From an uncultured Mycobacteriaceae bacterium (lineage in GTDB: Bacteria > Actinomycetota > Actinomycetes > Mycobacteriales > Mycobacteriaceae): a stretch of DNA of 64,000 nt. The notes under the pieces are model-generated. The model searched no databases. It was not told the DNA's origin and worked only from the letters and a program-made list of their open reading frames with translations. The stretch spans positions 62,001-126,000 of the forward strand of contig CADEGF010000010.1 in NCBI GenBank assembly GCA_902826815.1, written 5' to 3'. Positions 1 to 64,000 of this stretch are shown one piece after another. A program made the position numbers and the translations under genes. The first letter of the stretch is position 1. The number at the start of each line of letters is the position of its first letter.

Positions 1-1170
1 TCTGCTCGCTACGCCGAACGGCCGGCTGACAGCGTCATCCGCGGGCGTCGATTCATCGACCAGGAGCAGGTAGCGGTGGCGGCGGGCAGCACGTGCGCCG
101 CTGTCAGTGACCTGCCACGCGGCGAAGCCGTCTCGGCCCTTCGCTCTGGGGTGAGCACGCTGTTGCTCAAGCTTCTGGATGACGGCGAGATAGACGGTGT
201 GGTGTGCATGGGCGGGGCCGGCACTCACATCGCAGGTCCCGGTCTGCAGGAGCTCCCGCTCGGATTCCCCAAGCTGATCGTTTCACCGCTCGCTTCCGGC
301 AGCCGCACATTCGGCACCTACGTGGGCCTGCGCGACGTCGCGGTGATGCACTCGGTCGCCGACATCATCGGCGTGAACACCGTCACCTCTCCGATCTACC
401 GCTCGGCCGCCGGATACATTTTCGGTGCCGCTCTGGCGTACGCCAACCCGGCGAATTCTGCTCAAACCGCCGCTGCCGAACGCGTTGTCTCAGTCGCAGT
501 CTCAATGAACGGGAATACAACGCCTGCGCTCATGCGCGCGCGTATCGCTCTCGAACGGCGCGGTATACAGTTCGTCGCATTCCACGCCAACGGCTCCGGT
601 GGTCGCGCTTTGGAGGACACGGTGCGATCGGGCCGGGTGAGCGCAGTTCTCGACTACACAACCACCGAACTCGGCGGCCACCTTGTTGGCGGACTGATGG
701 ATCCGGGCCCAGACCGCATGGAGTCCGCGGGTCGCGCCGGGCTCCCTCAGGTCCTTGTGCCGGGGTGCATCGACTTCATCACCAGCGGCCCCACGCAAGA
801 AGCGAAAGCAGCCTTCCCCGACCGCAACTATTTCGGGCATAACCCCGAACTGACGCTGGTCCGTTTGACCGCCGACGAGATGGCACAGCTCGGAAAGGTA
901 TTCGCGCAGAAGGCCAATCTGGCCATGGGGCCAACCAAAATCATCGTGCCGATGGGCGGTTTCTCCGTCCCGGACACTCCCGGGCAACCGTTCTGGGACC
1001 CTGCGGCCGACCAAGCCTTCGTCAACGCCCTACGCGACGAACTCACCGATCGCGTCGAACTGGCCGTTCTCGATCACCACATCAATGATCACGCATTCAT
1101 CGACTACGTCCTCGACGAACTCATCGCCCTGCTGGATTCCCAGCAGGCACAACCACCCGCGTTTGCCTGA
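1..1170 (+). CDS. Tm-1-like ATP-binding (UPF0261) protein, 5' end outside window
   Basis: The reading frame is open from the first base of the window, so the gene starts upstream. The GTG at 76 lies inside a conserved part of the family and is probably an internal valine. The visible 389 residues fit the UPF0261/Tm-1-like family, which is usually about 400 residues: a Rossmann-like N-terminal half with a GGAGTH glycine loop, and a C-terminal half with the family's PTQEAKAAFPDRNYFGHNP stretch. The family is named after the tomato Tm-1 resistance protein. Its bacterial members bind ATP but have no established reaction. It is followed after 33 bp by a class I aldolase, and this pairing suggests a metabolic role in the island. 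The family call is firm; the function is unknown. Confidence 0.85.
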   Translation, partial: SARYAERPADSVIRGRRFIDQEQVAVAAGSTCAAVSDLPRGEAVSALRSGVSTLLLKLLDDGEIDGVVCMGGAGTHIAGPGLQELPLGFPKLIVSPLASGSRTFGTYVGLRDVAVMHSVADIIGVNTVTSPIYRSAAGYIFGAALAYANPANSAQTAAAERVVSVAVSMNGNTTPALMRARIALERRGIQFVAFHANGSGGRALEDTVRSGRVSAVLDYTTTELGGHLVGGLMDPGPDRMESAGRAGLPQVLVPGCIDFITSGPTQEAKAAFPDRNYFGHNPELTLVRLTADEMAQLGKVFAQKANLAMGPTKIIVPMGGFSVPDTPGQPFWDPAADQAFVNALRDELTDRVELAVLDHHINDHAFIDYVLDELIALLDSQQAQPPAFA

Positions 1171-1203
1171 CGGCGCCCGCCCCACCCCCACTGAGAGGTA
1201 TCA

Positions 1204-2061
1204 ATGTCCATCGGAAAAGACCTTCGGATGCGTCGGATCATCGACCCGGTCACCAACACGTCGGTGATGTTCGCGTTCTCCCACGGCACCAGTGTTCCCG
1301 AGGTGATGCAGGGTATCGAGGATCCGGCAACCAGCTTTCGAAAGGTCCGTGCCGGGGGTGCGAACTGCGCGTTCCTAACACCCGGTCTGCTGCAGACGCT
1401 TTCACCGATCATCGCCCAGTCTCCCGAGGTAGCGATCGTCGCCAAGATCACCGCGACCGCGACCCGGGGCGAGAAGGCACACCAGGAACGCCTCATCGCG
1501 TCCGTCGAGCACTGCGCCACACTCGGCGTCGACGGCGTCGTCGCCCTGTTGCCTTTCGCCCCGGAGAACGAGGCCGACATCATCACGCTGACCTCGACGA
1601 TCGGCGAGAAGTGCCGCGAGTTCGGCATGCCGTTTCTCGCCGAAGCCGAGTTCCCCAACGCGTACTTCGGTGACGGCAAGGACTACCAGAGCACCTGGGG
1701 CCTTTCCTACCTGAAGCGCAGCGCTCGGCTGTGTGTGGAGCTCGGCGCCGATGTCATCAAGTCGAACTGGCTCGGCACCCCCGAGGAGTTCGCGCCGATC
1801 GTCGACTGCGTATCCGGCACGCCGGTGATCGTCGCAGGCGGGTCCCGTGAGTCGGACCTCGCACTTCTGCGCAAGGTCAAAGCGGCCCGCGAAGTTGGTG
1901 CCGTCGGAACATCGGTGGGCCGCAACATCTTCCAGCATGCAAATCCGACCGCTATCACCGCTGCGCTGTGCGCGGTTCTGCGTGGCGAGCAATCCCCCGA
2001 AGAAGCCGTGGAGTCCAATCCCGAGTTGTCAGCCGACCGCGTGCTGACTGGCGCGCACTGA
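1204..2061 (+). CDS. DhnA/LsrF-type class I aldolase (DeoC/FbaB fold)
   Basis: A 285-residue TIM-barrel protein. The GADVIKSNW segment carries Lys186, the position of the Schiff-base lysine in DhnA, LsrF and class I fructose-bisphosphate aldolases. The C-terminal GRNIFQHANP phosphate-loop-like motif is also typical, as is the AFSHG strand near residues 24-28. Such enzymes cleave or condense phosphorylated keto-sugars. Here it would most simply make the final C-C cleavage of the pathway encoded by its neighbours. It sits 33 bp after the Tm-1-like gene and 13 bp before the IolM-like dehydrogenase, so it is probably in one operon with them. The substrate cannot be read from sequence. Confidence 0.8.
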   Translation: MSIGKDLRMRRIIDPVTNTSVMFAFSHGTSVPEVMQGIEDPATSFRKVRAGGANCAFLTPGLLQTLSPIIAQSPEVAIVAKITATATRGEKAHQERLIASVEHCATLGVDGVVALLPFAPENEADIITLTSTIGEKCREFGMPFLAEAEFPNAYFGDGKDYQSTWGLSYLKRSARLCVELGADVIKSNWLGTPEEFAPIVDCVSGTPVIVAGGSRESDLALLRKVKAAREVGAVGTSVGRNIFQHANPTAITAALCAVLRGEQSPEEAVESNPELSADRVLTGAH

Positions 2062-2074
2062 AAAGGAGAGCACG

Positions 2075-3238
2075 ATGAAGGCAGTGGTTCTGGAGGCCGA
2101 ATGGGCCCCGCGTCCCGGTGCACGAATCTCGGAGGCCGACGCGGCTCGTAAGTGGGCCGCGATCGCCAACGAGGCGTACCGCAACCCCAGTGTCGACGTG
2201 CGCACCGTCGACGATCCCGGTGAGCCCGGTCCCACCGAGTTGGTACTCGAGGTGGGGGCCTGCGGCCTGTGCGGCTCCGACGTGCACATGTTCGAGACTG
2301 ATGACGAGGGTTATCTACTGTTGCCCTACCACCTCAAGACACCGGTGATCACCGGCCACGAGTTCGCTGGCCGAATCGTCGCCAAGGGCAAGGACGTCCA
2401 TCAGTTCGGCGTGGGCGGCCTGGTCGCGGTCGAGGAGATCCAGTGGTGTGGCAAGTGCCGCGAATGTCGCGGTGGCTACTGGAACCAGTGCGGGTACATC
2501 GAAGACCTCGGGTTCACCCTCGACGGCGGCTTTGCACAGTACGTCAAAGTGGATTCGCGATTCGCCTGGTCGCTGGACGGCGTGCTGGCACGTTACGGCG
2601 ACGAGGAGACCGCGTTGGAGGTGGGCGCCCTCACTGAGCCAACCAGCGTCGCCTATGAAGGGATGTTCACCCGGGCGGGGGGCTTCAAGCCAGGCGGATC
2701 GGTGGTCGTATTCGGCGGCGGCCCAATTGGGTTGGCGTCGGTCGCCTTGGCCGCCGCCGCAGGCGCTGCGCAGGTGTTCGCGATCGACCCGCTCCCCGGT
2801 CGCCGCGATCTGACAGCCAAACTTGGTGCCACCACGGTCATCGACCCGACAACCGAGGATTCCGGCGATGTCGTTGCGGCGGCCACCAAGGGTGAAGGCG
2901 CAGCGATGGTCGTCGAGGCGAGCGGCAACTTCCCGGCCGTGATGGGTTCGGTCGAGGACACTCTCGGAGTCGGCGGCAAGGTCGTGATAGCCGGGATGGA
3001 TGCGCGCACCGCAAATCTGAACCTCATTCAGTACCAACTAAAGGCCGGATCGGTGTACGGCACCGTCGGACACTCCGGGTCGTGGGACTTCCCCAATGTC
3101 ATCAACCTGATGGCGTCGGGTCGGATCAGCATGGAACATGCCATCACCAGGCGCTTCCCGCTGGCGGGACTCGTTGAGGCGATCGACGAAACCAAGGCAC
3201 GCGGCAACGGAAAGATCCTCGTCAAGCCGCAACTCTAG
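2075..3238 (+). CDS. Zinc-dependent dehydrogenase, scyllo-inosose 3-dehydrogenase (IolM)-like
   Basis: A medium-chain dehydrogenase of 387 residues. Catalytic zinc ligands are Cys66 (GLCGSD) and His95-Glu96 (GHEF). The structural zinc site is Cys125, 128, 131 and 139. The NAD-binding loop FGGGPIG lies near residue 212. The N-terminus is longer than in ordinary alcohol dehydrogenases, with an extra segment around residues 15-45 and the pattern ETDDEGY after the zinc loop. From memory this matches IolM of Thermotoga maritima, which oxidises scyllo-inosose to a diketo-inositol. The next gene is a creatininase-fold hydrolase, the fold of IolN, which opens that diketone. I infer a similar substrate here, but a related sugar or polyol is possible. 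The GAAAAGGAGAG ribosome site 12 bp upstream supports the start. Confidence 0.75.
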   Translation: MKAVVLEAEWAPRPGARISEADAARKWAAIANEAYRNPSVDVRTVDDPGEPGPTELVLEVGACGLCGSDVHMFETDDEGYLLLPYHLKTPVITGHEFAGRIVAKGKDVHQFGVGGLVAVEEIQWCGKCRECRGGYWNQCGYIEDLGFTLDGGFAQYVKVDSRFAWSLDGVLARYGDEETALEVGALTEPTSVAYEGMFTRAGGFKPGGSVVVFGGGPIGLASVALAAAAGAAQVFAIDPLPGRRDLTAKLGATTVIDPTTEDSGDVVAAATKGEGAAMVVEASGNFPAVMGSVEDTLGVGGKVVIAGMDARTANLNLIQYQLKAGSVYGTVGHSGSWDFPNVINLMASGRISMEHAITRRFPLAGLVEAIDETKARGNGKILVKPQL

Positions 3239-3245
3239 GCAGGGC

Positions 3246-3270
3246 GCCGGCCCGGGATGTCCGGGCCGGC
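3246..3270 (+). terminator. GC-rich hairpin after the IolM-like gene
   Basis: A perfect 10-bp stem (GCCGGCCCGG / CCGGGCCGGC) with a 5-nt loop lies 8 bp after the stop codon. No T-tract follows, so it may attenuate transcription or stabilise the upstream mRNA rather than fully terminate it. Confidence 0.5.
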
Positions 3271-3348
3271 AGCCCGCCCCAAACAGTCTTCACAACAACG
3301 AGATTCAGGTCCGAGACGTTCGGGCCTCCGCGCTGAAAGGCAACAAAG

Positions 3349-4206
3349 ATGTCCGAACTGCACTCCCGGCTTCTCACCGATCTGGCCCCTCCCGACATTC
3401 AGGACTATCTCAAGACCGACGACACCATCTTGATGCCGATGGGTGCCGTCGAAATGCACGGCTACCACCTGCCGATCGGCACCGACATCTACAACGCCAT
3501 GGAAGTCTCCAAGCGGGCCGCCGAGAAGGCCGACGTCCTATACGGGCCGCCGATCTGGACCGGCTACAGCCCGCACCACCTGCGCGAGCCCGAAACTGGA
3601 CAGGGAACACTGACCTTCCGCGGCGAGACTCTTCGGGCAGTCCTTCACGACACCGCCCGCTCCCTGATTCACCACGGCTTCAACAGAATCATCTTCGTGA
3701 ACGGGCACACGTCCAACACCAAGGCCACCGACGAGGTCTTCCGACAGCTGCGCTACGAGACCGGGGCACTGCTCGGCATGTTCAAACCCTACGGCGAGCG
3801 TTACCTCGGCATCATCGAGGACCTGATGGAGAACTCTCCGGAAGAGACCGCCGGCTGGCACGCTAGCGAGCAGGAGACGTCCATCATGATGGCCTACAAA
3901 GCCGACAACGTGAAGATGGACCGTGCGCTCGATACGCGCGCCCAGGCGCCCGATTGGCTGCCGTCGTCGTTCAAGAAGGTCGACGCCAGCCCCGACGTTG
4001 AATTCCAAGGTTTCGAATACTTCTACTTCCCGATGGAGCACCAGGAGATGGCGCCGCACGGCGTGATCGGAAATCCGCTGCGCGCGACCGCCGAGAAGGG
4101 CGAGCAGATCTTCGAGCGCTTCTCCGACCATCTTGCGGCAGCAGTGGAGGAACTCAAGAAGGTCAAGGTCGATATCAAGAGCCGTGCATACATCCAGAAG
4201 GCCTAG
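3349..4206 (+). CDS. Creatininase-family hydrolase, possible ring-opening (IolN-like) enzyme
   Basis: A 285-residue creatininase-fold metallohydrolase. Metal ligands of the family are visible: Glu35-x-His37-x-x-His40 in the EMHGYHLPIGTD block with Asp46, NGH at 118-120, and His171 to Glu176 in WHASEQETS. The family includes creatininase, formamide hydrolases of cofactor synthesis (MftE, ArfB) and IolN, which hydrolyses 3-dehydro-scyllo-inosose. Because it follows an IolM-like dehydrogenase, a C-C or lactone-type ring opening of a diketo-cyclitol is the best reading. MftE is less likely because no other mycofactocin maturation gene is nearby. A 110-bp gap with a hairpin separates it from the previous gene. 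Family certain, substrate inferred. Confidence 0.75.
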   Translation: MSELHSRLLTDLAPPDIQDYLKTDDTILMPMGAVEMHGYHLPIGTDIYNAMEVSKRAAEKADVLYGPPIWTGYSPHHLREPETGQGTLTFRGETLRAVLHDTARSLIHHGFNRIIFVNGHTSNTKATDEVFRQLRYETGALLGMFKPYGERYLGIIEDLMENSPEETAGWHASEQETSIMMAYKADNVKMDRALDTRAQAPDWLPSSFKKVDASPDVEFQGFEYFYFPMEHQEMAPHGVIGNPLRATAEKGEQIFERFSDHLAAAVEELKKVKVDIKSRAYIQKA

Positions 4207-4242
4207 CCCTTAACGTCATTCGACGCACCGAGAGAAGCAGAC

Positions 4243-5361
4243 ATGACCACAAGCTGGAAACAGAAGTCCACACCGTCGAAAGCAGTCAACCACGTGGAGC
4301 GGGAACCGGTCGTCGAGTTGCGCGGTGCATCGAAGTTCTACGGCGACGTGTGCGTCGTCGACCAGATCAGCCTGGACATTCAGGAGGGCGAGTTCTTCGC
4401 ACTCCTTGGTCCGAGCGGCTGCGGCAAGACCACGACACTTCGCATGATCGCGGGCTTCGAAGAACCGACCGTGGGCCAAGTGCATATCGCAGGCAAGGAC
4501 GTCACCGACGTCGCCCCTTACCGCCGCCCGGTCAACACCGTGTTCCAGAATTACGCATTGTTCCCTCACATGAAGATCGCTGACAACGTCGCGTATCCGC
4601 TGAAGATGCAGAAGGTTGCCAAGAGCGAGATCAAGACGAAAGTGGCTGAGGCCCTCGACCGCGTCGATATGGGGGGCGCCGCAACCCGTCTGCCGCACCA
4701 GCTTTCAGGCGGGCAGCGTCAGCGCATCGCTCTGGCCCGCGCACTTGTCGCTCAGCCCAGAGTGCTGCTGCTGGACGAGCCGCTCGGTGCCCTCGACTTG
4801 AAGCTACGCGAGCAAATGCTCACTGTATTGAAGAACCTGCAACGTGACGTCGGTATCACGTTTATCTATGTCACTCACGACCAGGGCGAGGCACTGGCAA
4901 TGAGCGATCGCATCGCGGTGATGAACAGAGGTGTCGTCGAGCAGATCGGCTCCCCCACCGAGATTTACAACCGGCCGCAGACACCTTTCGTTGCAGGGTT
5001 CATCGGTAAGACGAATCTTCTTCAAGCGCGCCGCACGGGCGATAGCGAGGTGGGCATCGGCGATCTGACGACGCGCACGAGCTGCGCAGTCGCCCAAGAA
5101 GACCCGACCGTGAGCCTGCGCTACGAATGCGTGATGATGGGTGACTCCGCCGCCGGTCAACCGAACAGGTACTCGGGCATCGTCGAGGATGTCACGTTCT
5201 TCGGCCACGAGAAGGAAGTGTCGGTGAACGTTGCCGGGCAGAAGATTGTCTCCCGTATCTCTGGAATCGGCCCTGACGATAACGGGCCGCGCATCGGTGA
5301 TTCCATTCCGGTCGGCTGGTCCTTAACGGCGCCGGTCGTGCTCGAGCGGGGCACACAATGA
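4243..5361 (+). CDS. ABC transporter ATP-binding protein, polyamine/opine type (PotA-like)
   Basis: ATPase subunit of 372 residues that powers the importer encoded by the next three genes. Walker A GPSGCGKTT is at residues 56-64, the Q-loop at FQNYALFPH, the signature LSGGQRQRIALARAL near 154-168, Walker B LLLDEP at 175-180, and the switch His in THDQGEA. The C-terminal 130 residues are the TOBE regulatory domain of the PotA/FbpC branch. The stop codon overlaps the start of the first permease by 4 bp, so the two are translationally coupled. It stands 36 bp after the creatininase-like gene, which places uptake and catabolism in one transcription unit. Confidence 0.92.
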   Translation: MTTSWKQKSTPSKAVNHVEREPVVELRGASKFYGDVCVVDQISLDIQEGEFFALLGPSGCGKTTTLRMIAGFEEPTVGQVHIAGKDVTDVAPYRRPVNTVFQNYALFPHMKIADNVAYPLKMQKVAKSEIKTKVAEALDRVDMGGAATRLPHQLSGGQRQRIALARALVAQPRVLLLDEPLGALDLKLREQMLTVLKNLQRDVGITFIYVTHDQGEALAMSDRIAVMNRGVVEQIGSPTEIYNRPQTPFVAGFIGKTNLLQARRTGDSEVGIGDLTTRTSCAVAQEDPTVSLRYECVMMGDSAAGQPNRYSGIVEDVTFFGHEKEVSVNVAGQKIVSRISGIGPDDNGPRIGDSIPVGWSLTAPVVLERGTQ

Positions 5362-6266
5362 CCGCGATCGCCGAAGAGGTCACGACATCCACGCAGAAAT
5401 CCAGCCCCCCCGCGCCTCGCAAGCGACGCCGCGTGATCGATGAGATCAAGGCGTACGTTCAAGCGTCGCCTGCCTTCATATGGGCGCTGGCTCTCATCGT
5501 GCTGCCCAACATCGTATTGTTCTTGAACAGCCTGTGGAAGAACGACTTCGGTACCGTAACGAAGACGCCGACATTGGAGAACTACCAGGCGCTCGTCGAG
5601 TCCGAAGTCAACCGAACGCTGTTCTGGCGCACGTTGGTGACCGCGGTCAGCTCATCGCTGATCGCGACCGTGATTGCCTATGTCGCGGCGGTCATCGTCG
5701 TCCGCTACTTCGGCAAGTTCAAACTCATCGTCGCGATTCTGGTTCTTGTGCCGCTGCTCATCAGCTACCTCATGCGCATCTTCGCTTGGAAGATCATCCT
5801 CGGCGAACACGGCATTCTCGTCGGTGCATTCGGCGATGTCGTGCCGAAGAACATTCTGTACTCCCAGCTTTCAGTGATTCTGACGCTCACCTACGTCGCT
5901 ATCCCATACGTATTTCTCAGCGTTTTCGTTTCGCTGGAGCGCATCCCGCCGCACATTACCGAGGCTGCAGGTGACTGCGGGGCATCGGCCTGGACGACCT
6001 TCTGGACGGTCCTGTGGCCGCTCTCCCGCGGTGGCGCTGCCGTCGGATTCGCGATCGGATTTGTCTTGACGTTCGGCGATTACGTCACTCCCGCAATGGT
6101 GGGTGGACTGTCAGGAACGATGCTCGGCTCAATCGTGCTCCAGCAGTTCGGTATCGCGAACAACTGGCCGTTGGGCTCAGCGATCGGCGTCGTGGTGATC
6201 CTCTCCGGCCTGCTGGTCCTTGCCGTGATGTCTCTGTTTACCCGCACGGAGGCCCGCTATGACTAG
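5358..6266 (+). CDS. ABC transporter permease, PotB-like
   Basis: Inner-membrane subunit of 302 residues with about six hydrophobic helices, the first near residues 35-55. The EAA loop that docks on the ATPase is visible as EAAGDCGASAWTTFWTVLWPLS. A basic, Ser/Thr-rich cytoplasmic N-terminus precedes the first helix. It overlaps the ATPase gene by 4 bp and the second permease by 8 bp. By family it pairs with the PotC-type permease to form the channel of a polyamine/putrescine/thiamine/opine-type importer. Confidence 0.9.
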   Translation: MTAIAEEVTTSTQKSSPPAPRKRRRVIDEIKAYVQASPAFIWALALIVLPNIVLFLNSLWKNDFGTVTKTPTLENYQALVESEVNRTLFWRTLVTAVSSSLIATVIAYVAAVIVVRYFGKFKLIVAILVLVPLLISYLMRIFAWKIILGEHGILVGAFGDVVPKNILYSQLSVILTLTYVAIPYVFLSVFVSLERIPPHITEAAGDCGASAWTTFWTVLWPLSRGGAAVGFAIGFVLTFGDYVTPAMVGGLSGTMLGSIVLQQFGIANNWPLGSAIGVVVILSGLLVLAVMSLFTRTEARYD

Positions 6267-7155
6267 TGCTCCCACGATCACCGATCCGGTGGCACCCGAC
6301 ACCGGCGCCTCACGCTCAGGACCGCCTCGACGCAGGCGAAAGGTCAAGCCCGGCCTCGTCATCGGCTTGGTGTTTCTGACAGCGGTGTTCGGCTTCCTCT
6401 ACGCCCCGCTGATCACGACCGCGCTGTTCTCGTTCAACTCCAGCAACGTGCAGACGTGGCCGATGCAAGGTGTCACGACGCAGTGGTACCACGACCTGTT
6501 CGCCGACGATGCCATGATCACCGCGCTCTTCTACAGCCTGCGCGTCGCGGTGGTCGCCGTCGCCGTCAGCGCCGTAGCCGGCCTGACGTTCTCGCTGATC
6601 GCACAACGCGTGCAGTTCAGCGGTAAGCGAGCTCTGGACGCGGTGCTGGCGATCCCGTTGGTGGCACCGGGAATGGTGCTGGGCATCTCGCTGCTGGTGG
6701 TCTTCAATATCGCGAAAGTGCAGACGGGCTTTCTGACTCTGGTGGTAGGCCACGCCGCATTCATCACTCCTCTGGTGATGTTCGTTCTGCAGCAGCGCCT
6801 CAAGACCATGGACCCGTCGATCGAGCACGCATCGATGGACCTCGGTGCCGGCCGGATCAAAACCTTCTGGCATGTCACCCTGCCCGGCGTTCGAGTTTCA
6901 CTGCTCGCTGCTTGCCTGCTCGGGTTCACACTGTCAATGGACGAGATCGCAGTGTCGTTCTTCCTGGCGGGAACACAGCCGACTCTGCCTGTCTACGTGT
7001 GGGGTTTGCTCCGATTCGGGTTCACTCCCGAGGTCAATGCCGTTTTCACCCTCATTGGCGCCTTCAGCCTTCTACTGATCGGAGGCGCGCTCATCATGCT
7101 TCTCGCCACTGCACGTCGGCGCGAGAAACAACTCGTCGACCTCGGGACTTCCTGA
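6259..7155 (+). CDS. ABC transporter permease, PotC-like
   Basis: Second permease subunit, 298 residues, with six predicted membrane helices starting near residue 35 and an EAA loop reading EHASMDLGAGRIKTFWHVTLPG. The N-terminal 30 residues are a Pro/Arg-rich cytoplasmic tail. It overlaps the upstream permease by 8 bp, and its stop (TGA) overlaps an ATG, but the better start of the following gene is 45 bp further on. The four subunits form a complete importer. Confidence 0.9.
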   Translation: MTSAPTITDPVAPDTGASRSGPPRRRRKVKPGLVIGLVFLTAVFGFLYAPLITTALFSFNSSNVQTWPMQGVTTQWYHDLFADDAMITALFYSLRVAVVAVAVSAVAGLTFSLIAQRVQFSGKRALDAVLAIPLVAPGMVLGISLLVVFNIAKVQTGFLTLVVGHAAFITPLVMFVLQQRLKTMDPSIEHASMDLGAGRIKTFWHVTLPGVRVSLLAACLLGFTLSMDEIAVSFFLAGTQPTLPVYVWGLLRFGFTPEVNAVFTLIGAFSLLLIGGALIMLLATARRREKQLVDLGTS

Positions 7156-7199
7156 TGACCAACGAGTTTCACACCCCTTCAACCGCTCAGGAGACAGTC

Positions 7200-8375
7200 A
7201 TGCGCTTCAAACCGCTGGCGACCGCCAGTAAGCCATTACGAACTGTGGTTGCGCTGATAAGCACCGCGCTGATGTGCGTCGGAGTTGCCGCGTGCGGTGG
7301 CGGATCCGATAACGCCGACACCAACACTCTAAACGTGCTGACCTGGGAGACCTACCACGATCCTGCGTGGTTAGACGCCTTCAGCAAGGAGACCGGCATC
7401 AAGGTCAACGCGGTCAACGTCGGCTCAGCTGACGAGATGTTTGCGAAGATCAAGGCGAACCCGAACCAGTTCGATATCGCACTGGTCACCTCAGGCTGGT
7501 TTGACAACTACGCGAAAGCAGACCTGCTCGAGCCCATCGACGCGAGCAAGGTCACGAATCAACCGAACCCCGGATTCGACTGGAAATCTGTCGCGTCCTC
7601 AGATGGTAAGCAGTACGGCGTGCTGTACAACTGGGGCGACCAGCCGATGGCATGGCTTCCCGGCAGCGTCCCGAACACACCCGAATTAGCGAAATACCTT
7701 GACTCTCAAGGCCGTCCGAACGACTGGAACATTCTGTGGGATCCCGCCTTCACCGGCAAGGTGTCAATTTTCGACGACCCAACCTCGGTCCTGCCGATGA
7801 TTCCGCTCGCGCTGGGGATCAGCGATCCCTACAACCTAAACGCCGAGCAGTTCACGCAGGTTCAGAACAAGCTCAATGCGCTTCGACCGCAAATCAAGAG
7901 ACTGACAAGTGGTTTCAATGACCAGACAACACAGTTCGCCAACGGTGAGGCCACGATCGGCTACCTGAATAACATTGCGTCCGCGGCTGCGCTGAAGAAG
8001 GACGGCAAGACGCTCTTGGTGAACAACGAGGTCAAGCAGGGTGTGCCGGCGTGGAGCGACAACTACTCCATCACCAAAGCCGGTGCGAAGAAGTCCGACT
8101 CGGTGTACAAGTTCATGAACTACACGATGACGGTGCCGTGGCAGGCCCGGTTCATCGCGGCCAGTGGCAACTCGGGGACGCTGAGCCTTGCGCAGGCCAG
8201 GTCACCCGAGGCGGTTTCAGCGGGATTGAACCAGGAGGCACTCGACGCCACCTTGATCCCGGCGACGGCAGCAGGTGACGCGTTCTTCAAGGGGCTGAAA
8301 TTCTTCCAGCCCGTTGAGGATCTGAACAAGCGAGTCGAGATGTGGAACGAATTCAAGCTCGGAATCGCTAGCTGA
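7200..8375 (+). CDS. ABC transporter substrate-binding lipoprotein, PotD-like
   Basis: Periplasmic/cell-wall binding protein, 391 residues, that delivers substrate to the importer. The ATG at 7200 is chosen because CAGGAGA lies 6 bp upstream and it gives a proper signal: basic N-terminus, hydrophobic stretch, then lipobox VAAC with the lipidated Cys near residue 31. The mature protein begins like PotD-family proteins (NTLNVLTWETY) and has WFDNYAKADLLEPID and NWGDQPMAW blocks of the fold. A very similar second binding protein is at 11404-12567. The ligand is unknown. Family members bind polyamines, opines and aminophosphonates, so a cationic or amino-bearing compound is possible. Confidence 0.9.
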   Translation: MRFKPLATASKPLRTVVALISTALMCVGVAACGGGSDNADTNTLNVLTWETYHDPAWLDAFSKETGIKVNAVNVGSADEMFAKIKANPNQFDIALVTSGWFDNYAKADLLEPIDASKVTNQPNPGFDWKSVASSDGKQYGVLYNWGDQPMAWLPGSVPNTPELAKYLDSQGRPNDWNILWDPAFTGKVSIFDDPTSVLPMIPLALGISDPYNLNAEQFTQVQNKLNALRPQIKRLTSGFNDQTTQFANGEATIGYLNNIASAAALKKDGKTLLVNNEVKQGVPAWSDNYSITKAGAKKSDSVYKFMNYTMTVPWQARFIAASGNSGTLSLAQARSPEAVSAGLNQEALDATLIPATAAGDAFFKGLKFFQPVEDLNKRVEMWNEFKLGIAS

Positions 8376-8382
8376 GTGGATA

Positions 8383-8422
8383 TGCCCGGCGGACAGATTA
8401 AAGGTGGTTAGTTCGCCGGGCA
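8383..8422 (+). terminator. Hairpin after the ABC transporter operon
   Basis: A perfect 9-bp stem, TGCCCGGCG / CGCCGGGCA, encloses a 22-nt loop starting 8 bp after the binding-protein stop. It lacks a T-tract. It marks the end of the first operon, before the regulator gene. Confidence 0.45.
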
Positions 8423-8512
8423 ACCTCGCACTCAAATAGCCGCCCACAGGATAGAATCGACAAGCGAAGCGGACCAATGGACATTCGCGACACGCCGCGG
8501 TTGCGGCTGATT

Positions 8513-8522
8513 ATTCCGAACG
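8513..8522. promoter_or_regulatory. Half-site ATTCCGAACG upstream of the XRE-cupin gene
   Basis: These ten bases equal the right half of the perfect palindrome CGTTCGGAATTCCGAACG found at 12641-12658. The position is 24 bp before the chosen start codon. A single half-site may occur by chance, so this is a weak call. Confidence 0.3.
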
Positions 8523-8545
8523 CTGACCGATCTACGGAGGATGCG

Positions 8546-9169
8546 ATGGCAGAGGCAGTAGATGACGTCAACGAACTAGAGTCGATCGGGGCGCGGTTGC
8601 GCACGCTGCGCACCGAGCACGGGTTCTCTATCCGCGCACTCGCGGAGCGCGCCGAAATCTCATCATCGGTCATCAGTGAGGTCGAACGCGGCAAGACCGA
8701 ACCATCGATCTCCACGCTCAAGCGTCTCGCCGCTGCGCTCGGGACAAGCATCACGTACTTCTTCACCACCCCGTCGCAGGTGAACGGCCATGTTGTTCGT
8801 GCGGCCTCCCGCAAACAAGTCTCCTTCAAATACCGCCCGGAGGACGGTGACACCAACGACCAGAGGTCGTCGATCGTCGCGCGCGGTGTGCACTTCGAGG
8901 TCGCAAGCCCCGATTCTTCAGAAGTTCTCGAAGCGATCTACGGACGCTACGAGCCCGGCGCTTCGACCGGTGACGAGCTCTACACCCACGAGGGCGAAGA
9001 GTGGGGAATGGTTCTGACCGGACGGTTCAAAGTCACCCTCGCAGACGAAGTGCATTTTCTGGACCCCGGTGACTCCATTTGGTTTCATAGCAATATTCCG
9101 CACAAAATCGAGAATGTGGCTCCGGGCGTCAGTGAATACATTTGGGTCGACACACCAAAGTCATTCTAA
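8546..9169 (+). CDS. XRE-family transcriptional regulator with C-terminal cupin
   Basis: A 207-residue regulator. The ATG at 8546 is preferred over 8477 because GGAGG lies 5 bp upstream and it starts just before the helix-turn-helix. The HTH_3 domain spans about residues 14-70 (IRALAERAEISSSVISEVERG). A cupin_2 domain spans about 125-205 (YEPGASTG, GEEWGMVLTGRF, GDSIWFHSNIPHKI) and would bind the inducer. XRE-cupin proteins commonly control adjacent amine, polyamine or sugar catabolic genes. It lies between the importer operon and the first SDR, so it is the local regulator candidate. A half-site, ATTCCGAACG at 8513-8522, matches the palindrome at 12641-12658, which hints at autoregulation. 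Confidence 0.85.
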   Translation: MAEAVDDVNELESIGARLRTLRTEHGFSIRALAERAEISSSVISEVERGKTEPSISTLKRLAAALGTSITYFFTTPSQVNGHVVRAASRKQVSFKYRPEDGDTNDQRSSIVARGVHFEVASPDSSEVLEAIYGRYEPGASTGDELYTHEGEEWGMVLTGRFKVTLADEVHFLDPGDSIWFHSNIPHKIENVAPGVSEYIWVDTPKSF

Positions 9170-9214
9170 ACTCATCCGGCATGTCTGGATCAATATATTG
9201 GAAACGGAAAAGAA

Positions 9215-10045
9215 ATGGGACGAGTAGAAGGAAAAGTCGCTTTTATCACCGGTGTGGCGCGCGGTCAGGGCCGATCGCATGCCATCAAACTGGCCGAGGA
9301 AGGCGCCAACATCATCGGGGTGGACATCTGCGCTCCCGTGGAGTCCGCGCCGTATGAGATGGCCTCACGCGAAGACCTGGACGAGACCGTGCGATTGGTC
9401 GAGGAGGCAGGCGGCAAGATGGTGGCGAAGGTGGCAGATGTTCGCGACCTCGACGCACTTACCTCAGCTGTCGACGAGGGCGTCGCGATGTTCGGCCGAC
9501 TCGACATCATCCTCGGCAACGCGGGCGTCTGCACCTATGGCGAGCTGTCGACCATGAATGTGTCCCAGTGGCAGGAAATGATCGACATCGATCTCACCGG
9601 AGTGTGGATGACCGTCCGAGCGAGCGTGCAGCAGATGATCAGCGCAGGCAACGGCGGCGCGATTGTCCTCACGAGTTCCACTGCCGGTCTGCGCAATCTT
9701 AACCAGATCGGGCACTATGTCGCCGCCAAGCACGGCGTCACAGGTCTGACGAAGGCATTCGCCAATGAGCTTGCACCGCACAATATCCGAGTCAATTCCA
9801 TCCATCCGAGCAATTGCCGGACTCGGATGATGACCAACTCCGGGGTCCGCAAGATGTTCCGCCCCGACCTCGAGGATCCCAGCCTCGAAGACGCCATCGA
9901 GGGTTTCGGCGTTATCCACCTGCTCGACACGCCCTGGGTGGAGCCCGAGGACGTCAGCGCTGCGATTCTGTACCTGGTGTCCGACGACGGGCGCTTTGTC
10001 ACCGGCACGCAGGTAGCGGTCGACGCGGGCATGCTCGCCAAATAA
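9215..10045 (+). CDS. Mycofactocin-coupled SDR family oxidoreductase
   Basis: A 276-residue short-chain dehydrogenase. It shows the mycofactocin-coupled subfamily pattern: GKVAFITGVARGQGRSHA at the N-terminus, VDIC at the end of beta-2, and a 30-residue insertion after it (ASREDLDETVRLVEEAGG). The NAG motif is GNAGV, and the catalytic Ser and YVAAK are present. Enzymes of this subfamily keep a non-exchangeable NAD(H) that is re-oxidised by mycofactocin. They act on secondary alcohols. Next to the IolM-like and Gfo/Idh genes it probably oxidises a hydroxyl of the same polyol. A second member at 12994-13827 is clearly related but not a recent copy. A purine-rich stretch (GGAAAAGAA) precedes the ATG. 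Confidence 0.85.
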   Translation: MGRVEGKVAFITGVARGQGRSHAIKLAEEGANIIGVDICAPVESAPYEMASREDLDETVRLVEEAGGKMVAKVADVRDLDALTSAVDEGVAMFGRLDIILGNAGVCTYGELSTMNVSQWQEMIDIDLTGVWMTVRASVQQMISAGNGGAIVLTSSTAGLRNLNQIGHYVAAKHGVTGLTKAFANELAPHNIRVNSIHPSNCRTRMMTNSGVRKMFRPDLEDPSLEDAIEGFGVIHLLDTPWVEPEDVSAAILYLVSDDGRFVTGTQVAVDAGMLAK

Positions 10046-10065
10046 AGCAAACATAGACGGGAGTT

Positions 10066-10365
10066 GTGATGCCGATGTCGTTCACTCACATCGTGACCTT
10101 CAAGTGGAAAGACGATGGGTTCGACGCCGAGCCAGTCGCTGACGCGCTGAAACAGCTTGTCCCACAGCTTGACGGCGTTGTCGATTACACCTGCGGGCCC
10201 GACATCGGCCTCACACCCTCGAGTTACGACTTCGCGGTGGTCGGATCCTTCGCAAGTCGCAATCACTTCCTCACCTACCGCGACCATCCCGAGCACCAGC
10301 GAATCATCAACGAGATGATTGTTCCGAATCTCGACCGCAGGACCGTCGTTCAGCTCGAGACGTGA
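10066..10365 (+). CDS. Dabb (stress-responsive A/B barrel) domain protein
   Basis: A 99-residue single-domain protein of the dimeric alpha/beta barrel type: FTHIVTFKWKD at the first strand, and a central FAVVGSFASRNHFLTYRDHPEHQ block typical of Dabb proteins. Dabb proteins include polyketide cyclases and many members without known activity. The gene starts 21 bp after the SDR and its stop overlaps the start of the Gfo/Idh gene, so it is co-translated with pathway enzymes. It may be an accessory enzyme such as an isomerase or cyclase acting on an unstable keto intermediate. That role is inference. Confidence 0.8.
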   Translation: MMPMSFTHIVTFKWKDDGFDAEPVADALKQLVPQLDGVVDYTCGPDIGLTPSSYDFAVVGSFASRNHFLTYRDHPEHQRIINEMIVPNLDRRTVVQLET

Positions 10366-11348
10366 CTGCCGGTATGGACGGATACGCACGTCTTCGGTGG
10401 GGTTTGGTGTCCACGGCAACCATCTCGTCCGACGTGATCCCGGGGCTGCAGCGATCCACCAAGAATGAACTCGTCGCGGTTGCATCCCGCGACATTGCAG
10501 TCGCCGAAAAATTCGCTGGGGTCAACAACATCCGAGAGGCATTCGGGAGTTACGAGGCTCTGCTCGATGAACCTACGATCGACTGCGTCTACATTCCGCT
10601 GCCGAATCACCTTCACGCGGAGTGGACACAGAAGGCTCTCCTCGCCGGCAAGCACGTCCTGTGCGAAAAGCCGTTCGTCGCCGATCCCTCCGAAGCGACG
10701 AAGTTGTTCACGCTGGCAGATGTACGCGGCGTTCATCTGGCCGAAGCGTTCATGTACCGCCACCATCCGAAGACCCACGCGCTCAAACGCGTGATCGACT
10801 CCGGCCAGCTCGGTGATATTCACACCATCAGGTCGTGGTTCACCTACCCCGCCGAGGACTCGATCACGGATATCCGCTTCCAACCCGGAATGGACGGCGG
10901 TGCATTGCGTGACGTCGGCTCCTATCCGGTGAGCATGTGCAATTACCTACTCGATTCAGAACCCGATTCCCTCAACGCGACTCAGGTCTGCGACCGCAAC
11001 GGGATCGATGTGCGGTTCTACGCAACGATGCGTTACGCCAACGGCGTTGTGACGATGGTGGACTGCTCGATGTCTTCACAGGCCGGATACGGTGTGACGG
11101 TGATCGGCACTTCGGGTACCGCAATCCTTGCCTGCCCCTGGTACAGCCACAAGTCGCCAGACTATCTCGAGATCACCACATCCACCGGTACGGTTCGGAT
11201 CACCCCGGAGGGTACCGAGAACGCCTATTTCCTGGAGACGGAGAACTTCGCCGACGTCGTACGCGGGCAGGCCGACCCCGACGTCCCCGCCGACGAAACC
11301 GTCCGTACAATGCGGACATTGGAGCGTCTGCAACAAGCCGCGTCCTAG
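10362..11348 (+). CDS. Gfo/Idh/MocA-family oxidoreductase
   Basis: NAD(P)-dependent dehydrogenase of 328 residues. It has the N-terminal Rossmann strand WGLVSTATIS, the family EKP motif with its lysine at residues 102-104 (LCEKPF), and the C-terminal alpha/beta domain with DVGSYPV. The family contains inositol 2-dehydrogenase (IolG), glucose-fructose oxidoreductase and many sugar dehydrogenases. The first residues lack a classic GxGxxG. In this island it is the natural candidate for the first oxidation of a cyclitol, but other sugars are possible. The GTG at 10362 overlaps the Dabb stop; an ATG at 10374 is an alternative start. Confidence 0.82.
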   Translation: MTAGMDGYARLRWGLVSTATISSDVIPGLQRSTKNELVAVASRDIAVAEKFAGVNNIREAFGSYEALLDEPTIDCVYIPLPNHLHAEWTQKALLAGKHVLCEKPFVADPSEATKLFTLADVRGVHLAEAFMYRHHPKTHALKRVIDSGQLGDIHTIRSWFTYPAEDSITDIRFQPGMDGGALRDVGSYPVSMCNYLLDSEPDSLNATQVCDRNGIDVRFYATMRYANGVVTMVDCSMSSQAGYGVTVIGTSGTAILACPWYSHKSPDYLEITTSTGTVRITPEGTENAYFLETENFADVVRGQADPDVPADETVRTMRTLERLQQAAS

Positions 11349-11356
11349 CCAAAATA

Positions 11357-11391
11357 CAGTGGCCGCCACCATTTAATGGTGACGGCCACTG
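11357..11391. terminator. Bidirectional terminator between convergent genes
   Basis: A 16-bp stem (CAGTGGCCGCCACCAT paired with ATGGTGACGGCCACTG, one wobble or mismatch) with loop TTA. It lies 9 bp after the Gfo/Idh stop and 13 bp from the stop of the opposing binding-protein gene, so it can serve both strands. Confidence 0.8.
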
Positions 11392-11403
11392 AGCCGACTA
11401 CCG

Positions 11404-12567
11404 TCAGGCGCCAATTCCGAGCTTGAATTGGTTCCACATCTCAACACGCTTGGTCAGATCCTCCACCGGTTGGTAAAAGCGCATTGACGAGAAGAATTTC
11501 TCACCCGATGCGGTCGCAGGAATCAAGGTCTGAGCTAGAGCCTCCTCCGTCAGACCCGCCTTGACGGCCTCAGGTGACTTCGCTTGAGCGAGACTGAGAG
11601 TGCCTGAGTTGCTGCTGGTTCCGATGAAGCGAGCCTGCCATGGCACATCCAACGTGTAGTTGATGAACTTGTAGACCGCGTCAGACTTCTCGGCACCGGC
11701 CTTGGTGACAGCGTAGTTATCGCTCCAGGCTGGAACTCCTTGCTTCACTTCGTGGTTGACCTCGAGTTTCTTGCCGTCTTTCGCCAGCATGCCAACCTCG
11801 GAGATGATGTTCAGATATCCAATAGTGGCTTCTCCGTTGGCGAATTGCGTCACCTGGTCGTTGTATCCCGACGTCAGCCGCTTCACTTGGGGACGAAGTG
11901 CGCTGAGTTTCTCCTGCACTTGGGTGAACTGCTCCGGCGTCAGGTTGAAGGGGTCATTCATGCCGAGCGCGAGCGGGATCATCGGCAGAACCGAGGTTGG
12001 GTCGTCGAATATCGACACCTTCCCCGTGAACGCCGGATCCCAGTAGATGTTCCAATCGTTCGGACGCCCTTGCGCGTCGAGATACTTCGCCATTTCCGGT
12101 GTGTTCGGAATGCTTCCAGGGATCCAGGCCATCGGCTGATCGCCCCAGTTGTAGAGAACTCCGTACTGAGTGTCGTCCGACGACGCGACGGATTTCCAGT
12201 CGAAACCAGGTTCTGGTTGGTGGATGACCTTGCCTGCGTCAATCGGCTCCAGCAATCCGGCCTTGGCGTAGTTGTCGAACCAGCCCGAGGTAACCAGGGC
12301 GATATCGAACTGCGACGGATTGGCTTTGACTTTCGCGAACATCTCGTCCGGTGAACCTACGTTGACGGCGTTGACTTTGATACCTGTTTCCTTGGTGAAC
12401 GAATCGAGCCACTCCTGCTCGTGGTATCCCTGCCAAGTCAAGACATTGAGCGTATTGGAATCCGTCGACTCCGATCCGCCGCATGCCGTCAATCCGGCGA
12501 TCAACACCCCCGCGACGGAAGCGGCGGCAATCCCACGGATCCCGCGGGACAACGACCTTACCTTCAC
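11404..12567 (-). CDS. Second (orphan) ABC substrate-binding lipoprotein, paralogue of the PotD-like protein
   Basis: A 387-residue binding protein that aligns end to end with the one at 7200-8375, apparently about three quarters identical by eye (shared GIKVNAVNVGS, LVTSGWFDNYAKA, TGKVSIFDDPTSVLPM). The signal peptide ends in lipobox LTAC. The start is GTG at 12567 with AGGAGG 6 bp upstream. It has no ATPase or permease of its own and is transcribed away from the next gene, from a 426-bp divergent promoter region. The simplest reading is an alternative receptor for the importer at 4243-7155 that broadens or tunes its ligand range. Confidence 0.88.
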   Translation of the reverse strand: MKVRSLSRGIRGIAAASVAGVLIAGLTACGGSESTDSNTLNVLTWQGYHEQEWLDSFTKETGIKVNAVNVGSPDEMFAKVKANPSQFDIALVTSGWFDNYAKAGLLEPIDAGKVIHQPEPGFDWKSVASSDDTQYGVLYNWGDQPMAWIPGSIPNTPEMAKYLDAQGRPNDWNIYWDPAFTGKVSIFDDPTSVLPMIPLALGMNDPFNLTPEQFTQVQEKLSALRPQVKRLTSGYNDQVTQFANGEATIGYLNIISEVGMLAKDGKKLEVNHEVKQGVPAWSDNYAVTKAGAEKSDAVYKFINYTLDVPWQARFIGTSSNSGTLSLAQAKSPEAVKAGLTEEALAQTLIPATASGEKFFSSMRFYQPVEDLTKRVEMWNQFKLGIGA

Positions 12568-12640
12568 TGCGACCTCCTAAGTCGACTGTTGGAACCGCAC
12601 ACCCAGCGCGTCGAGAGCTGTGTATCAGCACCGATCTGAC

Positions 12641-12658
12641 CGTTCGGAATTCCGAACG
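12641..12658. promoter_or_regulatory. Perfect 18-bp palindrome CGTTCGGAATTCCGAACG
   Basis: The sequence equals its own reverse complement. It sits 74 bp upstream of the orphan binding-protein start, where an operator of the local XRE-cupin regulator would be expected. A degenerate copy (TGATCGGAACTCCGAGCG) is at 12903-12920, near the SDR promoter. Confidence 0.6.
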
Positions 12659-12902
12659 CGGCGGACACGGCTTCCACACCATCGCGGTGGAGAGCGGAGA
12701 CCACCGAATCCGGCCGATCCGAACACGATCGCTCGGCAGATCAGCGAGTCCGCTGCGTAACTCCAGATTTGCGTTGTCACAGGTTATTTTGCCAACACAA
12801 CTGTCCGACTAGGTTGTTGCCACGTCGGCGACCTCCGCACTGGAGGCTCATTCCACAGTGGATCGACGGCGTATTAAGTTGTAGCCGTACCGTACATGAA
12901 GG

Positions 12903-12920
12903 TGATCGGAACTCCGAGCG
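12903..12920. promoter_or_regulatory. Imperfect copy of the CGTTCGGAATTCCGAACG palindrome
   Basis: It matches 14 of 18 positions of the palindrome at 12641-12658, including the core CGGAAnTCCGA. It is 74 bp upstream of the second mycofactocin SDR start, the same distance that separates the first palindrome from its gene. Confidence 0.45.
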
Positions 12921-12993
12921 TTTTGCTTACTTTTATGGAATACTGTGCGACTAGGCCAGTTGACGGTGTGTAGGACCGAAAGGACGAACTGAT

Positions 12994-13827
12994 ATGGGCC
13001 AACTCGACGGTCAGGTTGCGTTCATCACCGGACTCGCGCGGGGTCAGGGTCGCTCGCATGCCCTCACTCTCGCCAACGAAGGCGCTGACATCATCGGGCT
13101 GGACCTATGTGGCGAAATCGACTCGACCACCTACCCGGGCTCCACCCCTGCGGATCTGGAGGAGACAGAACGGCTCATCAAAGAGACCGGTCGCCGCGCG
13201 GTTTTGTCACAAGCGGATGTTCGAGACTACGGACAAGTCGCGGCCGCCTTCGCGAGGGGGCTCCAACAACTGGGGCGGGTAGACATCGTCGTTCCCAACG
13301 CAGGCATCTGCGCAGGCGGAAAGACGTGGGAGATCGCGACCGACGCGTGGCGAGAGATGGTTGACATCAACCTCACCGGCGCCTGGCACGCCGTCAAAGC
13401 GTCTGTGCCTACCTTGATTTCGCAGGGACAGGGCGGTTCGGTCGTGTTCATCGGATCGACCGAGGCCCTGAAGGGCGCAGAGAACATGTCGTCCTACGCG
13501 GCGTCGAAGCACGCAATCACCGGCTTGATGACCTGCTTGGCCAGAGAGCTCGGCCAGTACAACATTCGTGTCAACTCGGTCAATCCGACGTGCGTGGATA
13601 CCAATATGATCCAAAACCCCTATGTCTGGGGGCTTTTCCAACCTGACAATTCCAATCCGACCCGCGAGTCGGTCGAGGACGCCTTCACGAGCACACACAT
13701 TCTGCCTGTGCCCTGGATGGAGCCAGTCGATGTCAGCCGTTCGATTCTCTACCTTGTCGGTGAGTCCGGCCGCTACGTCACGGCATCCACCTTGACCATC
13801 GATGCCGGCTTCATCGTCAAATCCTGA
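12994..13827 (+). CDS. Mycofactocin-coupled SDR family oxidoreductase (second)
   Basis: A 277-residue SDR with the same mycofactocin-coupled signature as 9215-10045: GQVAFITGLARGQGRSHA, LDLC after strand 2, an insertion with TPADLEETERLIKETG, PNAGI, and active-site YAASK. The C-terminus (MEPVDVSRSILYLV, DAGFIVKS) is also typical. It differs enough from the first copy to suggest a different substrate or the other stereochemistry. It is followed after 8 bp by an aldo/keto reductase, so the pair is one unit. Confidence 0.85.
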   Translation: MGQLDGQVAFITGLARGQGRSHALTLANEGADIIGLDLCGEIDSTTYPGSTPADLEETERLIKETGRRAVLSQADVRDYGQVAAAFARGLQQLGRVDIVVPNAGICAGGKTWEIATDAWREMVDINLTGAWHAVKASVPTLISQGQGGSVVFIGSTEALKGAENMSSYAASKHAITGLMTCLARELGQYNIRVNSVNPTCVDTNMIQNPYVWGLFQPDNSNPTRESVEDAFTSTHILPVPWMEPVDVSRSILYLVGESGRYVTASTLTIDAGFIVKS

Positions 13828-13835
13828 CGCCGCAC

Positions 13836-14855
13836 ATGTCAGCAATCGACACCAGACGAATCGGCTCGACACCGCTGACAGTCACGGCTTTAGGTTTCGG
13901 GTCCGCACCACTCGGCAACCGGTTTCGTGAACTCGGCGAGGACCATTGTCGGTCCCTTGTCGATGACGCATGGGATCGCGGCATTCGGTTGTTCGATACA
14001 GCGCCGATGTACGGACTCGGCTTGGCGGAGAACCGTCTTGGAACGGCACTTCGATCCCGCCCGCGCTCGGAGTTTGTCCTGTCCACGAAGGTGGGGCGGA
14101 TGTTGGAACCCTGCGACGACGGCCCTGTCGACCCGATGTGGGTGAACACGCCGCCCATGCGGGTCGTGTACGACTACAGCTACGACGGCACGCTTCGATC
14201 CATCGAGGACAGCATGCAGCGCATGCTGACCGATCGAATCGATATCGCACTCATCCACGATTGCGACCGCTACGGACACGGCGATGGTCAGCCCGCAGTG
14301 TTCGAGCAAGCGATGAGTCAAGCCGCCCGCGCACTGCTGGATTTGCGGGATCAAGGCGTCCTCGGCGCGGTCGGCATCGGTGTCAATGAGGCCGATGTGT
14401 GTGTGGCCGCCGCCGAGCGGGCCGACTTCGACGTATTCCTCCTGGCCGGCCGCTACTCCCTGCTCGAACAGGATCCGCTCGACGACCTTCTGCCTCTGTG
14501 CACGCAGCGGAATATTTCGCTACTCCTCGGTGGCGTATACAACAGCGGCATTCTGGCAACCGGGGCTGTGCGCGGGGCGCGGCACAATTATGAGGGTGCC
14601 GAGGGCGATGTCGTGGCTCGCGTCGCGGCCATTGAGAAACTCTGTATCGCACACGATGTCGCGCTCGCAGCGGTAGCGCTGCAGTTCGCGCTTGGGCATC
14701 CGGCCGTAGCCAGCGTGGTCTTGGGGGCGTCATCGGTCGACCAGCAGGCGACCAACGTCGCTGCCGCAGAAGTGGTGATTCCCGATGCGCTATGGGAGGC
14801 ACTGCGTGAGAACAACTTTCTGCGTGCAGACGCTCCGATATCCTCGTCTCGATGA
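13836..14855 (+). CDS. Aldo/keto reductase, D-threo-aldose (L-fucose) dehydrogenase-like
   Basis: A 339-residue (alpha/beta)8 NAD(P)-dependent oxidoreductase. The catalytic tetrad is visible: Asp and Tyr in FDTAPMYG, Lys in LSTKVG and His in LIHDCDRYG. The HDCDRYGHG stretch and the LGGVYNSGILATG block resemble bacterial D-threo-aldose 1-dehydrogenases, which oxidise L-fucose, D-arabinose or L-galactose to lactones. Here it may act on an aldose-like product of the pathway. It ends 70 bp before the opposing D-2-hydroxyacid dehydrogenase gene. Confidence 0.8.
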   Translation: MSAIDTRRIGSTPLTVTALGFGSAPLGNRFRELGEDHCRSLVDDAWDRGIRLFDTAPMYGLGLAENRLGTALRSRPRSEFVLSTKVGRMLEPCDDGPVDPMWVNTPPMRVVYDYSYDGTLRSIEDSMQRMLTDRIDIALIHDCDRYGHGDGQPAVFEQAMSQAARALLDLRDQGVLGAVGIGVNEADVCVAAAERADFDVFLLAGRYSLLEQDPLDDLLPLCTQRNISLLLGGVYNSGILATGAVRGARHNYEGAEGDVVARVAAIEKLCIAHDVALAAVALQFALGHPAVASVVLGASSVDQQATNVAAAEVVIPDALWEALRENNFLRADAPISSSR

Positions 14856-14925
14856 CGCCATGCCGCCGCGGTCTTCGCTGGTCCTTTCGGACGCCCTGTC
14901 TCGCCCCCGACGAACGCGCCCGTCG

Positions 14926-15882
14926 CTAGGCAGAGAACGTACGCAGGTCCACGACGTCGCGCAGCGGTTCATGTCGCGCCCACCGCCGCAGGTTCTCGAT
15001 GAACAGCGCGATCGACTGGTCGTGCCACCCGAACACGTTTCCTGACATGTGCGACGACACCAGCACATTCTCCATCGGCCAGAACGGATGGTCCTTCGGC
15101 AGAGGTTCGGTTTCGAAGACATCCAGCGCGGCGGCTCCGACCTGGCCTGACCGCAGCGCATCCACGAGTGCCGTCTCGTCGACGAGTGGACCACGCCCGA
15201 CGTTGACGAATCGGACGCCCCGCCGCATCAGTGCTATTCGCCGTGCATTGATGATCCCGCGGGTGTCGTCGGTCAACGGCAGCGCGACGACAACGTCATC
15301 GGCGTCGGCAAGCAGCGCATCCAGCTTCTCGGTGCCGTGAATCAGACCGAGATCGGGATCTTGTCGCTCGATGCGACCCACCACATCGACTGAGATGCCG
15401 ACCGCACGCAACTTCGCGGCGATCTCCCGCCCGACGCCTCCTGGCCCAAGCACAACTGCGCGTCGCCCCTTGATGGCACCAGCCATGCGGTGGTGCCAGG
15501 TGGCCTCACGCTGCAACTCGATCGTACGGCGGAAGTCCTTGGCGAAGAACAACAGCGCGGCCAACACCCACTCCCCCATTGGCGGTTCGAAAACGCCCCG
15601 TGTGTTCGTCACCACCACCTCTGAATCGATGATCTCGGGAGTCAGTACGGGTTCTAGGCCGATGCTATTGGTGTGGATCCAGGCGAGCCCATCCGGTCCC
15701 GCCTTCTTCAGCAGATCGCTTCGATAGTCCCAGATAAGGGCGATGTTGGCGTCGCCCTTGGCCTTTTGCAGGGCCTCCTCGTTGTCGACTGCCACCACTC
15801 GCGACACCTTTTCCAAAGCATCGAGCGCAGACGGCAGCCGATCGACATCGAAGCAGATCACGATGACCGCGGGGAGCTGCAT
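14926..15882 (-). CDS. D-isomer-specific 2-hydroxyacid dehydrogenase
   Basis: NAD-dependent dehydrogenase of 318 residues of the SerA/phosphoglycerate dehydrogenase superfamily. The nucleotide loop is GPGGVGREIA. The catalytic Arg, Glu and His are placed as expected in VNVGRGPLVDE, LDVFETEPLP and SSHMSGN. The N-terminal catalytic half is divergent. It reduces a 2-keto acid (for example glyoxylate or hydroxypyruvate) or oxidises the corresponding D-hydroxyacid. It stands alone on the minus strand between the sugar island and the betaine cluster, so it could serve either. The exact substrate is not deducible. Confidence 0.82.
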   Translation of the reverse strand: MQLPAVIVICFDVDRLPSALDALEKVSRVVAVDNEEALQKAKGDANIALIWDYRSDLLKKAGPDGLAWIHTNSIGLEPVLTPEIIDSEVVVTNTRGVFEPPMGEWVLAALLFFAKDFRRTIELQREATWHHRMAGAIKGRRAVVLGPGGVGREIAAKLRAVGISVDVVGRIERQDPDLGLIHGTEKLDALLADADDVVVALPLTDDTRGIINARRIALMRRGVRFVNVGRGPLVDETALVDALRSGQVGAAALDVFETEPLPKDHPFWPMENVLVSSHMSGNVFGWHDQSIALFIENLRRWARHEPLRDVVDLRTFSA

Positions 15883-15918
15883 ATCTCACGCTATCGCGAT
15901 CGTTCACGAGAGGCTACG

Positions 15919-17055
15919 TCACACGGCAAGCATGTCACGCAGCCAGTCATGGAAGGCGCCGATGTGGTGCTCGCTTGGCACCAGCACACCGCCGTTGCGG
16001 TACACGCGCGAATCCATTGCGGGCTGGCACCTTTCGGCCGCCTCGAAGTCCTGGGTGTTGACCCGGTGGAACAGTTCGACCGACCGGCTCACGTCGCGGC
16101 CGGATTCGACCACCTCCGGCAAGTACAGCCAGTCACACTCGACGATGGTGTGATCGGCCGCCATCGGGAACATCCGGTGCACGATGACGTGGTCGGGCAC
16201 CAGGTTGACGAACACCTGCGGGCGGACGGTGATCGCGTAGTAGCGGCGGTCCTGGTCCTCGGTGACGCCGGGAATGTGGTCCAGCCCCTCGGATCCGTCA
16301 ACGGTGAAACCCTTGATGTCCTCGCCGAATTCGGCGCCGTGGCCGACATAGAACTGCGCGGCGTAGCCGTCGGCGAATTCCGGAAGCACCTCGGTCAACT
16401 CAGGGTGAATCGTGGCGCAGTGATAGCACTCCATGAAGTTCTCGATGATGAGCTTCCAGTTGGCCTTGACGTCGTAGACGATCCGGCGGCCCACGCTCAG
16501 GTCGGCGATCGCGTAGTGGTCGATCAAGTCGAGGTCACCTAGCCGGTCGACGATCTCCTTCATGACCGTGTCCTCGAACGACGGCGGCTCATCGGCCAGG
16601 CACACCCACACATAGCCAAGCCATTCCTTGACCGCGATTTTTCGCAGCCCGTATTCGACGCGGTCGATGTCGGGCATCTTGGTGAGATTCGGGGCGGCGA
16701 TGAGCTTGCCGTCGAGATCGTAAGTCCATGCGTGATAAGGGCATTGGAAGGCCCGCCTGACCTCGCCGCTGTCCTCGGTGCACAGCTGGGCGCCGCGGTG
16801 GCGGCAGACGTTGAAGAAGGCGTTGATGTCGCCCTTGCGAGACCTGGTGACCAGCACGCTCTCCCTGCCGACCTGCACCGTTTTGAATGCACCGGCCTTG
16901 TCCAGATCCGAGGAGCGCACGACGCAGAACCACATCGTCTCGAAGACCTTCTCCTGCTCAAGCAAGAAGACCTCGGGGTGGGTGTAGTAGTGGCCTGCAA
17001 GTGTGGAGATCAGGCTCTCGGGAAGACTGGGAGCCTCTTCGAATGTGGTCATCAC
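15919..17055 (-). CDS. Rieske oxygenase alpha subunit, probable glycine betaine demethylase (GbcA-like)
   Basis: A 378-residue ring-hydroxylating-type oxygenase. The Rieske [2Fe-2S] ligands are Cys84-x-His86 and Cys105-x2-His108. The mononuclear iron site is His212 and His217 in ENFMECYHCATIHPEL, with a downstream Asp. The family includes GbcA (glycine betaine to dimethylglycine plus formaldehyde), stachydrine demethylase and carnitine oxygenase. The betaine importer, dimethylglycine oxidase and sarcosine oxidase nearby favour glycine betaine. The start at 17055 follows AGGAG; the next codon is also ATG. Electrons probably come from the reductase and ferredoxin encoded just upstream on the same strand. 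Confidence 0.85.
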   Translation of the reverse strand: MMTTFEEAPSLPESLISTLAGHYYTHPEVFLLEQEKVFETMWFCVVRSSDLDKAGAFKTVQVGRESVLVTRSRKGDINAFFNVCRHRGAQLCTEDSGEVRRAFQCPYHAWTYDLDGKLIAAPNLTKMPDIDRVEYGLRKIAVKEWLGYVWVCLADEPPSFEDTVMKEIVDRLGDLDLIDHYAIADLSVGRRIVYDVKANWKLIIENFMECYHCATIHPELTEVLPEFADGYAAQFYVGHGAEFGEDIKGFTVDGSEGLDHIPGVTEDQDRRYYAITVRPQVFVNLVPDHVIVHRMFPMAADHTIVECDWLYLPEVVESGRDVSRSVELFHRVNTQDFEAAERCQPAMDSRVYRNGGVLVPSEHHIGAFHDWLRDMLAV

Positions 17056-17102
17056 ACTCCTGTCAACGTCGCATGGTCGTTATGGGCTTGAGGGGCTGGC
17101 GA

Positions 17103-18305
17103 TCAGACGGTGACGGGCGCCGTGGCGATCTGACGGCGCCAGCGGGTGAACAGACGCGGCTGGTCGACGCCGAGGACCGCTACCAGCCTGCCGTCGCGCC
17201 GGTAGGTCGCGAGGAAGCAGCGGTCGTCGCAGCTGCCTTCCTCGATCGTGATCTCGTCGTCGGGATGCGCAATGCCTGCGAACTGGATGCGCGAGCCGTA
17301 CTGGTCGGACCAGAAGTACGGCGCCTTTACCGCGGCACCCCGGTCGATGCCGCCTGCGAGCAAGGTGGCGACGGCGATCGCAGGCCGTTCGAGCGCGCCC
17401 GTCCAGTGCTCCACTCGGTGCGTGGCCCCTGTCGACATGTCATGCCATGCGGCGCAGTCTCCGACGGCGACGACATGCCCGACGTTCGTCTGGCCGTTGG
17501 CTCCGCAGATCACGCCGTTGCCGATCTCGAGCCCACTGCTGCGCAGCCATTCGATGTTCGGGACGCCTCCGATACCCACGACCACGACGTCGGCAGGCAG
17601 ATGACGTCCGTCGGCGAGGTCGACCCCGGTGACCCGGTCGACGCAGTCGGTGCTTCGGAGCGCGCGATTCTCACCGGTCAGTCCGGTCACGCCGACGCCA
17701 CAGATCAGCTTCGTTCCGTTCGTCGCATGCGCCCCGGCGACCACCGCGCCCAGCCGCGAGCCGAGCTGAACCTGCAACGGTGTCGGCGCCGCCTCGACGA
17801 CGGTGACGCCCATGCCAAGCCTGCGGGCGGTCGAGGCGACCTCGGCTCCGATGAATCCCGCGCCGATGACCACCAGCGCAGCACCGGGGCGCATATCGGC
17901 GCGCAGCGCGATGGCGTCATCGACGGTGCGGATGACGTGAACGCCCGCCATGGATTCGCAGCCGGGCCAGCGGCGGGCCCGCGAGCCGGTGGCTATCACG
18001 AAGCCATCGGCGTGCACCCGGGTTCCGTCGGCGAGTTCGACTGCGCCTGAAGCGGTATCGAGCTTGGTTGCGGCCGCCCCGAGCAGCCATTGCGCCTGCA
18101 GATCGTCGTCGTCGTCGGCCTCGAGCGCCAGATCGGCCTCGGTCATGTCTCCTGCGAGGAATTCCTTCGACAGCGGCGGACGGTCGTAGGGCCGCCGGGT
18201 CTCGTCGCCGACGACGGTCACGCGGCCGTCGAAGCCCTGCGACCGAAGCGCGCGGGCCGCGGACAGCCCCGCGAGCGACGCACCGATGATCGCAACGTGC
18301 TTCAT
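17103..18305 (-). CDS. FAD-dependent ferredoxin reductase of the Rieske system
   Basis: A 400-residue NAD(P)H:ferredoxin reductase of the oxygenase-coupled family (BphA4/ThcD type). The FAD fingerprint is AIIGASLAGLSAARAL, followed by the family block YDRPPLSKEFL. A second Rossmann motif (VVIGAGFIGAEVAS) binds NAD(P)H, and the second FAD site is VVAVGDCAAW. It overlaps the upstream ferredoxin gene by 4 bp and precedes the oxygenase gene by 47 bp, so the three form one operon. It would pass electrons from NAD(P)H to the ferredoxin. Confidence 0.88.
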   Translation of the reverse strand: MKHVAIIGASLAGLSAARALRSQGFDGRVTVVGDETRRPYDRPPLSKEFLAGDMTEADLALEADDDDDLQAQWLLGAAATKLDTASGAVELADGTRVHADGFVIATGSRARRWPGCESMAGVHVIRTVDDAIALRADMRPGAALVVIGAGFIGAEVASTARRLGMGVTVVEAAPTPLQVQLGSRLGAVVAGAHATNGTKLICGVGVTGLTGENRALRSTDCVDRVTGVDLADGRHLPADVVVVGIGGVPNIEWLRSSGLEIGNGVICGANGQTNVGHVVAVGDCAAWHDMSTGATHRVEHWTGALERPAIAVATLLAGGIDRGAAVKAPYFWSDQYGSRIQFAGIAHPDDEITIEEGSCDDRCFLATYRRDGRLVAVLGVDQPRLFTRWRRQIATAPVTV

Positions 18306-18661
18306 GGCCGCCCCTGCGCGAGGCGCGCGCGGATGTCCGGCGGAAGGTTGGGCGTCTCGTCACTCAGCGCGACGCGGATCATGCCGTCTTCGACGACGAC
18401 CGCATGCGTGCGCACCGGGCGCTTGGCGGGAGGGGCGTCGACGGCGCCGGTGCGCAGATCGAACCGGGAGGCGTGCAGCGGGCACTCCACCTCGCATCCC
18501 TCGACCCAGCCGTCGGCCAACGACGCGTCCTGATGAGAGCACGTGTCGTCGATGGCGAACACCTCGCCGTCCTCGGTGTGGAAGACGGCGATCGGCGGGT
18601 CGGCCTCGACGCGAAGAGCCTCACCCGGCGGCAACTGAGACAGAGGACAGACTTCGAGCAT
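18302..18661 (-). CDS. Rieske-type [2Fe-2S] ferredoxin
   Basis: A 119-residue Rieske ferredoxin with Cys-Ser-His near residue 41 and Cys-Pro-Leu-His about 19 residues later. The ATG at 18661 is chosen over an upstream start because AGGAGG lies 7 bp before it and the protein then begins in the usual way (MLEVCPLSQLP). It would carry electrons from the reductase at 17103-18305 to the oxygenase at 15919-17055. It is the first gene of that operon. Confidence 0.88.
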   Translation of the reverse strand: MLEVCPLSQLPPGEALRVEADPPIAVFHTEDGEVFAIDDTCSHQDASLADGWVEGCEVECPLHASRFDLRTGAVDAPPAKRPVRTHAVVVEDGMIRVALSDETPNLPPDIRARLAQGRP

Positions 18662-18708
18662 TTCTTGCCTCCTAGTTTCGCGAAGATGAAGCGTATAGAG
18701 AAACATGG

Positions 18709-18722
18709 TTCGTAATACGCAA
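18709..18722. promoter_or_regulatory. Candidate IclR operator upstream of the Rieske operon
   Basis: TTCGTAATACGCAA, 48 bp upstream of the ferredoxin start. Its core CGTAATACGCA differs at one base from CGCAATACGCA at 21593-21603, which lies in the promoter region shared by the IclR gene and the dimethylglycine oxidase gene. Confidence 0.45.
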
Positions 18723-18820
18723 CAGTGTGTGGGTTCTCACAAACCTTTGTCAAGCGGAAACGCGACACTTTTTCCTGGGAATTTCATACCGCCTACCGGA
18801 CCGCTCGGCATGGCAAACGG

Positions 18821-18860
18821 CACTGGTCGCCGCACCTTTTTCAGCGTGCGGCGACCAGTG
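18821..18860 (-). terminator. Strong terminator hairpin after the BCCT transporter gene
   Basis: A perfect 15-bp stem (CACTGGTCGCCGCAC / GTGCGGCGACCAGTG) with a 10-nt loop starts 15 bp after the BCCT stop. It separates the transporter transcript from the Rieske operon, which is on the same strand. Confidence 0.75.
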
Positions 18861-18874
18861 GGTTGTGCCGCCTT

Positions 18875-20548
18875 CTATTGCGGCGCCGGCTCCTTGACTG
18901 CCGACTCCTCGGCGACCGCCGTTTTGCGGAGGTCAGTGATCATCGGATCGCGGGTGACATCCAGGAACAGCGATACGCACATGCCGATCATCACGATCAC
19001 GAACGGCGCGGCCACGATGATCGTCATCGTCTGCAGACCGTTGAGGGCGTCGTTCCCGCCGGCCCACAGCATCAGCACCGCCACCGCTCCGGTGCTCAAG
19101 CCCCAGAAGGCGACCGCCCACCGCGACGGGTAGACAGAGCCACTTTGGGACAACGTGCCCATCACCATCGATGCGGCGTCGGCGCCGGACACGAAGAAGA
19201 TCGCGACGAGGGCCATCACCAACAGCGACGACAGACCCGCCAGCGGCATATTGCCGAGCATCCCGAACAACGTCGATTCGGGTTCACCGCTGCCGAAGAT
19301 GTCGATGCCGTCGCGCTGCTGGCCGATGCCTGCACCGCCGAAGATGACGAACCACAGCAGGCTCACGGTCGTGGGAATGAGGATCACGCCGACGACGAAC
19401 TGCCGGATGCTGCGGCCACGGCTGATGCGGGCCAGGAACATGCCGACGAAGGGCGTCCACGAGATCCACCACGCCCAGTAGAAGATCGTCCACGACGACA
19501 GCCACTTCTCGGTGTCCCCGCCCGCCTCGGCGGATCGTGCAGACATCGATGCGAGGTTGGCCGCGTAGTCGCCGAGCGCCGTCGGCATCAGGTTGAGGAT
19601 CAGCACCGTGGGCCCGACGACGAACACGAAGATCGCCAACACGAGCGCGAGCACCATGTTGATGTTGGACAGCCACTGGATGCCACGTGATACACCTGAC
19701 ACCGCGGAGGCGACGAAGGCGAGCGTGAGCAGCGCGACGATCGTGACGAGCAACAACGTGCCCGCCTTGCCGACCCAGCCGAGAACCTCGATGCCCGAGC
19801 CGATCTGCAGCGCGCCGAGGCCCAGCGATGCCGCGGTGCCGAACATCGTCGCGAAGATCGCGAGGATGTCGATCGTCTTGCCGATCGGGCCGTCGATGCG
19901 CTTCTGGCCGAGCAGCGGGATGAACGAGGCACTGATCAGCTGCCGACGTCCCATCCGGTAGCTGCCGTAAGCGATCGACAGGCCGACGACGGCGTACATC
20001 GACCACGGATGGAAGCCCCAGTGGAAGAGGGCCGTCGCGAGTGCGGTGCCCGCCTTCGAGTCGGCGAGCCCCGGTGGCGGGTTGACGAAATGTGTCAGCG
20101 GTTCGGTGACACCCCAGAAGATGAGGCCGATGCCCATGCCGGCGCTGAACATCATCGCGACCCAGCTCACGGTGTTGAACTCGGGTTTTTCACCGTCCTG
20201 CCCGAGCGGGATCCTGCCGTAGCGACTCAGCGCGAGCCATGCTGCGAACAGCACGAAACAGGTGGCCGAGACGATGAACAGCCACCCCATGTTGCTCACC
20301 ACCCAGTTCAGGATCGACGACATCGTCGAACCGAACGGGGTCGGCCAGATCAGGCCCCAAATGAGGATGGCGAGGACAAACACCGCGGTGACGCCGAAGA
20401 CCACCTTGTCGGTGATCGGCGGCCGCTGACACAGCGGTACCTCGGTGTCATGGCCCGGCGGAACCGGTGCGCCAGGACCGGGAAAAGTGTGGTGAAGCTT
20501 GGCTTTGAGATCGTCGATATCCAGCGGGTGGTCTTGTTGTGCAGTCAC
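18875..20548 (-). CDS. BCCT-family glycine betaine/choline transporter
   Basis: A 557-residue secondary transporter with twelve predicted membrane helices. The BCCT signature is clear in WAWWISWTPFVGMFLARISRGRS, including the tryptophan-rich substrate box. The GTG at 20548 is chosen because AGGAG lies 7 bp upstream and the upstream extension looks non-native. A 60-residue acidic/proline-rich cytoplasmic N-terminus precedes the first helix. BCCT carriers import betaine, choline or carnitine with Na+ or H+. Here the neighbours make betaine most likely, as a carbon and nitrogen source. Two CTGATATATCAG-like sites stand in front of the gene. Confidence 0.92.
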   Translation of the reverse strand: MTAQQDHPLDIDDLKAKLHHTFPGPGAPVPPGHDTEVPLCQRPPITDKVVFGVTAVFVLAILIWGLIWPTPFGSTMSSILNWVVSNMGWLFIVSATCFVLFAAWLALSRYGRIPLGQDGEKPEFNTVSWVAMMFSAGMGIGLIFWGVTEPLTHFVNPPPGLADSKAGTALATALFHWGFHPWSMYAVVGLSIAYGSYRMGRRQLISASFIPLLGQKRIDGPIGKTIDILAIFATMFGTAASLGLGALQIGSGIEVLGWVGKAGTLLLVTIVALLTLAFVASAVSGVSRGIQWLSNINMVLALVLAIFVFVVGPTVLILNLMPTALGDYAANLASMSARSAEAGGDTEKWLSSWTIFYWAWWISWTPFVGMFLARISRGRSIRQFVVGVILIPTTVSLLWFVIFGGAGIGQQRDGIDIFGSGEPESTLFGMLGNMPLAGLSSLLVMALVAIFFVSGADAASMVMGTLSQSGSVYPSRWAVAFWGLSTGAVAVLMLWAGGNDALNGLQTMTIIVAAPFVIVMIGMCVSLFLDVTRDPMITDLRKTAVAEESAVKEPAPQ

Positions 20549-20598
20549 ATACGACTCCTGAGGCTGATACAGGTTGATGTGACGACGGCCACACCACG

Positions 20599-20610
20599 CT
20601 GATATATTAG
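20599..20610. promoter_or_regulatory. GntR operator candidate (CTGATATATTAG) before the BCCT gene
   Basis: It matches 11 of 12 bases of the palindrome CTGATATATCAG and lies 51 bp upstream of the start. A weaker relative, TGGTGTATCACTG on the minus strand, overlaps 20619-20632. Confidence 0.6.
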
Positions 20611-20729
20611 GGTGCAACACAGTGATACACCAGCGTTCGACTGAAGTTTTTTCAGCGGGTCCGCGGATTCGGCGCGCTAACCCACCGTCAGCGTCGTAAA
20701 GCGCGCCCGATTCGCAGTTGTGCTCGGGT

Positions 20730-21512
20730 CTAGCCCTGGTAACCCACGCGCTCGGAGACGGAAGCGGCGGCAGCCACCACTGCGGGCGCGAGATCGCGGG
20801 CGCGCTCTTCGGTCAGCCGGTAGACGGGACCGGAGACACTGAGCGCGGCGAAGACGATGCCCGTGTGATCGCGGATCGGTGCCGCGACCGCGGTCAGCCC
20901 GTGCTCCAACTCCTCGGTCGAGACGACATAGCCGTCGCGCGCGATCGAGATGAGCTGACGGTCGAGTTCGTCGAGCGAGGTGATGGTGTGCTCGGTGTAG
21001 CGGGCAAGGCCCGCCTCTTTCAACAGTGTCCGTCGCGCGTCAGTCGACATGAACGCCAACAGGATCTTGCCGCTCGAGGTCGCATGAAGAGGTGTCAGTT
21101 CACCGACCCAGTTGTGGCTGCCGACCGATGTCGGCCCCCGAGCCTGGTCGACGTTGACGACATAGTGCGACCGCAGCACCGCGATGTTGACCGTCTCGCC
21201 CACCTCGACGGCCAGCCGCTCACAGATCTCGCGGCCCTGCTGGGTGATGTCGAGCTGTCCGGACACCGCGTTGGCCAGCCGAAGGATGCCGAACCCGAGC
21301 CGGTATTTTCCCCGCTCGTGCGCCTGCTCGACCAGTTCGTGCTCCTCGAGCGCGGTGAGCAGGCGCGACACCGTGGATTTGTGCACGCCGATGTCGGAGG
21401 CGAGGTCCGTCACCCCGGCTTCACCGAGGCGAGCAAGGATCTCCAGGACGGAAACCGCGCGGTCAACCGACTGCACACCCCCGCCGCCGCCGTCGGAGCT
21501 CCCGTTGCTCAC
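20730..21512 (-). CDS. IclR-family transcriptional regulator of the betaine cluster
   Basis: A 260-residue IclR protein. The winged helix-turn-helix is at about residues 14-75 (VTDLASDIGVHKSTVSRLLTALEEHELVEQ). The effector domain is at about 85-255 with the usual HATSSGKILLAF and GLTAVAAPIRD blocks. It is transcribed divergently from dimethylglycine oxidase and faces the BCCT gene, so it is placed to control betaine genes. The shared 179-bp intergenic region contains a TTGCGCAATACGCA element that recurs before the Rieske operon. Confidence 0.9.
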   Translation of the reverse strand: MSNGSSDGGGGGVQSVDRAVSVLEILARLGEAGVTDLASDIGVHKSTVSRLLTALEEHELVEQAHERGKYRLGFGILRLANAVSGQLDITQQGREICERLAVEVGETVNIAVLRSHYVVNVDQARGPTSVGSHNWVGELTPLHATSSGKILLAFMSTDARRTLLKEAGLARYTEHTITSLDELDRQLISIARDGYVVSTEELEHGLTAVAAPIRDHTGIVFAALSVSGPVYRLTEERARDLAPAVVAAAASVSERVGYQG

Positions 21513-21589
21513 AGGCGCGACCCTACCGAGGTAGCTCGGCTTCTCTGTGACCCACCCTTGCGCTGGCGAGTTGCTGAACGAGGAACAGG

Positions 21590-21603
21590 TTGCGCAATAC
21601 GCA
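21590..21603. promoter_or_regulatory. Candidate IclR operator (TTGCGCAATACGCA)
   Basis: It lies 78 bp from the IclR start and 10 bp upstream of the predicted -35 box of the dimethylglycine oxidase gene. It shares CGyAATACGCA with 18711-18721. Its position upstream of -35 would suit activation. Confidence 0.45.
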
Positions 21604-21612
21604 CTTTGCGGG

Positions 21613-24151
<2,539 letters not shown>

Positions 24152-24161
24152 CCGCGGTTCC

Positions 24162-24839
24162 TCAGACGATCGCGCGGACCGCTTTCTCGAACCCCGTGAC
24201 ATGTTCCAGCGCGATCGCCGCTGCGGCGTCACCGTCGCCGTTGGCGATGGTCCGCAGCAGCTCGGTGTGCTCACCGACATGCTGCGCAACCGTGGGAAGC
24301 CGGTCGAGGAACAGGCAGAAGATCCGCGTCGCGAGGTTGTCGTACCGAATCAGGACGTCCTCGAGATGGGGATTGCCGGTGGCGCGGTAGATGGCGCGGT
24401 GCACCCGCAGGTCCCACCGCATCAGCTCATGGCGCTCGATGGTCTCGATTTCCAGCGCGTCGGTCCGATCGGCGAGCTCGAGCAGATGTGCGCGGACAGC
24501 CGGGGATGCGTTGTCGGCGGCCGCCCGGGCCGCCACTGGCTCGAGGTTCACCCGGATCTGGGAGATATGCCGCAGATCGGCCACATCGACCCCGGTGGCA
24601 AAGGTTCCCCGACGCGGGAAGGAGACCACAAGCCGGTCGGCCTCCAACCTCTTGAGGGCCTCGCGCACCGGCGTGCGGCCGAGCTTGAGGCCCGCGGCCA
24701 ATTCGCTTTCCACGATCGCCTCGCCTGCCCGGATGTCCAGCATGATCAGCTTGTCCTGGATGACGAGATACGCCTGGTCCGCGAACGACATCGCCGCGAG
24801 ATCCACTTCGCCGAGCGACTCCACACCGACCACCGTCAC
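24162..24839 (-). CDS. GntR-family regulator, FCD subfamily (first)
   Basis: A 225-residue regulator. The winged HTH is at about 20-85 with the family core LGRTPVREALKRLEADRLV. An FCD ligand-binding domain at about 95-220 contains the histidines expected for metal (LRVHRAIYRATGNPH). The start is GTG at 24839. It resembles the neighbouring GntR at 24895-25566 over its full length, so the two probably arose by duplication. It converges on dimethylglycine oxidase. The palindrome at 24867-24878 is 28 bp before its start, consistent with autoregulation. Confidence 0.88.
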   Translation of the reverse strand: MTVVGVESLGEVDLAAMSFADQAYLVIQDKLIMLDIRAGEAIVESELAAGLKLGRTPVREALKRLEADRLVVSFPRRGTFATGVDVADLRHISQIRVNLEPVAARAAADNASPAVRAHLLELADRTDALEIETIERHELMRWDLRVHRAIYRATGNPHLEDVLIRYDNLATRIFCLFLDRLPTVAQHVGEHTELLRTIANGDGDAAAAIALEHVTGFEKAVRAIV

Positions 24840-24866
24840 GGCATGCTTCCTTCCCCTGGTGCGACG

Positions 24867-24878
24867 ATGATATATCAG
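24867..24878. promoter_or_regulatory. GntR operator candidate (ATGATATATCAG)
   Basis: It matches 11 of 12 bases of CTGATATATCAG. It lies between the two tandem GntR genes, just upstream of the first. Confidence 0.6.
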
Positions 24879-24894
24879 TGTGCTCCCGGTGGAA

Positions 24895-25566
24895 CTACAG
24901 CAACGCCCGGATCGCCCGCTCGAATCCGATGACGTGCGACAGCGTCAGCGCGGCCGCCGACTCTTCGTCGCCAGCGACGATCGCCTCCAACAGTTCGATG
25001 TGCTCGCGGACATGGCTCGCAACGTCGGGCAGCCGGTCGAGGAACAAACACCAGATCCGGGTCGCGTGCGCGTCAAGGCCGACGAGGATCGATTCCAGGT
25101 GCGGATTCCCCGACGCGCGGTAGATCTCGCGATGGACACCCACGTCGTGTCGCAACACGTCGCGCGGTTCATCGGTGTCATCGATTCCGGCGATCCCTTC
25201 GGCCAGCTTGGTCAATCGCGCCCTGGCTTCGGCCGTGGCCGTTCGGGCGGCACGGGCGGCGGCGACCGGTTCCAACTGCTTACGGATCTCGGAGATGTCG
25301 GCGAGATCAGTCATGTCCACTGCGGTCGCGAAGGTGCCGCGACGCGGGTAGGCGATCACCAGTCGATCGCGTTCGAGGCGCTTGAGTGCCTCACGCACAG
25401 GTGTGCGGCCAAGGCCCAGTTCGGCAGCGAGATGATCGTCGTTGATCGGCTCGCCGGGCCGGATGTCGAGCATCACCAGGCGTTCGCGCACCGTTTCGTA
25501 GGCGCGGTCCGCGTTGGTCTCGGCACCTGCGTCGGCGTCGGCGAAGGTCAACTCCGACAGGGTCAT
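24895..25566 (-). CDS. GntR-family regulator, FCD subfamily (second)
   Basis: A 223-residue paralogue of the GntR at 24162-24839. Its HTH core is GLGRTPVREALKRLERDRLV, and its FCD domain has HREIYRASGNPHLESIL. The ATG at 25566 is preferred over a GTG directly before it because an AAGGGG ribosome site is then 5 bp away. It is divergent from the glyA-soxBDAG operon, with a palindrome between them at 25635-25646, so it is the closest candidate to control sarcosine oxidation. Confidence 0.88.
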   Translation of the reverse strand: MTLSELTFADADAGAETNADRAYETVRERLVMLDIRPGEPINDDHLAAELGLGRTPVREALKRLERDRLVIAYPRRGTFATAVDMTDLADISEIRKQLEPVAAARAARTATAEARARLTKLAEGIAGIDDTDEPRDVLRHDVGVHREIYRASGNPHLESILVGLDAHATRIWCLFLDRLPDVASHVREHIELLEAIVAGDEESAAALTLSHVIGFERAIRALL

Positions 25567-25634
25567 CACCGCCCCTTTCTCATCCTGACCGGCCTATTGA
25601 CGTGGTCGCGATCTGATCCTAGTCTATCCCACAG

Positions 25635-25646
25635 TTGATATATTAG
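25635..25646. promoter_or_regulatory. GntR operator candidate (TTGATATATTAG) before glyA
   Basis: It matches 10 of 12 bases of CTGATATATCAG. It sits 34 bp upstream of glyA in the 113-bp divergent region shared with the second GntR gene, so it could act on both transcripts. Confidence 0.6.
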
Positions 25647-25679
25647 TGAAGTATCAGCTCGAAAGTCAGAAGGGCGACG

Positions 25680-27008
25680 ATGAGTCTCGACACCGCAGCA
25701 CTGGCCACCGCGGGGGCCGCCAACCCGATCTTGAGCGAGAGCCTCGCTGCGCTCGATCCCGATGTCTACCGCGCGATCGCCGATGAGTTGCTCCGTCAGC
25801 AGAGCACCCTCGAGATGATCGCCAGCGAGAACTTCGCGCCGCTGGCGGTGATGCAGGCGCAAGGTTCCGTGCTCACCAACAAGTACGCCGAGGGCTACCC
25901 CGGCAAGCGGTACTACGGCGGCTGCGAACACGTCGACGTCACCGAGCAACTCGCCATCGACCGGCTCAGGAGCCTGTTCGGCGCGGACTTCGCCAATGTG
26001 CAGCCACACTCGGGCGCACAGGCCAACGCGGCGGTGATGGCCGCGCTGTTGACGCCCGGCGACACGATCCTCGGTCTTGCCCTGCCGCACGGCGGCCACC
26101 TCACGCATGGGATGAAGCTGAACTTCTCCGGCAAGCTCTACGACGTCGCCGCCTACCACGTCACCGAGGACGACCACCGGGTCGACATGGCCGAGGTCGA
26201 GCGCCTTGCCCTCGAACGCAAGCCCAAGCTGATCCTGGCCGGCTGGTCGGCATATCCGCGGCAGCTGGACTTCGCCGAATTCCGCCGCATCGCAGACGAA
26301 GTCGGCGCGTATCTGATGGTCGACATGGCGCACTTCGCAGGCCTGGTCGCCGCTGGCCTGCATCCATCGCCGGTGCCCCACGCTCACGTGGTCACCTCCA
26401 CCACGCACAAGACCCTCGGCGGCCCGCGCGGCGGGATCATCCTGACCAACGACGAGGCACTGGCCAAGAAGATCAACTCGTCGGTGTTCCCAGGCCAGCA
26501 GGGCGGCCCGCTCGAGCACGTCATCGCCGCCAAGGCGGTGTCGTTCAAGCTCGCCGCCGAGCCCGAGTTCCGTGAGCGCCAGCAGCGCACCCTTGACGGC
26601 TCGAAGATCCTCGCCGAGCGTCTCCTGCAAGAGGATTCCCGCGAGGCGGGCATCAACGTGGTATCCGGTGGCACCGACGTCCACCTGGTACTGGTCGACC
26701 TCCGCGAATCCGAGCTCGACGGCAAGCAGGCCGAAGATCGCCTGCATCGGGTGGGAATCACGGTGAACCGCAACGCTGTTCCGTTCGACCCCCGGCCGCC
26801 GATGGTCAGCTCGGGTGTGCGGATCGGCACCGCGGCGTTGGCAACCCGCGGATTCGATCTCGACGCGTTCGGTGAGGTCGCCGACATCATCAGCCTCGCG
26901 CTGCGGCCCGGCGCCGACGACGCCGATCTCGACGCCCTGCGCGCTCGCGTCGACGTCCTGTCGCGGCGGTTCCCGCTCTACCCGAACCTGATGGAGGCCT
27001 CGCTGTGA
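25680..27008 (+). CDS. glyA: Serine hydroxymethyltransferase
   Basis: A 442-residue PLP enzyme that converts glycine and methylene-THF into serine. The PLP lysine is in the invariant [14 protein letters not shown]. Other hallmarks are [15 protein letters not shown] and [14 protein letters not shown]. It leads the soxBDAG operon (GTGA overlap with soxB). This makes sense because sarcosine oxidation supplies both substrates: glycine, and methylene-THF from the SoxA folate domain. It may be a pathway-specific second copy beside a housekeeping glyA elsewhere in the genome. Confidence 0.95.
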
Positions 27009-28240
27009 CGCCGTCAACGCCTCCCGGTGCGCACCTACCCGACCACCCTGAGTTCCTCTGGCGCACACCGGAACCGAAGAAGTCCTACGACGTCGTCATC
27101 GTCGGCGGCGGTGGGCACGGCCTTGCGACCGCGCACTACCTGGCCAAAAACCACGGCATCACCGACGTCGCAGTGCTCGAGCGGGGCTGGCTGGCCGGCG
27201 GCAACATGGCGCGCAACACCACCCTGATCCGGTCGAACTACCTGTGGGACGAGAGCGCCCGCATCTACGAGCACGCACTCAAGCTGTGGGAGGGTCTGGA
27301 AGAGGATCTCGGCTATCCGATTCTGTTCAGCCAGCGCGGGGTGCTGAACCTCGCACACAGCCTGCAGGACGTTCGCGACAGCGTGCGGCGGGTCGAGGCC
27401 AACAAGCTCAACGGCATCGACGCACAGTGGGTCGATCCCGACGAGGTCAAGAAGCTGTGCCCGATCGTCAATATCTCCAATGATATTCGCTACCCGGTGC
27501 TCGGCGCGACGTACCAGCCACGCGCAGGGATCGCCAAACACGACTACGTCGCGTGGGGGTTCGCGCGCAGGGCCGACGAGGCAGGCATCGACATCATCCA
27601 GAACTGCGAGGTCATCGGGTTCGACACCGAGGGCGACAGGGTGACCGGCGTGCGCACGAGCCAAGGCACCATCGGCGCGGGCCGCGTCGCACTGTGCGCG
27701 GCAGGGCACACGTCGACGCTCACCGACATGCTCGGCATCCGCACGCCCCTGCAGAGCCATCCCCTTCAGGCGCTGGTCTCCGAGCTGCTCGAGCCGGTCC
27801 ACCCGACGATCGTGATGTCGAACGCCGTGCACGTCTACGTATCTCAGGCGCACAAGGGCGAGCTGGTGATGGGTGCGGGCGTTGACTCCTACAACGGCTA
27901 CGGGCAGCGCGGCGCGTTCCACATCATCGAGCGCCAAATGGCCGCCGCCGTCGAGCTGTTCCCCATCTTCGCCCGCGCTCACCTGCTGCGCAGCTGGGCC
28001 GGAATCGTCGACGTCTGCCCCGACGCCTCCCCCATCGTCGGGCGCACGCCGTACGAGAACCTGTACCTCAACGCCGGTTGGGGCACAGGCGGTTTCAAGG
28101 CGACACCGGGAATCGGATGGTGTCTGGCCGACACGATCGCCAATGACGAGCCACACCCCTACATCGCTCCGTTCAGCATCGACCGGTTCGTCACAGGCGC
28201 GCTTGTCGACGAACACGGCGCCGCTGGCGTCGCGCACTAA
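27005..28240 (+). CDS. soxB: Sarcosine oxidase beta subunit
   Basis: A 411-residue DAO-family flavoprotein, as in heterotetrameric sarcosine oxidase. The FAD fingerprint is [18 protein letters not shown]. The characteristic [25 protein letters not shown] follows, and the C-terminus has [15 protein letters not shown]. It oxidises sarcosine to glycine. The start is GTG, overlapping the glyA stop. The subunits SoxD, SoxA and SoxG follow in the standard order B-D-A-G. Confidence 0.93.
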
Positions 28241-28268
28241 CGGTCTTCTACCAGTACAGGAGCCAAAC

Positions 28269-28544
28269 ATGCAGCTGATCGAATGCCCGTGGTGCGGGCC
28301 GCGTGAGGAGACGGAGTTCCACTACGGCGGCCAGGCACACGTCGCCTACCCCGAGGACCCGCAGGCGCTCACCGACGAGCAGTGGGCCCACTACGTGTTC
28401 TTCCGCAGTAACCCCAAGGGTCTTTTCGCCGAACGGTGGACCCACAGCCACGGTTGTCGCCGATGGTTCAACGCCGTTCGCGACACCGCCACCTACCGAT
28501 TCCAGCGAGTCTACCGACCGGACGAGCAGAGGCCGACGATCTGA
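28269..28544 (+). CDS. soxD: Sarcosine oxidase delta subunit
   Basis: A 91-residue zinc-binding subunit. The N-terminal IECPWCGPREETEFHYGG provides the Cys-x2-Cys zinc ligands, and the core WTHSHGCRRWFNAVRDTATY is typical. GGAG lies 9 bp before the ATG. The stop overlaps the soxA start by one base. Confidence 0.92.
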   Translation: MQLIECPWCGPREETEFHYGGQAHVAYPEDPQALTDEQWAHYVFFRSNPKGLFAERWTHSHGCRRWFNAVRDTATYRFQRVYRPDEQRPTI

Positions 28545-31396
28545 TGAACGCACCTTTCCGCACCAGCAAGGGTGGTCGCGTCGCGCGGGACACCACGCTC
28601 ACATTCACATTCAACGACCGTGAGCTGACCGGATACGCAGGCGACACGCTCGCCTCCGCGCTGCTCGCCAACGGCGTCCATCAGGTGACCACAAGCATCA
28701 AGCTGGGCCGGCCGCGCGGCTTCACCTCCGCATGGGCGGAGGACACCGGCGGTCTCGTCCAGATCGAGCATCCGTTTCCGGAGCCGATGCTGCTGGCCAC
28801 CACCGTCGAACTGTTCGACGGCCTTGTCGCGCACGGTATTCCGGGACAGGGTCGGTTGGCGGACGTAGCCGACACCGCGAAGTACGACCGCACCCACGTG
28901 CACACCGATGTTCTGGTCGCCGGTGCGGGCCCGGCCGGGTTAGCCGCTGCGCTGACGGCGGTACGCGCTGGGGCGCGGGTCGTGCTGATCGACGAGCAGA
29001 ACGAGGCGGGCGGCGCCCTGCTCGGCGTAGGCGACCTGATCGACGGCAGGCCCGCGATGGACTGGGTGGCCGACGCCGTCGCCGAGCTCACCGACCATCC
29101 GAACGTGCTTCATCTGCAGCGCACCACCGCATTCGGTCACTACGACGACGGCTTTGTCCTTGCGCTGCAACGCCGTACCGATCATCTGGGTGCGGAAGCG
29201 CCCGCCGCTGTGAGCCGACAGCGGGTGTGGCGGATCCGCGCGCGCCACATCGTGGTCGCCGCGGGTGCCCACGAAAGGCCCGTGGTGTTCGCCGACAACG
29301 ACCGGCCTGGCATCATGCTCGCCAACGGCGCGCGCACGTTCCTGCACCGCTTCGGGGTCATGGTCGGCGAGCACGGCGTCGTCTTCACCACCAATGACAG
29401 CGCGTACCCGGCGGCGTTCGACCTGCACGATGCGGGCTTGACGATCAACGCGATCGTCGATGCACGCGCAGGCGTCGGGCAGGACCTGCGAGACGAGTGC
29501 ACCGCGCGCGGCATCACGATTTATCCGGGTTCGGTGGTCAGCGGAACACGCGGCGACGCACGTGTCACCCACGCGATCGTGAACCGGCCGGGCGCCGAGT
29601 CCGCCGTCATCCCATGCGATGTGCTGCTCGTCAGCGGTGGCTGGAACCCGGCGGTGCACCTGTTCAGCCAGGCCCGCGGAAGGCTGCGCTACCACGACGC
29701 CATCGGCGCGTTCGCCCCCGGCGAACCACTCGAAGCGGTCAGCGTCGTCGGCGCGGCCGACGGCGTGTTCGACCTACCGGGATGCCTGCGCAGCGGTCGG
29801 AAGGCGGCGGCATCCGCGGTCGCTGGGCTCGGCTTCGCCGGTGAATCGGAACCCGTTGCGGGCGAGTCCGATCCGGTTCCGCCGCAAGCCCCCGGCCTCG
29901 TGCTGTGGTACGTGCCGGACGCGAACGCCTCGGACCGCCAGTTCGTCGATGTGCAACGCGACGCCACGGTGGCCGACCTGGTCCGCGCGGTGGGCGCCGG
30001 TATGCGCTCGATGGAACACATCAAGCGCTACACCACGATCGGCACCGCCCACGACCAGGGCAAGACGTCCGGCGTCGTCGCCTCAGGCATCACGTCCGAA
30101 CTGCTCGGTGTCCCGATGGAGGACCTCGGCGTCACCACGTTCCGACCGCCCTACACACCGGTCGCGTTCGCCGCGCTCGCAGGGCGCGACCGCGGTCACA
30201 TGTTCGACCCGGAGCGGGTGACCGCGGTGCACGACTGGCACGTCGATCGCGGCGCGGTGTTCGAGGACGTCGGCATGTGGAAGCGCCCGCGCTACTACCC
30301 GTTGCCGGGGGAAGAGATGGAGGCCGCGGTGCTGCGCGAATGTGCAGCCGTGCGAGGCGGAGTCGGCATCCTCGACGGTTCGACGCTCGGCAAGATCGAC
30401 GTCCAGGGACCGGACGCGGGTGCGTTCCTCGACCTGCTGTACACGAACATGATGAGCACGCTGAAGGTCGGGATGGTCCGCTACGGCGTGATGTGCGGCG
30501 CCGACGGAATGGTCATCGACGATGGCACCGTCATGCGGTTGGCCGACGACAGGTACATGGCGTTCACCACCACCGGTGGCGCAGCGCGGATCCTCGACCG
30601 GATGGAGGAGTGGCTGCAGACCGAGTGGCCTCATCTGCGGGTGCGGTTGACGTCGGTCACCGAGCAGTGGCACACCTTCCCCGTCGTCGGCCCGAAGTCG
30701 CGCGATGTGGTCGGCGCGGTGTTCGGCGACATCGATGTCAGCAACGACGCGTTCCCGTTCATGGCGTGGCGGGACACCACCTTCGACGGCGTGCACGTAC
30801 GGGTCGCCAGGGTCAGCTTCTCGGGCGAGCTCGCATACGAGGTCAACATCATGGGCTGGTATGCGACCGCATTGTGGGAGCGGCTCATCGCCGCGGGCGA
30901 GCGGTACGGGATCACCCCGTACGGCACGGAGACGATGCACGTGCTGCGCGCCGAGAAGGGTTACCCGATCATCGGGCAGGACACCGACGGCACGAACACC
31001 CCGCAGGATCTCGGGATGAGTTGGGCCGTGTCGAAGAAGAAGCCCGACTTCGTCGGCAAGCGCTCGTTCACCCGCAGCGAGAACCTGAATCCGTTGCGCA
31101 AGCAATTCGTTGGGCTGCTGCCCACCGACGCGGACACGGTTCTGCCCGAGGGCGCCCAGATCATCGACTACATCGACGACGGAGCGCTACCGCCCCCGCC
31201 GGTACCGATGCTCGGGCACGTCACGTCGAGCTATCGCAGCGCGGAATTGGGACGCCCGTTCGCACTCGCGCTCGTCAAGGGCGGCCACGCCCGCATTGGA
31301 GACACCTTGCACGTACCGGTGGACGGCACGCTGGTGCCCGTCGAGGTCACCGGCTCGGTTCTCGTCGACCCAGAAGGAGCACGCCGCGATGGCTGA
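28544..31396 (+). CDS. soxA: Sarcosine oxidase alpha subunit
   Basis: The large 950-residue subunit. The N-terminal 100 residues are a ferredoxin-like fold. An NAD(P)-binding Rossmann domain follows from about residue 122 (VLVAGAGPAGLAAAL), with LIDEQNEAGGALL. The last 370 residues form a GcvT-type folate domain (VARVSFSGELAYEVNIMG, RAEKGYPIIGQDTDGTNTP). It channels the methyl group to tetrahydrofolate. The ATG at 28544 overlaps the soxD stop. Length and order are normal for the family. Confidence 0.93.
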   Translation: MNAPFRTSKGGRVARDTTLTFTFNDRELTGYAGDTLASALLANGVHQVTTSIKLGRPRGFTSAWAEDTGGLVQIEHPFPEPMLLATTVELFDGLVAHGIPGQGRLADVADTAKYDRTHVHTDVLVAGAGPAGLAAALTAVRAGARVVLIDEQNEAGGALLGVGDLIDGRPAMDWVADAVAELTDHPNVLHLQRTTAFGHYDDGFVLALQRRTDHLGAEAPAAVSRQRVWRIRARHIVVAAGAHERPVVFADNDRPGIMLANGARTFLHRFGVMVGEHGVVFTTNDSAYPAAFDLHDAGLTINAIVDARAGVGQDLRDECTARGITIYPGSVVSGTRGDARVTHAIVNRPGAESAVIPCDVLLVSGGWNPAVHLFSQARGRLRYHDAIGAFAPGEPLEAVSVVGAADGVFDLPGCLRSGRKAAASAVAGLGFAGESEPVAGESDPVPPQAPGLVLWYVPDANASDRQFVDVQRDATVADLVRAVGAGMRSMEHIKRYTTIGTAHDQGKTSGVVASGITSELLGVPMEDLGVTTFRPPYTPVAFAALAGRDRGHMFDPERVTAVHDWHVDRGAVFEDVGMWKRPRYYPLPGEEMEAAVLRECAAVRGGVGILDGSTLGKIDVQGPDAGAFLDLLYTNMMSTLKVGMVRYGVMCGADGMVIDDGTVMRLADDRYMAFTTTGGAARILDRMEEWLQTEWPHLRVRLTSVTEQWHTFPVVGPKSRDVVGAVFGDIDVSNDAFPFMAWRDTTFDGVHVRVARVSFSGELAYEVNIMGWYATALWERLIAAGERYGITPYGTETMHVLRAEKGYPIIGQDTDGTNTPQDLGMSWAVSKKKPDFVGKRSFTRSENLNPLRKQFVGLLPTDADTVLPEGAQIIDYIDDGALPPPPVPMLGHVTSSYRSAELGRPFALALVKGGHARIGDTLHVPVDGTLVPVEVTGSVLVDPEGARRDG

Positions 31397-31982
31397 CACC
31401 CTCACCCGCCGTAGCCCGTTGCAGGGCTTCGAGACTCGTTTCGCCAACCTGCCGGCGTCGGCAACCGTCGCCGACGAACCGTTCGCCGCGATGGTCGATC
31501 TCTGGGTCGATCCGGCTGGACCGGGAGGCGCCGCGGCTGCGGCCGTCCTCGGCGTCGACGTGCTGCCGACCGAGCCGTCCACCGCGGTATCCGGCGGCGA
31601 CGTCACCGTGATCTGGCTGGGCCCGGAGGAATGGCTGATCACCTCGGAGCGCCGCGACGGAGAAGACCTCGAGGTGGCGCTGCGCGATGCCGTGTCCGAA
31701 CACGGCGGCGCGGCGGTCGATGTTTCCGCCCAGCGCACGACGCTGCGGCTGCGGGGTTCGCGCGCACGGGACGTCATCGCCAAGGGTTCTTCGCTGGACC
31801 TGCACCCCGCGGTATTCGGGAAGGGCGCCGCAGCGCAGACGGTCCTCGGTCAGGCAGGTGTTGTGTTGATCCCGTTGAGTGACAACGGAACCGACTACCG
31901 CATCATCGTGCGATCGTCGTTCGCCCGCTACCTCGCCGACTGGTTGATCGACGCCGCCGAGGAGTTCGGGGTCGACTGGTGA
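31389..31982 (+). CDS. soxG: Sarcosine oxidase gamma subunit
   Basis: A 197-residue subunit with the usual LTRRSPLQGF start and the VIWLGPEEWLI and VDVSAQRTTLRLRG blocks. It overlaps soxA by 8 bp and completes the heterotetramer. It structurally resembles part of GcvT and stabilises the complex. The GntR gene at 32025 follows after 42 bp. Confidence 0.9.
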   Translation: MADTLTRRSPLQGFETRFANLPASATVADEPFAAMVDLWVDPAGPGGAAAAAVLGVDVLPTEPSTAVSGGDVTVIWLGPEEWLITSERRDGEDLEVALRDAVSEHGGAAVDVSAQRTTLRLRGSRARDVIAKGSSLDLHPAVFGKGAAAQTVLGQAGVVLIPLSDNGTDYRIIVRSSFARYLADWLIDAAEEFGVDW

Positions 31983-31999
31983 TGTAACGTGATCACCAA

Positions 32000-32011
32000 C
32001 TGAAATATTAG
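32000..32011. promoter_or_regulatory. GntR operator candidate (CTGAAATATTAG)
   Basis: It matches 10 of 12 bases of CTGATATATCAG. It lies 13 bp before the start of the third GntR gene. Confidence 0.55.
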
Positions 32012-32024
32012 AGGGGTGATCGAC

Positions 32025-32651
32025 ATGCCCAGCCCGCTGCTGTCGGATCAGGCCTACGACGCGATCCGCGACAAGATCGTCACGCTCGAGATCCCACCGG
32101 GTGCCCCCATCGAAGAGGAGCAGCTGGCCGCCGAACTCGGCGTCGGCAGGACTCCGGTGCGGGAGGCGATCAAACGCCTCGCCTACCGCAAGCTGGTCGT
32201 CGTCTATCCGCGCAGCGGAAGCTACGCCGCCGACCTTGATCTCGCTGACCTAGAGGCGATCTGCGATATCCGGGAGCGCCTCGAGGGGCTTGCCGCCGAG
32301 CGCGCGGCGACCGAAGCGCGTTATGAGGAACGGCAGGAACTGCAAAAACTTCTCGACAACGTCGACGCCTGCACCGACGGAGCCAAGCTGCTCGACCTCG
32401 ACGTGCTTGTGCACCGCGCGATACACCGGATGGCGCACAACCCCTATCTGTTCGACACGCTCACCCAGAGCCTCGACCTGTCGCTGCGGATGTGGAATCT
32501 CGCCCGCGAGCGCCTCCCCGATCTCGACCACCACGTGCACGGCCAGACGGAAGTGCTGCAGGCGATCCTCGACCGCAACGGCGCCCGCGCCCGCAAGTTG
32601 GCCGAGGCGCATGTGCGCGAGTTCGAGGACGACATCCGCAAGATGTTCTAG
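32025..32651 (+). CDS. GntR-family regulator, FCD subfamily (third)
   Basis: A 208-residue regulator with HTH core GVGRTPVREAIKRLAYRKLV and an FCD domain containing HRAIHRMAHNPYLFDTL. The ATG at 32025 is chosen over the GTG at 32016 because GAGGGG then has normal spacing. It follows soxG on the same strand and has its own palindrome directly upstream. It is less similar to the two tandem GntR proteins than they are to each other. Confidence 0.87.
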   Translation: MPSPLLSDQAYDAIRDKIVTLEIPPGAPIEEEQLAAELGVGRTPVREAIKRLAYRKLVVVYPRSGSYAADLDLADLEAICDIRERLEGLAAERAATEARYEERQELQKLLDNVDACTDGAKLLDLDVLVHRAIHRMAHNPYLFDTLTQSLDLSLRMWNLARERLPDLDHHVHGQTEVLQAILDRNGARARKLAEAHVREFEDDIRKMF

Positions 32652-32652
32652 G

Positions 32653-32701
32653 GATTTCGGCGCGCACAGTCTCGCTCAGGGTGACCAGGCGCGCCGAAAT
32701 C
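32653..32701. terminator. Inverted repeat between convergent genes
   Basis: A perfect 13-bp stem, GATTTCGGCGCGC / GCGCGCCGAAATC, with a 23-nt loop. It fills the gap between the GntR stop (+) and the formaldehyde dehydrogenase stop (-), so it likely terminates both transcripts. Confidence 0.6.
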
Positions 32702-32703
32702 GC

Positions 32704-33789
32704 TCACAGCACGACGACGGAACGCAGCACCGCGCCCTTGTGCATGGTGTGGAAGGCGTCCTCGACCTCGTCGAGCTTGATGCGCTCGGAGACGAAGCGC
32801 TCCAGCGGCAGCCTGCCCTGCTGATACAGGTCGACGAACGTCGGGAAGTCCCGCTCGGGCAGGCAGTCGCCGTACCACGACGACTTCAGGGCTCCACCGC
32901 GGGAGAAGAAGTCGACAAGCGGCATCTCCAGTTTCATGTCCGGCGTCGGAACACCCACCAGCACAACTGTTCCCGCCAGGTCACGGGCGTAGAAGGCCTG
33001 CCGCCACGTCTCCGGGCGGCCGACGGCGTCGATCACGACGTCTGCGCCGAACCCGCCCGTCAGGTCTTGCACGGCCTCGACGGTGTCGACTTCGGCGGCG
33101 TTCACGGTGTGGGTGGCGCCGAGATCACGAGCCCACTGAAGCTTCCTCGGGTCGCGGTCGACCGCGATGATCGTGCCAGCGCCTGCCAGCCTGGCGCCCA
33201 TGATCGCGGCATCACCGACGCCTCCGCAGCCGATGACGGCGACCGAGTCGCCACGCGAGACGTTGCCGGTGTTGACCGCGGCACCAAGGCCTGCCATCAC
33301 ACCGCATCCCAGCAACCCGACCACCGCGGGGTCCGCGTCGGCGTCGACCTTGGTGCACTGGCCGGCGTGTACGAGCGTCTTCTCGGCGAAGGCGCCGATT
33401 CCGAGAGCCGGGGTGAGTTCGGTGCCGTCGCCCAGCGTCATCTTCTGGCCGGCGTTGAAGGTGTCGAAGCAGTACTGCGGCCTGCCGCGCTTGCAGGCGC
33501 GGCACTGTCCGCATACCGCCCGCCAGTTCAGGATGACGAAGTCGCCGACGGCGACCGAATCCACGCCGTCGCCAACCTCTTCCACCACGCCCGCCGCCTC
33601 ATGGCCGAGCAGGAACGGGAACTCGTCGTTGATGCCGCCCTCGCGGTAGGTCAGGTCGGTGTGGCAGACGCCGCATGCCTGGATCGCCACGACGACCTCG
33701 CCGGGGTCGGGGTCCGGGATCGTTATCGTCGCGACCTCGACCGGCGCGCCCTTGGCGCGGGCGATCACACCTCGAACGTGCTGTGGCAT
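32704..33789 (-). CDS. S-(hydroxymethyl)mycothiol dehydrogenase (mycothiol-dependent formaldehyde dehydrogenase)
   Basis: A 361-residue zinc MDR enzyme. Catalytic zinc ligands are in [11 protein letters not shown] and GHEAAG, and the structural zinc is in [15 protein letters not shown]. The [15 protein letters not shown] and [12 protein letters not shown] blocks are typical of the mycothiol-dependent branch (MscR/AdhE2). It oxidises the adduct of formaldehyde and mycothiol to a formyl thioester. It follows the DgcA-like flavoprotein on the same strand, with 21 bp between them. It would remove the formaldehyde set free by the Rieske enzyme and other demethylases. Confidence 0.9.
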
Positions 33790-33810
33790 AGAAGAACTCC
33801 TCGTTGTCGG

Positions 33811-35859
33811 TTACAGGACGATGCAGAGCCGGAAAGCGTCGTAGATCGCGGCGTGGATGTTACGGCTCGCGACCGCGTCGCCGATCCGGAACAGTTGGTA
33901 GCCGCCGTCGGAGTTGCGGACGACCTGCTGCGGGCGCAGATCGAGCAGGGCCTGCTGATCGACCTCACCGAGGTTGGACGAACCGGGCACCAGGTCGAAG
34001 TACAGCTCGTCCTGCGGAAGGGTGCCGTGTTCGACGACGACCTGGTCGACGAGGCGCTGCCGTGTTGCATGCGCGTACTCGTTGTACAGGTCGACTTCGA
34101 GGCGACCGTCGCGGCGCCGAACTCCGGTCACGCGCTCGTTGAGCGTCACCCGGACGTCGTGCTCGGCGAATGCCTTGAAGTAGCCGGGGTAGTTCACGCC
34201 GCCGACGTCGGGCGCCAAAGTGCGCTCCGGGGTGACGAACTCGACCTCGACACCGCTTCGCGCCACCACCTCGGCGGCATCCATTCCCGGGTGCCCGCCG
34301 TTGTCGTCGTAGAAGAGCACCTTGCCGCGAGGGCGGACCGCTCCGCAGAGTATGTCCCAGGCATCGGTGACCAACTGCGCCCCCTCGGTGAGGAATTCGG
34401 TGTTGGGCAGTCCCCCGGTGGCCACCACCACGATGTCCGGGTTCTCGCCGAGCACGTCGTCGACCTCGGCGTAGGCGTTGGTCCGGATATCGACGTCGAG
34501 CAGTTTGCACTCGGCAAGCCGCCAGTCGACGATGCTGATCAGGTCTCGCCGTCGGGGTGCGGACGACGCGAGTCGGATCTGGCCGCCCGGTGCGTCGGCC
34601 GCCTCGAACACGACCACCTTGTGGCCGCGCTCGCCGAGTACGCGGGCAGCCTCGAGGCCTGCGGGCCCGCCGCCGATGACGACAGCCTTGCGCGCCGGTC
34701 CTGTCGCGGCCGGCACGTGGTGCGGCATCCGGTCCTCACGGCCCGTCGACGCGTTGTGCACGCACTTGGCATCGCGGCTCTGGTAGATCTCGTCGAGGCA
34801 ATAGCTGGCGCCGACGCACGGCCGGATCCGGTCTTCCTCGCCCGCTTGGATTTTCGCGACGATGTGCGGATCGGCGATGTGTGCGCGGGTCATCCCGACC
34901 AGATCGATCAACCCGTCGCGGATCGCGTGACGCGCGGTCGCCACGTCGTTGATCCTGGCGGCGTGCATGACTGGGATCTGCAGGGCCTCCTTGACCCGGC
35001 CCGCGAACTCGAGGTGCGGCGCGACCGGCGTGCCCATCGGCGGGATCACTCGCGAGAGCGCCTCGTCGCTGGCCATGTAGCCCTTGATGACGCTGATGAA
35101 GTCGATCCCCTCGGCCACCACGCGCTTGGCGATCTCGACGCCGTCGTCGTAGCGCAGGCCGCCGTCGATGTCCTCGTCGAGCGACATCCGGATACCGACG
35201 GCGAAGTCCGGGCCCGCCGCCTCGCGCACCGCCCGGATCACCCGCAGCGGGAACCGAAGCCGGTCATCGAGGCTGCCCATCCCGTACTCGTCGTCGCGAT
35301 GATTCGTCAACGGGGACCAGAACGAGTCGAGCAGATGGGTGTAGGCCTCGAGTTCGATGCCGTCGAGCCCCGCCTCTCGACATCTGGCCGTCGCATCGGC
35401 GTATGCCTTCACGATGCGGTCCATATCCCAAACCTCTGCAACCTTCGGGAAGGCGCGGTGCGCGGGTTCCCGGATCGCCGACGGCGCGATGACGGGAAGC
35501 CAGTCGCCGTCGTAGTTGCTCGTGCGCCTGCCCAGGTGGGTGATCTGGCACATCACCGCCGCGCCGTTCTCGTGCACCCCGTAGGCCAACTCGCGAAGCC
35601 ACGGCACGATCTCGTCCTTGTAGACGTGCAGGTTGCCGAAGGCGGCCGGGCTGTCGGGGGCGACGACAGCGGAGCCACCCATCATCGTCAGGCCGATGCC
35701 GCCCTTGGCCTTCTCCTCGTGATAGAGCCGGTAGCGCCGCTTGGGCATGCCGTCCTCGGTGTACGACGGCTCATGGGACGTGCTGACGACCCGGTTGCGC
35801 AGGGTCACGTTCTTGAGCTGGAACTCCTGCAGAAGCGGGTCGATGAGCTGCATGGACAT
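33811..35859 (-). CDS. DgcA-like FMN/FAD oxidoreductase (dimethylglycine or N-methyl amino acid demethylase)
   Basis: A 682-residue member of the Old Yellow Enzyme/trimethylamine dehydrogenase family. Residues 1-350 are the FMN TIM barrel (FQLKNVTLRNRVVSTSHEP). A cysteine region (CVGASYC with a later Cys) would hold the Fe-S cluster. Residues 400-680 carry FAD and NAD Rossmann motifs (AVVIGGGPAGLEAARVLGERGH). Relatives include DgcA (dimethylglycine), N-methylproline demethylases and TMADH. The gene pairs with formaldehyde dehydrogenase, which fits oxidative demethylation. The ATG at 35859 is chosen because the family begins there (QLIDPLLQEFQLKN). No DgcB-type partner is in the window. Confidence 0.83.
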   Translation of the reverse strand: MSMQLIDPLLQEFQLKNVTLRNRVVSTSHEPSYTEDGMPKRRYRLYHEEKAKGGIGLTMMGGSAVVAPDSPAAFGNLHVYKDEIVPWLRELAYGVHENGAAVMCQITHLGRRTSNYDGDWLPVIAPSAIREPAHRAFPKVAEVWDMDRIVKAYADATARCREAGLDGIELEAYTHLLDSFWSPLTNHRDDEYGMGSLDDRLRFPLRVIRAVREAAGPDFAVGIRMSLDEDIDGGLRYDDGVEIAKRVVAEGIDFISVIKGYMASDEALSRVIPPMGTPVAPHLEFAGRVKEALQIPVMHAARINDVATARHAIRDGLIDLVGMTRAHIADPHIVAKIQAGEEDRIRPCVGASYCLDEIYQSRDAKCVHNASTGREDRMPHHVPAATGPARKAVVIGGGPAGLEAARVLGERGHKVVVFEAADAPGGQIRLASSAPRRRDLISIVDWRLAECKLLDVDIRTNAYAEVDDVLGENPDIVVVATGGLPNTEFLTEGAQLVTDAWDILCGAVRPRGKVLFYDDNGGHPGMDAAEVVARSGVEVEFVTPERTLAPDVGGVNYPGYFKAFAEHDVRVTLNERVTGVRRRDGRLEVDLYNEYAHATRQRLVDQVVVEHGTLPQDELYFDLVPGSSNLGEVDQQALLDLRPQQVVRNSDGGYQLFRIGDAVASRNIHAAIYDAFRLCIVL

Positions 35860-35870
35860 AACTAACCGGC

Positions 35871-35912
35871 CTTCTAACATTTCAGACATGTCTTCTAACA
35901 CGTCCAGATATT
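35871..35912. repeat. Two tandem 21-bp units upstream of the DgcA-like gene
   Basis: Units 35871-35891 and 35892-35912 both begin CTTCTAACA and continue with a TC(C)AGA element. The first contains, on the minus strand, CTGAAATGTTAG at 35885-35874, which is 11/12 identical to the GntR-type site at 32000-32011. The spacing of two helical turns suits cooperative regulator binding. Confidence 0.5.
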
Positions 35913-36013
35913 TGCAATGTATGTCACTGACATCGCCACGGTCAAGGGTGGCGTGGCCGCCGAAATCGTGCCCTTGACCCGATGACCTGCCTGACCTACC
36001 GTTGTGTGACCAA

Positions 36014-36025
36014 CTCATATATCAG
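36014..36025. promoter_or_regulatory. GntR operator candidate (CTCATATATCAG) before sdaA
   Basis: It matches 11 of 12 bases of CTGATATATCAG. It lies 39 bp upstream of the chosen sdaA start, in the divergent region shared with the DgcA-like gene. Confidence 0.55.
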
Positions 36026-36064
36026 ATGCCGACTACGACTGGATGCGGAAGGGGCGATGCCAGG

Positions 36065-37453
36065 ATGACGATCAGCGTCTTCGACCTCTTCTCCGTCGGC
36101 ATCGGCCCGTCGAGCTCCCACACCGTCGGCCCGATGCGGGCAGCCGCCCGGTTCGTCTCCGACCTCAACACGCTCGGCGCCTTCGACGACGTCGACGACG
36201 TGCGGGTCGACCTCTACGGATCCCTGGCGGCGACGGGTGCGGGGCACGGCACGTTCACCGCGGTGCTGCTCGGCCTCGAAGGCCACCGGCCCGAAGAGAT
36301 CCAGACCGACGAGATGGAACGCCGCGTCGACGAGATGCGCGCGACAGGCACCATCGCGTTCGGCGGGTCACGACAGATCGCACTCACCGAGCAAGATCTG
36401 GTGCTGCGCCCGTTGACGATCCTGCCGTTCCATCCCAACGGCATGACGATCACGGCGCTCGACGCCGACGGCCTCGAACTGCACCGCGAGACATACTTCT
36501 CGGTAGGCGGCGGCTTCGTCGTCACCGAAGCCGAGAGCCAGGAACCCGCGCCGAGACGAACCGACGCCCGATCGCTGGCATTCGGTTCCGCGAAGGAGAT
36601 GCTCGAGCTCTGCAACCACCACGGCTGCGGTATCAGCGAGCTCATGGCATCCATCGAACGCGAAACGCGTTCCACCGCCGAGATCCACAAGCGGCTGCTG
36701 CACATCCGCGATGTGATGGTCGAATGCGAGAAGCGCGGAATCGGCCGCGACGGGTTCCTACCCGGTTCACTGCGGGTGCGGCGGCGGGCCAAGGACTGGT
36801 ATGACCGCCTCAACAACGAAGATCCCGACCGCAGGCCCGAGTTCGCCGAGGACTGGGTGAACCTCGTCGCCCTCGCCGTCAACGAAGAGAATGCGTCCGG
36901 CGGCCGCATCGTCACGGCGCCGACCAACGGTGCCGCGGGCATCGTCCCCGCCGTGCTCCACTACGCGACGCACTACACGCCTGCGGGACGACGGAATCCG
37001 GACGAGACGGCGATTCGCTTCCTGCTTGCCGCGGGAGCCATCGGGTCGCTCTACAAGGAGCGCGCCTCCATCTCCGGCGCAGAAGTGGGCTGCCAGGGCG
37101 AGGTCGGTTCGGCCGCGTCGATGGCCGCGGGCGGACTCGCCGAAATTCTCGGAGGCACACCGGAACAGGTGGAGAACGCCGCCGAGATCGCGATGGAGCA
37201 CAGCCTCGGGCTCACCTGTGACCCGATCGGGGGGCTTGTGCAGATCCCCTGCATCGAACGCAACGCGATTTCCGCAGGAAAGGCCATCAATGCTGCCAGA
37301 ATGGCGCTACGCGGTGACGGCGCGCACCACGTGACGCTCGACCAGGTCATCGAGACGATGCGGACGACCGGCGCCGACATGCATTCCAAGTACAAAGAAA
37401 CATCGACCGGAGGGCTCGCCGTGAATGTCCCCGTGAACTACGTCGAGTGCTGA
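36065..37453 (+). CDS. sdaA: L-serine ammonia-lyase (iron-sulfur, single-chain)
   Basis: A 462-residue enzyme converting L-serine to pyruvate and ammonia. The N-terminal beta domain starts [23 protein letters not shown], which fixes the start at 36065. The [4Fe-4S] cysteines are visible in [11 protein letters not shown] and in [14 protein letters not shown]. It completes the betaine route: glycine to serine by GlyA, then pyruvate. An upstream palindrome like those of the sox genes suggests co-regulation. Two upstream in-frame ATGs are less likely starts. Confidence 0.93.
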
Positions 37454-37458
37454 CGGCC

Positions 37459-37734
37459 ATGCCCGCGCTGGCGACCTCCCACGGACACGAGTGGGAAACG
37501 ATGATGCACCTGGACTGCTACGACCGCAGGATTCTCGCGTTCGTCGTCGAACAGCCATCCGATGAGCCGCTGCCCGAGAGGGAATGCCGAAGCTGGTTCG
37601 GCATCAGCCCGCGCGCGGTGATGCGGCGGTTCAACGCCGTCGTGGATGTGTATGTGTCACACCACGTCCCGCTGGACGAATCGGATCTGGAGCTGCTCAG
37701 CCGAGCCGAGCGCTACAGGTCGGTCACGCCGTAA
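37459..37734 (+). CDS. Small DUF3263-like protein
   Basis: About 91 residues from the ATG at 37459; a GTG at 37447 overlapping the sdaA stop, or ATGs at 37501, are alternatives. The core DRRILAFVVEQ ... SWFGISPRAVMRRFNAVVD resembles DUF3263, a small actinobacterial helix-turn-helix-like domain (typically ILAFE ... LFGMS ... YYQVLN). That hints at DNA binding. It directly follows sdaA and converges on the allE gene. Start and function are uncertain. Confidence 0.6.
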   Translation: MPALATSHGHEWETMMHLDCYDRRILAFVVEQPSDEPLPERECRSWFGISPRAVMRRFNAVVDVYVSHHVPLDESDLELLSRAERYRSVTP

Positions 37735-37743
37735 CGCTGACGG

Positions 37744-38583
37744 TCAGACGAACTGGCGGCTCAGCTTCGCGTGCCGGTTGACGTCCTTGTAGAGCAGATA
37801 CCTGAACCGGCCCGGGCCACCGGCGTAGCAGGCCTGCGGGCAGAAGGCGCGCAGCCACATGAAGTCGCCCTCCTGCACCTCGACCCAGTCCTTGTTGAGC
37901 AGGTACACGGCCTTTCCCTCGAGCACGTAGAGACCGTGCTCCATGACGTGGGTCTCCGGGAACGGGATCACTCCACCGGGTTCGAAGTTGACGATGTTGA
38001 CATGCATGTCGTGTCGGACGTCGGCGGGGTCGGCAAATCGCTGAGTGGTCCAGCGCCCCTGCGTCCCAGCCATTTCGACGCCTTCGACCTGAGTCTCGTT
38101 GGTGACGAACGGCTCCGGTACGTCGAGACCGTCGACGCGCTGATACGCCTTGCGGATCCAGTGGAAGCGGGCCGTCTCGGCGGTGTCGTTGCGCAGCTTC
38201 CAATCACAGCCCGGGGGCAGGAACGCGTAGCCGCCGGCGGTCAGGTCGTGCTTGTCTCCCCCGATCACCAGGGTGAACCCACCCTCGACGACGAACAGCA
38301 CCCCTTCGGCTTCGGGATCGAGTTCAGGGCGGTCACTGCCGCCGCCAGGCGAAACCTCGACGATGTACTGCGAGAAGGTTTCCGCGAACCCGGACAGCGG
38401 GCGCGCGATCACCCAGAGGCGGGTGTCGTCCCAGAACGGCAGGAAGCTGGTGACGATGTCGCGCATGGTCCCTCGGGGTAGCACCGCGTACGCCTCGGTG
38501 AACACCGCACGGTCGGTGGTCAGTTCGGTCTGCGGCGGGTGCCCACCCGTCGGCGCGTAATAACGCGGTGTGTGGTTGCTCAT
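37744..38583 (-). CDS. allE: (S)-ureidoglycine aminohydrolase
   Basis: A 279-residue bicupin (two cupin folds, about residues 50-130 and 180-265) of the AllE/YlbA family. The YYAPTGGHPPQTELTTDRAVFTEAYAVLPRG start and GVIPFPETHVMEHGLYVLEGKAVYLLN are characteristic, with metal ligands in the second cupin (ETHVMEHG). It hydrolyses ureidoglycine to ureidoglycolate and ammonia. The ATG at 38583 overlaps the allB stop by 4 bp, so it is the last gene of the ureide operon. Confidence 0.9.
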   Translation of the reverse strand: MSNHTPRYYAPTGGHPPQTELTTDRAVFTEAYAVLPRGTMRDIVTSFLPFWDDTRLWVIARPLSGFAETFSQYIVEVSPGGGSDRPELDPEAEGVLFVVEGGFTLVIGGDKHDLTAGGYAFLPPGCDWKLRNDTAETARFHWIRKAYQRVDGLDVPEPFVTNETQVEGVEMAGTQGRWTTQRFADPADVRHDMHVNIVNFEPGGVIPFPETHVMEHGLYVLEGKAVYLLNKDWVEVQEGDFMWLRAFCPQACYAGGPGRFRYLLYKDVNRHAKLSRQFV

Positions 38584-39920
38584 GCTCCACCTCGTGTCAG
38601 GAGCCTGCCCTGCGGCTCGCCGTCGATGTCGATCCTGTTGCCCCGCAACCACGTACTGCGTACCTGACCCGCGAGCGGGCGACCGTCGTACGGGGTGATC
38701 GCGTTCTTGTGGTGAAGCCGGTGCACGTCGACCACGAATGCGTCGTCGGGTGCGAACACGCAGAAGTCGGCGTCGTATCCGATGTCGATGCGGCCTTTAC
38801 GGTGAAGGCCGGTCTGCTTGGCAGGCGCCTGACACATCCAGCGGCACACGTCGACGAGGTCAAATCCGCGCTGGCGCGCCTGGGTCCACACCGCGGGCAG
38901 GCCGATCTGCAGCGACGAGATGCCGCCCCATGCCACCCCGAAGTCACCGATGTCGAGACACTTCAGGTCAGTGGTGGACGGCGAGTGGTCGGTGACGACC
39001 ATGTCGATGGTTCCGTCACGCAGCCCATTCCACAACAGCTCCCGGTTTCCGCCTTCCCTGATCGGCGGGCAACACTTGTATTGCGTTGCCCCGTCGGGGA
39101 TCTCCTCGGCGGCGAAGGTCAGGTAGTGCGGACAGGTCTCGGCCGTGATGGCGATGCCGTCGCGCCGTGCGGTCGCGATCATCGGCAACGCATCCGAGCT
39201 GGACACGTGCAGGATGTGCACGCGGCAGCCGGTCCATCTGGCCAGCTCGATCACCTGCGCGATCGCGAGGTTCTCCGCACCCCTCGGCCGTGACGACAAG
39301 AAGTTGGAGTACGTCTCGCCGTGCGCGGTCGGTGCGTGCTCGATCGCGTGGGTGTCTTCTGCATGCACGATCATCAGGCCGTCGAAGGTCGCGAGCTCGC
39401 GCATGGCCGCCTCGAGCTGGTCGGGGTCGACCGGCGGAAACTCGTCGACACCGGAGTGCAGCAGAAAGCATTTGAAGCCGAAGACGCCCGCGTCGTACAT
39501 CGGCCGAAGGTCACCCACGTTGCCGGGAACGGCACCGCCCCAGAAACCGACGTCGATGTGCGCCTGGGGCTGCGCGGTCTTGCGCTTGACCTCGAGGGCG
39601 GCGACGTCGACGGTGGGCGGAATGCTGTTGAGCGGCATGTCGATCAGTGTCGTGACACCGCCTGCGGCGGCGGCCCTCGTCGCGCTGGAGAAGCCCTCCC
39701 ATTCGGTGCGACCGGGATCGTTGACGTGCACATGCGAATCGACGATTCCCGGAAGCAGCGCCTCGTCGGAGCTCAGCTCGATCACCTGCGGGGCTGTCAG
39801 GTCAGACTCGATGGGCTCGATGGCGACGATCGTGCCGTCCTTGATGCCGACGATGCGGCTCACCTCGCCCGCGGTGCTGATCACCCGCGGAGCGCGGATC
39901 ACCAGATCGAGGTCGGTCAT
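38580..39920 (-). CDS. allB: Allantoinase
   Basis: A 446-residue amidohydrolase of the dihydroorotase/allantoinase branch. Metal ligands are seen in DSHVHVNDPGRTEWEGF, the carboxylated lysine is probably in GFKCFLLHSG, and later ligands are in VHAED and VTDHSPS. It opens the hydantoin ring of allantoin to give allantoate. The ATG at 39920 overlaps the permease stop by 4 bp; the upstream reading frame is a shadow of that permease gene. Confidence 0.92.
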   Translation of the reverse strand: MTDLDLVIRAPRVISTAGEVSRIVGIKDGTIVAIEPIESDLTAPQVIELSSDEALLPGIVDSHVHVNDPGRTEWEGFSSATRAAAAGGVTTLIDMPLNSIPPTVDVAALEVKRKTAQPQAHIDVGFWGGAVPGNVGDLRPMYDAGVFGFKCFLLHSGVDEFPPVDPDQLEAAMRELATFDGLMIVHAEDTHAIEHAPTAHGETYSNFLSSRPRGAENLAIAQVIELARWTGCRVHILHVSSSDALPMIATARRDGIAITAETCPHYLTFAAEEIPDGATQYKCCPPIREGGNRELLWNGLRDGTIDMVVTDHSPSTTDLKCLDIGDFGVAWGGISSLQIGLPAVWTQARQRGFDLVDVCRWMCQAPAKQTGLHRKGRIDIGYDADFCVFAPDDAFVVDVHRLHHKNAITPYDGRPLAGQVRSTWLRGNRIDIDGEPQGRLLTRGGA

Positions 39921-41389
39921 GATTGCGCCTCCTCGTTCGTCGACGCGGCCAGTTCGGGTTGCCGGTGATCGCGCGTGGATATCGCGAAGTACAGGACCGC
40001 GGAGACGATCACGCCGACGAACCAGGAGAACGCCGACCACGCCTCCCACGGCTTGTAGAGCGCGACGAACAACGAGAACGCCGCCGCCACGGTTCCTGCG
40101 ATGAGCGCCTTGGGATTCCACCCGCGCTTGTAGTAATACCGGCTGCGCGGGTCGTCGAGGTACAGCTCATCGATCGAAACGCGTTGCCGCCGTACCAGGT
40201 AGTAGTCGGTGAAGATCACCCCGAACAGCGGGCCGAGCAGCGCGCCGAGGCCACCGAGGAAGTAGAAGATCGCAGCGGGGCTGCTGTACAGATGCCATGG
40301 CGTGATCACCACGGCAGCGATCGCACTGATCAATCCGCCGCGGCGGAAGTCGATGTGCTTCGGCGCTACGTTGGCGAGGTCGTAGGAGGCCGACACGAAG
40401 TTCGCGACGACGTTGATGCCGATCGTCGCGATGACGAAGGTGATCGCCCCGATGATCGTGACCCACACGTTGTCGATCCTCGCGACGATTTCCACCGGGT
40501 CGGTGATCGCTTCCCCGAAGACCGCGATGCTGCCCGCGGTGACCGCGACGGTGACGATCGCGAACGCCATGAAGTTGACCGGCAGACCCCAGAAGTTGCC
40601 GCGAACGACGGTGGATCGGTTCGGTGCGAACCGGGAGAAGTCGCAGAAGTTCAGCAGCAGCGTGGAGAAGTACGTGACGGTCAGCGCGACCGCGACGAAG
40701 AAGGCCTGCACGGCTGCGCCGCCGGACTTCTGCTCGTCGGTCAGGTTCAGCGAGAAGTCCGACCCCGCTTCCACGACGATCCAGATGGCGAGCACGAACA
40801 TCACCACCCAGATCGCGGGCCCCGCCCAGTCCTGGAACCGGCGCACCGTCTCCATACCCCGCCGGATGACCAGCAGCTGCAGCACCCAGAGCACCGCGAA
40901 CGCCGCCCAGCCGAGCATGTCGAGGCCGAGGAAGTTCGCCCCGCGATGGTCGGCGAGGCCGGGCCATGCCGCGATCGCGAGCACGACCACCGCCTGTGAC
41001 GCGAGCCAGGTCTGGATGCCGTACCAGGCGATGGCGATCACCGCCCGGATCAGCGCCGCGAGGTTGGCGCCGAAGACCCCGAAGGAGATGCGGGCGATCA
41101 CCGGATAGGGCACCCCGGTGGCCTGGCCCGCGAACCCGGTGAGGTTCATCAGGAAGAAGACCACGGTGATGCCGAGCACCAACGCGACGAACACCTGCCA
41201 GCCGACAAGCCCGGTGAAGAACAGGCCTGCCGCGAACGTGTAGCCGCCGATGCTGTGCACATCCGACATCCACATCGCGAAAAGGCTGTAGGTGCCCCAG
41301 TTCCGTTCACGGGCAGGCGCGAGGTCGGAGTTGTAGAGCCGATCACTCGGCGCGAGACCATCGGACCCGTCGATGGTGGTGTCGCTCAT
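39917..41389 (-). CDS. NCS1-family permease, probable allantoin transporter (first)
   Basis: A 490-residue NCS1 (nucleobase:cation symporter-1) carrier with twelve predicted helices. The amphipathic entry RLYNSDLAPARERNWGTYSLFAMWMSD is characteristic of allantoin/hydantoin/cytosine permeases. The C-terminal half contains the conserved ASYDLANVAPKHIDFRRGG loop. It precedes allB and overlaps it. It is clearly paralogous to the carrier at 46035-47525. The substrate is probably allantoin or a related ureide. Confidence 0.88.
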   Translation of the reverse strand: MSDTTIDGSDGLAPSDRLYNSDLAPARERNWGTYSLFAMWMSDVHSIGGYTFAAGLFFTGLVGWQVFVALVLGITVVFFLMNLTGFAGQATGVPYPVIARISFGVFGANLAALIRAVIAIAWYGIQTWLASQAVVVLAIAAWPGLADHRGANFLGLDMLGWAAFAVLWVLQLLVIRRGMETVRRFQDWAGPAIWVVMFVLAIWIVVEAGSDFSLNLTDEQKSGGAAVQAFFVAVALTVTYFSTLLLNFCDFSRFAPNRSTVVRGNFWGLPVNFMAFAIVTVAVTAGSIAVFGEAITDPVEIVARIDNVWVTIIGAITFVIATIGINVVANFVSASYDLANVAPKHIDFRRGGLISAIAAVVITPWHLYSSPAAIFYFLGGLGALLGPLFGVIFTDYYLVRRQRVSIDELYLDDPRSRYYYKRGWNPKALIAGTVAAAFSLFVALYKPWEAWSAFSWFVGVIVSAVLYFAISTRDHRQPELAASTNEEAQS

Positions 41390-41406
41390 GCTTCCTACCT
41401 TCGTCC

Positions 41407-42561
41407 TCAGAGGAGTTTCGGTCTACCTTCTCCCGACAGATGGTCGGTCGCTATCAGTTCGCCGAGACGCACAAGCAGCGGCGCGGGGTCGGCGAGGCAT
41501 CGCGCCACATCGGGCTCGACGTCGGTGAGGGCATATGCGGCGGCGATGCCCGCAGCGTGCAGCGCGTCGGCGGTGAGTTGATTGCGGCCACAGACCGCGA
41601 CGACCGGCACCCCCGCGGCCCCTGCCGCGGTCGCGACGCCCGCAGGCGCCTTGCCGCTCAGTGTCTGCTCGTCGAGGGCGCCTTCGCCCGTCACGACAAG
41701 GTCGGCGCGAGAAAGTCGCTCGGCGAAGCCGACCAGGTCGAGCACCAACTCGACGCCGGGCCGAAATTCGGCGCCGAGGACCGCGAGCGCGGCGAAGCCG
41801 GCTCCGCCCGCCGCACCGGCGCCCGGGCTGTCGCGGTGCTCGGCGCCGGTCGTCGCGGCGACGACATCGGCGAAATGAGTTAGCGCATCGTCGAGTTCGC
41901 GCACCTCGTCGGGTCCGGCGCCCTTCTGCGGCCCGTACACGGCGGCCGCGCCGGTTGGCCCCGTCAGCGGATTGTCCACGTCGCTGGCGAGCACAAGGTG
42001 CACACCGTCCATCAGCTCACGCACCGCAGCGAGGTCGATGCTCGCAATCGACGTGAGACCGGCACCGCCGTCGGGTATCGGTGCCGCGTCGGCGTCGAGC
42101 AGACGTGCACCGAGCGCGGCGAGCAGCCCGGCACCACCGTCGGTGCTCGCCGAGCCGCCGATGCCGAGCACGATGGTGCGGCAGCCCGCCGCAACGGCCG
42201 CCGCGACGACCTCGCCGACGCCGCGGCTCGACGCCGTCAGAGGTGCCGGAATCCCGCCGGGCAGCCGGACCAGGCCGGCCGCGTCGGCCATCTCCACCAC
42301 GGCGAGGTCGCCGCGGCGACCGAAACCGGTCTGCACCGGCTCGCCGGTCGGACCCGACACCACAACGGGCACATTGTCGAAGCCCGCAGCCAGTGCGGCC
42401 GCGACCGTCCCGTCTCCCCCGTCGGCGACCGGCACCGATTCGACGTCAGCGTCCGGCCGCACCAAGCGCACGCCTTCGCCGACGGCGTCGGCGACCTGCG
42501 CGGCGGTCAGCGACCCCTTGAACTTGTCGGAGGCGATCAGGACGGTGGGCACGGTCGGCAT
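41407..42561 (-). CDS. Glycerate kinase
   Basis: A 384-residue glycerate kinase of the GlxK/GarK type. The N-terminus IASDKFKGSLTAAQVADAVGEG and VPVADGGDGTV are diagnostic, as are GIGGSASTDGGAGLLAALGA and GEGALDEQTLSGKAP. It phosphorylates the D-glycerate made by the tartronate semialdehyde reductase of the same operon and delivers 2-phosphoglycerate to glycolysis. Its start overlaps the gcl stop by one base. Confidence 0.92.
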   Translation of the reverse strand: MPTVPTVLIASDKFKGSLTAAQVADAVGEGVRLVRPDADVESVPVADGGDGTVAAALAAGFDNVPVVVSGPTGEPVQTGFGRRGDLAVVEMADAAGLVRLPGGIPAPLTASSRGVGEVVAAAVAAGCRTIVLGIGGSASTDGGAGLLAALGARLLDADAAPIPDGGAGLTSIASIDLAAVRELMDGVHLVLASDVDNPLTGPTGAAAVYGPQKGAGPDEVRELDDALTHFADVVAATTGAEHRDSPGAGAAGGAGFAALAVLGAEFRPGVELVLDLVGFAERLSRADLVVTGEGALDEQTLSGKAPAGVATAAGAAGVPVVAVCGRNQLTADALHAAGIAAAYALTDVEPDVARCLADPAPLLVRLGELIATDHLSGEGRPKLL

Positions 42562-44336
42562 CAGTCCAGTAAAGCGACCGCGGTCGGGGCGTGCTCACCC
42601 ACCATCGCGAGTTCCTCGAATTCCACCACGTTGTCGATCTCGGTGCCCATGGACACGTTGGTGACGCGCTCGAGGATCACCTCGACGACGACCGGAACCC
42701 GATACTCGGCAAGCAGGTACTTCGCCTGTTCCAGCGCCGCCTGTAACCGGTCCGGCTCGACGACGCGGATCGCCTTGCAGCCCAGCCCCTCTGCCACCTT
42801 CACGTGGTCGACGCCATAGCCGTCGAGCTCGGGGCTGTTGACGTTGTCAAAGGCCAGTTGCACGCAGTAGTCCATGCCGAACCCGCGCTGCGACTGCCGG
42901 ATCAACCCCAGATACGAGTTGTTCACCACGACGTGGATGTATCCGATGTTGAACTGCGCACCGACCGCGAGCTCCTCGATGAGGAACTGGAAGTCGTAGT
43001 CGCCCGACAACGCGACCACTGTCGCGTCCTGGTCTGCGGTGGCGACGCCGAGCGCCGCGGGCGCCGTCCACCCGAGTGGCCCCGCCTGCCCGGCGTTGAT
43101 CCAGTGCCTCGGCTTGTACACGTGCAGCAGCTGTGCGGCCTGGATCTGCGACAGCCCGATGGTGCTGACGTATCGGGTTTCGGGTCCGAACGCCTTGTTC
43201 ATCTCCTGGTATACCCGTTGCGGCTTGATCGGGATGCTGTCGAAGTTGGTTTTACGCAGCATGTTTCGCCTGCGCTCCCGGCACGACTCTGCCCACACCC
43301 CTCTGTCGGGCATGCGCCCCTCGGCATACCACTGGGTGGCCGTCTCGACCAGCACCTCGAGCGCGGCCTTCGCATCGGACACGATCGCGTAGTCGGGCGC
43401 GAAGACGCGACCGATCTGCGTCGGCTCGATGTCGACGTGCACGAAGGTGCGGCCTTTCGTGTAGGTGTCGATACCGCCGGTGTGCCTGTTCGCCCAGCGG
43501 TTGCCGATGCCGAGCACGAAATCCGATTCGAGCATCGTCGCGTTGCCGTACCGGTGCGAGGTCTGCAGCCCGACCATACCTGCCCACAGCGGGTGATCGT
43601 CGGGGATGGCGCCCCACGCCATCAGGGTCGGAACGACTGGGACGCCGGTGATTTCGGCCAGCGCGACGAGCAGGTCGGCGGCGTCGGCATTGATCACACC
43701 GCCGCCTGCGACGATGAGGGGCCGCTCGGCGGCGGCCATCATCGTCAGCGCCTTATCGGCCTGCTTGCGGGTTGCGGCGGGCCTGGACACCGGCAGCGGC
43801 TCGTAACTATCGATGTCGAAGTCGATCTCGCCCAGCTGCACATCCATCGGGAGGTCGATGAGAACCGGCCCTGGTCGGCCCTCGCGCATCAGGTAGAAGG
43901 CCTTCTGGAAGGTGCCGGGCACCTGCGCCGGTTCCATTACTGTGACAGCCCATTTCGTGACGGGCGTGGCGATGTCGGCGATGTTGATCGCCTGGAAGTC
44001 CTCTTTGTGCAGCTGGGCCACCGGCGCCTGGCCGGTGATGCACAGGATCGGGATCGAGTCGGCCGTCGCGGAGTAGAGGCCGGTGATCATGTCGGTGCCC
44101 GCCGGGCCCGACGTCCCGATGCACAGGCCGATGTTGCCCGCCTTCGCCCTGGTGTACCCCTCGGCCATATGGGAGGCGCCCTCGACATGTCGGGCGAGCA
44201 CGTGGGAGATGCCGCCGTGTGCGCGCATCGCGCTGTAGAACGGGTTGATCGCCGCACCCGGCAGACCGAACGCCTGGGTGGCGCCCTCCCTCTCCAGGAT
44301 CAGGACCGCGGCATCGACCGCGCGCATCTTCGTCAT
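42561..44336 (-). CDS. gcl: Glyoxylate carboligase
   Basis: A 591-residue thiamine-diphosphate enzyme that joins two glyoxylates to tartronate semialdehyde and CO2. The length and the sequence start [18 protein letters not shown] match Gcl. The ThDP region ([18 protein letters not shown]) and the acetolactate-synthase-like central domain are present. Gcl proteins have Val in place of the usual catalytic Glu near residue 50; here the [10 protein letters not shown] segment lies just before that position. The genes for the next steps flank it. Confidence 0.93.
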
Positions 44337-45217
44337 GATTGAGTCCTTCCGCTCAGTCGCTCGACACCGCGCAGCAGCCCTGAGTGGTCGAGCCCGCCGT
44401 CACCGTTGGCCAGTGCGCTCGCCATCAGCTGCGCGACCAGCCCGCCGAGGGGCACCACGACGCCTGCCTCTCGCGCTGCCGCGGTGACGATGCCGAGGTC
44501 CTTGTGGTGCAACGCGATCCGGAACCCCGGGTCGAACGAGCGGTCCAGCATGTTCTGCTTCTTCTGGTCCAGCACCTTCGAGCCTGCAAGCCCGCCGCCG
44601 AGCACTTCGAGGGCGGCCACGGTGTCGACGCCGTACGCCTCGAGGAAGACGACCGCCTCGGCCAGCGCCTCGATGTTCGCGGCGACGATGAGTTGGTTGG
44701 CCGCCTTGACGGTCTGGCCCGCGCCGCTCGGGCCGACGTGCACTATCGTCTTGCCCACGGTGTCGAGGATGGGTTTGGCGGCGTCGAAATCGTCTGAATC
44801 GCCGCCGACCATGATCGAGAGTGCGGCATTCTTCGCACCGGCCTCACCGCCGGAGACGGGCGCGTCGACGAGGCGGATGTCCTTCGCCGCGGCCTGCTCG
44901 GCGAGTTGAGTCGCGACGTCGGGTCGGATGCTGGAGAAGTCGATGACCAGCGTGCCGGGCTTGGCATTCTCGAAGACCCCGCCCTCGCCCGCGAGCACGT
45001 CGGTGACGTCCGGCGAGTCCGGCACCATCACGCAGACCACTTCGGCATCGCGCACCGCGTCGGCGATCGACTCCGCCGCGCGGCCGCCCGCCTCGACAAG
45101 CGGGGCGGCCTTCTCCGGCGTGCGGTTGAATCCGGCGACCTGATTGCCCGCGTTGACGAGGTGGACCGACATCGGGCTGCCCATGATGCCGAGTCCTATG
45201 AAGGCGATGTTGGTCAT
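44333..45217 (-). CDS. glxR: 2-hydroxy-3-oxopropionate (tartronate semialdehyde) reductase
   Basis: A 294-residue beta-hydroxyacid dehydrogenase. The NAD(P) loop is [15 protein letters not shown], the substrate loop [23 protein letters not shown], and the catalytic lysine region [18 protein letters not shown]. It reduces tartronate semialdehyde to D-glycerate. It overlaps gcl by 4 bp. 3-Hydroxyisobutyrate dehydrogenases are similar, but the context decides for GlxR/GarR. Confidence 0.9.
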
Positions 45218-45229
45218 GACAAGTCCTCC

Positions 45230-46030
45230 TTAGCTTTTGGGGCTTTTGGTCCAGCCGAAACTGTCGGCCGATGCGCCCGATGGTTTATATTCGAGACCCA
45301 CCCAACCGTCGTATCCGCGTGCGTTCAACTCTTGGAGCTGTGCGAGCAGCGGAAGCGAGCCGGTGCCGGGTTCGTTGCGCCCAGGAGCATCGGCGATCTG
45401 GACGTGCGCGATGCGGTCGATGTGGGCGGCGATGACCTGGTCGACGTCGTCGCCGTTGACGGCGAGGTGGTACAGATCGGCGAGCAGGCCGATGTTCGGC
45501 TCACCTGCACGGTCGATGACGGCGAACACATCCGCGGCCGTCAGGAGTGGGTAGGCGGGTGCACCGCTGACCGGCTCGACCAGCACGGTGCCGCCGATCC
45601 GGGCGGCGCCTTTGGCGGCCAGCGCCAGGTTCTCGGCGCCGAGCTCATCCTGCTGCTGCGGCGATGCATCATCGACGCGGTTGCCGTAGAGCGCGTTGAA
45701 CGCCTTGCAGCCCAACCGCTCTCCGATGCCGACGGTGACGTCGATGTTGTCGCGGAACTCCGCGGAGCGTGCAGGCCACGACACCAGGCCGCGGTCGCCG
45801 CCCGGCATGTCACCTGCGAAGAAGTTCAGCCCGACAAGCTGCACGCCCGCGTTCTCGACTGAGGCGATGAACGCGTCGATGTCCGCGTCGGCAGGGACCG
45901 CCTCGGCGAACGGCCACCAGAACTCCACGCCGTCGAAACCGGCCTGCTTCACCGCATCCGGCCGCTGCAGCAGCGGGAGTTCGGTGAACAGTATCGAGCA
46001 GTTGACTTCATAGGGAAGCGGATGGCTCAT
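45230..46030 (-). CDS. hyi: Hydroxypyruvate isomerase
   Basis: A 266-residue TIM-barrel isomerase of the Hyi family. Typical blocks are EVNCSILFTELPLLQRPDAVKQAGFDGVEFWWPF, LVGLNFFAGDMPGGDRG and a metal-binding Glu in LVEPVSG. It interconverts hydroxypyruvate and tartronate semialdehyde and usually travels with gcl and glxR. The ATG at 46030 lies 4 bp after the NCS1 stop. The upstream reading frame is a shadow. Confidence 0.9.
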   Translation of the reverse strand: MSHPLPYEVNCSILFTELPLLQRPDAVKQAGFDGVEFWWPFAEAVPADADIDAFIASVENAGVQLVGLNFFAGDMPGGDRGLVSWPARSAEFRDNIDVTVGIGERLGCKAFNALYGNRVDDASPQQQDELGAENLALAAKGAARIGGTVLVEPVSGAPAYPLLTAADVFAVIDRAGEPNIGLLADLYHLAVNGDDVDQVIAAHIDRIAHVQIADAPGRNEPGTGSLPLLAQLQELNARGYDGWVGLEYKPSGASADSFGWTKSPKS

Positions 46031-46034
46031 GAAT

Positions 46035-47525
46035 TCAGGCTTCTTGCAGGCGCTCTGACGTATCGCCGGGCGCGTCGACCAGCGGCCGGCCGCGAGTGAC
46101 GATGTAATACGCGATGGCACCGAGTGCGGCGCCGATGAACCACCCGAACGGCGCGACCTTTCCGAACATCGGCACCAGCGCCAGCACAAGTGCGATGACG
46201 GCGGATGGCACGAATGCCTTCACTGCATTCGGGTTGACACCCTTGCGGTAGTAGTACTGCGACTCCGGTGTCGGCAGGTACAGGTCCTTGATACTGAAGC
46301 GGCCCTTGCGATACCAGAAGTAGTCCAGCGCGAGGATCCCGAAGAACGGCCCAAGCAGCGCGCCGAGCCCGCCAAGGAAGTAGGCGATGACGTCCGGACT
46401 GTTGTAGAGGTTCCACGGCATCGAGACGAGCGCCAGGATGGACGTGATGATGCCGCCCTTGCGGAAGCTGATCCTCTTCGGGTTGACGTTGGAGATGTCG
46501 TATGCGGCCGAGACGAAGTTCGCGACGATGTTCACGCCGATCGTGGCGATCACGAAGACGGCACTGCCCAACAGCATGATGATGTCACTGTCGACCCTCT
46601 TCAGCAGTTCGGCGGGATCAAGTACGGCCTCGCCGTACACGGAGACCGACGCCGCCGACACGATGACGGACGTCAGCGCGAACGCCGTCCAGTTGAACGG
46701 CAGACCCCACGCGTTGCCCTTCACGACGGCGGTCCGTGACGGGGAGAACCGCGCGAAGTCGGAGAAGTTGAGCATCAGCGTGGCGAGCACACCGACGGTG
46801 AGGCCGACGGCAGCGATGGTCTGGTAAACCTGCTCGCCCGACGTCAGATTCGCGTCTCCGCCGCCTTGGGTCCAGGAGATGTTCCAGTTCGCCTGCGACA
46901 GCATCCAGACCGCGAGCGCGATCATCACAACCCAGATCGCCGGACCAGCCCAACCCTGGAAGTGCCTGACCGCCTCCATGCCCTTGGCCACGATCACCAT
47001 CTGGATGGCCCACAGAATCAGGAACGCGATCCAGCCGACCACGTCGAGCCCGAGCACCTTGGTCTCGGCCAGTCCCTGCATTCCTGGGAAGAAGTGCAGC
47101 AGAAGGACTTTGAGTGCAATGGAGGCGAGGAACGTCTGGATGCCGTACCACGCGATCGCCACCGCGCCGCGCACGAGCGCAGGGAAGTTGGCGCCCCAGA
47201 TGCCCCATGACATCCGGGATACGACGGGATACGGCGTGCCGGTGTCATGCCCCATGAAGCCAGACATACAACAACCGCCGAAGATGATCAGTGCACCGCC
47301 GAGGATGCCGAGCGTCACCTGGATCGGACTCAGCCCCAGCAGGAACAGGCCCGCCGCGAACGTGTAGTTACCCGCGTTGTGCGCGTCGTTCATCCACAGC
47401 GAGAACAGGCTGTAGGTCGACCATTTGCGCTCATGGGGTTCTGCCGGCTTGAGATCCTCGTTGTACAGGCGCCCCTCGGGATCCTGAGCTGCCAGAGCGA
47501 CGGGGTCGAACTCCTGGGTTGGCAT
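46035..47525 (-). CDS. NCS1-family permease, probable allantoin/ureide transporter (second)
   Basis: A 496-residue NCS1 carrier closely related to the one at 39917-41389. Its entry is RLYNEDLKPAEPHERKWSTYSLFSLWMNDAHN, then twelve helices and the loop AAYDISNVNPKRISFRKGG. Differences lie in the first helices (here SGFMGHDTGTPYP, there TGFAGQATGVPYP) and in the tails. Two carriers in one operon suggest two ureide substrates or two affinities. Confidence 0.88.
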   Translation of the reverse strand: MPTQEFDPVALAAQDPEGRLYNEDLKPAEPHERKWSTYSLFSLWMNDAHNAGNYTFAAGLFLLGLSPIQVTLGILGGALIIFGGCCMSGFMGHDTGTPYPVVSRMSWGIWGANFPALVRGAVAIAWYGIQTFLASIALKVLLLHFFPGMQGLAETKVLGLDVVGWIAFLILWAIQMVIVAKGMEAVRHFQGWAGPAIWVVMIALAVWMLSQANWNISWTQGGGDANLTSGEQVYQTIAAVGLTVGVLATLMLNFSDFARFSPSRTAVVKGNAWGLPFNWTAFALTSVIVSAASVSVYGEAVLDPAELLKRVDSDIIMLLGSAVFVIATIGVNIVANFVSAAYDISNVNPKRISFRKGGIITSILALVSMPWNLYNSPDVIAYFLGGLGALLGPFFGILALDYFWYRKGRFSIKDLYLPTPESQYYYRKGVNPNAVKAFVPSAVIALVLALVPMFGKVAPFGWFIGAALGAIAYYIVTRGRPLVDAPGDTSERLQEA

Positions 47526-47555
47526 CGCGTTCCTCTCAAATCGCGCGGTTTGACT

Positions 47556-48290
47556 TCACCGGTCGGAGCCGGGCGACAGGGGCCAACCGCTGACGCGCTT
47601 GTGGCGCGGAGTGGCGAAAGTCCTTGTCTTGCTGGTGGTCAGGCCGAGACCCACGAGGGCTTCGGCGAGCTTGACGGCAGCGGTGACGCCGTCGACGACG
47701 GGTACTGCGGTGGCGGTGCCGACGGCCTCGTCGAGACCGGCCATCCCGCCACAGCCGAGGCAGATCACCTCGGCGCCGTCCTGGCTGACGGCGATTTCCG
47801 CCTCGGCGACGATGGCCTTGACGGCGTCCTCCGGCCGCTCCTCGAGTTCGAGGACCGACATGCCGCTGGACCGCACCGAAGCGCATCGGGCGTCGAGCCC
47901 GGCGAGCTTGAGCCGGTCGGAGATGAGCGGGACCGTTCGGTCGAGCGTCGTCACGACGGAGTACTTGTGCCCGAGCAGCGAGGCGACGTGGCCCGCGGCC
48001 TCGGTGATGTCCACGACGGGGACGTCGCACAGTTCCTGTAACCCCTCGCGGCCGTGCTCGCCGAACCCGGCCTGCACCACCGCGTCGTAAGACCCCTGGT
48101 AGCGGCTGACGACGTCCATCACACCGACGGCGGCGAGATAGCTCTCGAAATTGCCTTCCACCGATTCGGCGCCAAAGGCCGGGGTGAGGCCGATGATTTC
48201 AGTGCCGGGTGATGCCACGGAGCGGGCTGAGGCAGCGATCGCATCGGTCATGCTCGCGGTGGTGTTGACGTTGACGACGAGGATCTTCAC
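47556..48290 (-). CDS. Hydantoin/allantoin-racemase-like protein of the Asp/Glu racemase superfamily
   Basis: A 244-residue protein starting at GTG 48290 (KILVVNVNTT, the family start); ATGs at 48317 and 48311 are alternatives. The C-terminal catalytic cysteine is present (ICLGCGGMAGL). In the place where hydantoin and allantoin racemases have their first cysteine (pattern ACFxDxG) this protein reads AGFGEHG, so one of the two racemase cysteines is missing. As first gene of the ureide operon it may interconvert allantoin enantiomers by another mechanism, or act as a decarboxylase or lyase as single-cysteine relatives do. The call is the family; the activity is open. Confidence 0.8.
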   Translation of the reverse strand: MKILVVNVNTTASMTDAIAASARSVASPGTEIIGLTPAFGAESVEGNFESYLAAVGVMDVVSRYQGSYDAVVQAGFGEHGREGLQELCDVPVVDITEAAGHVASLLGHKYSVVTTLDRTVPLISDRLKLAGLDARCASVRSSGMSVLELEERPEDAVKAIVAEAEIAVSQDGAEVICLGCGGMAGLDEAVGTATAVPVVDGVTAAVKLAEALVGLGLTTSKTRTFATPRHKRVSGWPLSPGSDR

Positions 48291-48323
48291 TACTGCACTC
48301 CCGGGGCCCATGCCCATCTCTAC

Positions 48324-48358
48324 TTTTCCGTATTACGGAGTTTTGTTTCCGATTACGA
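48324..48358. promoter_or_regulatory. Candidate IclR operator before the ureide operon
   Basis: A 13-bp palindrome TCCGTATTACGGA (48327-48339) inside TTTTCCGTATTACGGAG is followed by a partial second copy TTTCCGATTACG (48347-48358). A related element is at 49730-49745, before the IclR gene. The position, about 37 bp upstream of the GTG start, fits promoter control. Confidence 0.55.
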
Positions 48359-48418
48359 TAGTGTGGCCGCCATCACACCGACTGTCAAGAGTGCTGAACC
48401 AAAAAAATGGACCGCCGA

Positions 48419-49705
48419 TCAGTGCCTCGGACGGCGTTTCGCGAGAATCGCCAGCGCGGCAGGGTCGACGCCGACCAAATTGTCGAGCTCGGCGGCGTCG
48501 ACTGCCCCGCACTCGAGCCCCCGCAGCAGGAATCCGGCCATCGCCGCCGCCGTGGCCGGCTCGTCGAGGAAGCCGGATTGTCCGCCGTGCACATAGGCGC
48601 GAAGGCGTTCGGCGGCACGCGGTAGCCCCTCCCTGAAGAAGGAGTACGTCGCGCCGTAGCGGCTGGGCAGGTGCGCCGGATGCAGGTCCCAACCCTGGTA
48701 GATACCCCTCTCGAGCGAGCGTCGGACCAAGCGGGCATGCAGCCGCCATGCGGCTCTCACGACCTCGCGGTCCCCGGCGGGAAGGACGTTGGTCGAGCCG
48801 TCGGAAACGAACACACCGGTGCCTGCGGCGGCGACCTGCATCACTCCCTTGGCGTGGTCGGCGACCGGATGCTCGAGGCTCTGATACTCGGCCGCGATGC
48901 CGAGCGAGGCGGAGTAGTCATATGTGCCGTAGTGCAGGCCGGTGACGCGTTCGCCGCCCGCATGGATCATGCGCGCGATCAGCGCTGTGCCGTCAGCCCC
49001 GAGGATCGCCTGCGGGGTTTCCACCTGGATCTCGAAATGCAGCGTGCCGGGCTCCAGAGAGCAGGACTCCTCGACTCGGCCCAACGCGAAGACGAAGGCG
49101 TCGACCTGCTCGACGGACGTGACCTTCGGCAAGGTGATGACGAAGCCGTCGCGCACGTGAGGAGCAAAGTCACTTTCGGTCAGGCCGCCCTCCTCGGCCA
49201 AGGTGGCGACGAACAGCTGCAGCGTGCGCACCCCGCGGCGACGCGTCGGCGCCTCGAAGCTCTTCACGCGGATGCCGTGGAACGGCGCGGCGCTCCCCGA
49301 CGCGATCGACGCCGCGAGGTCCGTGGCTGCGGCGACCGCCGCGGCGTCCTCGTCCTCGTCGGGCCGAACGCCGTAGCCGTCCTCGAAGTCAATGCGCAGA
49401 TCCTCGATCGCCTCACCGGCCAGCTTGCGGCCGATGCGGTCGAAAACCTCGGCGGCGATACCGGGCGGGAGGCCGAGTGCCTCGGCGAACTCGGCGACGG
49501 ATCCGCCGTTGGCGGCCAGCGCGTGTCTCGCCTCGTCGGCCCAACTACTGACCGTCGCCGAATCGAATCGGTCGGCGGGGACGTAGACGGTGTGCACGGG
49601 CTGACGACGCCCGCGGTCGCCTTGGTATGAGTCCGCGAGTGCCGCGTCCGCATCGGCGAGCCGCGCGTCGAGTTCATCGGCGAGTGCGTTGCTGTCGTCG
49701 GTCAT
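48419..49705 (-). CDS. DUF6986 protein with HpcH/HpaI aldolase/citrate lyase-like fold
   Basis: A 428-residue protein. The central part has features of the CitE/HpcH barrel: LRIDFEDGYG, a metal-type Glu in HFEIQVETPQAI, and LHYGTYDYSASLGI. The first 70 residues (VHTVYVPADRF) and the helical C-terminus are family-specific. Related barrels cleave or form C-C bonds with glyoxylate, pyruvate or CoA esters. It is divergent from the IclR regulator and ends just before the ureide operon promoter, so a role with glyoxylate or a ureide product is plausible. The reaction is unknown. The ATG at 49705 is supported by conservation of VHTVYVPADRF downstream. Confidence 0.78.
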   Translation of the reverse strand: MTDDSNALADELDARLADADAALADSYQGDRGRRQPVHTVYVPADRFDSATVSSWADEARHALAANGGSVAEFAEALGLPPGIAAEVFDRIGRKLAGEAIEDLRIDFEDGYGVRPDEDEDAAAVAAATDLAASIASGSAAPFHGIRVKSFEAPTRRRGVRTLQLFVATLAEEGGLTESDFAPHVRDGFVITLPKVTSVEQVDAFVFALGRVEESCSLEPGTLHFEIQVETPQAILGADGTALIARMIHAGGERVTGLHYGTYDYSASLGIAAEYQSLEHPVADHAKGVMQVAAAGTGVFVSDGSTNVLPAGDREVVRAAWRLHARLVRRSLERGIYQGWDLHPAHLPSRYGATYSFFREGLPRAAERLRAYVHGGQSGFLDEPATAAAMAGFLLRGLECGAVDAAELDNLVGVDPAALAILAKRRPRH

Positions 49706-49729
49706 AACGTCACCTCGCTGGGCTCGATG

Positions 49730-49745
49730 TTTTCGTATCGTGGAG
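49730..49745. promoter_or_regulatory. Candidate IclR operator in the DUF6986/IclR divergent region
   Basis: TTTTCGTATCGTGGAG matches 12 of 16 bases of TTTCCGTATTACGGAG at 48325-48340. It lies between two divergent starts, 24 bp from the DUF6986 start. Confidence 0.45.
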
Positions 49746-49793
49746 ATAATATCTGGATAGCGGAAAAACAGAACCCCTGTGGAGGACGACCTC

Positions 49794-50561
49794 ATGGCAG
49801 ATGCGGCGCCCGAACCCAAGACCCGTACCGGGTCTGTGCAGTCGATCGAGCGCGCTTTCACGCTGCTCGAGTTGATGGCCGATGCCGGCGGCACCCTCCC
49901 TCTCTCGCAGCTCGCCAACGAGTCCGGCCTCCCCCTGCCGACGATCCACCGGTTGCTGCGGACGCTGGTCGACCTCGGCTACATCCGCCAGGAGTCGTCG
50001 CGCCAGTACGTCCTCGGTCCCCGCCTGATCCGGCTCGGCGACGCCTCGTCGCGGATGCTCAGCGTGTGGGCGCGCCCGCACCTGGCCAGGCTCGTCGACG
50101 AACTCGGTGAGTCGGCGAACCTCGCGATGCTCGACGGCGACGAGATCGTCTATGTCGCACAGGCACAGTCGCGACACTCGATGCGGATGTTCACCGAAGT
50201 CGGCCGCCGGGTGGAGCCCCATTGCACGGCGGTCGGCAAAGCGATCATGGCCACCATGCCGATCGACGAGGTGCGCGAAATCCTCAAGCGTTCCGGCATG
50301 CCGAGCCACACCGACACCACCATCACCGATCTCGACGAGTTCACCGCCCAGCTCGCGTTCTCGGCCGAGCACGGATACGCGGTCGACGAGGGCGAGCAGG
50401 AAACCGGGGTGCGCTGTGTCGCGGTCGCAATACCCGATACCGTATCTCGGCTCGCGCTGTCGGTCTCGGGGCCCGCAGGCCGGGTGACCGACGAACTCGT
50501 CAAGCGGGCCGTGCCGCTGTTGACGAGCGTCGGCAAGGCACTCTCCGCCGATCTGAGTTGA
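49794..50561 (+). CDS. IclR-family regulator of ureide genes (AllR-like)
   Basis: A 255-residue IclR protein. The HTH is at about residues 12-75 (LPLSQLANESGLPLPTIHRLLRTLVDLGYIRQ) and the effector domain at about 80-250 (CTAVGKAIMATMP, TGVRCVAVAIPD). The ATG at 49794 is chosen because GGAGG lies 8 bp upstream. Position and family suggest it plays the role of AllR, which in other bacteria senses allantoin or glyoxylate and represses these genes. No sequence feature proves the ligand. Confidence 0.88.
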   Translation: MADAAPEPKTRTGSVQSIERAFTLLELMADAGGTLPLSQLANESGLPLPTIHRLLRTLVDLGYIRQESSRQYVLGPRLIRLGDASSRMLSVWARPHLARLVDELGESANLAMLDGDEIVYVAQAQSRHSMRMFTEVGRRVEPHCTAVGKAIMATMPIDEVREILKRSGMPSHTDTTITDLDEFTAQLAFSAEHGYAVDEGEQETGVRCVAVAIPDTVSRLALSVSGPAGRVTDELVKRAVPLLTSVGKALSADLS

Positions 50562-50566
50562 ACGCG

Positions 50567-51271
50567 ATGCAGGAGGCCGCGCTGGACGGCGCCGGCGTGG
50601 ACGCCGCGGTGTTCGCGTTGCGACCCGATTACCGCGCGCTGCTGTTGGCGGTGGACGGCTTGGTCCCGGGACCCGGCGACGACGCCAGTGAAGCGCTGCT
50701 GCGGCAGGCCGAAACCGCAGCGCGCCAACGGCTTCGCGACCGGCCGACCGAACAGCTTCCGCACATCGCAGCGTGGCGCGACGCGTACCGCGCATTCGGG
50801 GCCAAGCCGCAGCGCACCCGCAACAGCGTCGAGGCGTTGACCCGTCGCGCCGAGAGCGGACTGCCTCGAATCAACCGTCTCACCGACCTCTACAACGCGA
50901 TCTCGGTCTTGTACGAGCTGCCCATCGGCGGAGAGGATCTGTCGCTCTATCGCGGAGCGCCCCGACTGATCCGCGCTACCGGGACCGAACCTTTCGACAC
51001 CGTTTCCGATGGAACCGCCGTCATCGAAACCCCCGACGTCGGCGAGGTGGTCTGGTGCGACGACGCCGGAGTGACGTGCCGACGCTGGAACTGGCGGCAG
51101 ACCCGCCGCACACAGCTGAGCGGCGAGACCACCACCGCGTTGTTCATTCTCGACGTGCTTGACCCGATGACCGACGAAGAACTGAACGCCGCCGCCGACG
51201 ATCTGAAGACTCGCCTGCGCGGACTCGGCTCCGATGTCGGTATGGTCAGCCGATTTCTATCAAATGGCTGA
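50567..51271 (+). CDS. B3/B4 tRNA-binding-domain protein
   Basis: A 234-residue protein made almost wholly of the B3/B4 domain seen in the PheT subunit of phenylalanyl-tRNA synthetase. Recognisable parts are AWRDAYRAFGAKPQRTRNSVEALTRR, LPRINRLTDLYNAISVLYELPIGGEDL and VVWCDDAGVTCRRWNWRQTRRT. Standalone B3/4 proteins are common, and some may edit mischarged tRNAs or bind small ligands. It starts 5 bp after the IclR stop, so it is co-transcribed with the regulator. How it relates to ureide use is not clear. Confidence 0.8.
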   Translation: MQEAALDGAGVDAAVFALRPDYRALLLAVDGLVPGPGDDASEALLRQAETAARQRLRDRPTEQLPHIAAWRDAYRAFGAKPQRTRNSVEALTRRAESGLPRINRLTDLYNAISVLYELPIGGEDLSLYRGAPRLIRATGTEPFDTVSDGTAVIETPDVGEVVWCDDAGVTCRRWNWRQTRRTQLSGETTTALFILDVLDPMTDEELNAAADDLKTRLRGLGSDVGMVSRFLSNG

Positions 51272-51290
51272 GTCGCGCTGCGGCGCATAG

Positions 51291-51326
51291 AAAACCGGCC
51301 AGAGCTTGCGGCTCTGACCGGCTTTT
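51291..51326. terminator. Terminator between convergent genes
   Basis: An 11-bp stem, CCGGCCAGAGC / GCTCTGACCGG, with one internal C-A mismatch on the plus strand (a G-T wobble on the minus strand), is flanked by AAAA and TTTT. It can therefore act as an intrinsic terminator in both directions. Confidence 0.75.
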
Positions 51327-51353
51327 CATCTATGGAGTTGGCTATCCGTCGGC

Positions 51354-52073
51354 TCAGAAGTAGGTCGTCGCCGTCGTGCTGGTTCCGTTGTCGCACTTGA
51401 TGGTGACGGTCCAGTTCTTGAACTTCGGAATCGCCGGGACGATCCTCAGGTCGTACGTCGAATTGGCAGGCAGTGCGAAGCTGCGGTTGTAGTCGTCCGT
51501 CGTGTACGTGCACTGCGACGACACTCCGCTGCGGTCGGTGATGTGAGCCTCCAGGCCACCAAGCACCGTGTTGAACGAGACCGTCGGCCCCTGCTTCGGC
51601 GCGGGCGGCGGGGGCGGATCGTTCGGCGGCGGCGGCGGCGCCGTGTTTCCGTTTGCGCAGCCCGACACGATGACCTTCGCACCCGTCTGGATCTGCAGCT
51701 TGCTCTTGGCCGCGGCCTCCGCAGCGGCAATCGTCGGGGCTGACGCCCCAACCTCTTCGCCGTAGTCGTTCGAGGCCGCCGCCGCGCACTCGTTCGTCGC
51801 GATGGCCACGGTCACGCAGTGGCTGGCGCCGTTGTTCGAACAGTTCGTCAGCGCGCCCTGTCCGGCCTGGTCCTGGTTGCCGCTGATCGCCGAGCCGCCT
51901 GCCATCGTGACGGGCGGATTCTCGTTGACGTAGCCGAGGGCCACCGCGTAGTACTGGTCGGCCGCCTGCGCCGGTGCGGCGACAGCGATCATGCCGACGG
52001 CGGACGCGGCCGAGGCCAGCAAGGTGCCGACGATGGCGCGGCCGCGACGGCCGCTCTTGTTGGTGGTTGTCAT
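51354..52073 (-). CDS. Secreted DUF4189 protein with proline-rich linker and C-terminal mycobacterial domain
   Basis: A 239-residue exported protein. The ATG at 52073 has AGGAG 7 bp upstream. A signal peptide ends around AAPAQAA (residue 37). DUF4189 covers about 40-140 (YYAVALGYVNEN, NECAAAASNDYG, with paired cysteines). A Pro-rich linker (PPPPPNDPPPPPAP) leads to an 80-residue beta-rich domain with two cysteines (SQCTYTTDDYNRSF, TIKCDNGTST). Its function is unknown; cell-envelope or extracellular location is likely. Confidence 0.8.
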   Translation of the reverse strand: MTTTNKSGRRGRAIVGTLLASAASAVGMIAVAAPAQAADQYYAVALGYVNENPPVTMAGGSAISGNQDQAGQGALTNCSNNGASHCVTVAIATNECAAAASNDYGEEVGASAPTIAAAEAAAKSKLQIQTGAKVIVSGCANGNTAPPPPPNDPPPPPAPKQGPTVSFNTVLGGLEAHITDRSGVSSQCTYTTDDYNRSFALPANSTYDLRIVPAIPKFKNWTVTIKCDNGTSTTATTYF

Positions 52074-52338
52074 GGTCTCTCCTGTGGGTATTCGCAGCCC
52101 CGGTGGTGGAGCGCGGTTTGGTGCTTTGGCCTTACGTGGCGGGGATATCTGTGTCTCTGCCGAATGTTCGGCCTTCGCTTGGTCTTTCCCGCTGCAGCAA
52201 TCGTCGTACGCGGCAAACCGCCGGGTAATCGCCGGGAAGCCAGAATCCACCTGGCGCGAGGAGAGGATTTCCTATCCGTCAGGTAAGGGCCGCGGGGTTC
52301 GGCGTAACGTCGAGGATGGTCAACCGAGAGGAACCACC

Positions 52339-52452
52339 ATGGCCGATTCCAAGCAGGGCAATTACGACCCGAAGAAGGGTGGCAAGTTCTCCCCGACCAC
52401 CAAGGCCAAGCCGCCGCCGCCCCCGCGGCCCGGTCACAACAAAGACAAGTAG
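52339..52452 (+). CDS. 37-residue Pro/Lys-rich small protein
   Basis: A short ORF with a good ribosome site (GAGAGG, 7 bp before ATG). It is very basic and proline-rich (KPPPPPRPGH near the end), with no hydrophobic segment. It lies in the gap between the divergently oriented DUF4189 gene and the convergent PucR gene. Its composition is unlike random GC-rich frames, which usually give Arg/Ala/Gly. I judge it a real small gene of unknown function. Confidence 0.55.
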   Translation: MADSKQGNYDPKKGGKFSPTTKAKPPPPPRPGHNKDK

Positions 52453-52489
52453 CCGCCGAAAGCTCCGTCAACTCACCACGCGATGCGCC

Positions 52490-53722
52490 TCATGACGCAG
52501 CAGGTGAGTCGATTGTCGCTGGGATCGACAGCGCAACGACGAGTTCGAGGACCGTCGCGGGATCGTTGAGACGTTCGCCGAACAACTCGCGGAGTTGGGT
52601 CATCCGGTACCGCACGGTTTGGGCGTGCACGAACAGGTCCGCCGCGACCGCGTCGCGTTGGCCTCGATGCAACAGCCAGGATCGCAGTGTCTCGGCAAGT
52701 CGTTCGGCAGTGTTGGGACGCAACTGATCCAGCGGTGCGAGTGCCCGGCGCCGGAGATCGTCAGCGGCCTCACGATCGGCGCCGAGGACGAGTTCGACGA
52801 GATGGGTGTCGGTGTCGATCGTGCCGATGTCACCGGCGAGATCGAGTTGGCGGGCCGCCACGACGCGGTGATACGACGAGTGCGCCTGCGTCCAGCTGCG
52901 GGCTGGGCCGACGATTGCCCGGCGATCTCGGAGTTCTCGCAACAGCCGGGACCGGTTGGCGCCGTGCATGTCTGGTATCAGCAACACGACGACCGATTCT
53001 GATGAGTCGATGCCGGGCAGGTCATCGCCGAGTTGAAGTGTGGACTGTCCGAATCGGGACACCAGCCCACGGGTCTGCGCCGACGGAAGCAGAGCCACGG
53101 TGAGGGTGTCCGGCGGAGACCAGTCGGCGCGATCGGCGCTCGCCTGCAGCATTTCGGTAGGCGCGCCGGTGAGTAGGTGCGCTGCGAGCCGGTCGAGATG
53201 ACGGCGCCGTTCTCGATCCGAGGAAGCCACTTCGTCCGCGTGCCCGGAAACGCTTGCCGCGGAGAGCTCATCGATGAACGCGAACACCAATTCGGCGAAG
53301 CGGGCGATCATCAGCGGTGCCACGCCGCCGTCGACCGCGGATTCGGAGAGCTCGCGCCACGCCACGCGCGCCCCGACGCGATAGGCCGACAGCAGCGCGT
53401 CCATGGATCGACCTGAGCGCGCCTCACCTCTACCGAGCTCGTAGGCACCTTCAAGCGCAGGCGACAACGTCGGGCCCGGATCGGCGCCCGTCGAGCGGGC
53501 AGCCAGATGAAGGAATGCGCCGAGGGCCATCTGTACTGCGCCCTCGATGCGTTGACCCATCCGCCCGCTGAACGCATCTGCATAGCTGGGCACTTCGACG
53601 GTGACGGCCGCCACAGTGTGTTCGGCTACCGCGGGCAGAACGCTCCGCAAAGCGGCCATAACCTGGTCATTCAGGACCAGGTCACTGACGCTGCGGCCGG
53701 CTGGCCCAGTTGCCTCGTCCAT
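52490..53722 (-). CDS. PucR/CdaR-type transcriptional regulator
   Basis: A 410-residue regulator. The N-terminal two thirds are a sensor region of the RsbT-related type (YELGRGEARSGRSMDALLSAYRVGARVAWREL). The C-terminal 60 residues are the PucR helix-turn-helix (AADLFVHAQTVRYRMTQLRELFGERLNDP). The ATG at 53722 is used; GTG at 53734 or TTG at 53743 are possible. It is divergent from the ferredoxin reductase/desaturase pair with only about 70 bp between, so it probably controls fatty-acid desaturation. Confidence 0.85.
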   Translation of the reverse strand: MDEATGPAGRSVSDLVLNDQVMAALRSVLPAVAEHTVAAVTVEVPSYADAFSGRMGQRIEGAVQMALGAFLHLAARSTGADPGPTLSPALEGAYELGRGEARSGRSMDALLSAYRVGARVAWRELSESAVDGGVAPLMIARFAELVFAFIDELSAASVSGHADEVASSDRERRRHLDRLAAHLLTGAPTEMLQASADRADWSPPDTLTVALLPSAQTRGLVSRFGQSTLQLGDDLPGIDSSESVVVLLIPDMHGANRSRLLRELRDRRAIVGPARSWTQAHSSYHRVVAARQLDLAGDIGTIDTDTHLVELVLGADREAADDLRRRALAPLDQLRPNTAERLAETLRSWLLHRGQRDAVAADLFVHAQTVRYRMTQLRELFGERLNDPATVLELVVALSIPATIDSPAAS

Positions 53723-53757
53723 AAATCTATTCACTCCGAACAAATTAATATCTGCGA

Positions 53758-53786
53758 TTCACACTCGCTGGCCAAGAGTTTATACC
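53758..53786 (+). promoter_or_regulatory. Predicted promoter of the reductase/desaturase operon
   Basis: -35 TTCACA (53758-53763), a 17-bp spacer and -10 TATACC (53781-53786). The expected transcription start falls at or next to the ATGs at 53791/53794, so the first gene could be translated from a leaderless mRNA. Confidence 0.4.
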
Positions 53787-53790
53787 TGAG

Positions 53791-54897
53791 ATGATGGATT
53801 GTGGTCCTATGACGACAACAGCACCCAGGGCCACCCCGATGGGCACGCTGCGCAACCGGTTCCTGTCGCTCGCCGAGCGGATCACCACACCGCTTGTCCC
53901 CGCCGACTACCTCGACATCATCGACCCGCTGCGCTCCGGCACGGAGCTGCGCGGCCGGATCGTCGCAGTCCATCCCGAAACACGCGATGCCGTCAGCCTG
54001 GTCATCAAGCCGGGCCGCGGCTGGCGCCCGCACACACCTGGGCAGTACATCCGCATCGGTGTCGACGTCGACGGCGTGCGCCAGTGGCGGGCATACTCCC
54101 TGACCTCCGAAAGCGATCGGCCCGACGGCTGCATCGCGATCACCGTCAAGGCGATCCCCGACGGTAAAGTGTCCAACCACCTGGTGCGACGGGCCACGGT
54201 CGGCACCGTCATCCAACTCGACCGCGCCGCAGGCGAATTCACGCTTCCTGCAGACACGCCGGCCAAGATCCTGTTCCTCACCGCGGGCAGCGGTATCACC
54301 CCGGTGATGGGCATGCTTCGCAACATGGCCGAGCGCCTTGACGTCGTTGTCGTGCACAGCGCCCCGACACCCGACGATGTGATCTTTGCGGGCGAACTCC
54401 GCATGATGGCCGGCCAGGGCCGAATTCGCTTGATCGAGAAGCACACTGACATCGACGGCATGCTCAGCCCTGCCGAACTGGCCGATCTTGTCAGTGACCT
54501 CTCCGAACGCGAGACCTGGGCATGCGGGCCGACAGGCATGCTTGACGCCCTCGAGCAGCACTGGAGCGACAACGGCATGCCCGAACGTCTCCACACCGAA
54601 CGGTTCCGGGCAGGCGTGCTCACCGCCGGTGAAGGAGGGACTGTCACGTTCAGCAAGTCCGCGACGGCCGTCGACACCCCTGGCGACCAGACGCTGCTCG
54701 ACGCAGGCGAATCCGCAGGAGTGCTGATGCCGTCGGGTTGCCGGATGGGGATCTGCTTCGGCTGCGTGGCACCGCTGCGCCAGGGCGCCGTACGCGACCT
54801 TCGCAACGGCGACATCACCACCGCCGCGCCCGGTGACGGCGTCAAGATCCAAACGTGCATATCCGCAGCAGCGGGTACCTGCGACATCGACCTCTAG
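53791..54897 (+). CDS. Ferredoxin reductase/electron-transfer partner of the desaturase (Rv3230c-like)
   Basis: A 368-residue oxidoreductase (or 362 if started at ATG 53809). An FAD-binding domain with RAYSLTSE is followed by an NAD(P)H domain with LTAGSGITPVMGMLR and WACGPTGML. A C-terminal plant-type [2Fe-2S] ferredoxin carries cysteines in GCRMGICFGC and in IQTC. It matches the Mycobacterium tuberculosis Rv3230c type that supplies electrons to the stearoyl desaturase DesA3. The desaturase follows 14 bp after the stop. Confidence 0.9.
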   Translation: MMDCGPMTTTAPRATPMGTLRNRFLSLAERITTPLVPADYLDIIDPLRSGTELRGRIVAVHPETRDAVSLVIKPGRGWRPHTPGQYIRIGVDVDGVRQWRAYSLTSESDRPDGCIAITVKAIPDGKVSNHLVRRATVGTVIQLDRAAGEFTLPADTPAKILFLTAGSGITPVMGMLRNMAERLDVVVVHSAPTPDDVIFAGELRMMAGQGRIRLIEKHTDIDGMLSPAELADLVSDLSERETWACGPTGMLDALEQHWSDNGMPERLHTERFRAGVLTAGEGGTVTFSKSATAVDTPGDQTLLDAGESAGVLMPSGCRMGICFGCVAPLRQGAVRDLRNGDITTAAPGDGVKIQTCISAAAGTCDIDL

Positions 54898-54911
54898 AAG
54901 GAGGCCCCCCA

Positions 54912-56087
54912 ATGACCACTCTGCAACGCAAAGAACAGAATCCGATCGCGCACCTCAGTTCCGCCGACATCGAGAACCTCGGCCGCGAACTCGACGCCAT
55001 CCGCCAGCAGGTGCTCGACAGCCGCGGCGAGCGGGACGCCGACTACATCCGCAGCGTCATCGACTTTCAGCGCAAGCTCGAACTGGGCAGCCGCGCCGTG
55101 CTGCTGTTCTCGCTGTTTCCGCCCGCGTGGTTGGCAGGTACGGCCGGGCTCTCGGTCGCGAAGATCGTCGAGAACATGGAGATCGGCCACAACGTCATGC
55201 ATGGCCAGTGGGACTGGATGCGCGACAACAAGATCCACTCCACCACCTGGGAATGGGACAACGCCTCCCCCTCCGACATGTGGAAGCATTCACACAACGA
55301 GATCCATCACACCTACACCAACGTGGTCGGCAAGGACGAGGACCTCGGGTACGGCATCATGCGGGTTGACGAGGATCAGCGGTGGATGCCGTTCTACCTC
55401 GCGCAGCCGCTGTGGAACTTCATCAACGCCTGCTTCTTCCAATACGGAATCGCGGCCTACGACCTGAAGATCGGCAAGTACCTCAAGGGCAAGACCGACA
55501 AGGACGTATTCCGCGTCCAGGCCAAGAATGTGCTCGCCAAGATCCGCAGGCAGATGACGAAGGACTATGTGCTGCACCCGTTGCTGTCCGGACCGTCAGC
55601 GGTCACCACGCTGACCGCGAACATGACCGCGAACCTGGTCCGCAATCTGTGGACGCACTCGGTCATCATGTGCGGACACTTTCCCGAAGGCGTCCAGACC
55701 TACGAGAAGCGCTCGATCGACGGCGAAACCCGTGGCGAGTGGTACCTGCGGCAGATGCTCGGGTCGGCCAACATCAGCGGAAACCGGTTGTTGCACTTCA
55801 TGACCGGAAACCTGTCCTTCCAGATCGAACACCACCTGTTCCCTGACCTGCCGAGCAATCGCTACCAGGAGATCGCGCCGAAGATCGAAGAACTCTTCGA
55901 GCGCTATGGCCTGACCTACGTCAGCGGTCCGATCGTCAAGCAGGTCGGCTCGGCGTGGAAGAAGGTGTTCCGGCTGTCGCTGCCCAACGATGCGCTGCGC
56001 AAGGCAACGGCGGCGGTCAACCCGGCGAACATCGTCGCGCTCGTGTTCCCGTCAGAGTCGGTCGAGATCGACGAAGAAGCGGCGTAG
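54912..56087 (+). CDS. Membrane fatty-acid (acyl-CoA) desaturase, DesA3-like
   Basis: A 391-residue membrane di-iron desaturase. Three histidine boxes are visible: HNVMH at 93-97, HSHNEIHH at 126-133 and IEHHLFPDLPS near 310-320. Hydrophobic helices lie near 62-85 and around the centre. By family it introduces a delta-9 double bond into stearoyl-CoA, making oleate for membrane lipids. A strong AAGGAGG site precedes the ATG at 54912. It forms an operon with the reductase. Confidence 0.9.
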   Translation: MTTLQRKEQNPIAHLSSADIENLGRELDAIRQQVLDSRGERDADYIRSVIDFQRKLELGSRAVLLFSLFPPAWLAGTAGLSVAKIVENMEIGHNVMHGQWDWMRDNKIHSTTWEWDNASPSDMWKHSHNEIHHTYTNVVGKDEDLGYGIMRVDEDQRWMPFYLAQPLWNFINACFFQYGIAAYDLKIGKYLKGKTDKDVFRVQAKNVLAKIRRQMTKDYVLHPLLSGPSAVTTLTANMTANLVRNLWTHSVIMCGHFPEGVQTYEKRSIDGETRGEWYLRQMLGSANISGNRLLHFMTGNLSFQIEHHLFPDLPSNRYQEIAPKIEELFERYGLTYVSGPIVKQVGSAWKKVFRLSLPNDALRKATAAVNPANIVALVFPSESVEIDEEAA

Positions 56088-56097
56088 ACCCCGGCAT

Positions 56098-57516
56098 CTA
56101 CCAGTTGCTCGGCGAATAGTCCTTCAGGAAGCAGCCGTGCAGATCTTCGCCGGACTCCCCGCGCACAATCGGGTCATACACGCGGGCAGCACCGTCCACG
56201 AGGTCGAGCGGGGCGTGGAAGCCTTCGTCGGCAAGGCGCAGCTTCGTCGGGTGTGGACGCTCGTCGGTGATCCAGCCCGTATCGACGGCGGTCATCAAAA
56301 TACCGTCCTGCGCCAGCATCTCAGCGGCGCTGGTGCGGGTGAGCATGTTCAGCGCGGCCTTCGCCATGTTGGTGTGCGGATGCCCAGCGCCCTTGTATGC
56401 GCGGCTGAACTGCCCCTCCATCGCGGACACGTTCACGACGTACTTACGGCGGGCAGGTGAAGCGGCCATCGCCGCGCGCAGACGACTCACCAGAATGAAC
56501 GGCGCGGTCTGGTTGCACAGCTGAACCTCGAGCAGTTCCATCGCGTCGACCTCGTGCACCCGCTGCGTCCAACTGTTGATCGACGCCGTATCGGGCAGCA
56601 GGCCGCCCGCGTCGATCGCGGTGCCCGCAGCGATCCGGTCCGGCGAGGCGCTGCGGGCGGCGAGAGCCAGTTCGGTGACCGCGTGCGGCGCCTGGTGCTC
56701 CGCGAGGCTGCCTGCAAGTGCCGCGGGATGGGCGTCGCTGACGCGGTCGAACGTGATCACGTCGGCGACGTCGAGCGCCGGGGTCAGTTCCGCCTCGACG
56801 AGCGCCGCGTAGGAGCCAGGGCTTCGGCGCACGGTCTGGGCGGCGTTGTTGATCAGGATGTCCAGCGGGCCGTGCGCGGCGACGGTATCGGCGAGTGCGA
56901 CGACCTGAGCGGGGTCACGCAGGTCAATGCCCACGATGCGCAGCCGGTACAGCCAATCGGCGCTGTCGGGCATCGCGGCGAAGCGGCGCACGGCGTCGTT
57001 CGGAAAGCGGGTCGTGATGGTCGTATGGGCGCCGTCGCGCAGCAGTCGCAGCGCGATGTACATGCCGATCTTGGCGCGGCCGCCGGTGAGCAGGGCGTTC
57101 CTGCCTTCGAGGTCGGTGCGGGCGTCCCGCTTGGCGCGGTTGAAGGCGGCGCAGTCCGGGCAGAGTTGGTGGTAGAAGGCATCGACCACCGTGTAGCGGT
57201 TCTTGCACATGTAGCAGGCACGCGGACGGAGCAACGTGCCCGCGGTCGCGCCTGCCGCAGTCGACGCCAGCGGTAGGCCGGCAGTCTCGTCGTCGATGCG
57301 ACCGGGTGCACCGGTCGCGGTAGCGGCGGTGACAGCGTCGTCGGCGGCGGCCACTGCGTCGCGTTTGGCAGTGCGGCGGGCCTTCTTGACCGCCTTGAAC
57401 ATGCTCGCGGTGGCCCGACGCACCGCGACGGCATCGGGATGCTCGGGCGGCAACGCCTCGATGTCGGCCAGCACCTGCAGGCACAAGTCGAGCTTGTCCG
57501 GATCGATCGCGTTCAC
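56098..57516 (-). CDS. SDR family protein with N-terminal zinc-ribbon region
   Basis: About 472 residues from GTG 57516; a TTG at 57606 would add 30 residues. Residues about 100-135 hold four cysteines in two pairs, CYMCKNRY and LCPDC, which look like a zinc ribbon. The SDR domain begins with NALLTGGRAKIGMYIALRLL, continues with LDILINNAAQT, and has Ser in NVSAMEG. The expected Tyr-x3-Lys is replaced by HPHTNMAKAALNML, where the lysine remains but the Tyr is not in place. The N-terminal 100 residues are helical and Ala-rich. The substrate is unknown, and the odd active site raises the question whether it is catalytic. Confidence 0.75.
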   Translation of the reverse strand: MNAIDPDKLDLCLQVLADIEALPPEHPDAVAVRRATASMFKAVKKARRTAKRDAVAAADDAVTAATATGAPGRIDDETAGLPLASTAAGATAGTLLRPRACYMCKNRYTVVDAFYHQLCPDCAAFNRAKRDARTDLEGRNALLTGGRAKIGMYIALRLLRDGAHTTITTRFPNDAVRRFAAMPDSADWLYRLRIVGIDLRDPAQVVALADTVAAHGPLDILINNAAQTVRRSPGSYAALVEAELTPALDVADVITFDRVSDAHPAALAGSLAEHQAPHAVTELALAARSASPDRIAAGTAIDAGGLLPDTASINSWTQRVHEVDAMELLEVQLCNQTAPFILVSRLRAAMAASPARRKYVVNVSAMEGQFSRAYKGAGHPHTNMAKAALNMLTRTSAAEMLAQDGILMTAVDTGWITDERPHPTKLRLADEGFHAPLDLVDGAARVYDPIVRGESGEDLHGCFLKDYSPSNW

Positions 57517-57674
57517 GCTGGAAGAGTAGGCGATGGCAGCGAAAAACCAGGTAGCCGGGGACCGCAGGCAGCCAATTTCCAGGTAGTCCACTACGGGGGC
57601 AATCAACTATTGCTCGCGCGACGATCGCATCGACGAGTCGAACGGTTCAGCCCTGCAACCCCCACGGAGTCACT

Positions 57675-59558
57675 ATGAAGCGATGCCTGTGCCCGACGCT
57701 GGGCATGGCCTGTCTGGCGCTTGCAGGGGCGGGCCTGTTCGCGGCGTTGTCCGACGATTCGCCATCGACGACCGCCGGAGTCCAGTTGGCGTCGTTCGAG
57801 TCGCTGCTGGTTCCGCTGTCCCCCGCCCCACAGGACGAGTGGTGGCTCATCGAAGGAGATCGCAGCCAGATCGGATCCGGCGCAGCCCGGGTACCGAGGG
57901 CGTTGGCAGCCGCATCCATCGCCGGGCCGACGCGTCCGATAGTGGGTCCTGGCGGCTGGTTGATCGGCAACGGCCTCAACGCGCCCGAGGACTGTTCGGG
58001 ATCGGCGTGCAACGGCGGCGACGGCGGGCTGCTTTTCGGCAGCGGCGGAAACGGGGCCAACGGCGGAAGCGGCGGCGATGCCGGTCTGTTCGGCGGTAAC
58101 GGCGGCAACGGGTCCAATGCCGTCATACCCGGCCAGTCGGGAGGGAACGGCGGAAACGCCGGCCTATTCGGCAACGGCGGAAACGGCGGGGACGGCGCTG
58201 CAGGCGGCAACGGGCTCTCGGCGACCACCGCGGGCGCTACCGGCGACGCCGGTCGAGCGGGCGGTGCCGGTGGGCGCGGTGGAAACGGCGGCCTGCTGAC
58301 CGGCAACGGCGGAGCGGGCGGCAACGGCGCGCTCGGAGGGGTAGGCGGCAACGGCGCCACTGGCGCGGATCGGGGTACCGCGACGGTGCCGGGCGGTGCG
58401 GGCGAAACCGGTGGTGCCGGTGGCGCGGGCGGCGCGGGCGGCGACGGTGGGGCCGCCGGTGCGGGCGGATCCTCGGGATGGTTCTCGGGCACCGCAGGTT
58501 CAGGCGGTACTCAGGGCAACGGCGGAGCAGGCGGTAAGGGCGCCACCGGAGGCAGGGGCGGCAACGGCGCCGACGGAGCCGACCGGCCGACACCGACAAC
58601 TCCAGGCGCCAAGGGCGAAGACGGCATGACCGGCGGAGCGGGAGGCGACGGCGGCGTCGGCGGAAGCGGCGGCGCCGGTGGAACCGGAGCGGTCAACGGC
58701 TCCGTCGGCGCCAACGGCGATGGGGGCGCGGGCGGCAACGGCGGCGCGGGCGGCGACGGAGGCAACGGCGCAACCGGCGGCAACAAGGAGAACGGTAACG
58801 GTGACGCCGGCGGCGATGGAGGTCGCAGCGGCGCGGGCGGAGCACGCGGACTCGGCGGTGATCCGGGTACAGGCGGTACCCCCGGCACGGGTGTCGCCGG
58901 CGGCGACGGCACCGCTGGACCGGAGGGCGACGGCGGCGACGGCGGTAAAGGGGGCAGCGGTGCGGCCAACAGCGCGTATGGCGGGGACGGTGGCACAGGC
59001 GGCTACAGCGAAACCGGAACCGGTGGCAGAGGCGGCGACGGCGGCGATTCGGACCCCGAGTTCGTATCGCCCAACTACGCCGGGAAAGGCGGCACGGGCG
59101 GCGGCAGCGGAAGCGGCCAAGGCGGAGAGGGCGGCACGGGCGGCAAGGCTTTCGGCTACGGAGCCCACAGCGGCGACGGCGGAGCCGGCGGCGACAGCCA
59201 GAGCGGGAACGGCGGACGTGGCGGCGACGGCGGGGACAGCGATGGATCCTTTGGATCCGGCGGCGATGGCGGCACCGGCGGCAGCAGTCAGACCGGCAAC
59301 GGCGGACGCGGCGGCGACGGCGGCAACGGCAAGGGTTACTCCGGAGCCTCGGCGGGAGGCTGGGGCGGCACCGGAGGTAGGAGTCAATCCGGCAACGGCG
59401 GACGTGGCGGCGACGGCGGCGACGCCACCGGCGACACCGTGGGACCGGGCGGCCGCGGCGGCACGGGCGGCGCCACGGCGACCGGAACCCCGGGCACAGG
59501 CGGCGACGGCGGCAGCCCGAACGGCAGCCCAGGCCCCGACGGCGGCGTCAGCCCCTGA
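57675..59558 (+). CDS. PGRS-type glycine-rich repeat protein lacking a PE domain
   Basis: A 627-residue protein. Residues 1-25 form a Sec-type signal ([21 protein letters not shown]). Residues 30-95 are a unique linker. From about 96 ([12 protein letters not shown]) it turns into a PGRS-like domain of GGxGG/GNGG repeats with about 45% glycine that runs to the C-terminus. The WLIGNG and LLFGSGGNG entry motif is exactly what links PE and PGRS parts in PE_PGRS proteins, but the 110-residue PE domain is absent. It is probably secreted or surface-attached. An antisense frame across the repeats is a shadow. Confidence 0.85.
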
Positions 59559-59610
59559 GCCGTGACCGGTAACACCTGTCGCCAGGAGCTGACTCAGTAG
59601 GCTCTCGGGC

Positions 59611-61365
59611 ATGCCGTTGAACAGCGGTGAGGTCTTCGCCGGGTACGTCATCGAGCGGTTGCTCGGCACGGGTGGAATGGGCGAGGTCTACCTCGCCCAG
59701 CACCCCCGCCTGCCCCGACAAGACGCCATCAAGATCCTGACCAGGGACTCCGCGGTCGACGGCGAGTTCCGCGCGCGGTTCATCCGCGAGGCCGAACTGG
59801 CCGCCACCCTCCGGCATCCACACATCGTCGGCGTCCTCGATCGTGGTGAGTACGACGGCCGCCTCTGGATCTCGATGGACTACGTCGACGGCACCGACGC
59901 GGGTCGACTGATCCGAGAGCGCTACCAGGGCGGCATGGGTGAATCCGACGTCGCGGAAATCGTGACAGCGGTGGCCGACGCGCTCGACTTCGGCCATGAG
60001 CGCCGTCTGCTCCACCGTGACGTCAAGCCTGAGAACATCCTGGTGACCGAATCCGACGGGCGGCGGCGCAGAGTCCTGTTGACCGACTTCGGCATCGCGC
60101 GCCGATTCGATGACGTCAGCAACCTCACCGACGACGGCGTCGCGGTGGGAACGGTCAACTACATGGCCCCCGAGCAACTCCTGAACAAGCCGCTCGACGG
60201 CCGTACAGACCAATATGCGTTGGCTGCCACGACTTTTCACCTACTCACCGGCGCGCCACCGTTTCACGACTCGAACCGCGCCGTCGTCATCAGCCAACAT
60301 CTTTCTACGCCGCCGCCGCGGATATCGGAGCGCCGACCCGATCTCGCGCATCTCGACGCCGTCCTCGCGAGGGCGCTCGCCAAAGACGTCGACCAGCGAT
60401 ACCCGACGTGCCTCGACTTCGCGCACGCGCTCAGGCAGCCCGGCCCGCGCCGGGACACCGCGACACCGAATCCAGCCACCGCGCGCCTCGAGCGTCTGGA
60501 GGTGCACGGAACAGCGCACGGCGTCACGCGAAAAGCGGTCGATGCTCAAGGTCAGCACGGAACCCTGTCGTTCCAATTGGTGCCGTACCAGTCGATCGAC
60601 AGCCTGCCCCCCGCGGTGCCGGTCGAGATACAGACCCAGCTCACCACCGTCCAGCTCAATGACGGTGACGAGGTCGAGGTCAGCGGCGTGTGGGACGGCA
60701 GCACACTGGACGCCGAAACAATCGCGACCTTCGCGGCCGACACTCCTCCGAAACGGCGCTCATCGCCACCTCGTGTCGAATCGTCGCGGGACAAGGCACC
60801 GAAGCGCAGACGCGGATGGATAGCGGCGATCGCCGCACTCGTGGGTGTCATCGTGCTGGCGGCGGCTGCGGTCGTCTGGTTCACCGACGGCTTCGGCGCC
60901 TGGACTCGCCCTGGGCCGATGATCAAGCCGGTGAGCGCAACCGTCTTCTCCCCCAGCGGTTCCCCGGACAACCCGGGCAAGGCCGGGCTGGCGATCGACG
61001 GCAACCCAGATACGTCGTGGCCCACCGTCACCTACACCGATGCCGTCCCGTTCCCCAACTTTATCGAGGGCGAAGGACTGCTGCTGCATCTGTCCGATCC
61101 GACCGCGCTGAGCGCCGTCACCATCGACCTGTCCAGTACCGGAACCGAGGTGCAGATCCGGTCGTCGCCCACCGAGAACCCGACCTCGTTGTCCGACACC
61201 ACGGAGCTAGTCGGGAGCACACCACTGCAGCCCGGCGAGAACCGAATTGAAGTCCATGACAGCACCAAGACGTCGAATGTCTTGGTCTGGATCAACAAGC
61301 TGGGCACCACCGACGGCCAGAGTCGGACGGAGATCTCCGAGATCACGCTGCAGGCGGCTTCTTAG
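59611..61365 (+). CDS. Transmembrane serine/threonine protein kinase with extracellular domain
   Basis: A 584-residue Hanks-type kinase. Kinase domain residues 10-270: glycine loop [11 protein letters not shown], Lys41, catalytic Asp137 in [11 protein letters not shown] at 159-161 and APEQL at 186-190. The activation loop holds several Thr/Ser ([15 protein letters not shown]). Residues 290-378 form a small beta-rich cytoplasmic domain. One membrane helix lies at about 403-424. The outside part (430-584) resembles a discoidin/F5-8-type sandwich ([18 protein letters not shown] ... LLLHL). It would sense an external ligand and phosphorylate targets inside. The gene ends 23 bp inside the opposing DUF309 gene. 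Confidence 0.92.
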
Positions 61366-61849
61366 GCCCTCGCACGACGACCAGGCGTGGTCTCAGGCGT
61401 TCCGGCGTGATCGCACTGTTTCCAGCGAGGTCCTCGATCAGCACATCGGCATAGTCGCGCAATCCGGCGACGTCAATGTCGTACGGTGCGGGTCCGTCGA
61501 GCGCAAGGCCGTCCGACGCGCGGCGAAGGACGGTGACCGCCCCCTTGCCGTTGCCGCGCTGGACATGGGTGATGCCGACCGCGAGCTGGGCAAGTGACTG
61601 CCACAACGTCCTCTCGTCTTTCGGGCCGTTCTTCCATGCGGCCTCGAGCACTTCGTGGGCGTTGAACGCCAATCCCCTGTCCAGCAGATCCTGGGCAAGG
61701 GTCAGGGTTTCCGACGGCGGCAACTCGAGGTCATCCGGAATACGCGCAACGCCTTGGCTGCCCTGCGGAAGTGGTCGACCGAGCGCGTCGCGCGGCCGCT
61801 CACTTCGAGGCCGGCCGAATTCGTCACGGTCACGCTCATGCCGAGTCAT
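61343..61849 (-). CDS. DUF309 domain protein
   Basis: A 168-residue protein. The DUF309 core is seen as [47 protein letters not shown], with the conserved HEVLE helix. The N-terminal 35 residues are Arg/Asp-rich. DUF309 proteins are small helical proteins of unknown function with a histidine-containing pocket. It overlaps the GH13 stop by 4 bp and is likely co-transcribed with it. It also overlaps the end of the opposing kinase gene. Confidence 0.82.
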
Positions 61850-63549
61850 TGTCGATTGACCCGAGAGTAGACGCGTGCATCCCAGCCGGCCAGGTCGAGC
61901 AACGACGACGCCATCGTTGCCGCGGTTCCGGCCAGGTTGCCGAGCAGCAGATCGGCGCCGATCCACTCCCGCCCGATGTCGACGGTGCGTCGGTCGCGTC
62001 CGCAGTTGGCGATCACGAGCAGTCGCGCGTCCGGGGTGGATCTGGTGTACGCCCAGAGTTGCGGGTCTTCGGCCATCAGCGGCGTGAAGTCGCCGTCCAC
62101 TAGGACGGGTAGTTCGTGGCGGAGACGAATGAGAGCTTGGTAGTGCGCGAAAACCGTATCTGCCGTATCGATTTGCGCGGCGGCGTTCAGCCAGGTGTGA
62201 TTCGGGTTGACCGGCAGCCACGGATCGCCGGTGGTGAATCCGGCGTTGGGTCCGGCATCCCACTGCATTGGGGTGCGGGCGTTGTCACGACTGATCTTGG
62301 CCATCCCGGCCAGCGCTGCAACCTCGTCGCCGCCGGATTCGAGCACACTTCGGTAGAAGTTGACGGCCTCGATGTCCTTGTAGTCCTGCGGAATCCGGAA
62401 CGGGTAGTTCGTCATTGCGAGTTCCTCGCCCTGGTAGACGAACGGGGTGCCGCGCATCCCGTGCAGAATGGTCGCGAGTGCCTTCGCCGACGCCGCCCAG
62501 TAGTCGGGGTGGTCGTCACCGAACCGGGACACGACGCGGGGCTGATCGTGGTTGTTCCAGTACAGGCTGTTCCAGCCTGTTTCGGCGAGCGCAGCCTGCC
62601 AGCGGTGGAGTGATCTCTTCAGGGCGATCAAGTCGAGACCGACGTAGTCGAATTTTCCTGCGAGCCCCTGGTCGACGGATACGTGCTCGAACTGAAAGAC
62701 CATGTTCAGCTCACCGCGCGCCGGATCGGTATAGATCCGCGCGTGTTCGGTTGTGACCCCCGGTGTTTCACCGATAGTGAGGTATTCGCCGTCGCGGCCG
62801 GCGAACACCTGCCGTTTCATCTCGGCCAGGTAGTCGTGCACATGCGGCCCATCGACGAACTCGTCCATCGCGCTGACGAACCGCCGCCCAGGGATCGCCG
62901 GTGCGTCAGGAAGTCCTTCGGCCTTGGAGACGAAGTTGATGACGTCCATGCGGAACCCGTCGACGCCGCGGTCGAGCCACCAGCCCATGAGCTCGTGCAC
63001 GGCCGTTCGCATTTCCGGGTTCTCCCAGTTCAAGTCCGGCTGCTTGCGGTCAAACAGGTGCAGGTAGTACTGCTCGGTGACGGCGTCCCATGCCCACGCC
63101 GAGCCTCCGAACAGTGAGCCCCAGTTGTTCGGCTCGGCGCCATCGCGCGCGTCGCGCCAGATGTACCAGTCCCGCTTCGGGTTGTTGCGCGAGGAACGCG
63201 ACTCTCCGAACCACTGGTGCTCATCGGAGGTGTGGTTCACCACCAGATCCATCACCAGCTTCATCCCCAGCCCGTGCACCTTGTCGAGTAACGCGTCGAA
63301 TTCGGCGAGGGTGCCGAACATGGGATCGATGTCGCGGTAGTCGCTGATGTCGTAGCCGTTGTCGGCTTGCGGTGAACGGTAGACCGGCGACAACCAGAGC
63401 ACGTCGACTCCGAGCCGCGCCAGATAGTCGAGACGTCCGAAGATGCCGCCAAGGTCTCCGATCCCGTCGGAGTTCGAGTCGGCAAAGCTGCGCGGATAAA
63501 TCTGATAGACGACCGCTGATTTCCACCACGCCTGTTGGGGCGGTGTCAT
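61846..63549 (-). CDS. Alpha-glucosidase, glycoside hydrolase family 13
   Basis: A 567-residue GH13 enzyme of the oligo-1,6-glucosidase/alpha-glucosidase type, starting AWWKSAVVYQIYPRSFADSN. The four conserved regions are DLVVNHTSDEHQWF, GFRMDVINFVSK with the catalytic Asp, the acid/base Glu in TIGETPGV, and NNHDQPR. It hydrolyses alpha-1,4 or alpha-1,6 glucosides or trehalose-like sugars in the cytoplasm. The ATG at 63549 overlaps the upstream glycosyltransferase stop by 4 bp, so both belong to one operon. Confidence 0.92.
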   Translation of the reverse strand: MTPPQQAWWKSAVVYQIYPRSFADSNSDGIGDLGGIFGRLDYLARLGVDVLWLSPVYRSPQADNGYDISDYRDIDPMFGTLAEFDALLDKVHGLGMKLVMDLVVNHTSDEHQWFGESRSSRNNPKRDWYIWRDARDGAEPNNWGSLFGGSAWAWDAVTEQYYLHLFDRKQPDLNWENPEMRTAVHELMGWWLDRGVDGFRMDVINFVSKAEGLPDAPAIPGRRFVSAMDEFVDGPHVHDYLAEMKRQVFAGRDGEYLTIGETPGVTTEHARIYTDPARGELNMVFQFEHVSVDQGLAGKFDYVGLDLIALKRSLHRWQAALAETGWNSLYWNNHDQPRVVSRFGDDHPDYWAASAKALATILHGMRGTPFVYQGEELAMTNYPFRIPQDYKDIEAVNFYRSVLESGGDEVAALAGMAKISRDNARTPMQWDAGPNAGFTTGDPWLPVNPNHTWLNAAAQIDTADTVFAHYQALIRLRHELPVLVDGDFTPLMAEDPQLWAYTRSTPDARLLVIANCGRDRRTVDIGREWIGADLLLGNLAGTAATMASSLLDLAGWDARVYSRVNRQ

Positions 63550-64000
63550 TTCCGGCTGCCGATGACGTCCCGGTACACCTGAACGTACTTGTCGATCATC
63601 GCGGCGACCGCGAACCGGTCCGCGGCGAGCTCGGCGATCTTGCGCCGGTCGAGCCCGCCTGCCGAACCGACTGCGGCCACCGCGGAGTCGATGTCGTCGA
63701 CGAGAAAGCCGGTCACGCCGTGGGTAATCAGCTCGCCCATCGATCCTCTCCCGTTCGCGACGACCGCTGTGCCACAAGCCATCGCCTCGACGACGCTGTA
63801 ACCGAACGGCTCGTCGAAGTCGATCAGGTGCAGTAGCGCATGCGCTCCTCCCAGCACCTCGGCGCGCATGGAGGCATCGACGGGGCCGAGATAGCGGACG
63901 TGCTGGCCGTCGACGTGCGGCGCGACCTCGTCGTCAAAGTACTTCTCGTCCTGGATGATTCCGGCGATATCGAGGCGGCGGCCACATCGGCGGGCCACCT
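63546..64000 (-). CDS. GT4-family glycosyltransferase, C-terminal part only
   Basis: The frame is open to the end of the window, so only the last 150 or so residues are seen. They form the nucleotide-sugar-binding half of a GT-B glycosyltransferase: a DIAGIIQ strand, EPFGYSVVEAMACGTAVVA with the E-x7-E motif, and GVTGFLVDD. The acceptor is unknown. Operon linkage with an alpha-glucosidase suggests glycan or compatible-solute metabolism. Confidence 0.88.
   Translation of the reverse strand, partial: VARRCGRRLDIAGIIQDEKYFDDEVAPHVDGQHVRYLGPVDASMRAEVLGGAHALLHLIDFDEPFGYSVVEAMACGTAVVANGRGSMGELITHGVTGFLVDDIDSAVAAVGSAGGLDRRKIAELAADRFAVAAMIDKYVQVYRDVIGSRK

What the first reader, a model, noticed from the sequence alone, without database searches (positions are those of the whole stretch)
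1..14855. Candidate mycofactocin-linked ring-opening pathway for a cyclitol or related polyol
Seen: an IolM-like zinc dehydrogenase, a creatininase-fold hydrolase directly after it, a Gfo/Idh oxidoreductase, a DhnA-type aldolase, two mycofactocin-coupled SDRs, an aldo/keto reductase, a Dabb protein, a Tm-1-like protein, a full ABC importer and an XRE-cupin regulator in 15 kb. Known: in Thermotoga, IolG, IolM and IolN turn inositol into scyllo-inosose, a diketo-inositol and then 5-keto-L-gluconate. Inference: the island runs an analogous oxidation, second oxidation and hydrolytic ring-opening scheme on a different substrate, with mycofactocin as electron carrier and a dedicated aldolase at the end. 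A polyamine-type importer suggests a substrate with an amino group, such as an aminocyclitol. I know of no described pathway with this composition.
Basis: partly seen in the sequence, partly recalled or inferred. Interest (0 to 1): 0.8.

Follow-up and report, generated by a model that had tools for sequence, protein, structure and literature searches.

The report
Undescribed kinase-dependent polyol breakdown gene island
A soil mycobacterium carries a gene island that probably imports and breaks down an amine-bearing sugar-like compound by a route combining enzyme families for which no joint description was found; the compound itself is still unknown.

Summary
The gene list is real; only the Tm-1-like (UPF0261) gene starts about 150 bases before the window. 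The IolM call holds: 524 bits, cut-off 450, seen in 1 of 394 genomes of the class. The IolN call fails (88 of 245), as do MftE and creatininase. The hydrolase belongs to a separate family. Of 77 other loci, the 63 with enough DNA upstream all hold UPF0261 within 7 kb; most also hold a GlcD-like dehydrogenase (60) and an IolO-like epimerase (51), and none has an IolM relative above 30% identity. The IolM version is its own clade: window, Mycolicibacterium komossense, a Mycolicibacterium MAG, Rhodococcus koreensis. All four share UPF0261-IolM-hydrolase; the other genes recur in one or two of the three relatives, and DhnA in none. An amine in the substrate gains support from amino-acid permeases and a glycine-cleavage operon beside the block, each in two of the four genomes. 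Ring, substrate and reaction order remain unproven.

The parts
1..1170 (+). UPF0261 (Tm-1-like) protein, probable small-molecule kinase; gene starts about 150 bases before the window
   Evidence: Pfam PF06792 and PF23189 far over cut-off; start in L003; solved relatives 9mpy and Tm-1
1204..2061 (+). DhnA-type class I aldolase, not found in the relatives
   Evidence: PF01791; below the cut-offs of the 6 NCBIfam families it matches; no match at E<=1e-20 in 3 of 3 related genomes
2075..3238 (+). IolM-family zinc dehydrogenase
   Evidence: NF041097 524.4 bits, cut-off 450; 3ip1
3349..4206 (+). creatininase-fold hydrolase of the UPF0261-linked family, IolM-linked clade
   Evidence: PF02633 210.7 bits; below IolN, MftE and creatininase cut-offs; 80 loci; tree
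4243..5361 (+). PotA-type ATPase of an ABC importer
   Evidence: TIGR01187 364.3 bits, cut-off 355.6
5358..6266 (+). PotB-type permease
   Evidence: PF00528
6259..7155 (+). PotC-type permease
   Evidence: PF00528
7200..8375 (+). PotD-like substrate-binding protein 1
   Evidence: start codon
8477..9169 (+). XRE-cupin regulator (PuuR-like, below cut-off)
   Evidence: PF01381, PF07883; PuuR 84.9 of 211 bits
9215..10045 (+). mycofactocin-coupled SDR 1
   Evidence: TIGR03971 391.1 bits, cut-off 300
10069..10365 (+). Dabb-domain protein
   Evidence: PF07876
10362..11348 (+). Gfo/Idh/MocA oxidoreductase, not IolG by cut-off
   Evidence: PF01408; IolG 99.3 of 355
11404..12567 (-). PotD-like substrate-binding protein 2
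12994..13827 (+). mycofactocin-coupled SDR 2
   Evidence: TIGR03971 368.5 bits, cut-off 300
13836..14855 (+). aldo/keto reductase
   Evidence: PF00248

Best explanation
The island is a catabolic unit for an amine-bearing polyhydroxy compound. Shown: gene families, a UPF0261-IolM-hydrolase core shared by four genomes, a mycofactocin gene in all four, and the tie of UPF0261 to the creatininase-fold hydrolase across phyla. Inferred: the compound enters through the Pot-type importer (amino-acid permeases in some relatives); mycofactocin-coupled SDRs and the IolM-type zinc dehydrogenase oxidise two hydroxyls to ketones; UPF0261, a MarK-type small-molecule kinase, phosphorylates the substrate or the keto intermediate; the creatininase-fold hydrolase then cleaves a bond next to a carbonyl; an aldolase (DhnA here, perhaps an unrelated TIM-like protein in M. 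komossense and R. koreensis) splits the phosphorylated fragment; and the amine-bearing fragment drains into glycine and serine metabolism. The logic is dehydrogenase - kinase - C-C cleavage.
For: IolM cut-off passed and rare in the class, 1 of 394. UPF0261 as kinase: closest solved structures are 9mpy, Saro_1862 of Novosphingobium aromaticivorans with bound acetovanillone, and Tm-1. A 2026 paper says that acetovanillone catabolism in that species starts with MarK, 'a single-component kinase' (PMC13101465, passages). On a P. putida plasmid UPF0261 stands with a CoA ligase, a biotin/lipoyl-type protein, biotin carboxylase, a carboxyltransferase-like protein and an HAD hydrolase, where the hpe operon has its kinase (PMC9618137, passages). 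UPF0261 within 7 kb of the hydrolase in 63 of 63 loci with 4.5 kb upstream. Core in 4 of 4 genomes. Amine: amino-acid permeases beside SDR2, or one gene from AKR, in 2 of 4 genomes; glycine-cleavage operon divergent from UPF0261 in 2 of 4 genomes, while gcvP, gcvT, glyA and sdaA were within 7 kb in 0 of the 77 other loci.
Against: No activity was measured. MarK = Saro_1862 = 9mpy is my inference; the MarK paper was not held. MarK acts on phenols, so a role on polyols is an extension. The carboxyltransferase-like and HAD proteins of the P. putida plasmid are below their cut-offs. The glycine-cleavage operon is not beside the block in the window or on the MAG's contig. DhnA was not found in the relatives, the MAG has no SDR1 relative above 50% identity, and R. 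koreensis has no PotD2 match. The binding protein keeps only part of the PotD amine site (residue roles recalled). In the 77 other loci IolM relatives are absent or distant, so the shared reaction may not involve an IolM product.
Confidence: 0.38

Rival explanations
1. One reading: a cyclitol or aminocyclitol is oxidised twice and the ring is opened by the creatininase-fold hydrolase, as IolG-IolM-IolN do for inositol in Thermotoga.
For: IolM family membership. In the two haloarchaeal plasmids opened (of 7 haloarchaeal records) the IolM-family gene is directly beside a ThDP enzyme, in one of them with Gfo/Idh and TIM-barrel genes following, which would fit a cyclitol route with another ring-opening enzyme.
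Against: Hydrolase fails the IolN cut-off, Gfo/Idh fails IolG, no IolO-like gene found. The ThDP enzymes score best on acetolactate synthase models, below cut-off, and no IolD model was among the 25 families shown. An IolM-family gene also occurs away from inositol-type genes.
Confidence: 0.22
2. The substrate is acyclic, a sugar acid or aminopolyol acid: dehydrogenase, isomerase, UPF0261 kinase and hydrolase form a tetronate-like route as in the 77 other loci, and IolM only replaces the GlcD-like dehydrogenase.
For: GlcD-like in 60 of 63 and IolO/psicose-epimerase-like in 51 of 63 loci; a Thermus plasmid with a class II aldolase and tripartite tricarboxylate transporter beside the pair, and a zinc dehydrogenase (IolM 225 of 450, threonine dehydrogenase 245 of 458 bits) divergent from it; LarA-type racemase in 6 of 77 loci.
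Against: The IolM-linked hydrolases are a separate clade (55% between against 77% mean identity within the others), so the substrate may differ; no GlcD- or IolO-like gene in the window or the 11 stretches examined.
Confidence: 0.22
3. A CoA-independent relative of the threonine dehydrogenase route: the dehydrogenase oxidises the beta-hydroxyl of a hydroxy-amino acid and the hydrolase cleaves the beta-keto amino acid to glycine plus an acid.
For: Second-best families of the dehydrogenase are threonine 3-dehydrogenases; the glycine-cleavage and serine operon beside the block in two genera; amino-acid permeases.
Against: Threonine dehydrogenase scores are far under cut-off (176 of 458) and IolM is over its own; it leaves UPF0261 and the mycofactocin SDRs unexplained.
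Confidence: 0.1
4. Two unrelated units side by side: UPF0261-IolM-hydrolase, and an import unit of Pot genes with mycofactocin SDRs.
For: The same genome has a second PotABCD-SDR2 set without UPF0261, IolM or hydrolase on the 20 kb read (L121); R. koreensis has the core without Pot genes; the MAG has no close SDR1.
Against: In R. koreensis the core is directly followed by XRE-cupin, SDR1 and Dabb although Pot genes are missing; in M. komossense and the MAG the Pot genes follow the hydrolase as in the window.
Confidence: 0.14

Closest known systems
Thermotoga inositol pathway (IolG, IolM, IolN, IolO; recalled, the 2013 paper was seen only as a reference in PMC5931981)
   Same: IolM-family dehydrogenase directly followed by a creatininase-fold hydrolase
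   Different: Hydrolase and Gfo/Idh below the IolN and IolG cut-offs; no IolO-like gene found; UPF0261 and mycofactocin SDRs added
Acetovanillone (Hpe/Acv/MarK) pathway
   Same: UPF0261 protein, in the role of initiating kinase by inference
   Different: No biotin carboxylase, HAD phosphatase or CoA ligase among the best matches of the island proteins examined; IolM and the creatininase fold instead
Tetronate pathways with DUF1537 kinase (recalled)
   Same: dehydrogenase - isomerase - kinase - C-C cleavage is the logic proposed for the 77 other loci
   Different: UPF0261 in place of DUF1537 and a creatininase fold in place of the class II aldolase-type decarboxylase
Plant Tm-1-like proteins (UPF0261 fused to a TIM barrel; PMC5028733, passages and one section)
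   Same: UPF0261 domain, 193 bits to Tm-1
   Different: Gene partner here is a creatininase-fold hydrolase, not the fused barrel

Membership tests
IolM, scyllo-inosose 3-dehydrogenase (NF041097) | score over the curated cut-off of 450 bits | tested here: met
   524.4 bits
IolM, scyllo-inosose 3-dehydrogenase (NF041097) | oxidation of scyllo-inosose | not testable with these tools
   needs an assay
Thermotoga-type inositol pathway | IolN over cut-off 245 bits | tested here: not met
   88.5 bits
Thermotoga-type inositol pathway | IolG over cut-off 355 bits | tested here: not met
   99.3 bits for 10362-11348
Thermotoga-type inositol pathway | IolO-like epimerase nearby | tested here: inconclusive
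   no hit at E<=1e-8 in the window and 11 stretches of this and related genomes, with IolO-like queries from other phyla; rest of the genome not searched
creatininase (TIGR04448) | score over cut-off 235 bits | tested here: not met
   125.3 bits; the place of creatininase Glu122 is Ser in 81 of 81 rows (its metal role is recalled)
MftE (TIGR03964) | score over cut-off 172 bits | tested here: not met
   103.6 bits
creatininase fold (PF02633) | Pfam cut-off and fold | tested here: met
   210.7 bits; Foldseek best hits are creatininases; model mean pLDDT 74, residues 196-240 below 50
UPF0261 | both Pfam domains over cut-off | tested here: met
   134.8 and 239.1 bits, cut-offs 27
MarK-type small-molecule kinase | ATP-dependent phosphorylation of a small molecule | not testable with these tools
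   homology and context only
mycofactocin-coupled SDR (TIGR03971) | over cut-off 300 bits and mycofactocin gene in the genome | tested here: met
   391.1 and 368.5 bits; mftC in 4 of 4 genomes with the core
polyamine importer PotABCD | PotD/PotF equivalog cut-off | tested here: not met
   PotD 76.7 of 582, PotF 68.3 of 636
polyamine importer PotABCD | amine-contact residues of PotD | tested here: inconclusive
   second binding protein aligned to 8y5h: keeps D168, W255, D257; has G, S, N at E36, E171, W229 (counted by hand on the printed alignment, roles recalled)
conserved gene block | same order in other genomes | tested here: met
   UPF0261-IolM-hydrolase in 3 of 3 relatives; PotABC, XRE, SDR1, Dabb, Gfo, PotD2 and SDR2 each in 2 of 3, AKR in 1 of 3, DhnA in 0 of 3

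The most novel reading that the evidence does not exclude
A UPF0261 kinase and a creatininase-fold hydrolase form a widespread, undescribed catabolic module in which phosphorylation precedes hydrolytic C-C cleavage of a keto-polyol. Mycolicibacteria and Rhodococcus run an IolM and mycofactocin version of it on an aminocyclitol, with the nitrogen leaving as glycine.
Probability: 0.17. Interest if true: 0.8.

Novelty: new variant of a known kind. Interest (0 to 1): 0.6.

Why it matters
UPF0261 occurs in bacteria, archaea and land plants (Tm-1; PMC5028733), and its function is mostly open. A steady two-gene partnership with a creatininase-fold hydrolase in many phyla gives a direct way to test it. 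If the kinase reading holds, it would also suggest what the plant protein does. For mycobacteria it would add a growth substrate to mycofactocin metabolism, and it shows that automatic IolM labels need not mean inositol.

Tried and rejected
Hydrolase as IolN, MftE or creatininase: all below cut-off. 'Same substrate as the 77 other loci': weakened by the deep split of the IolM-linked clade. DhnA as the fixed last step: no match in 3 of 3 related genomes at E <= 1e-20. PF09370 barrel beside the UPF0261-hydrolase pair: 0 of 77 within 7 kb, although clustering put such a protein farther away in 5 loci (one of the five tested as PF09370). Pot importer as proof of a polyamine: not supported. TIM-like protein P0002 of R. 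koreensis: no Pfam or NCBIfam family and no credible PDB match (best E 0.87); several plasmid relatives overlap genes annotated PdxA or cupin; no meaningful similarity to DhnA. UPF0261 fold beyond its own family: nucleotide-sugar epimerase and glycosyltransferase-type matches covering one domain at rmsd about 3-4 A, or both domains at about 15 A or worse; no functional weight given. Paper searches (10 of 10 used) showed no pathway with this composition: UPF0261/Tm-1-like (5 papers), inositol-IolM-IolN-creatininase (1 paper on hens), diketo-inositol terms (4 papers), creatininase with glycine cleavage, mycofactocin, Tm-1, IolM/IolN/IolO, mycofactocin/polyol/creatininase/sarcosine (173 papers, 12 listed, none on point). 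(9MPY; PotD residues) gave nothing of use. The library holds open-licence papers only, so absence there is weak.

Odds changed after re-reading the calls: best explanation 0.40 to 0.38 and the two-units rival 0.12 to 0.14, because the block beyond its three-gene core recurs only in part.
Full report
Where it is. The window is bases 62001-126000 of contig 10 of a 6.87 Mb genome. The nearest named relatives of the hydrolase are in Mycolicibacterium komossense (95% identical) and an uncultured Mycolicibacterium (94%), then Rhodococcus koreensis (88%). Among 61 genomes searched with the hydrolase at E <= 1e-20, the window's genome and 36 genus mates included, only the window's own had a close match; two others matched at 33-34% identity. 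In 394 genomes of the class, 3 matched at E <= 1e-40: the window's own and two at 56%.

The genes. The UPF0261 frame runs from L003:11848 to window base 1170. There are two PotD-like binding proteins, the second on the minus strand. IolM (524.4 of 450 bits), the two mycofactocin-coupled SDRs (391 and 368 of 300) and PotA at subfamily level (364.3 of 355.6) pass curated cut-offs; IolN, MftE, creatininase, IolG, PotD and the aldolase families that DhnA matches do not.

IolM. A search of 394 genomes of the class found an IolM-family match in the window's genome only; of 14 control genomes only Thermotoga maritima rang (in the genomes listed only four candidates were scored). The best solved relative is 3ip1, aligned from residue 2, while the next solved structures align from about residue 40, so an N-terminal stretch is shared with 3ip1 (that 3ip1 is the T. 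maritima protein is recalled). On plasmids, relatives at 36-40% identity occur in 2 Streptomyces and 7 haloarchaeal records. I opened three. In both haloarchaeal ones the IolM gene is directly beside a ThDP enzyme, and in one Gfo/Idh and TIM-barrel genes follow; the ThDP enzymes score best on acetolactate synthase models, below cut-off. In S. chartreusis the neighbours look aromatic rather than inositol-like. The label alone therefore does not fix the substrate.

The hydrolase. A scan of genome contigs found 88 relatives, of which the best 80 were kept. Glu35, His37, His120, His171, Glu174 and Glu176 are invariant in 81 rows and Asp46 is kept in 80 of 81; the place of creatininase Glu122 is Ser in 81 of 81 (metal roles recalled). 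Among the 77 rows outside the IolM-linked group mean identity is 77.3%; between the groups it is 55.2%. The tree sets window, L013, L014 and L015 apart with full support on a long branch. Of the 77 loci, 63 have at least 4.5 kb upstream. Within 7 kb these hold UPF0261 in 63, GlcD-like in 60, IolO-like in 51, GlcF-like in 32 and gcvP, gcvT, glyA or sdaA in 0; IolM relatives are found in 2, at no more than 30% identity. UPF0261 is mostly the gene just upstream, but in L044, L052 and L073 order, strand or distance differ. UPF0261 of 300 residues or more was found in 75 of 80 loci on the plus strand, and in L052 on the minus strand; the other four begin within 430 bases of the hydrolase. By record title the 80 loci span Actinomycetota, Chloroflexota, Rhodothermota, Bacteroidota, Deinococcota, Gemmatimonadota, Poribacteria and Balneolota; many are MAGs, so some labels may be binning errors. 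Six Thermus plasmids have the hydrolase at 49% identity. In the two opened, UPF0261 follows it (short, before a transposase, in the second), and a zinc dehydrogenase and a TIM-barrel gene lie divergently; that dehydrogenase scores 225 of 450 on IolM and 245 of 458 on threonine dehydrogenase.

UPF0261. Sequence and fold searches put it with plant Tm-1 and with 9mpy, Saro_1862 of Novosphingobium aromaticivorans with bound acetovanillone. [quoted passage not shown] the cited paper (Hall et al. 2025, title seen in the reference list) was not held, so that Saro_1862 is MarK is my inference. Support from context: on a P. putida plasmid the order is acetoacetate-CoA ligase, UPF0261, a biotin/lipoyl-type protein, biotin carboxylase, a carboxyltransferase-like protein (308 of 402 bits), an HAD hydrolase (HAD-IIA 83.5 of 100) and an amidohydrolase, close in content to the hpe operon described in PMC9618137 (passages), with UPF0261 where the kinase would be. 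Of six plasmid UPF0261 neighbourhoods opened out of 309 records, four have a gene annotated 'phosphoenolpyruvate hydrolase family' next to UPF0261.

Conservation of the block. M. komossense has UPF0261-IolM-hydrolase-PotA-PotB-PotC-PotD1 up to a contig end, and PotD1-XRE-SDR1-(TIM-like protein)-Gfo-PotD2 on a 5 kb contig. The MAG has UPF0261-IolM-hydrolase-PotA-PotB up to a contig end and, on another contig, Dabb-Gfo-PotD2-SDR2-AKR; no SDR1 relative above 50% was found in it. R. koreensis has UPF0261-IolM-hydrolase-XRE-SDR1-Dabb, with SDR2 and a second SDR1 about 20 kb away and no PotD2 relative genome-wide at E <= 1e-20. So the three-gene core is in 3 of 3 relatives, most other genes in 2 of 3, AKR in 1 of 3, and DhnA in 0 of 3 at E <= 1e-20. 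A protein of about 227 residues that looks like a TIM barrel by eye occurs near the block in M. komossense and R. koreensis; it matches no known family.

Nitrogen link. In M. komossense and R. koreensis the operon running away from UPF0261 is sdaA-glyA-gcvH-gcvT-gcvP (gcvH, and some members in R. koreensis, by similarity between the two genomes only). Beyond sdaA in R. koreensis lie a RarD-like gene (read by eye), an amino-acid permease, a class III aminotransferase, SDR1, SDR2 and a second amino-acid permease. In the MAG an amino-acid permease follows AKR after one gene. In the window the next genes are a Rieske oxygenase related to glycine betaine monooxygenase (228 of 670 bits), a reductase and a BCCT transporter, then a protein with a GcvT-type C-terminus, serine hydroxymethyltransferase and sarcosine oxidase genes; apart from glyA/SHMT and GcvT relatives in the operon named above, these gave no best hit on the relatives' stretches read. 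The binding protein keeps part of the PotD amine site. Together this favours an amine-bearing substrate that yields glycine or a C1 unit, without proof.

Judgement. The IolN analogy fails as membership and is possible only as function. The more interesting point is outside the proposal: a UPF0261 kinase candidate tied to a creatininase-fold hydrolase across phyla, of which this block is an unusual IolM-linked version.

Noticed in passing
window 15919-20620 (minus) and 21692-31982 (plus): Glycine betaine monooxygenase-like Rieske enzyme, reductase and BCCT transporter, then a protein with a GcvT-type C-terminus, serine hydroxymethyltransferase and sarcosine oxidase subunits: a betaine-to-glycine region next to the block.
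   Followed up: partly
L121:5574-10603 (same genome, contig 11): A second PotABCD set (69-81% identical) followed by a close SDR2 relative (84%), without UPF0261, IolM or hydrolase on the 20 kb read.
   Followed up: no
L096:12001-13167: Streptomyces chartreusis gene labelled iolM among genes annotated fumarylacetoacetate hydrolase, VOC, thiamine-dependent enzyme and muconolactone isomerase; the iolM label may be over-broad.
   Followed up: partly
L015:16199-16882 and L116:1780-2631: Unnamed protein of about 227 residues, TIM-barrel-like by eye, near the block in two genera; several plasmid relatives overlap genes annotated PdxA or cupin.
   Followed up: partly
window 33811-36018 (minus): Old-yellow-enzyme-type protein closest to the mycofactocin-system OYE family 2, below its cut-off (491 of 793 bits).
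   Followed up: no
window 37744-38652 (minus): Ureidoglycine aminohydrolase, over cut-off, pointing to allantoin or purine breakdown.
   Followed up: no
L092: Record titled Bifidobacterium breve groups with Nanopelagicales MAGs in the hydrolase tree, so the label is doubtful.
   Followed up: no
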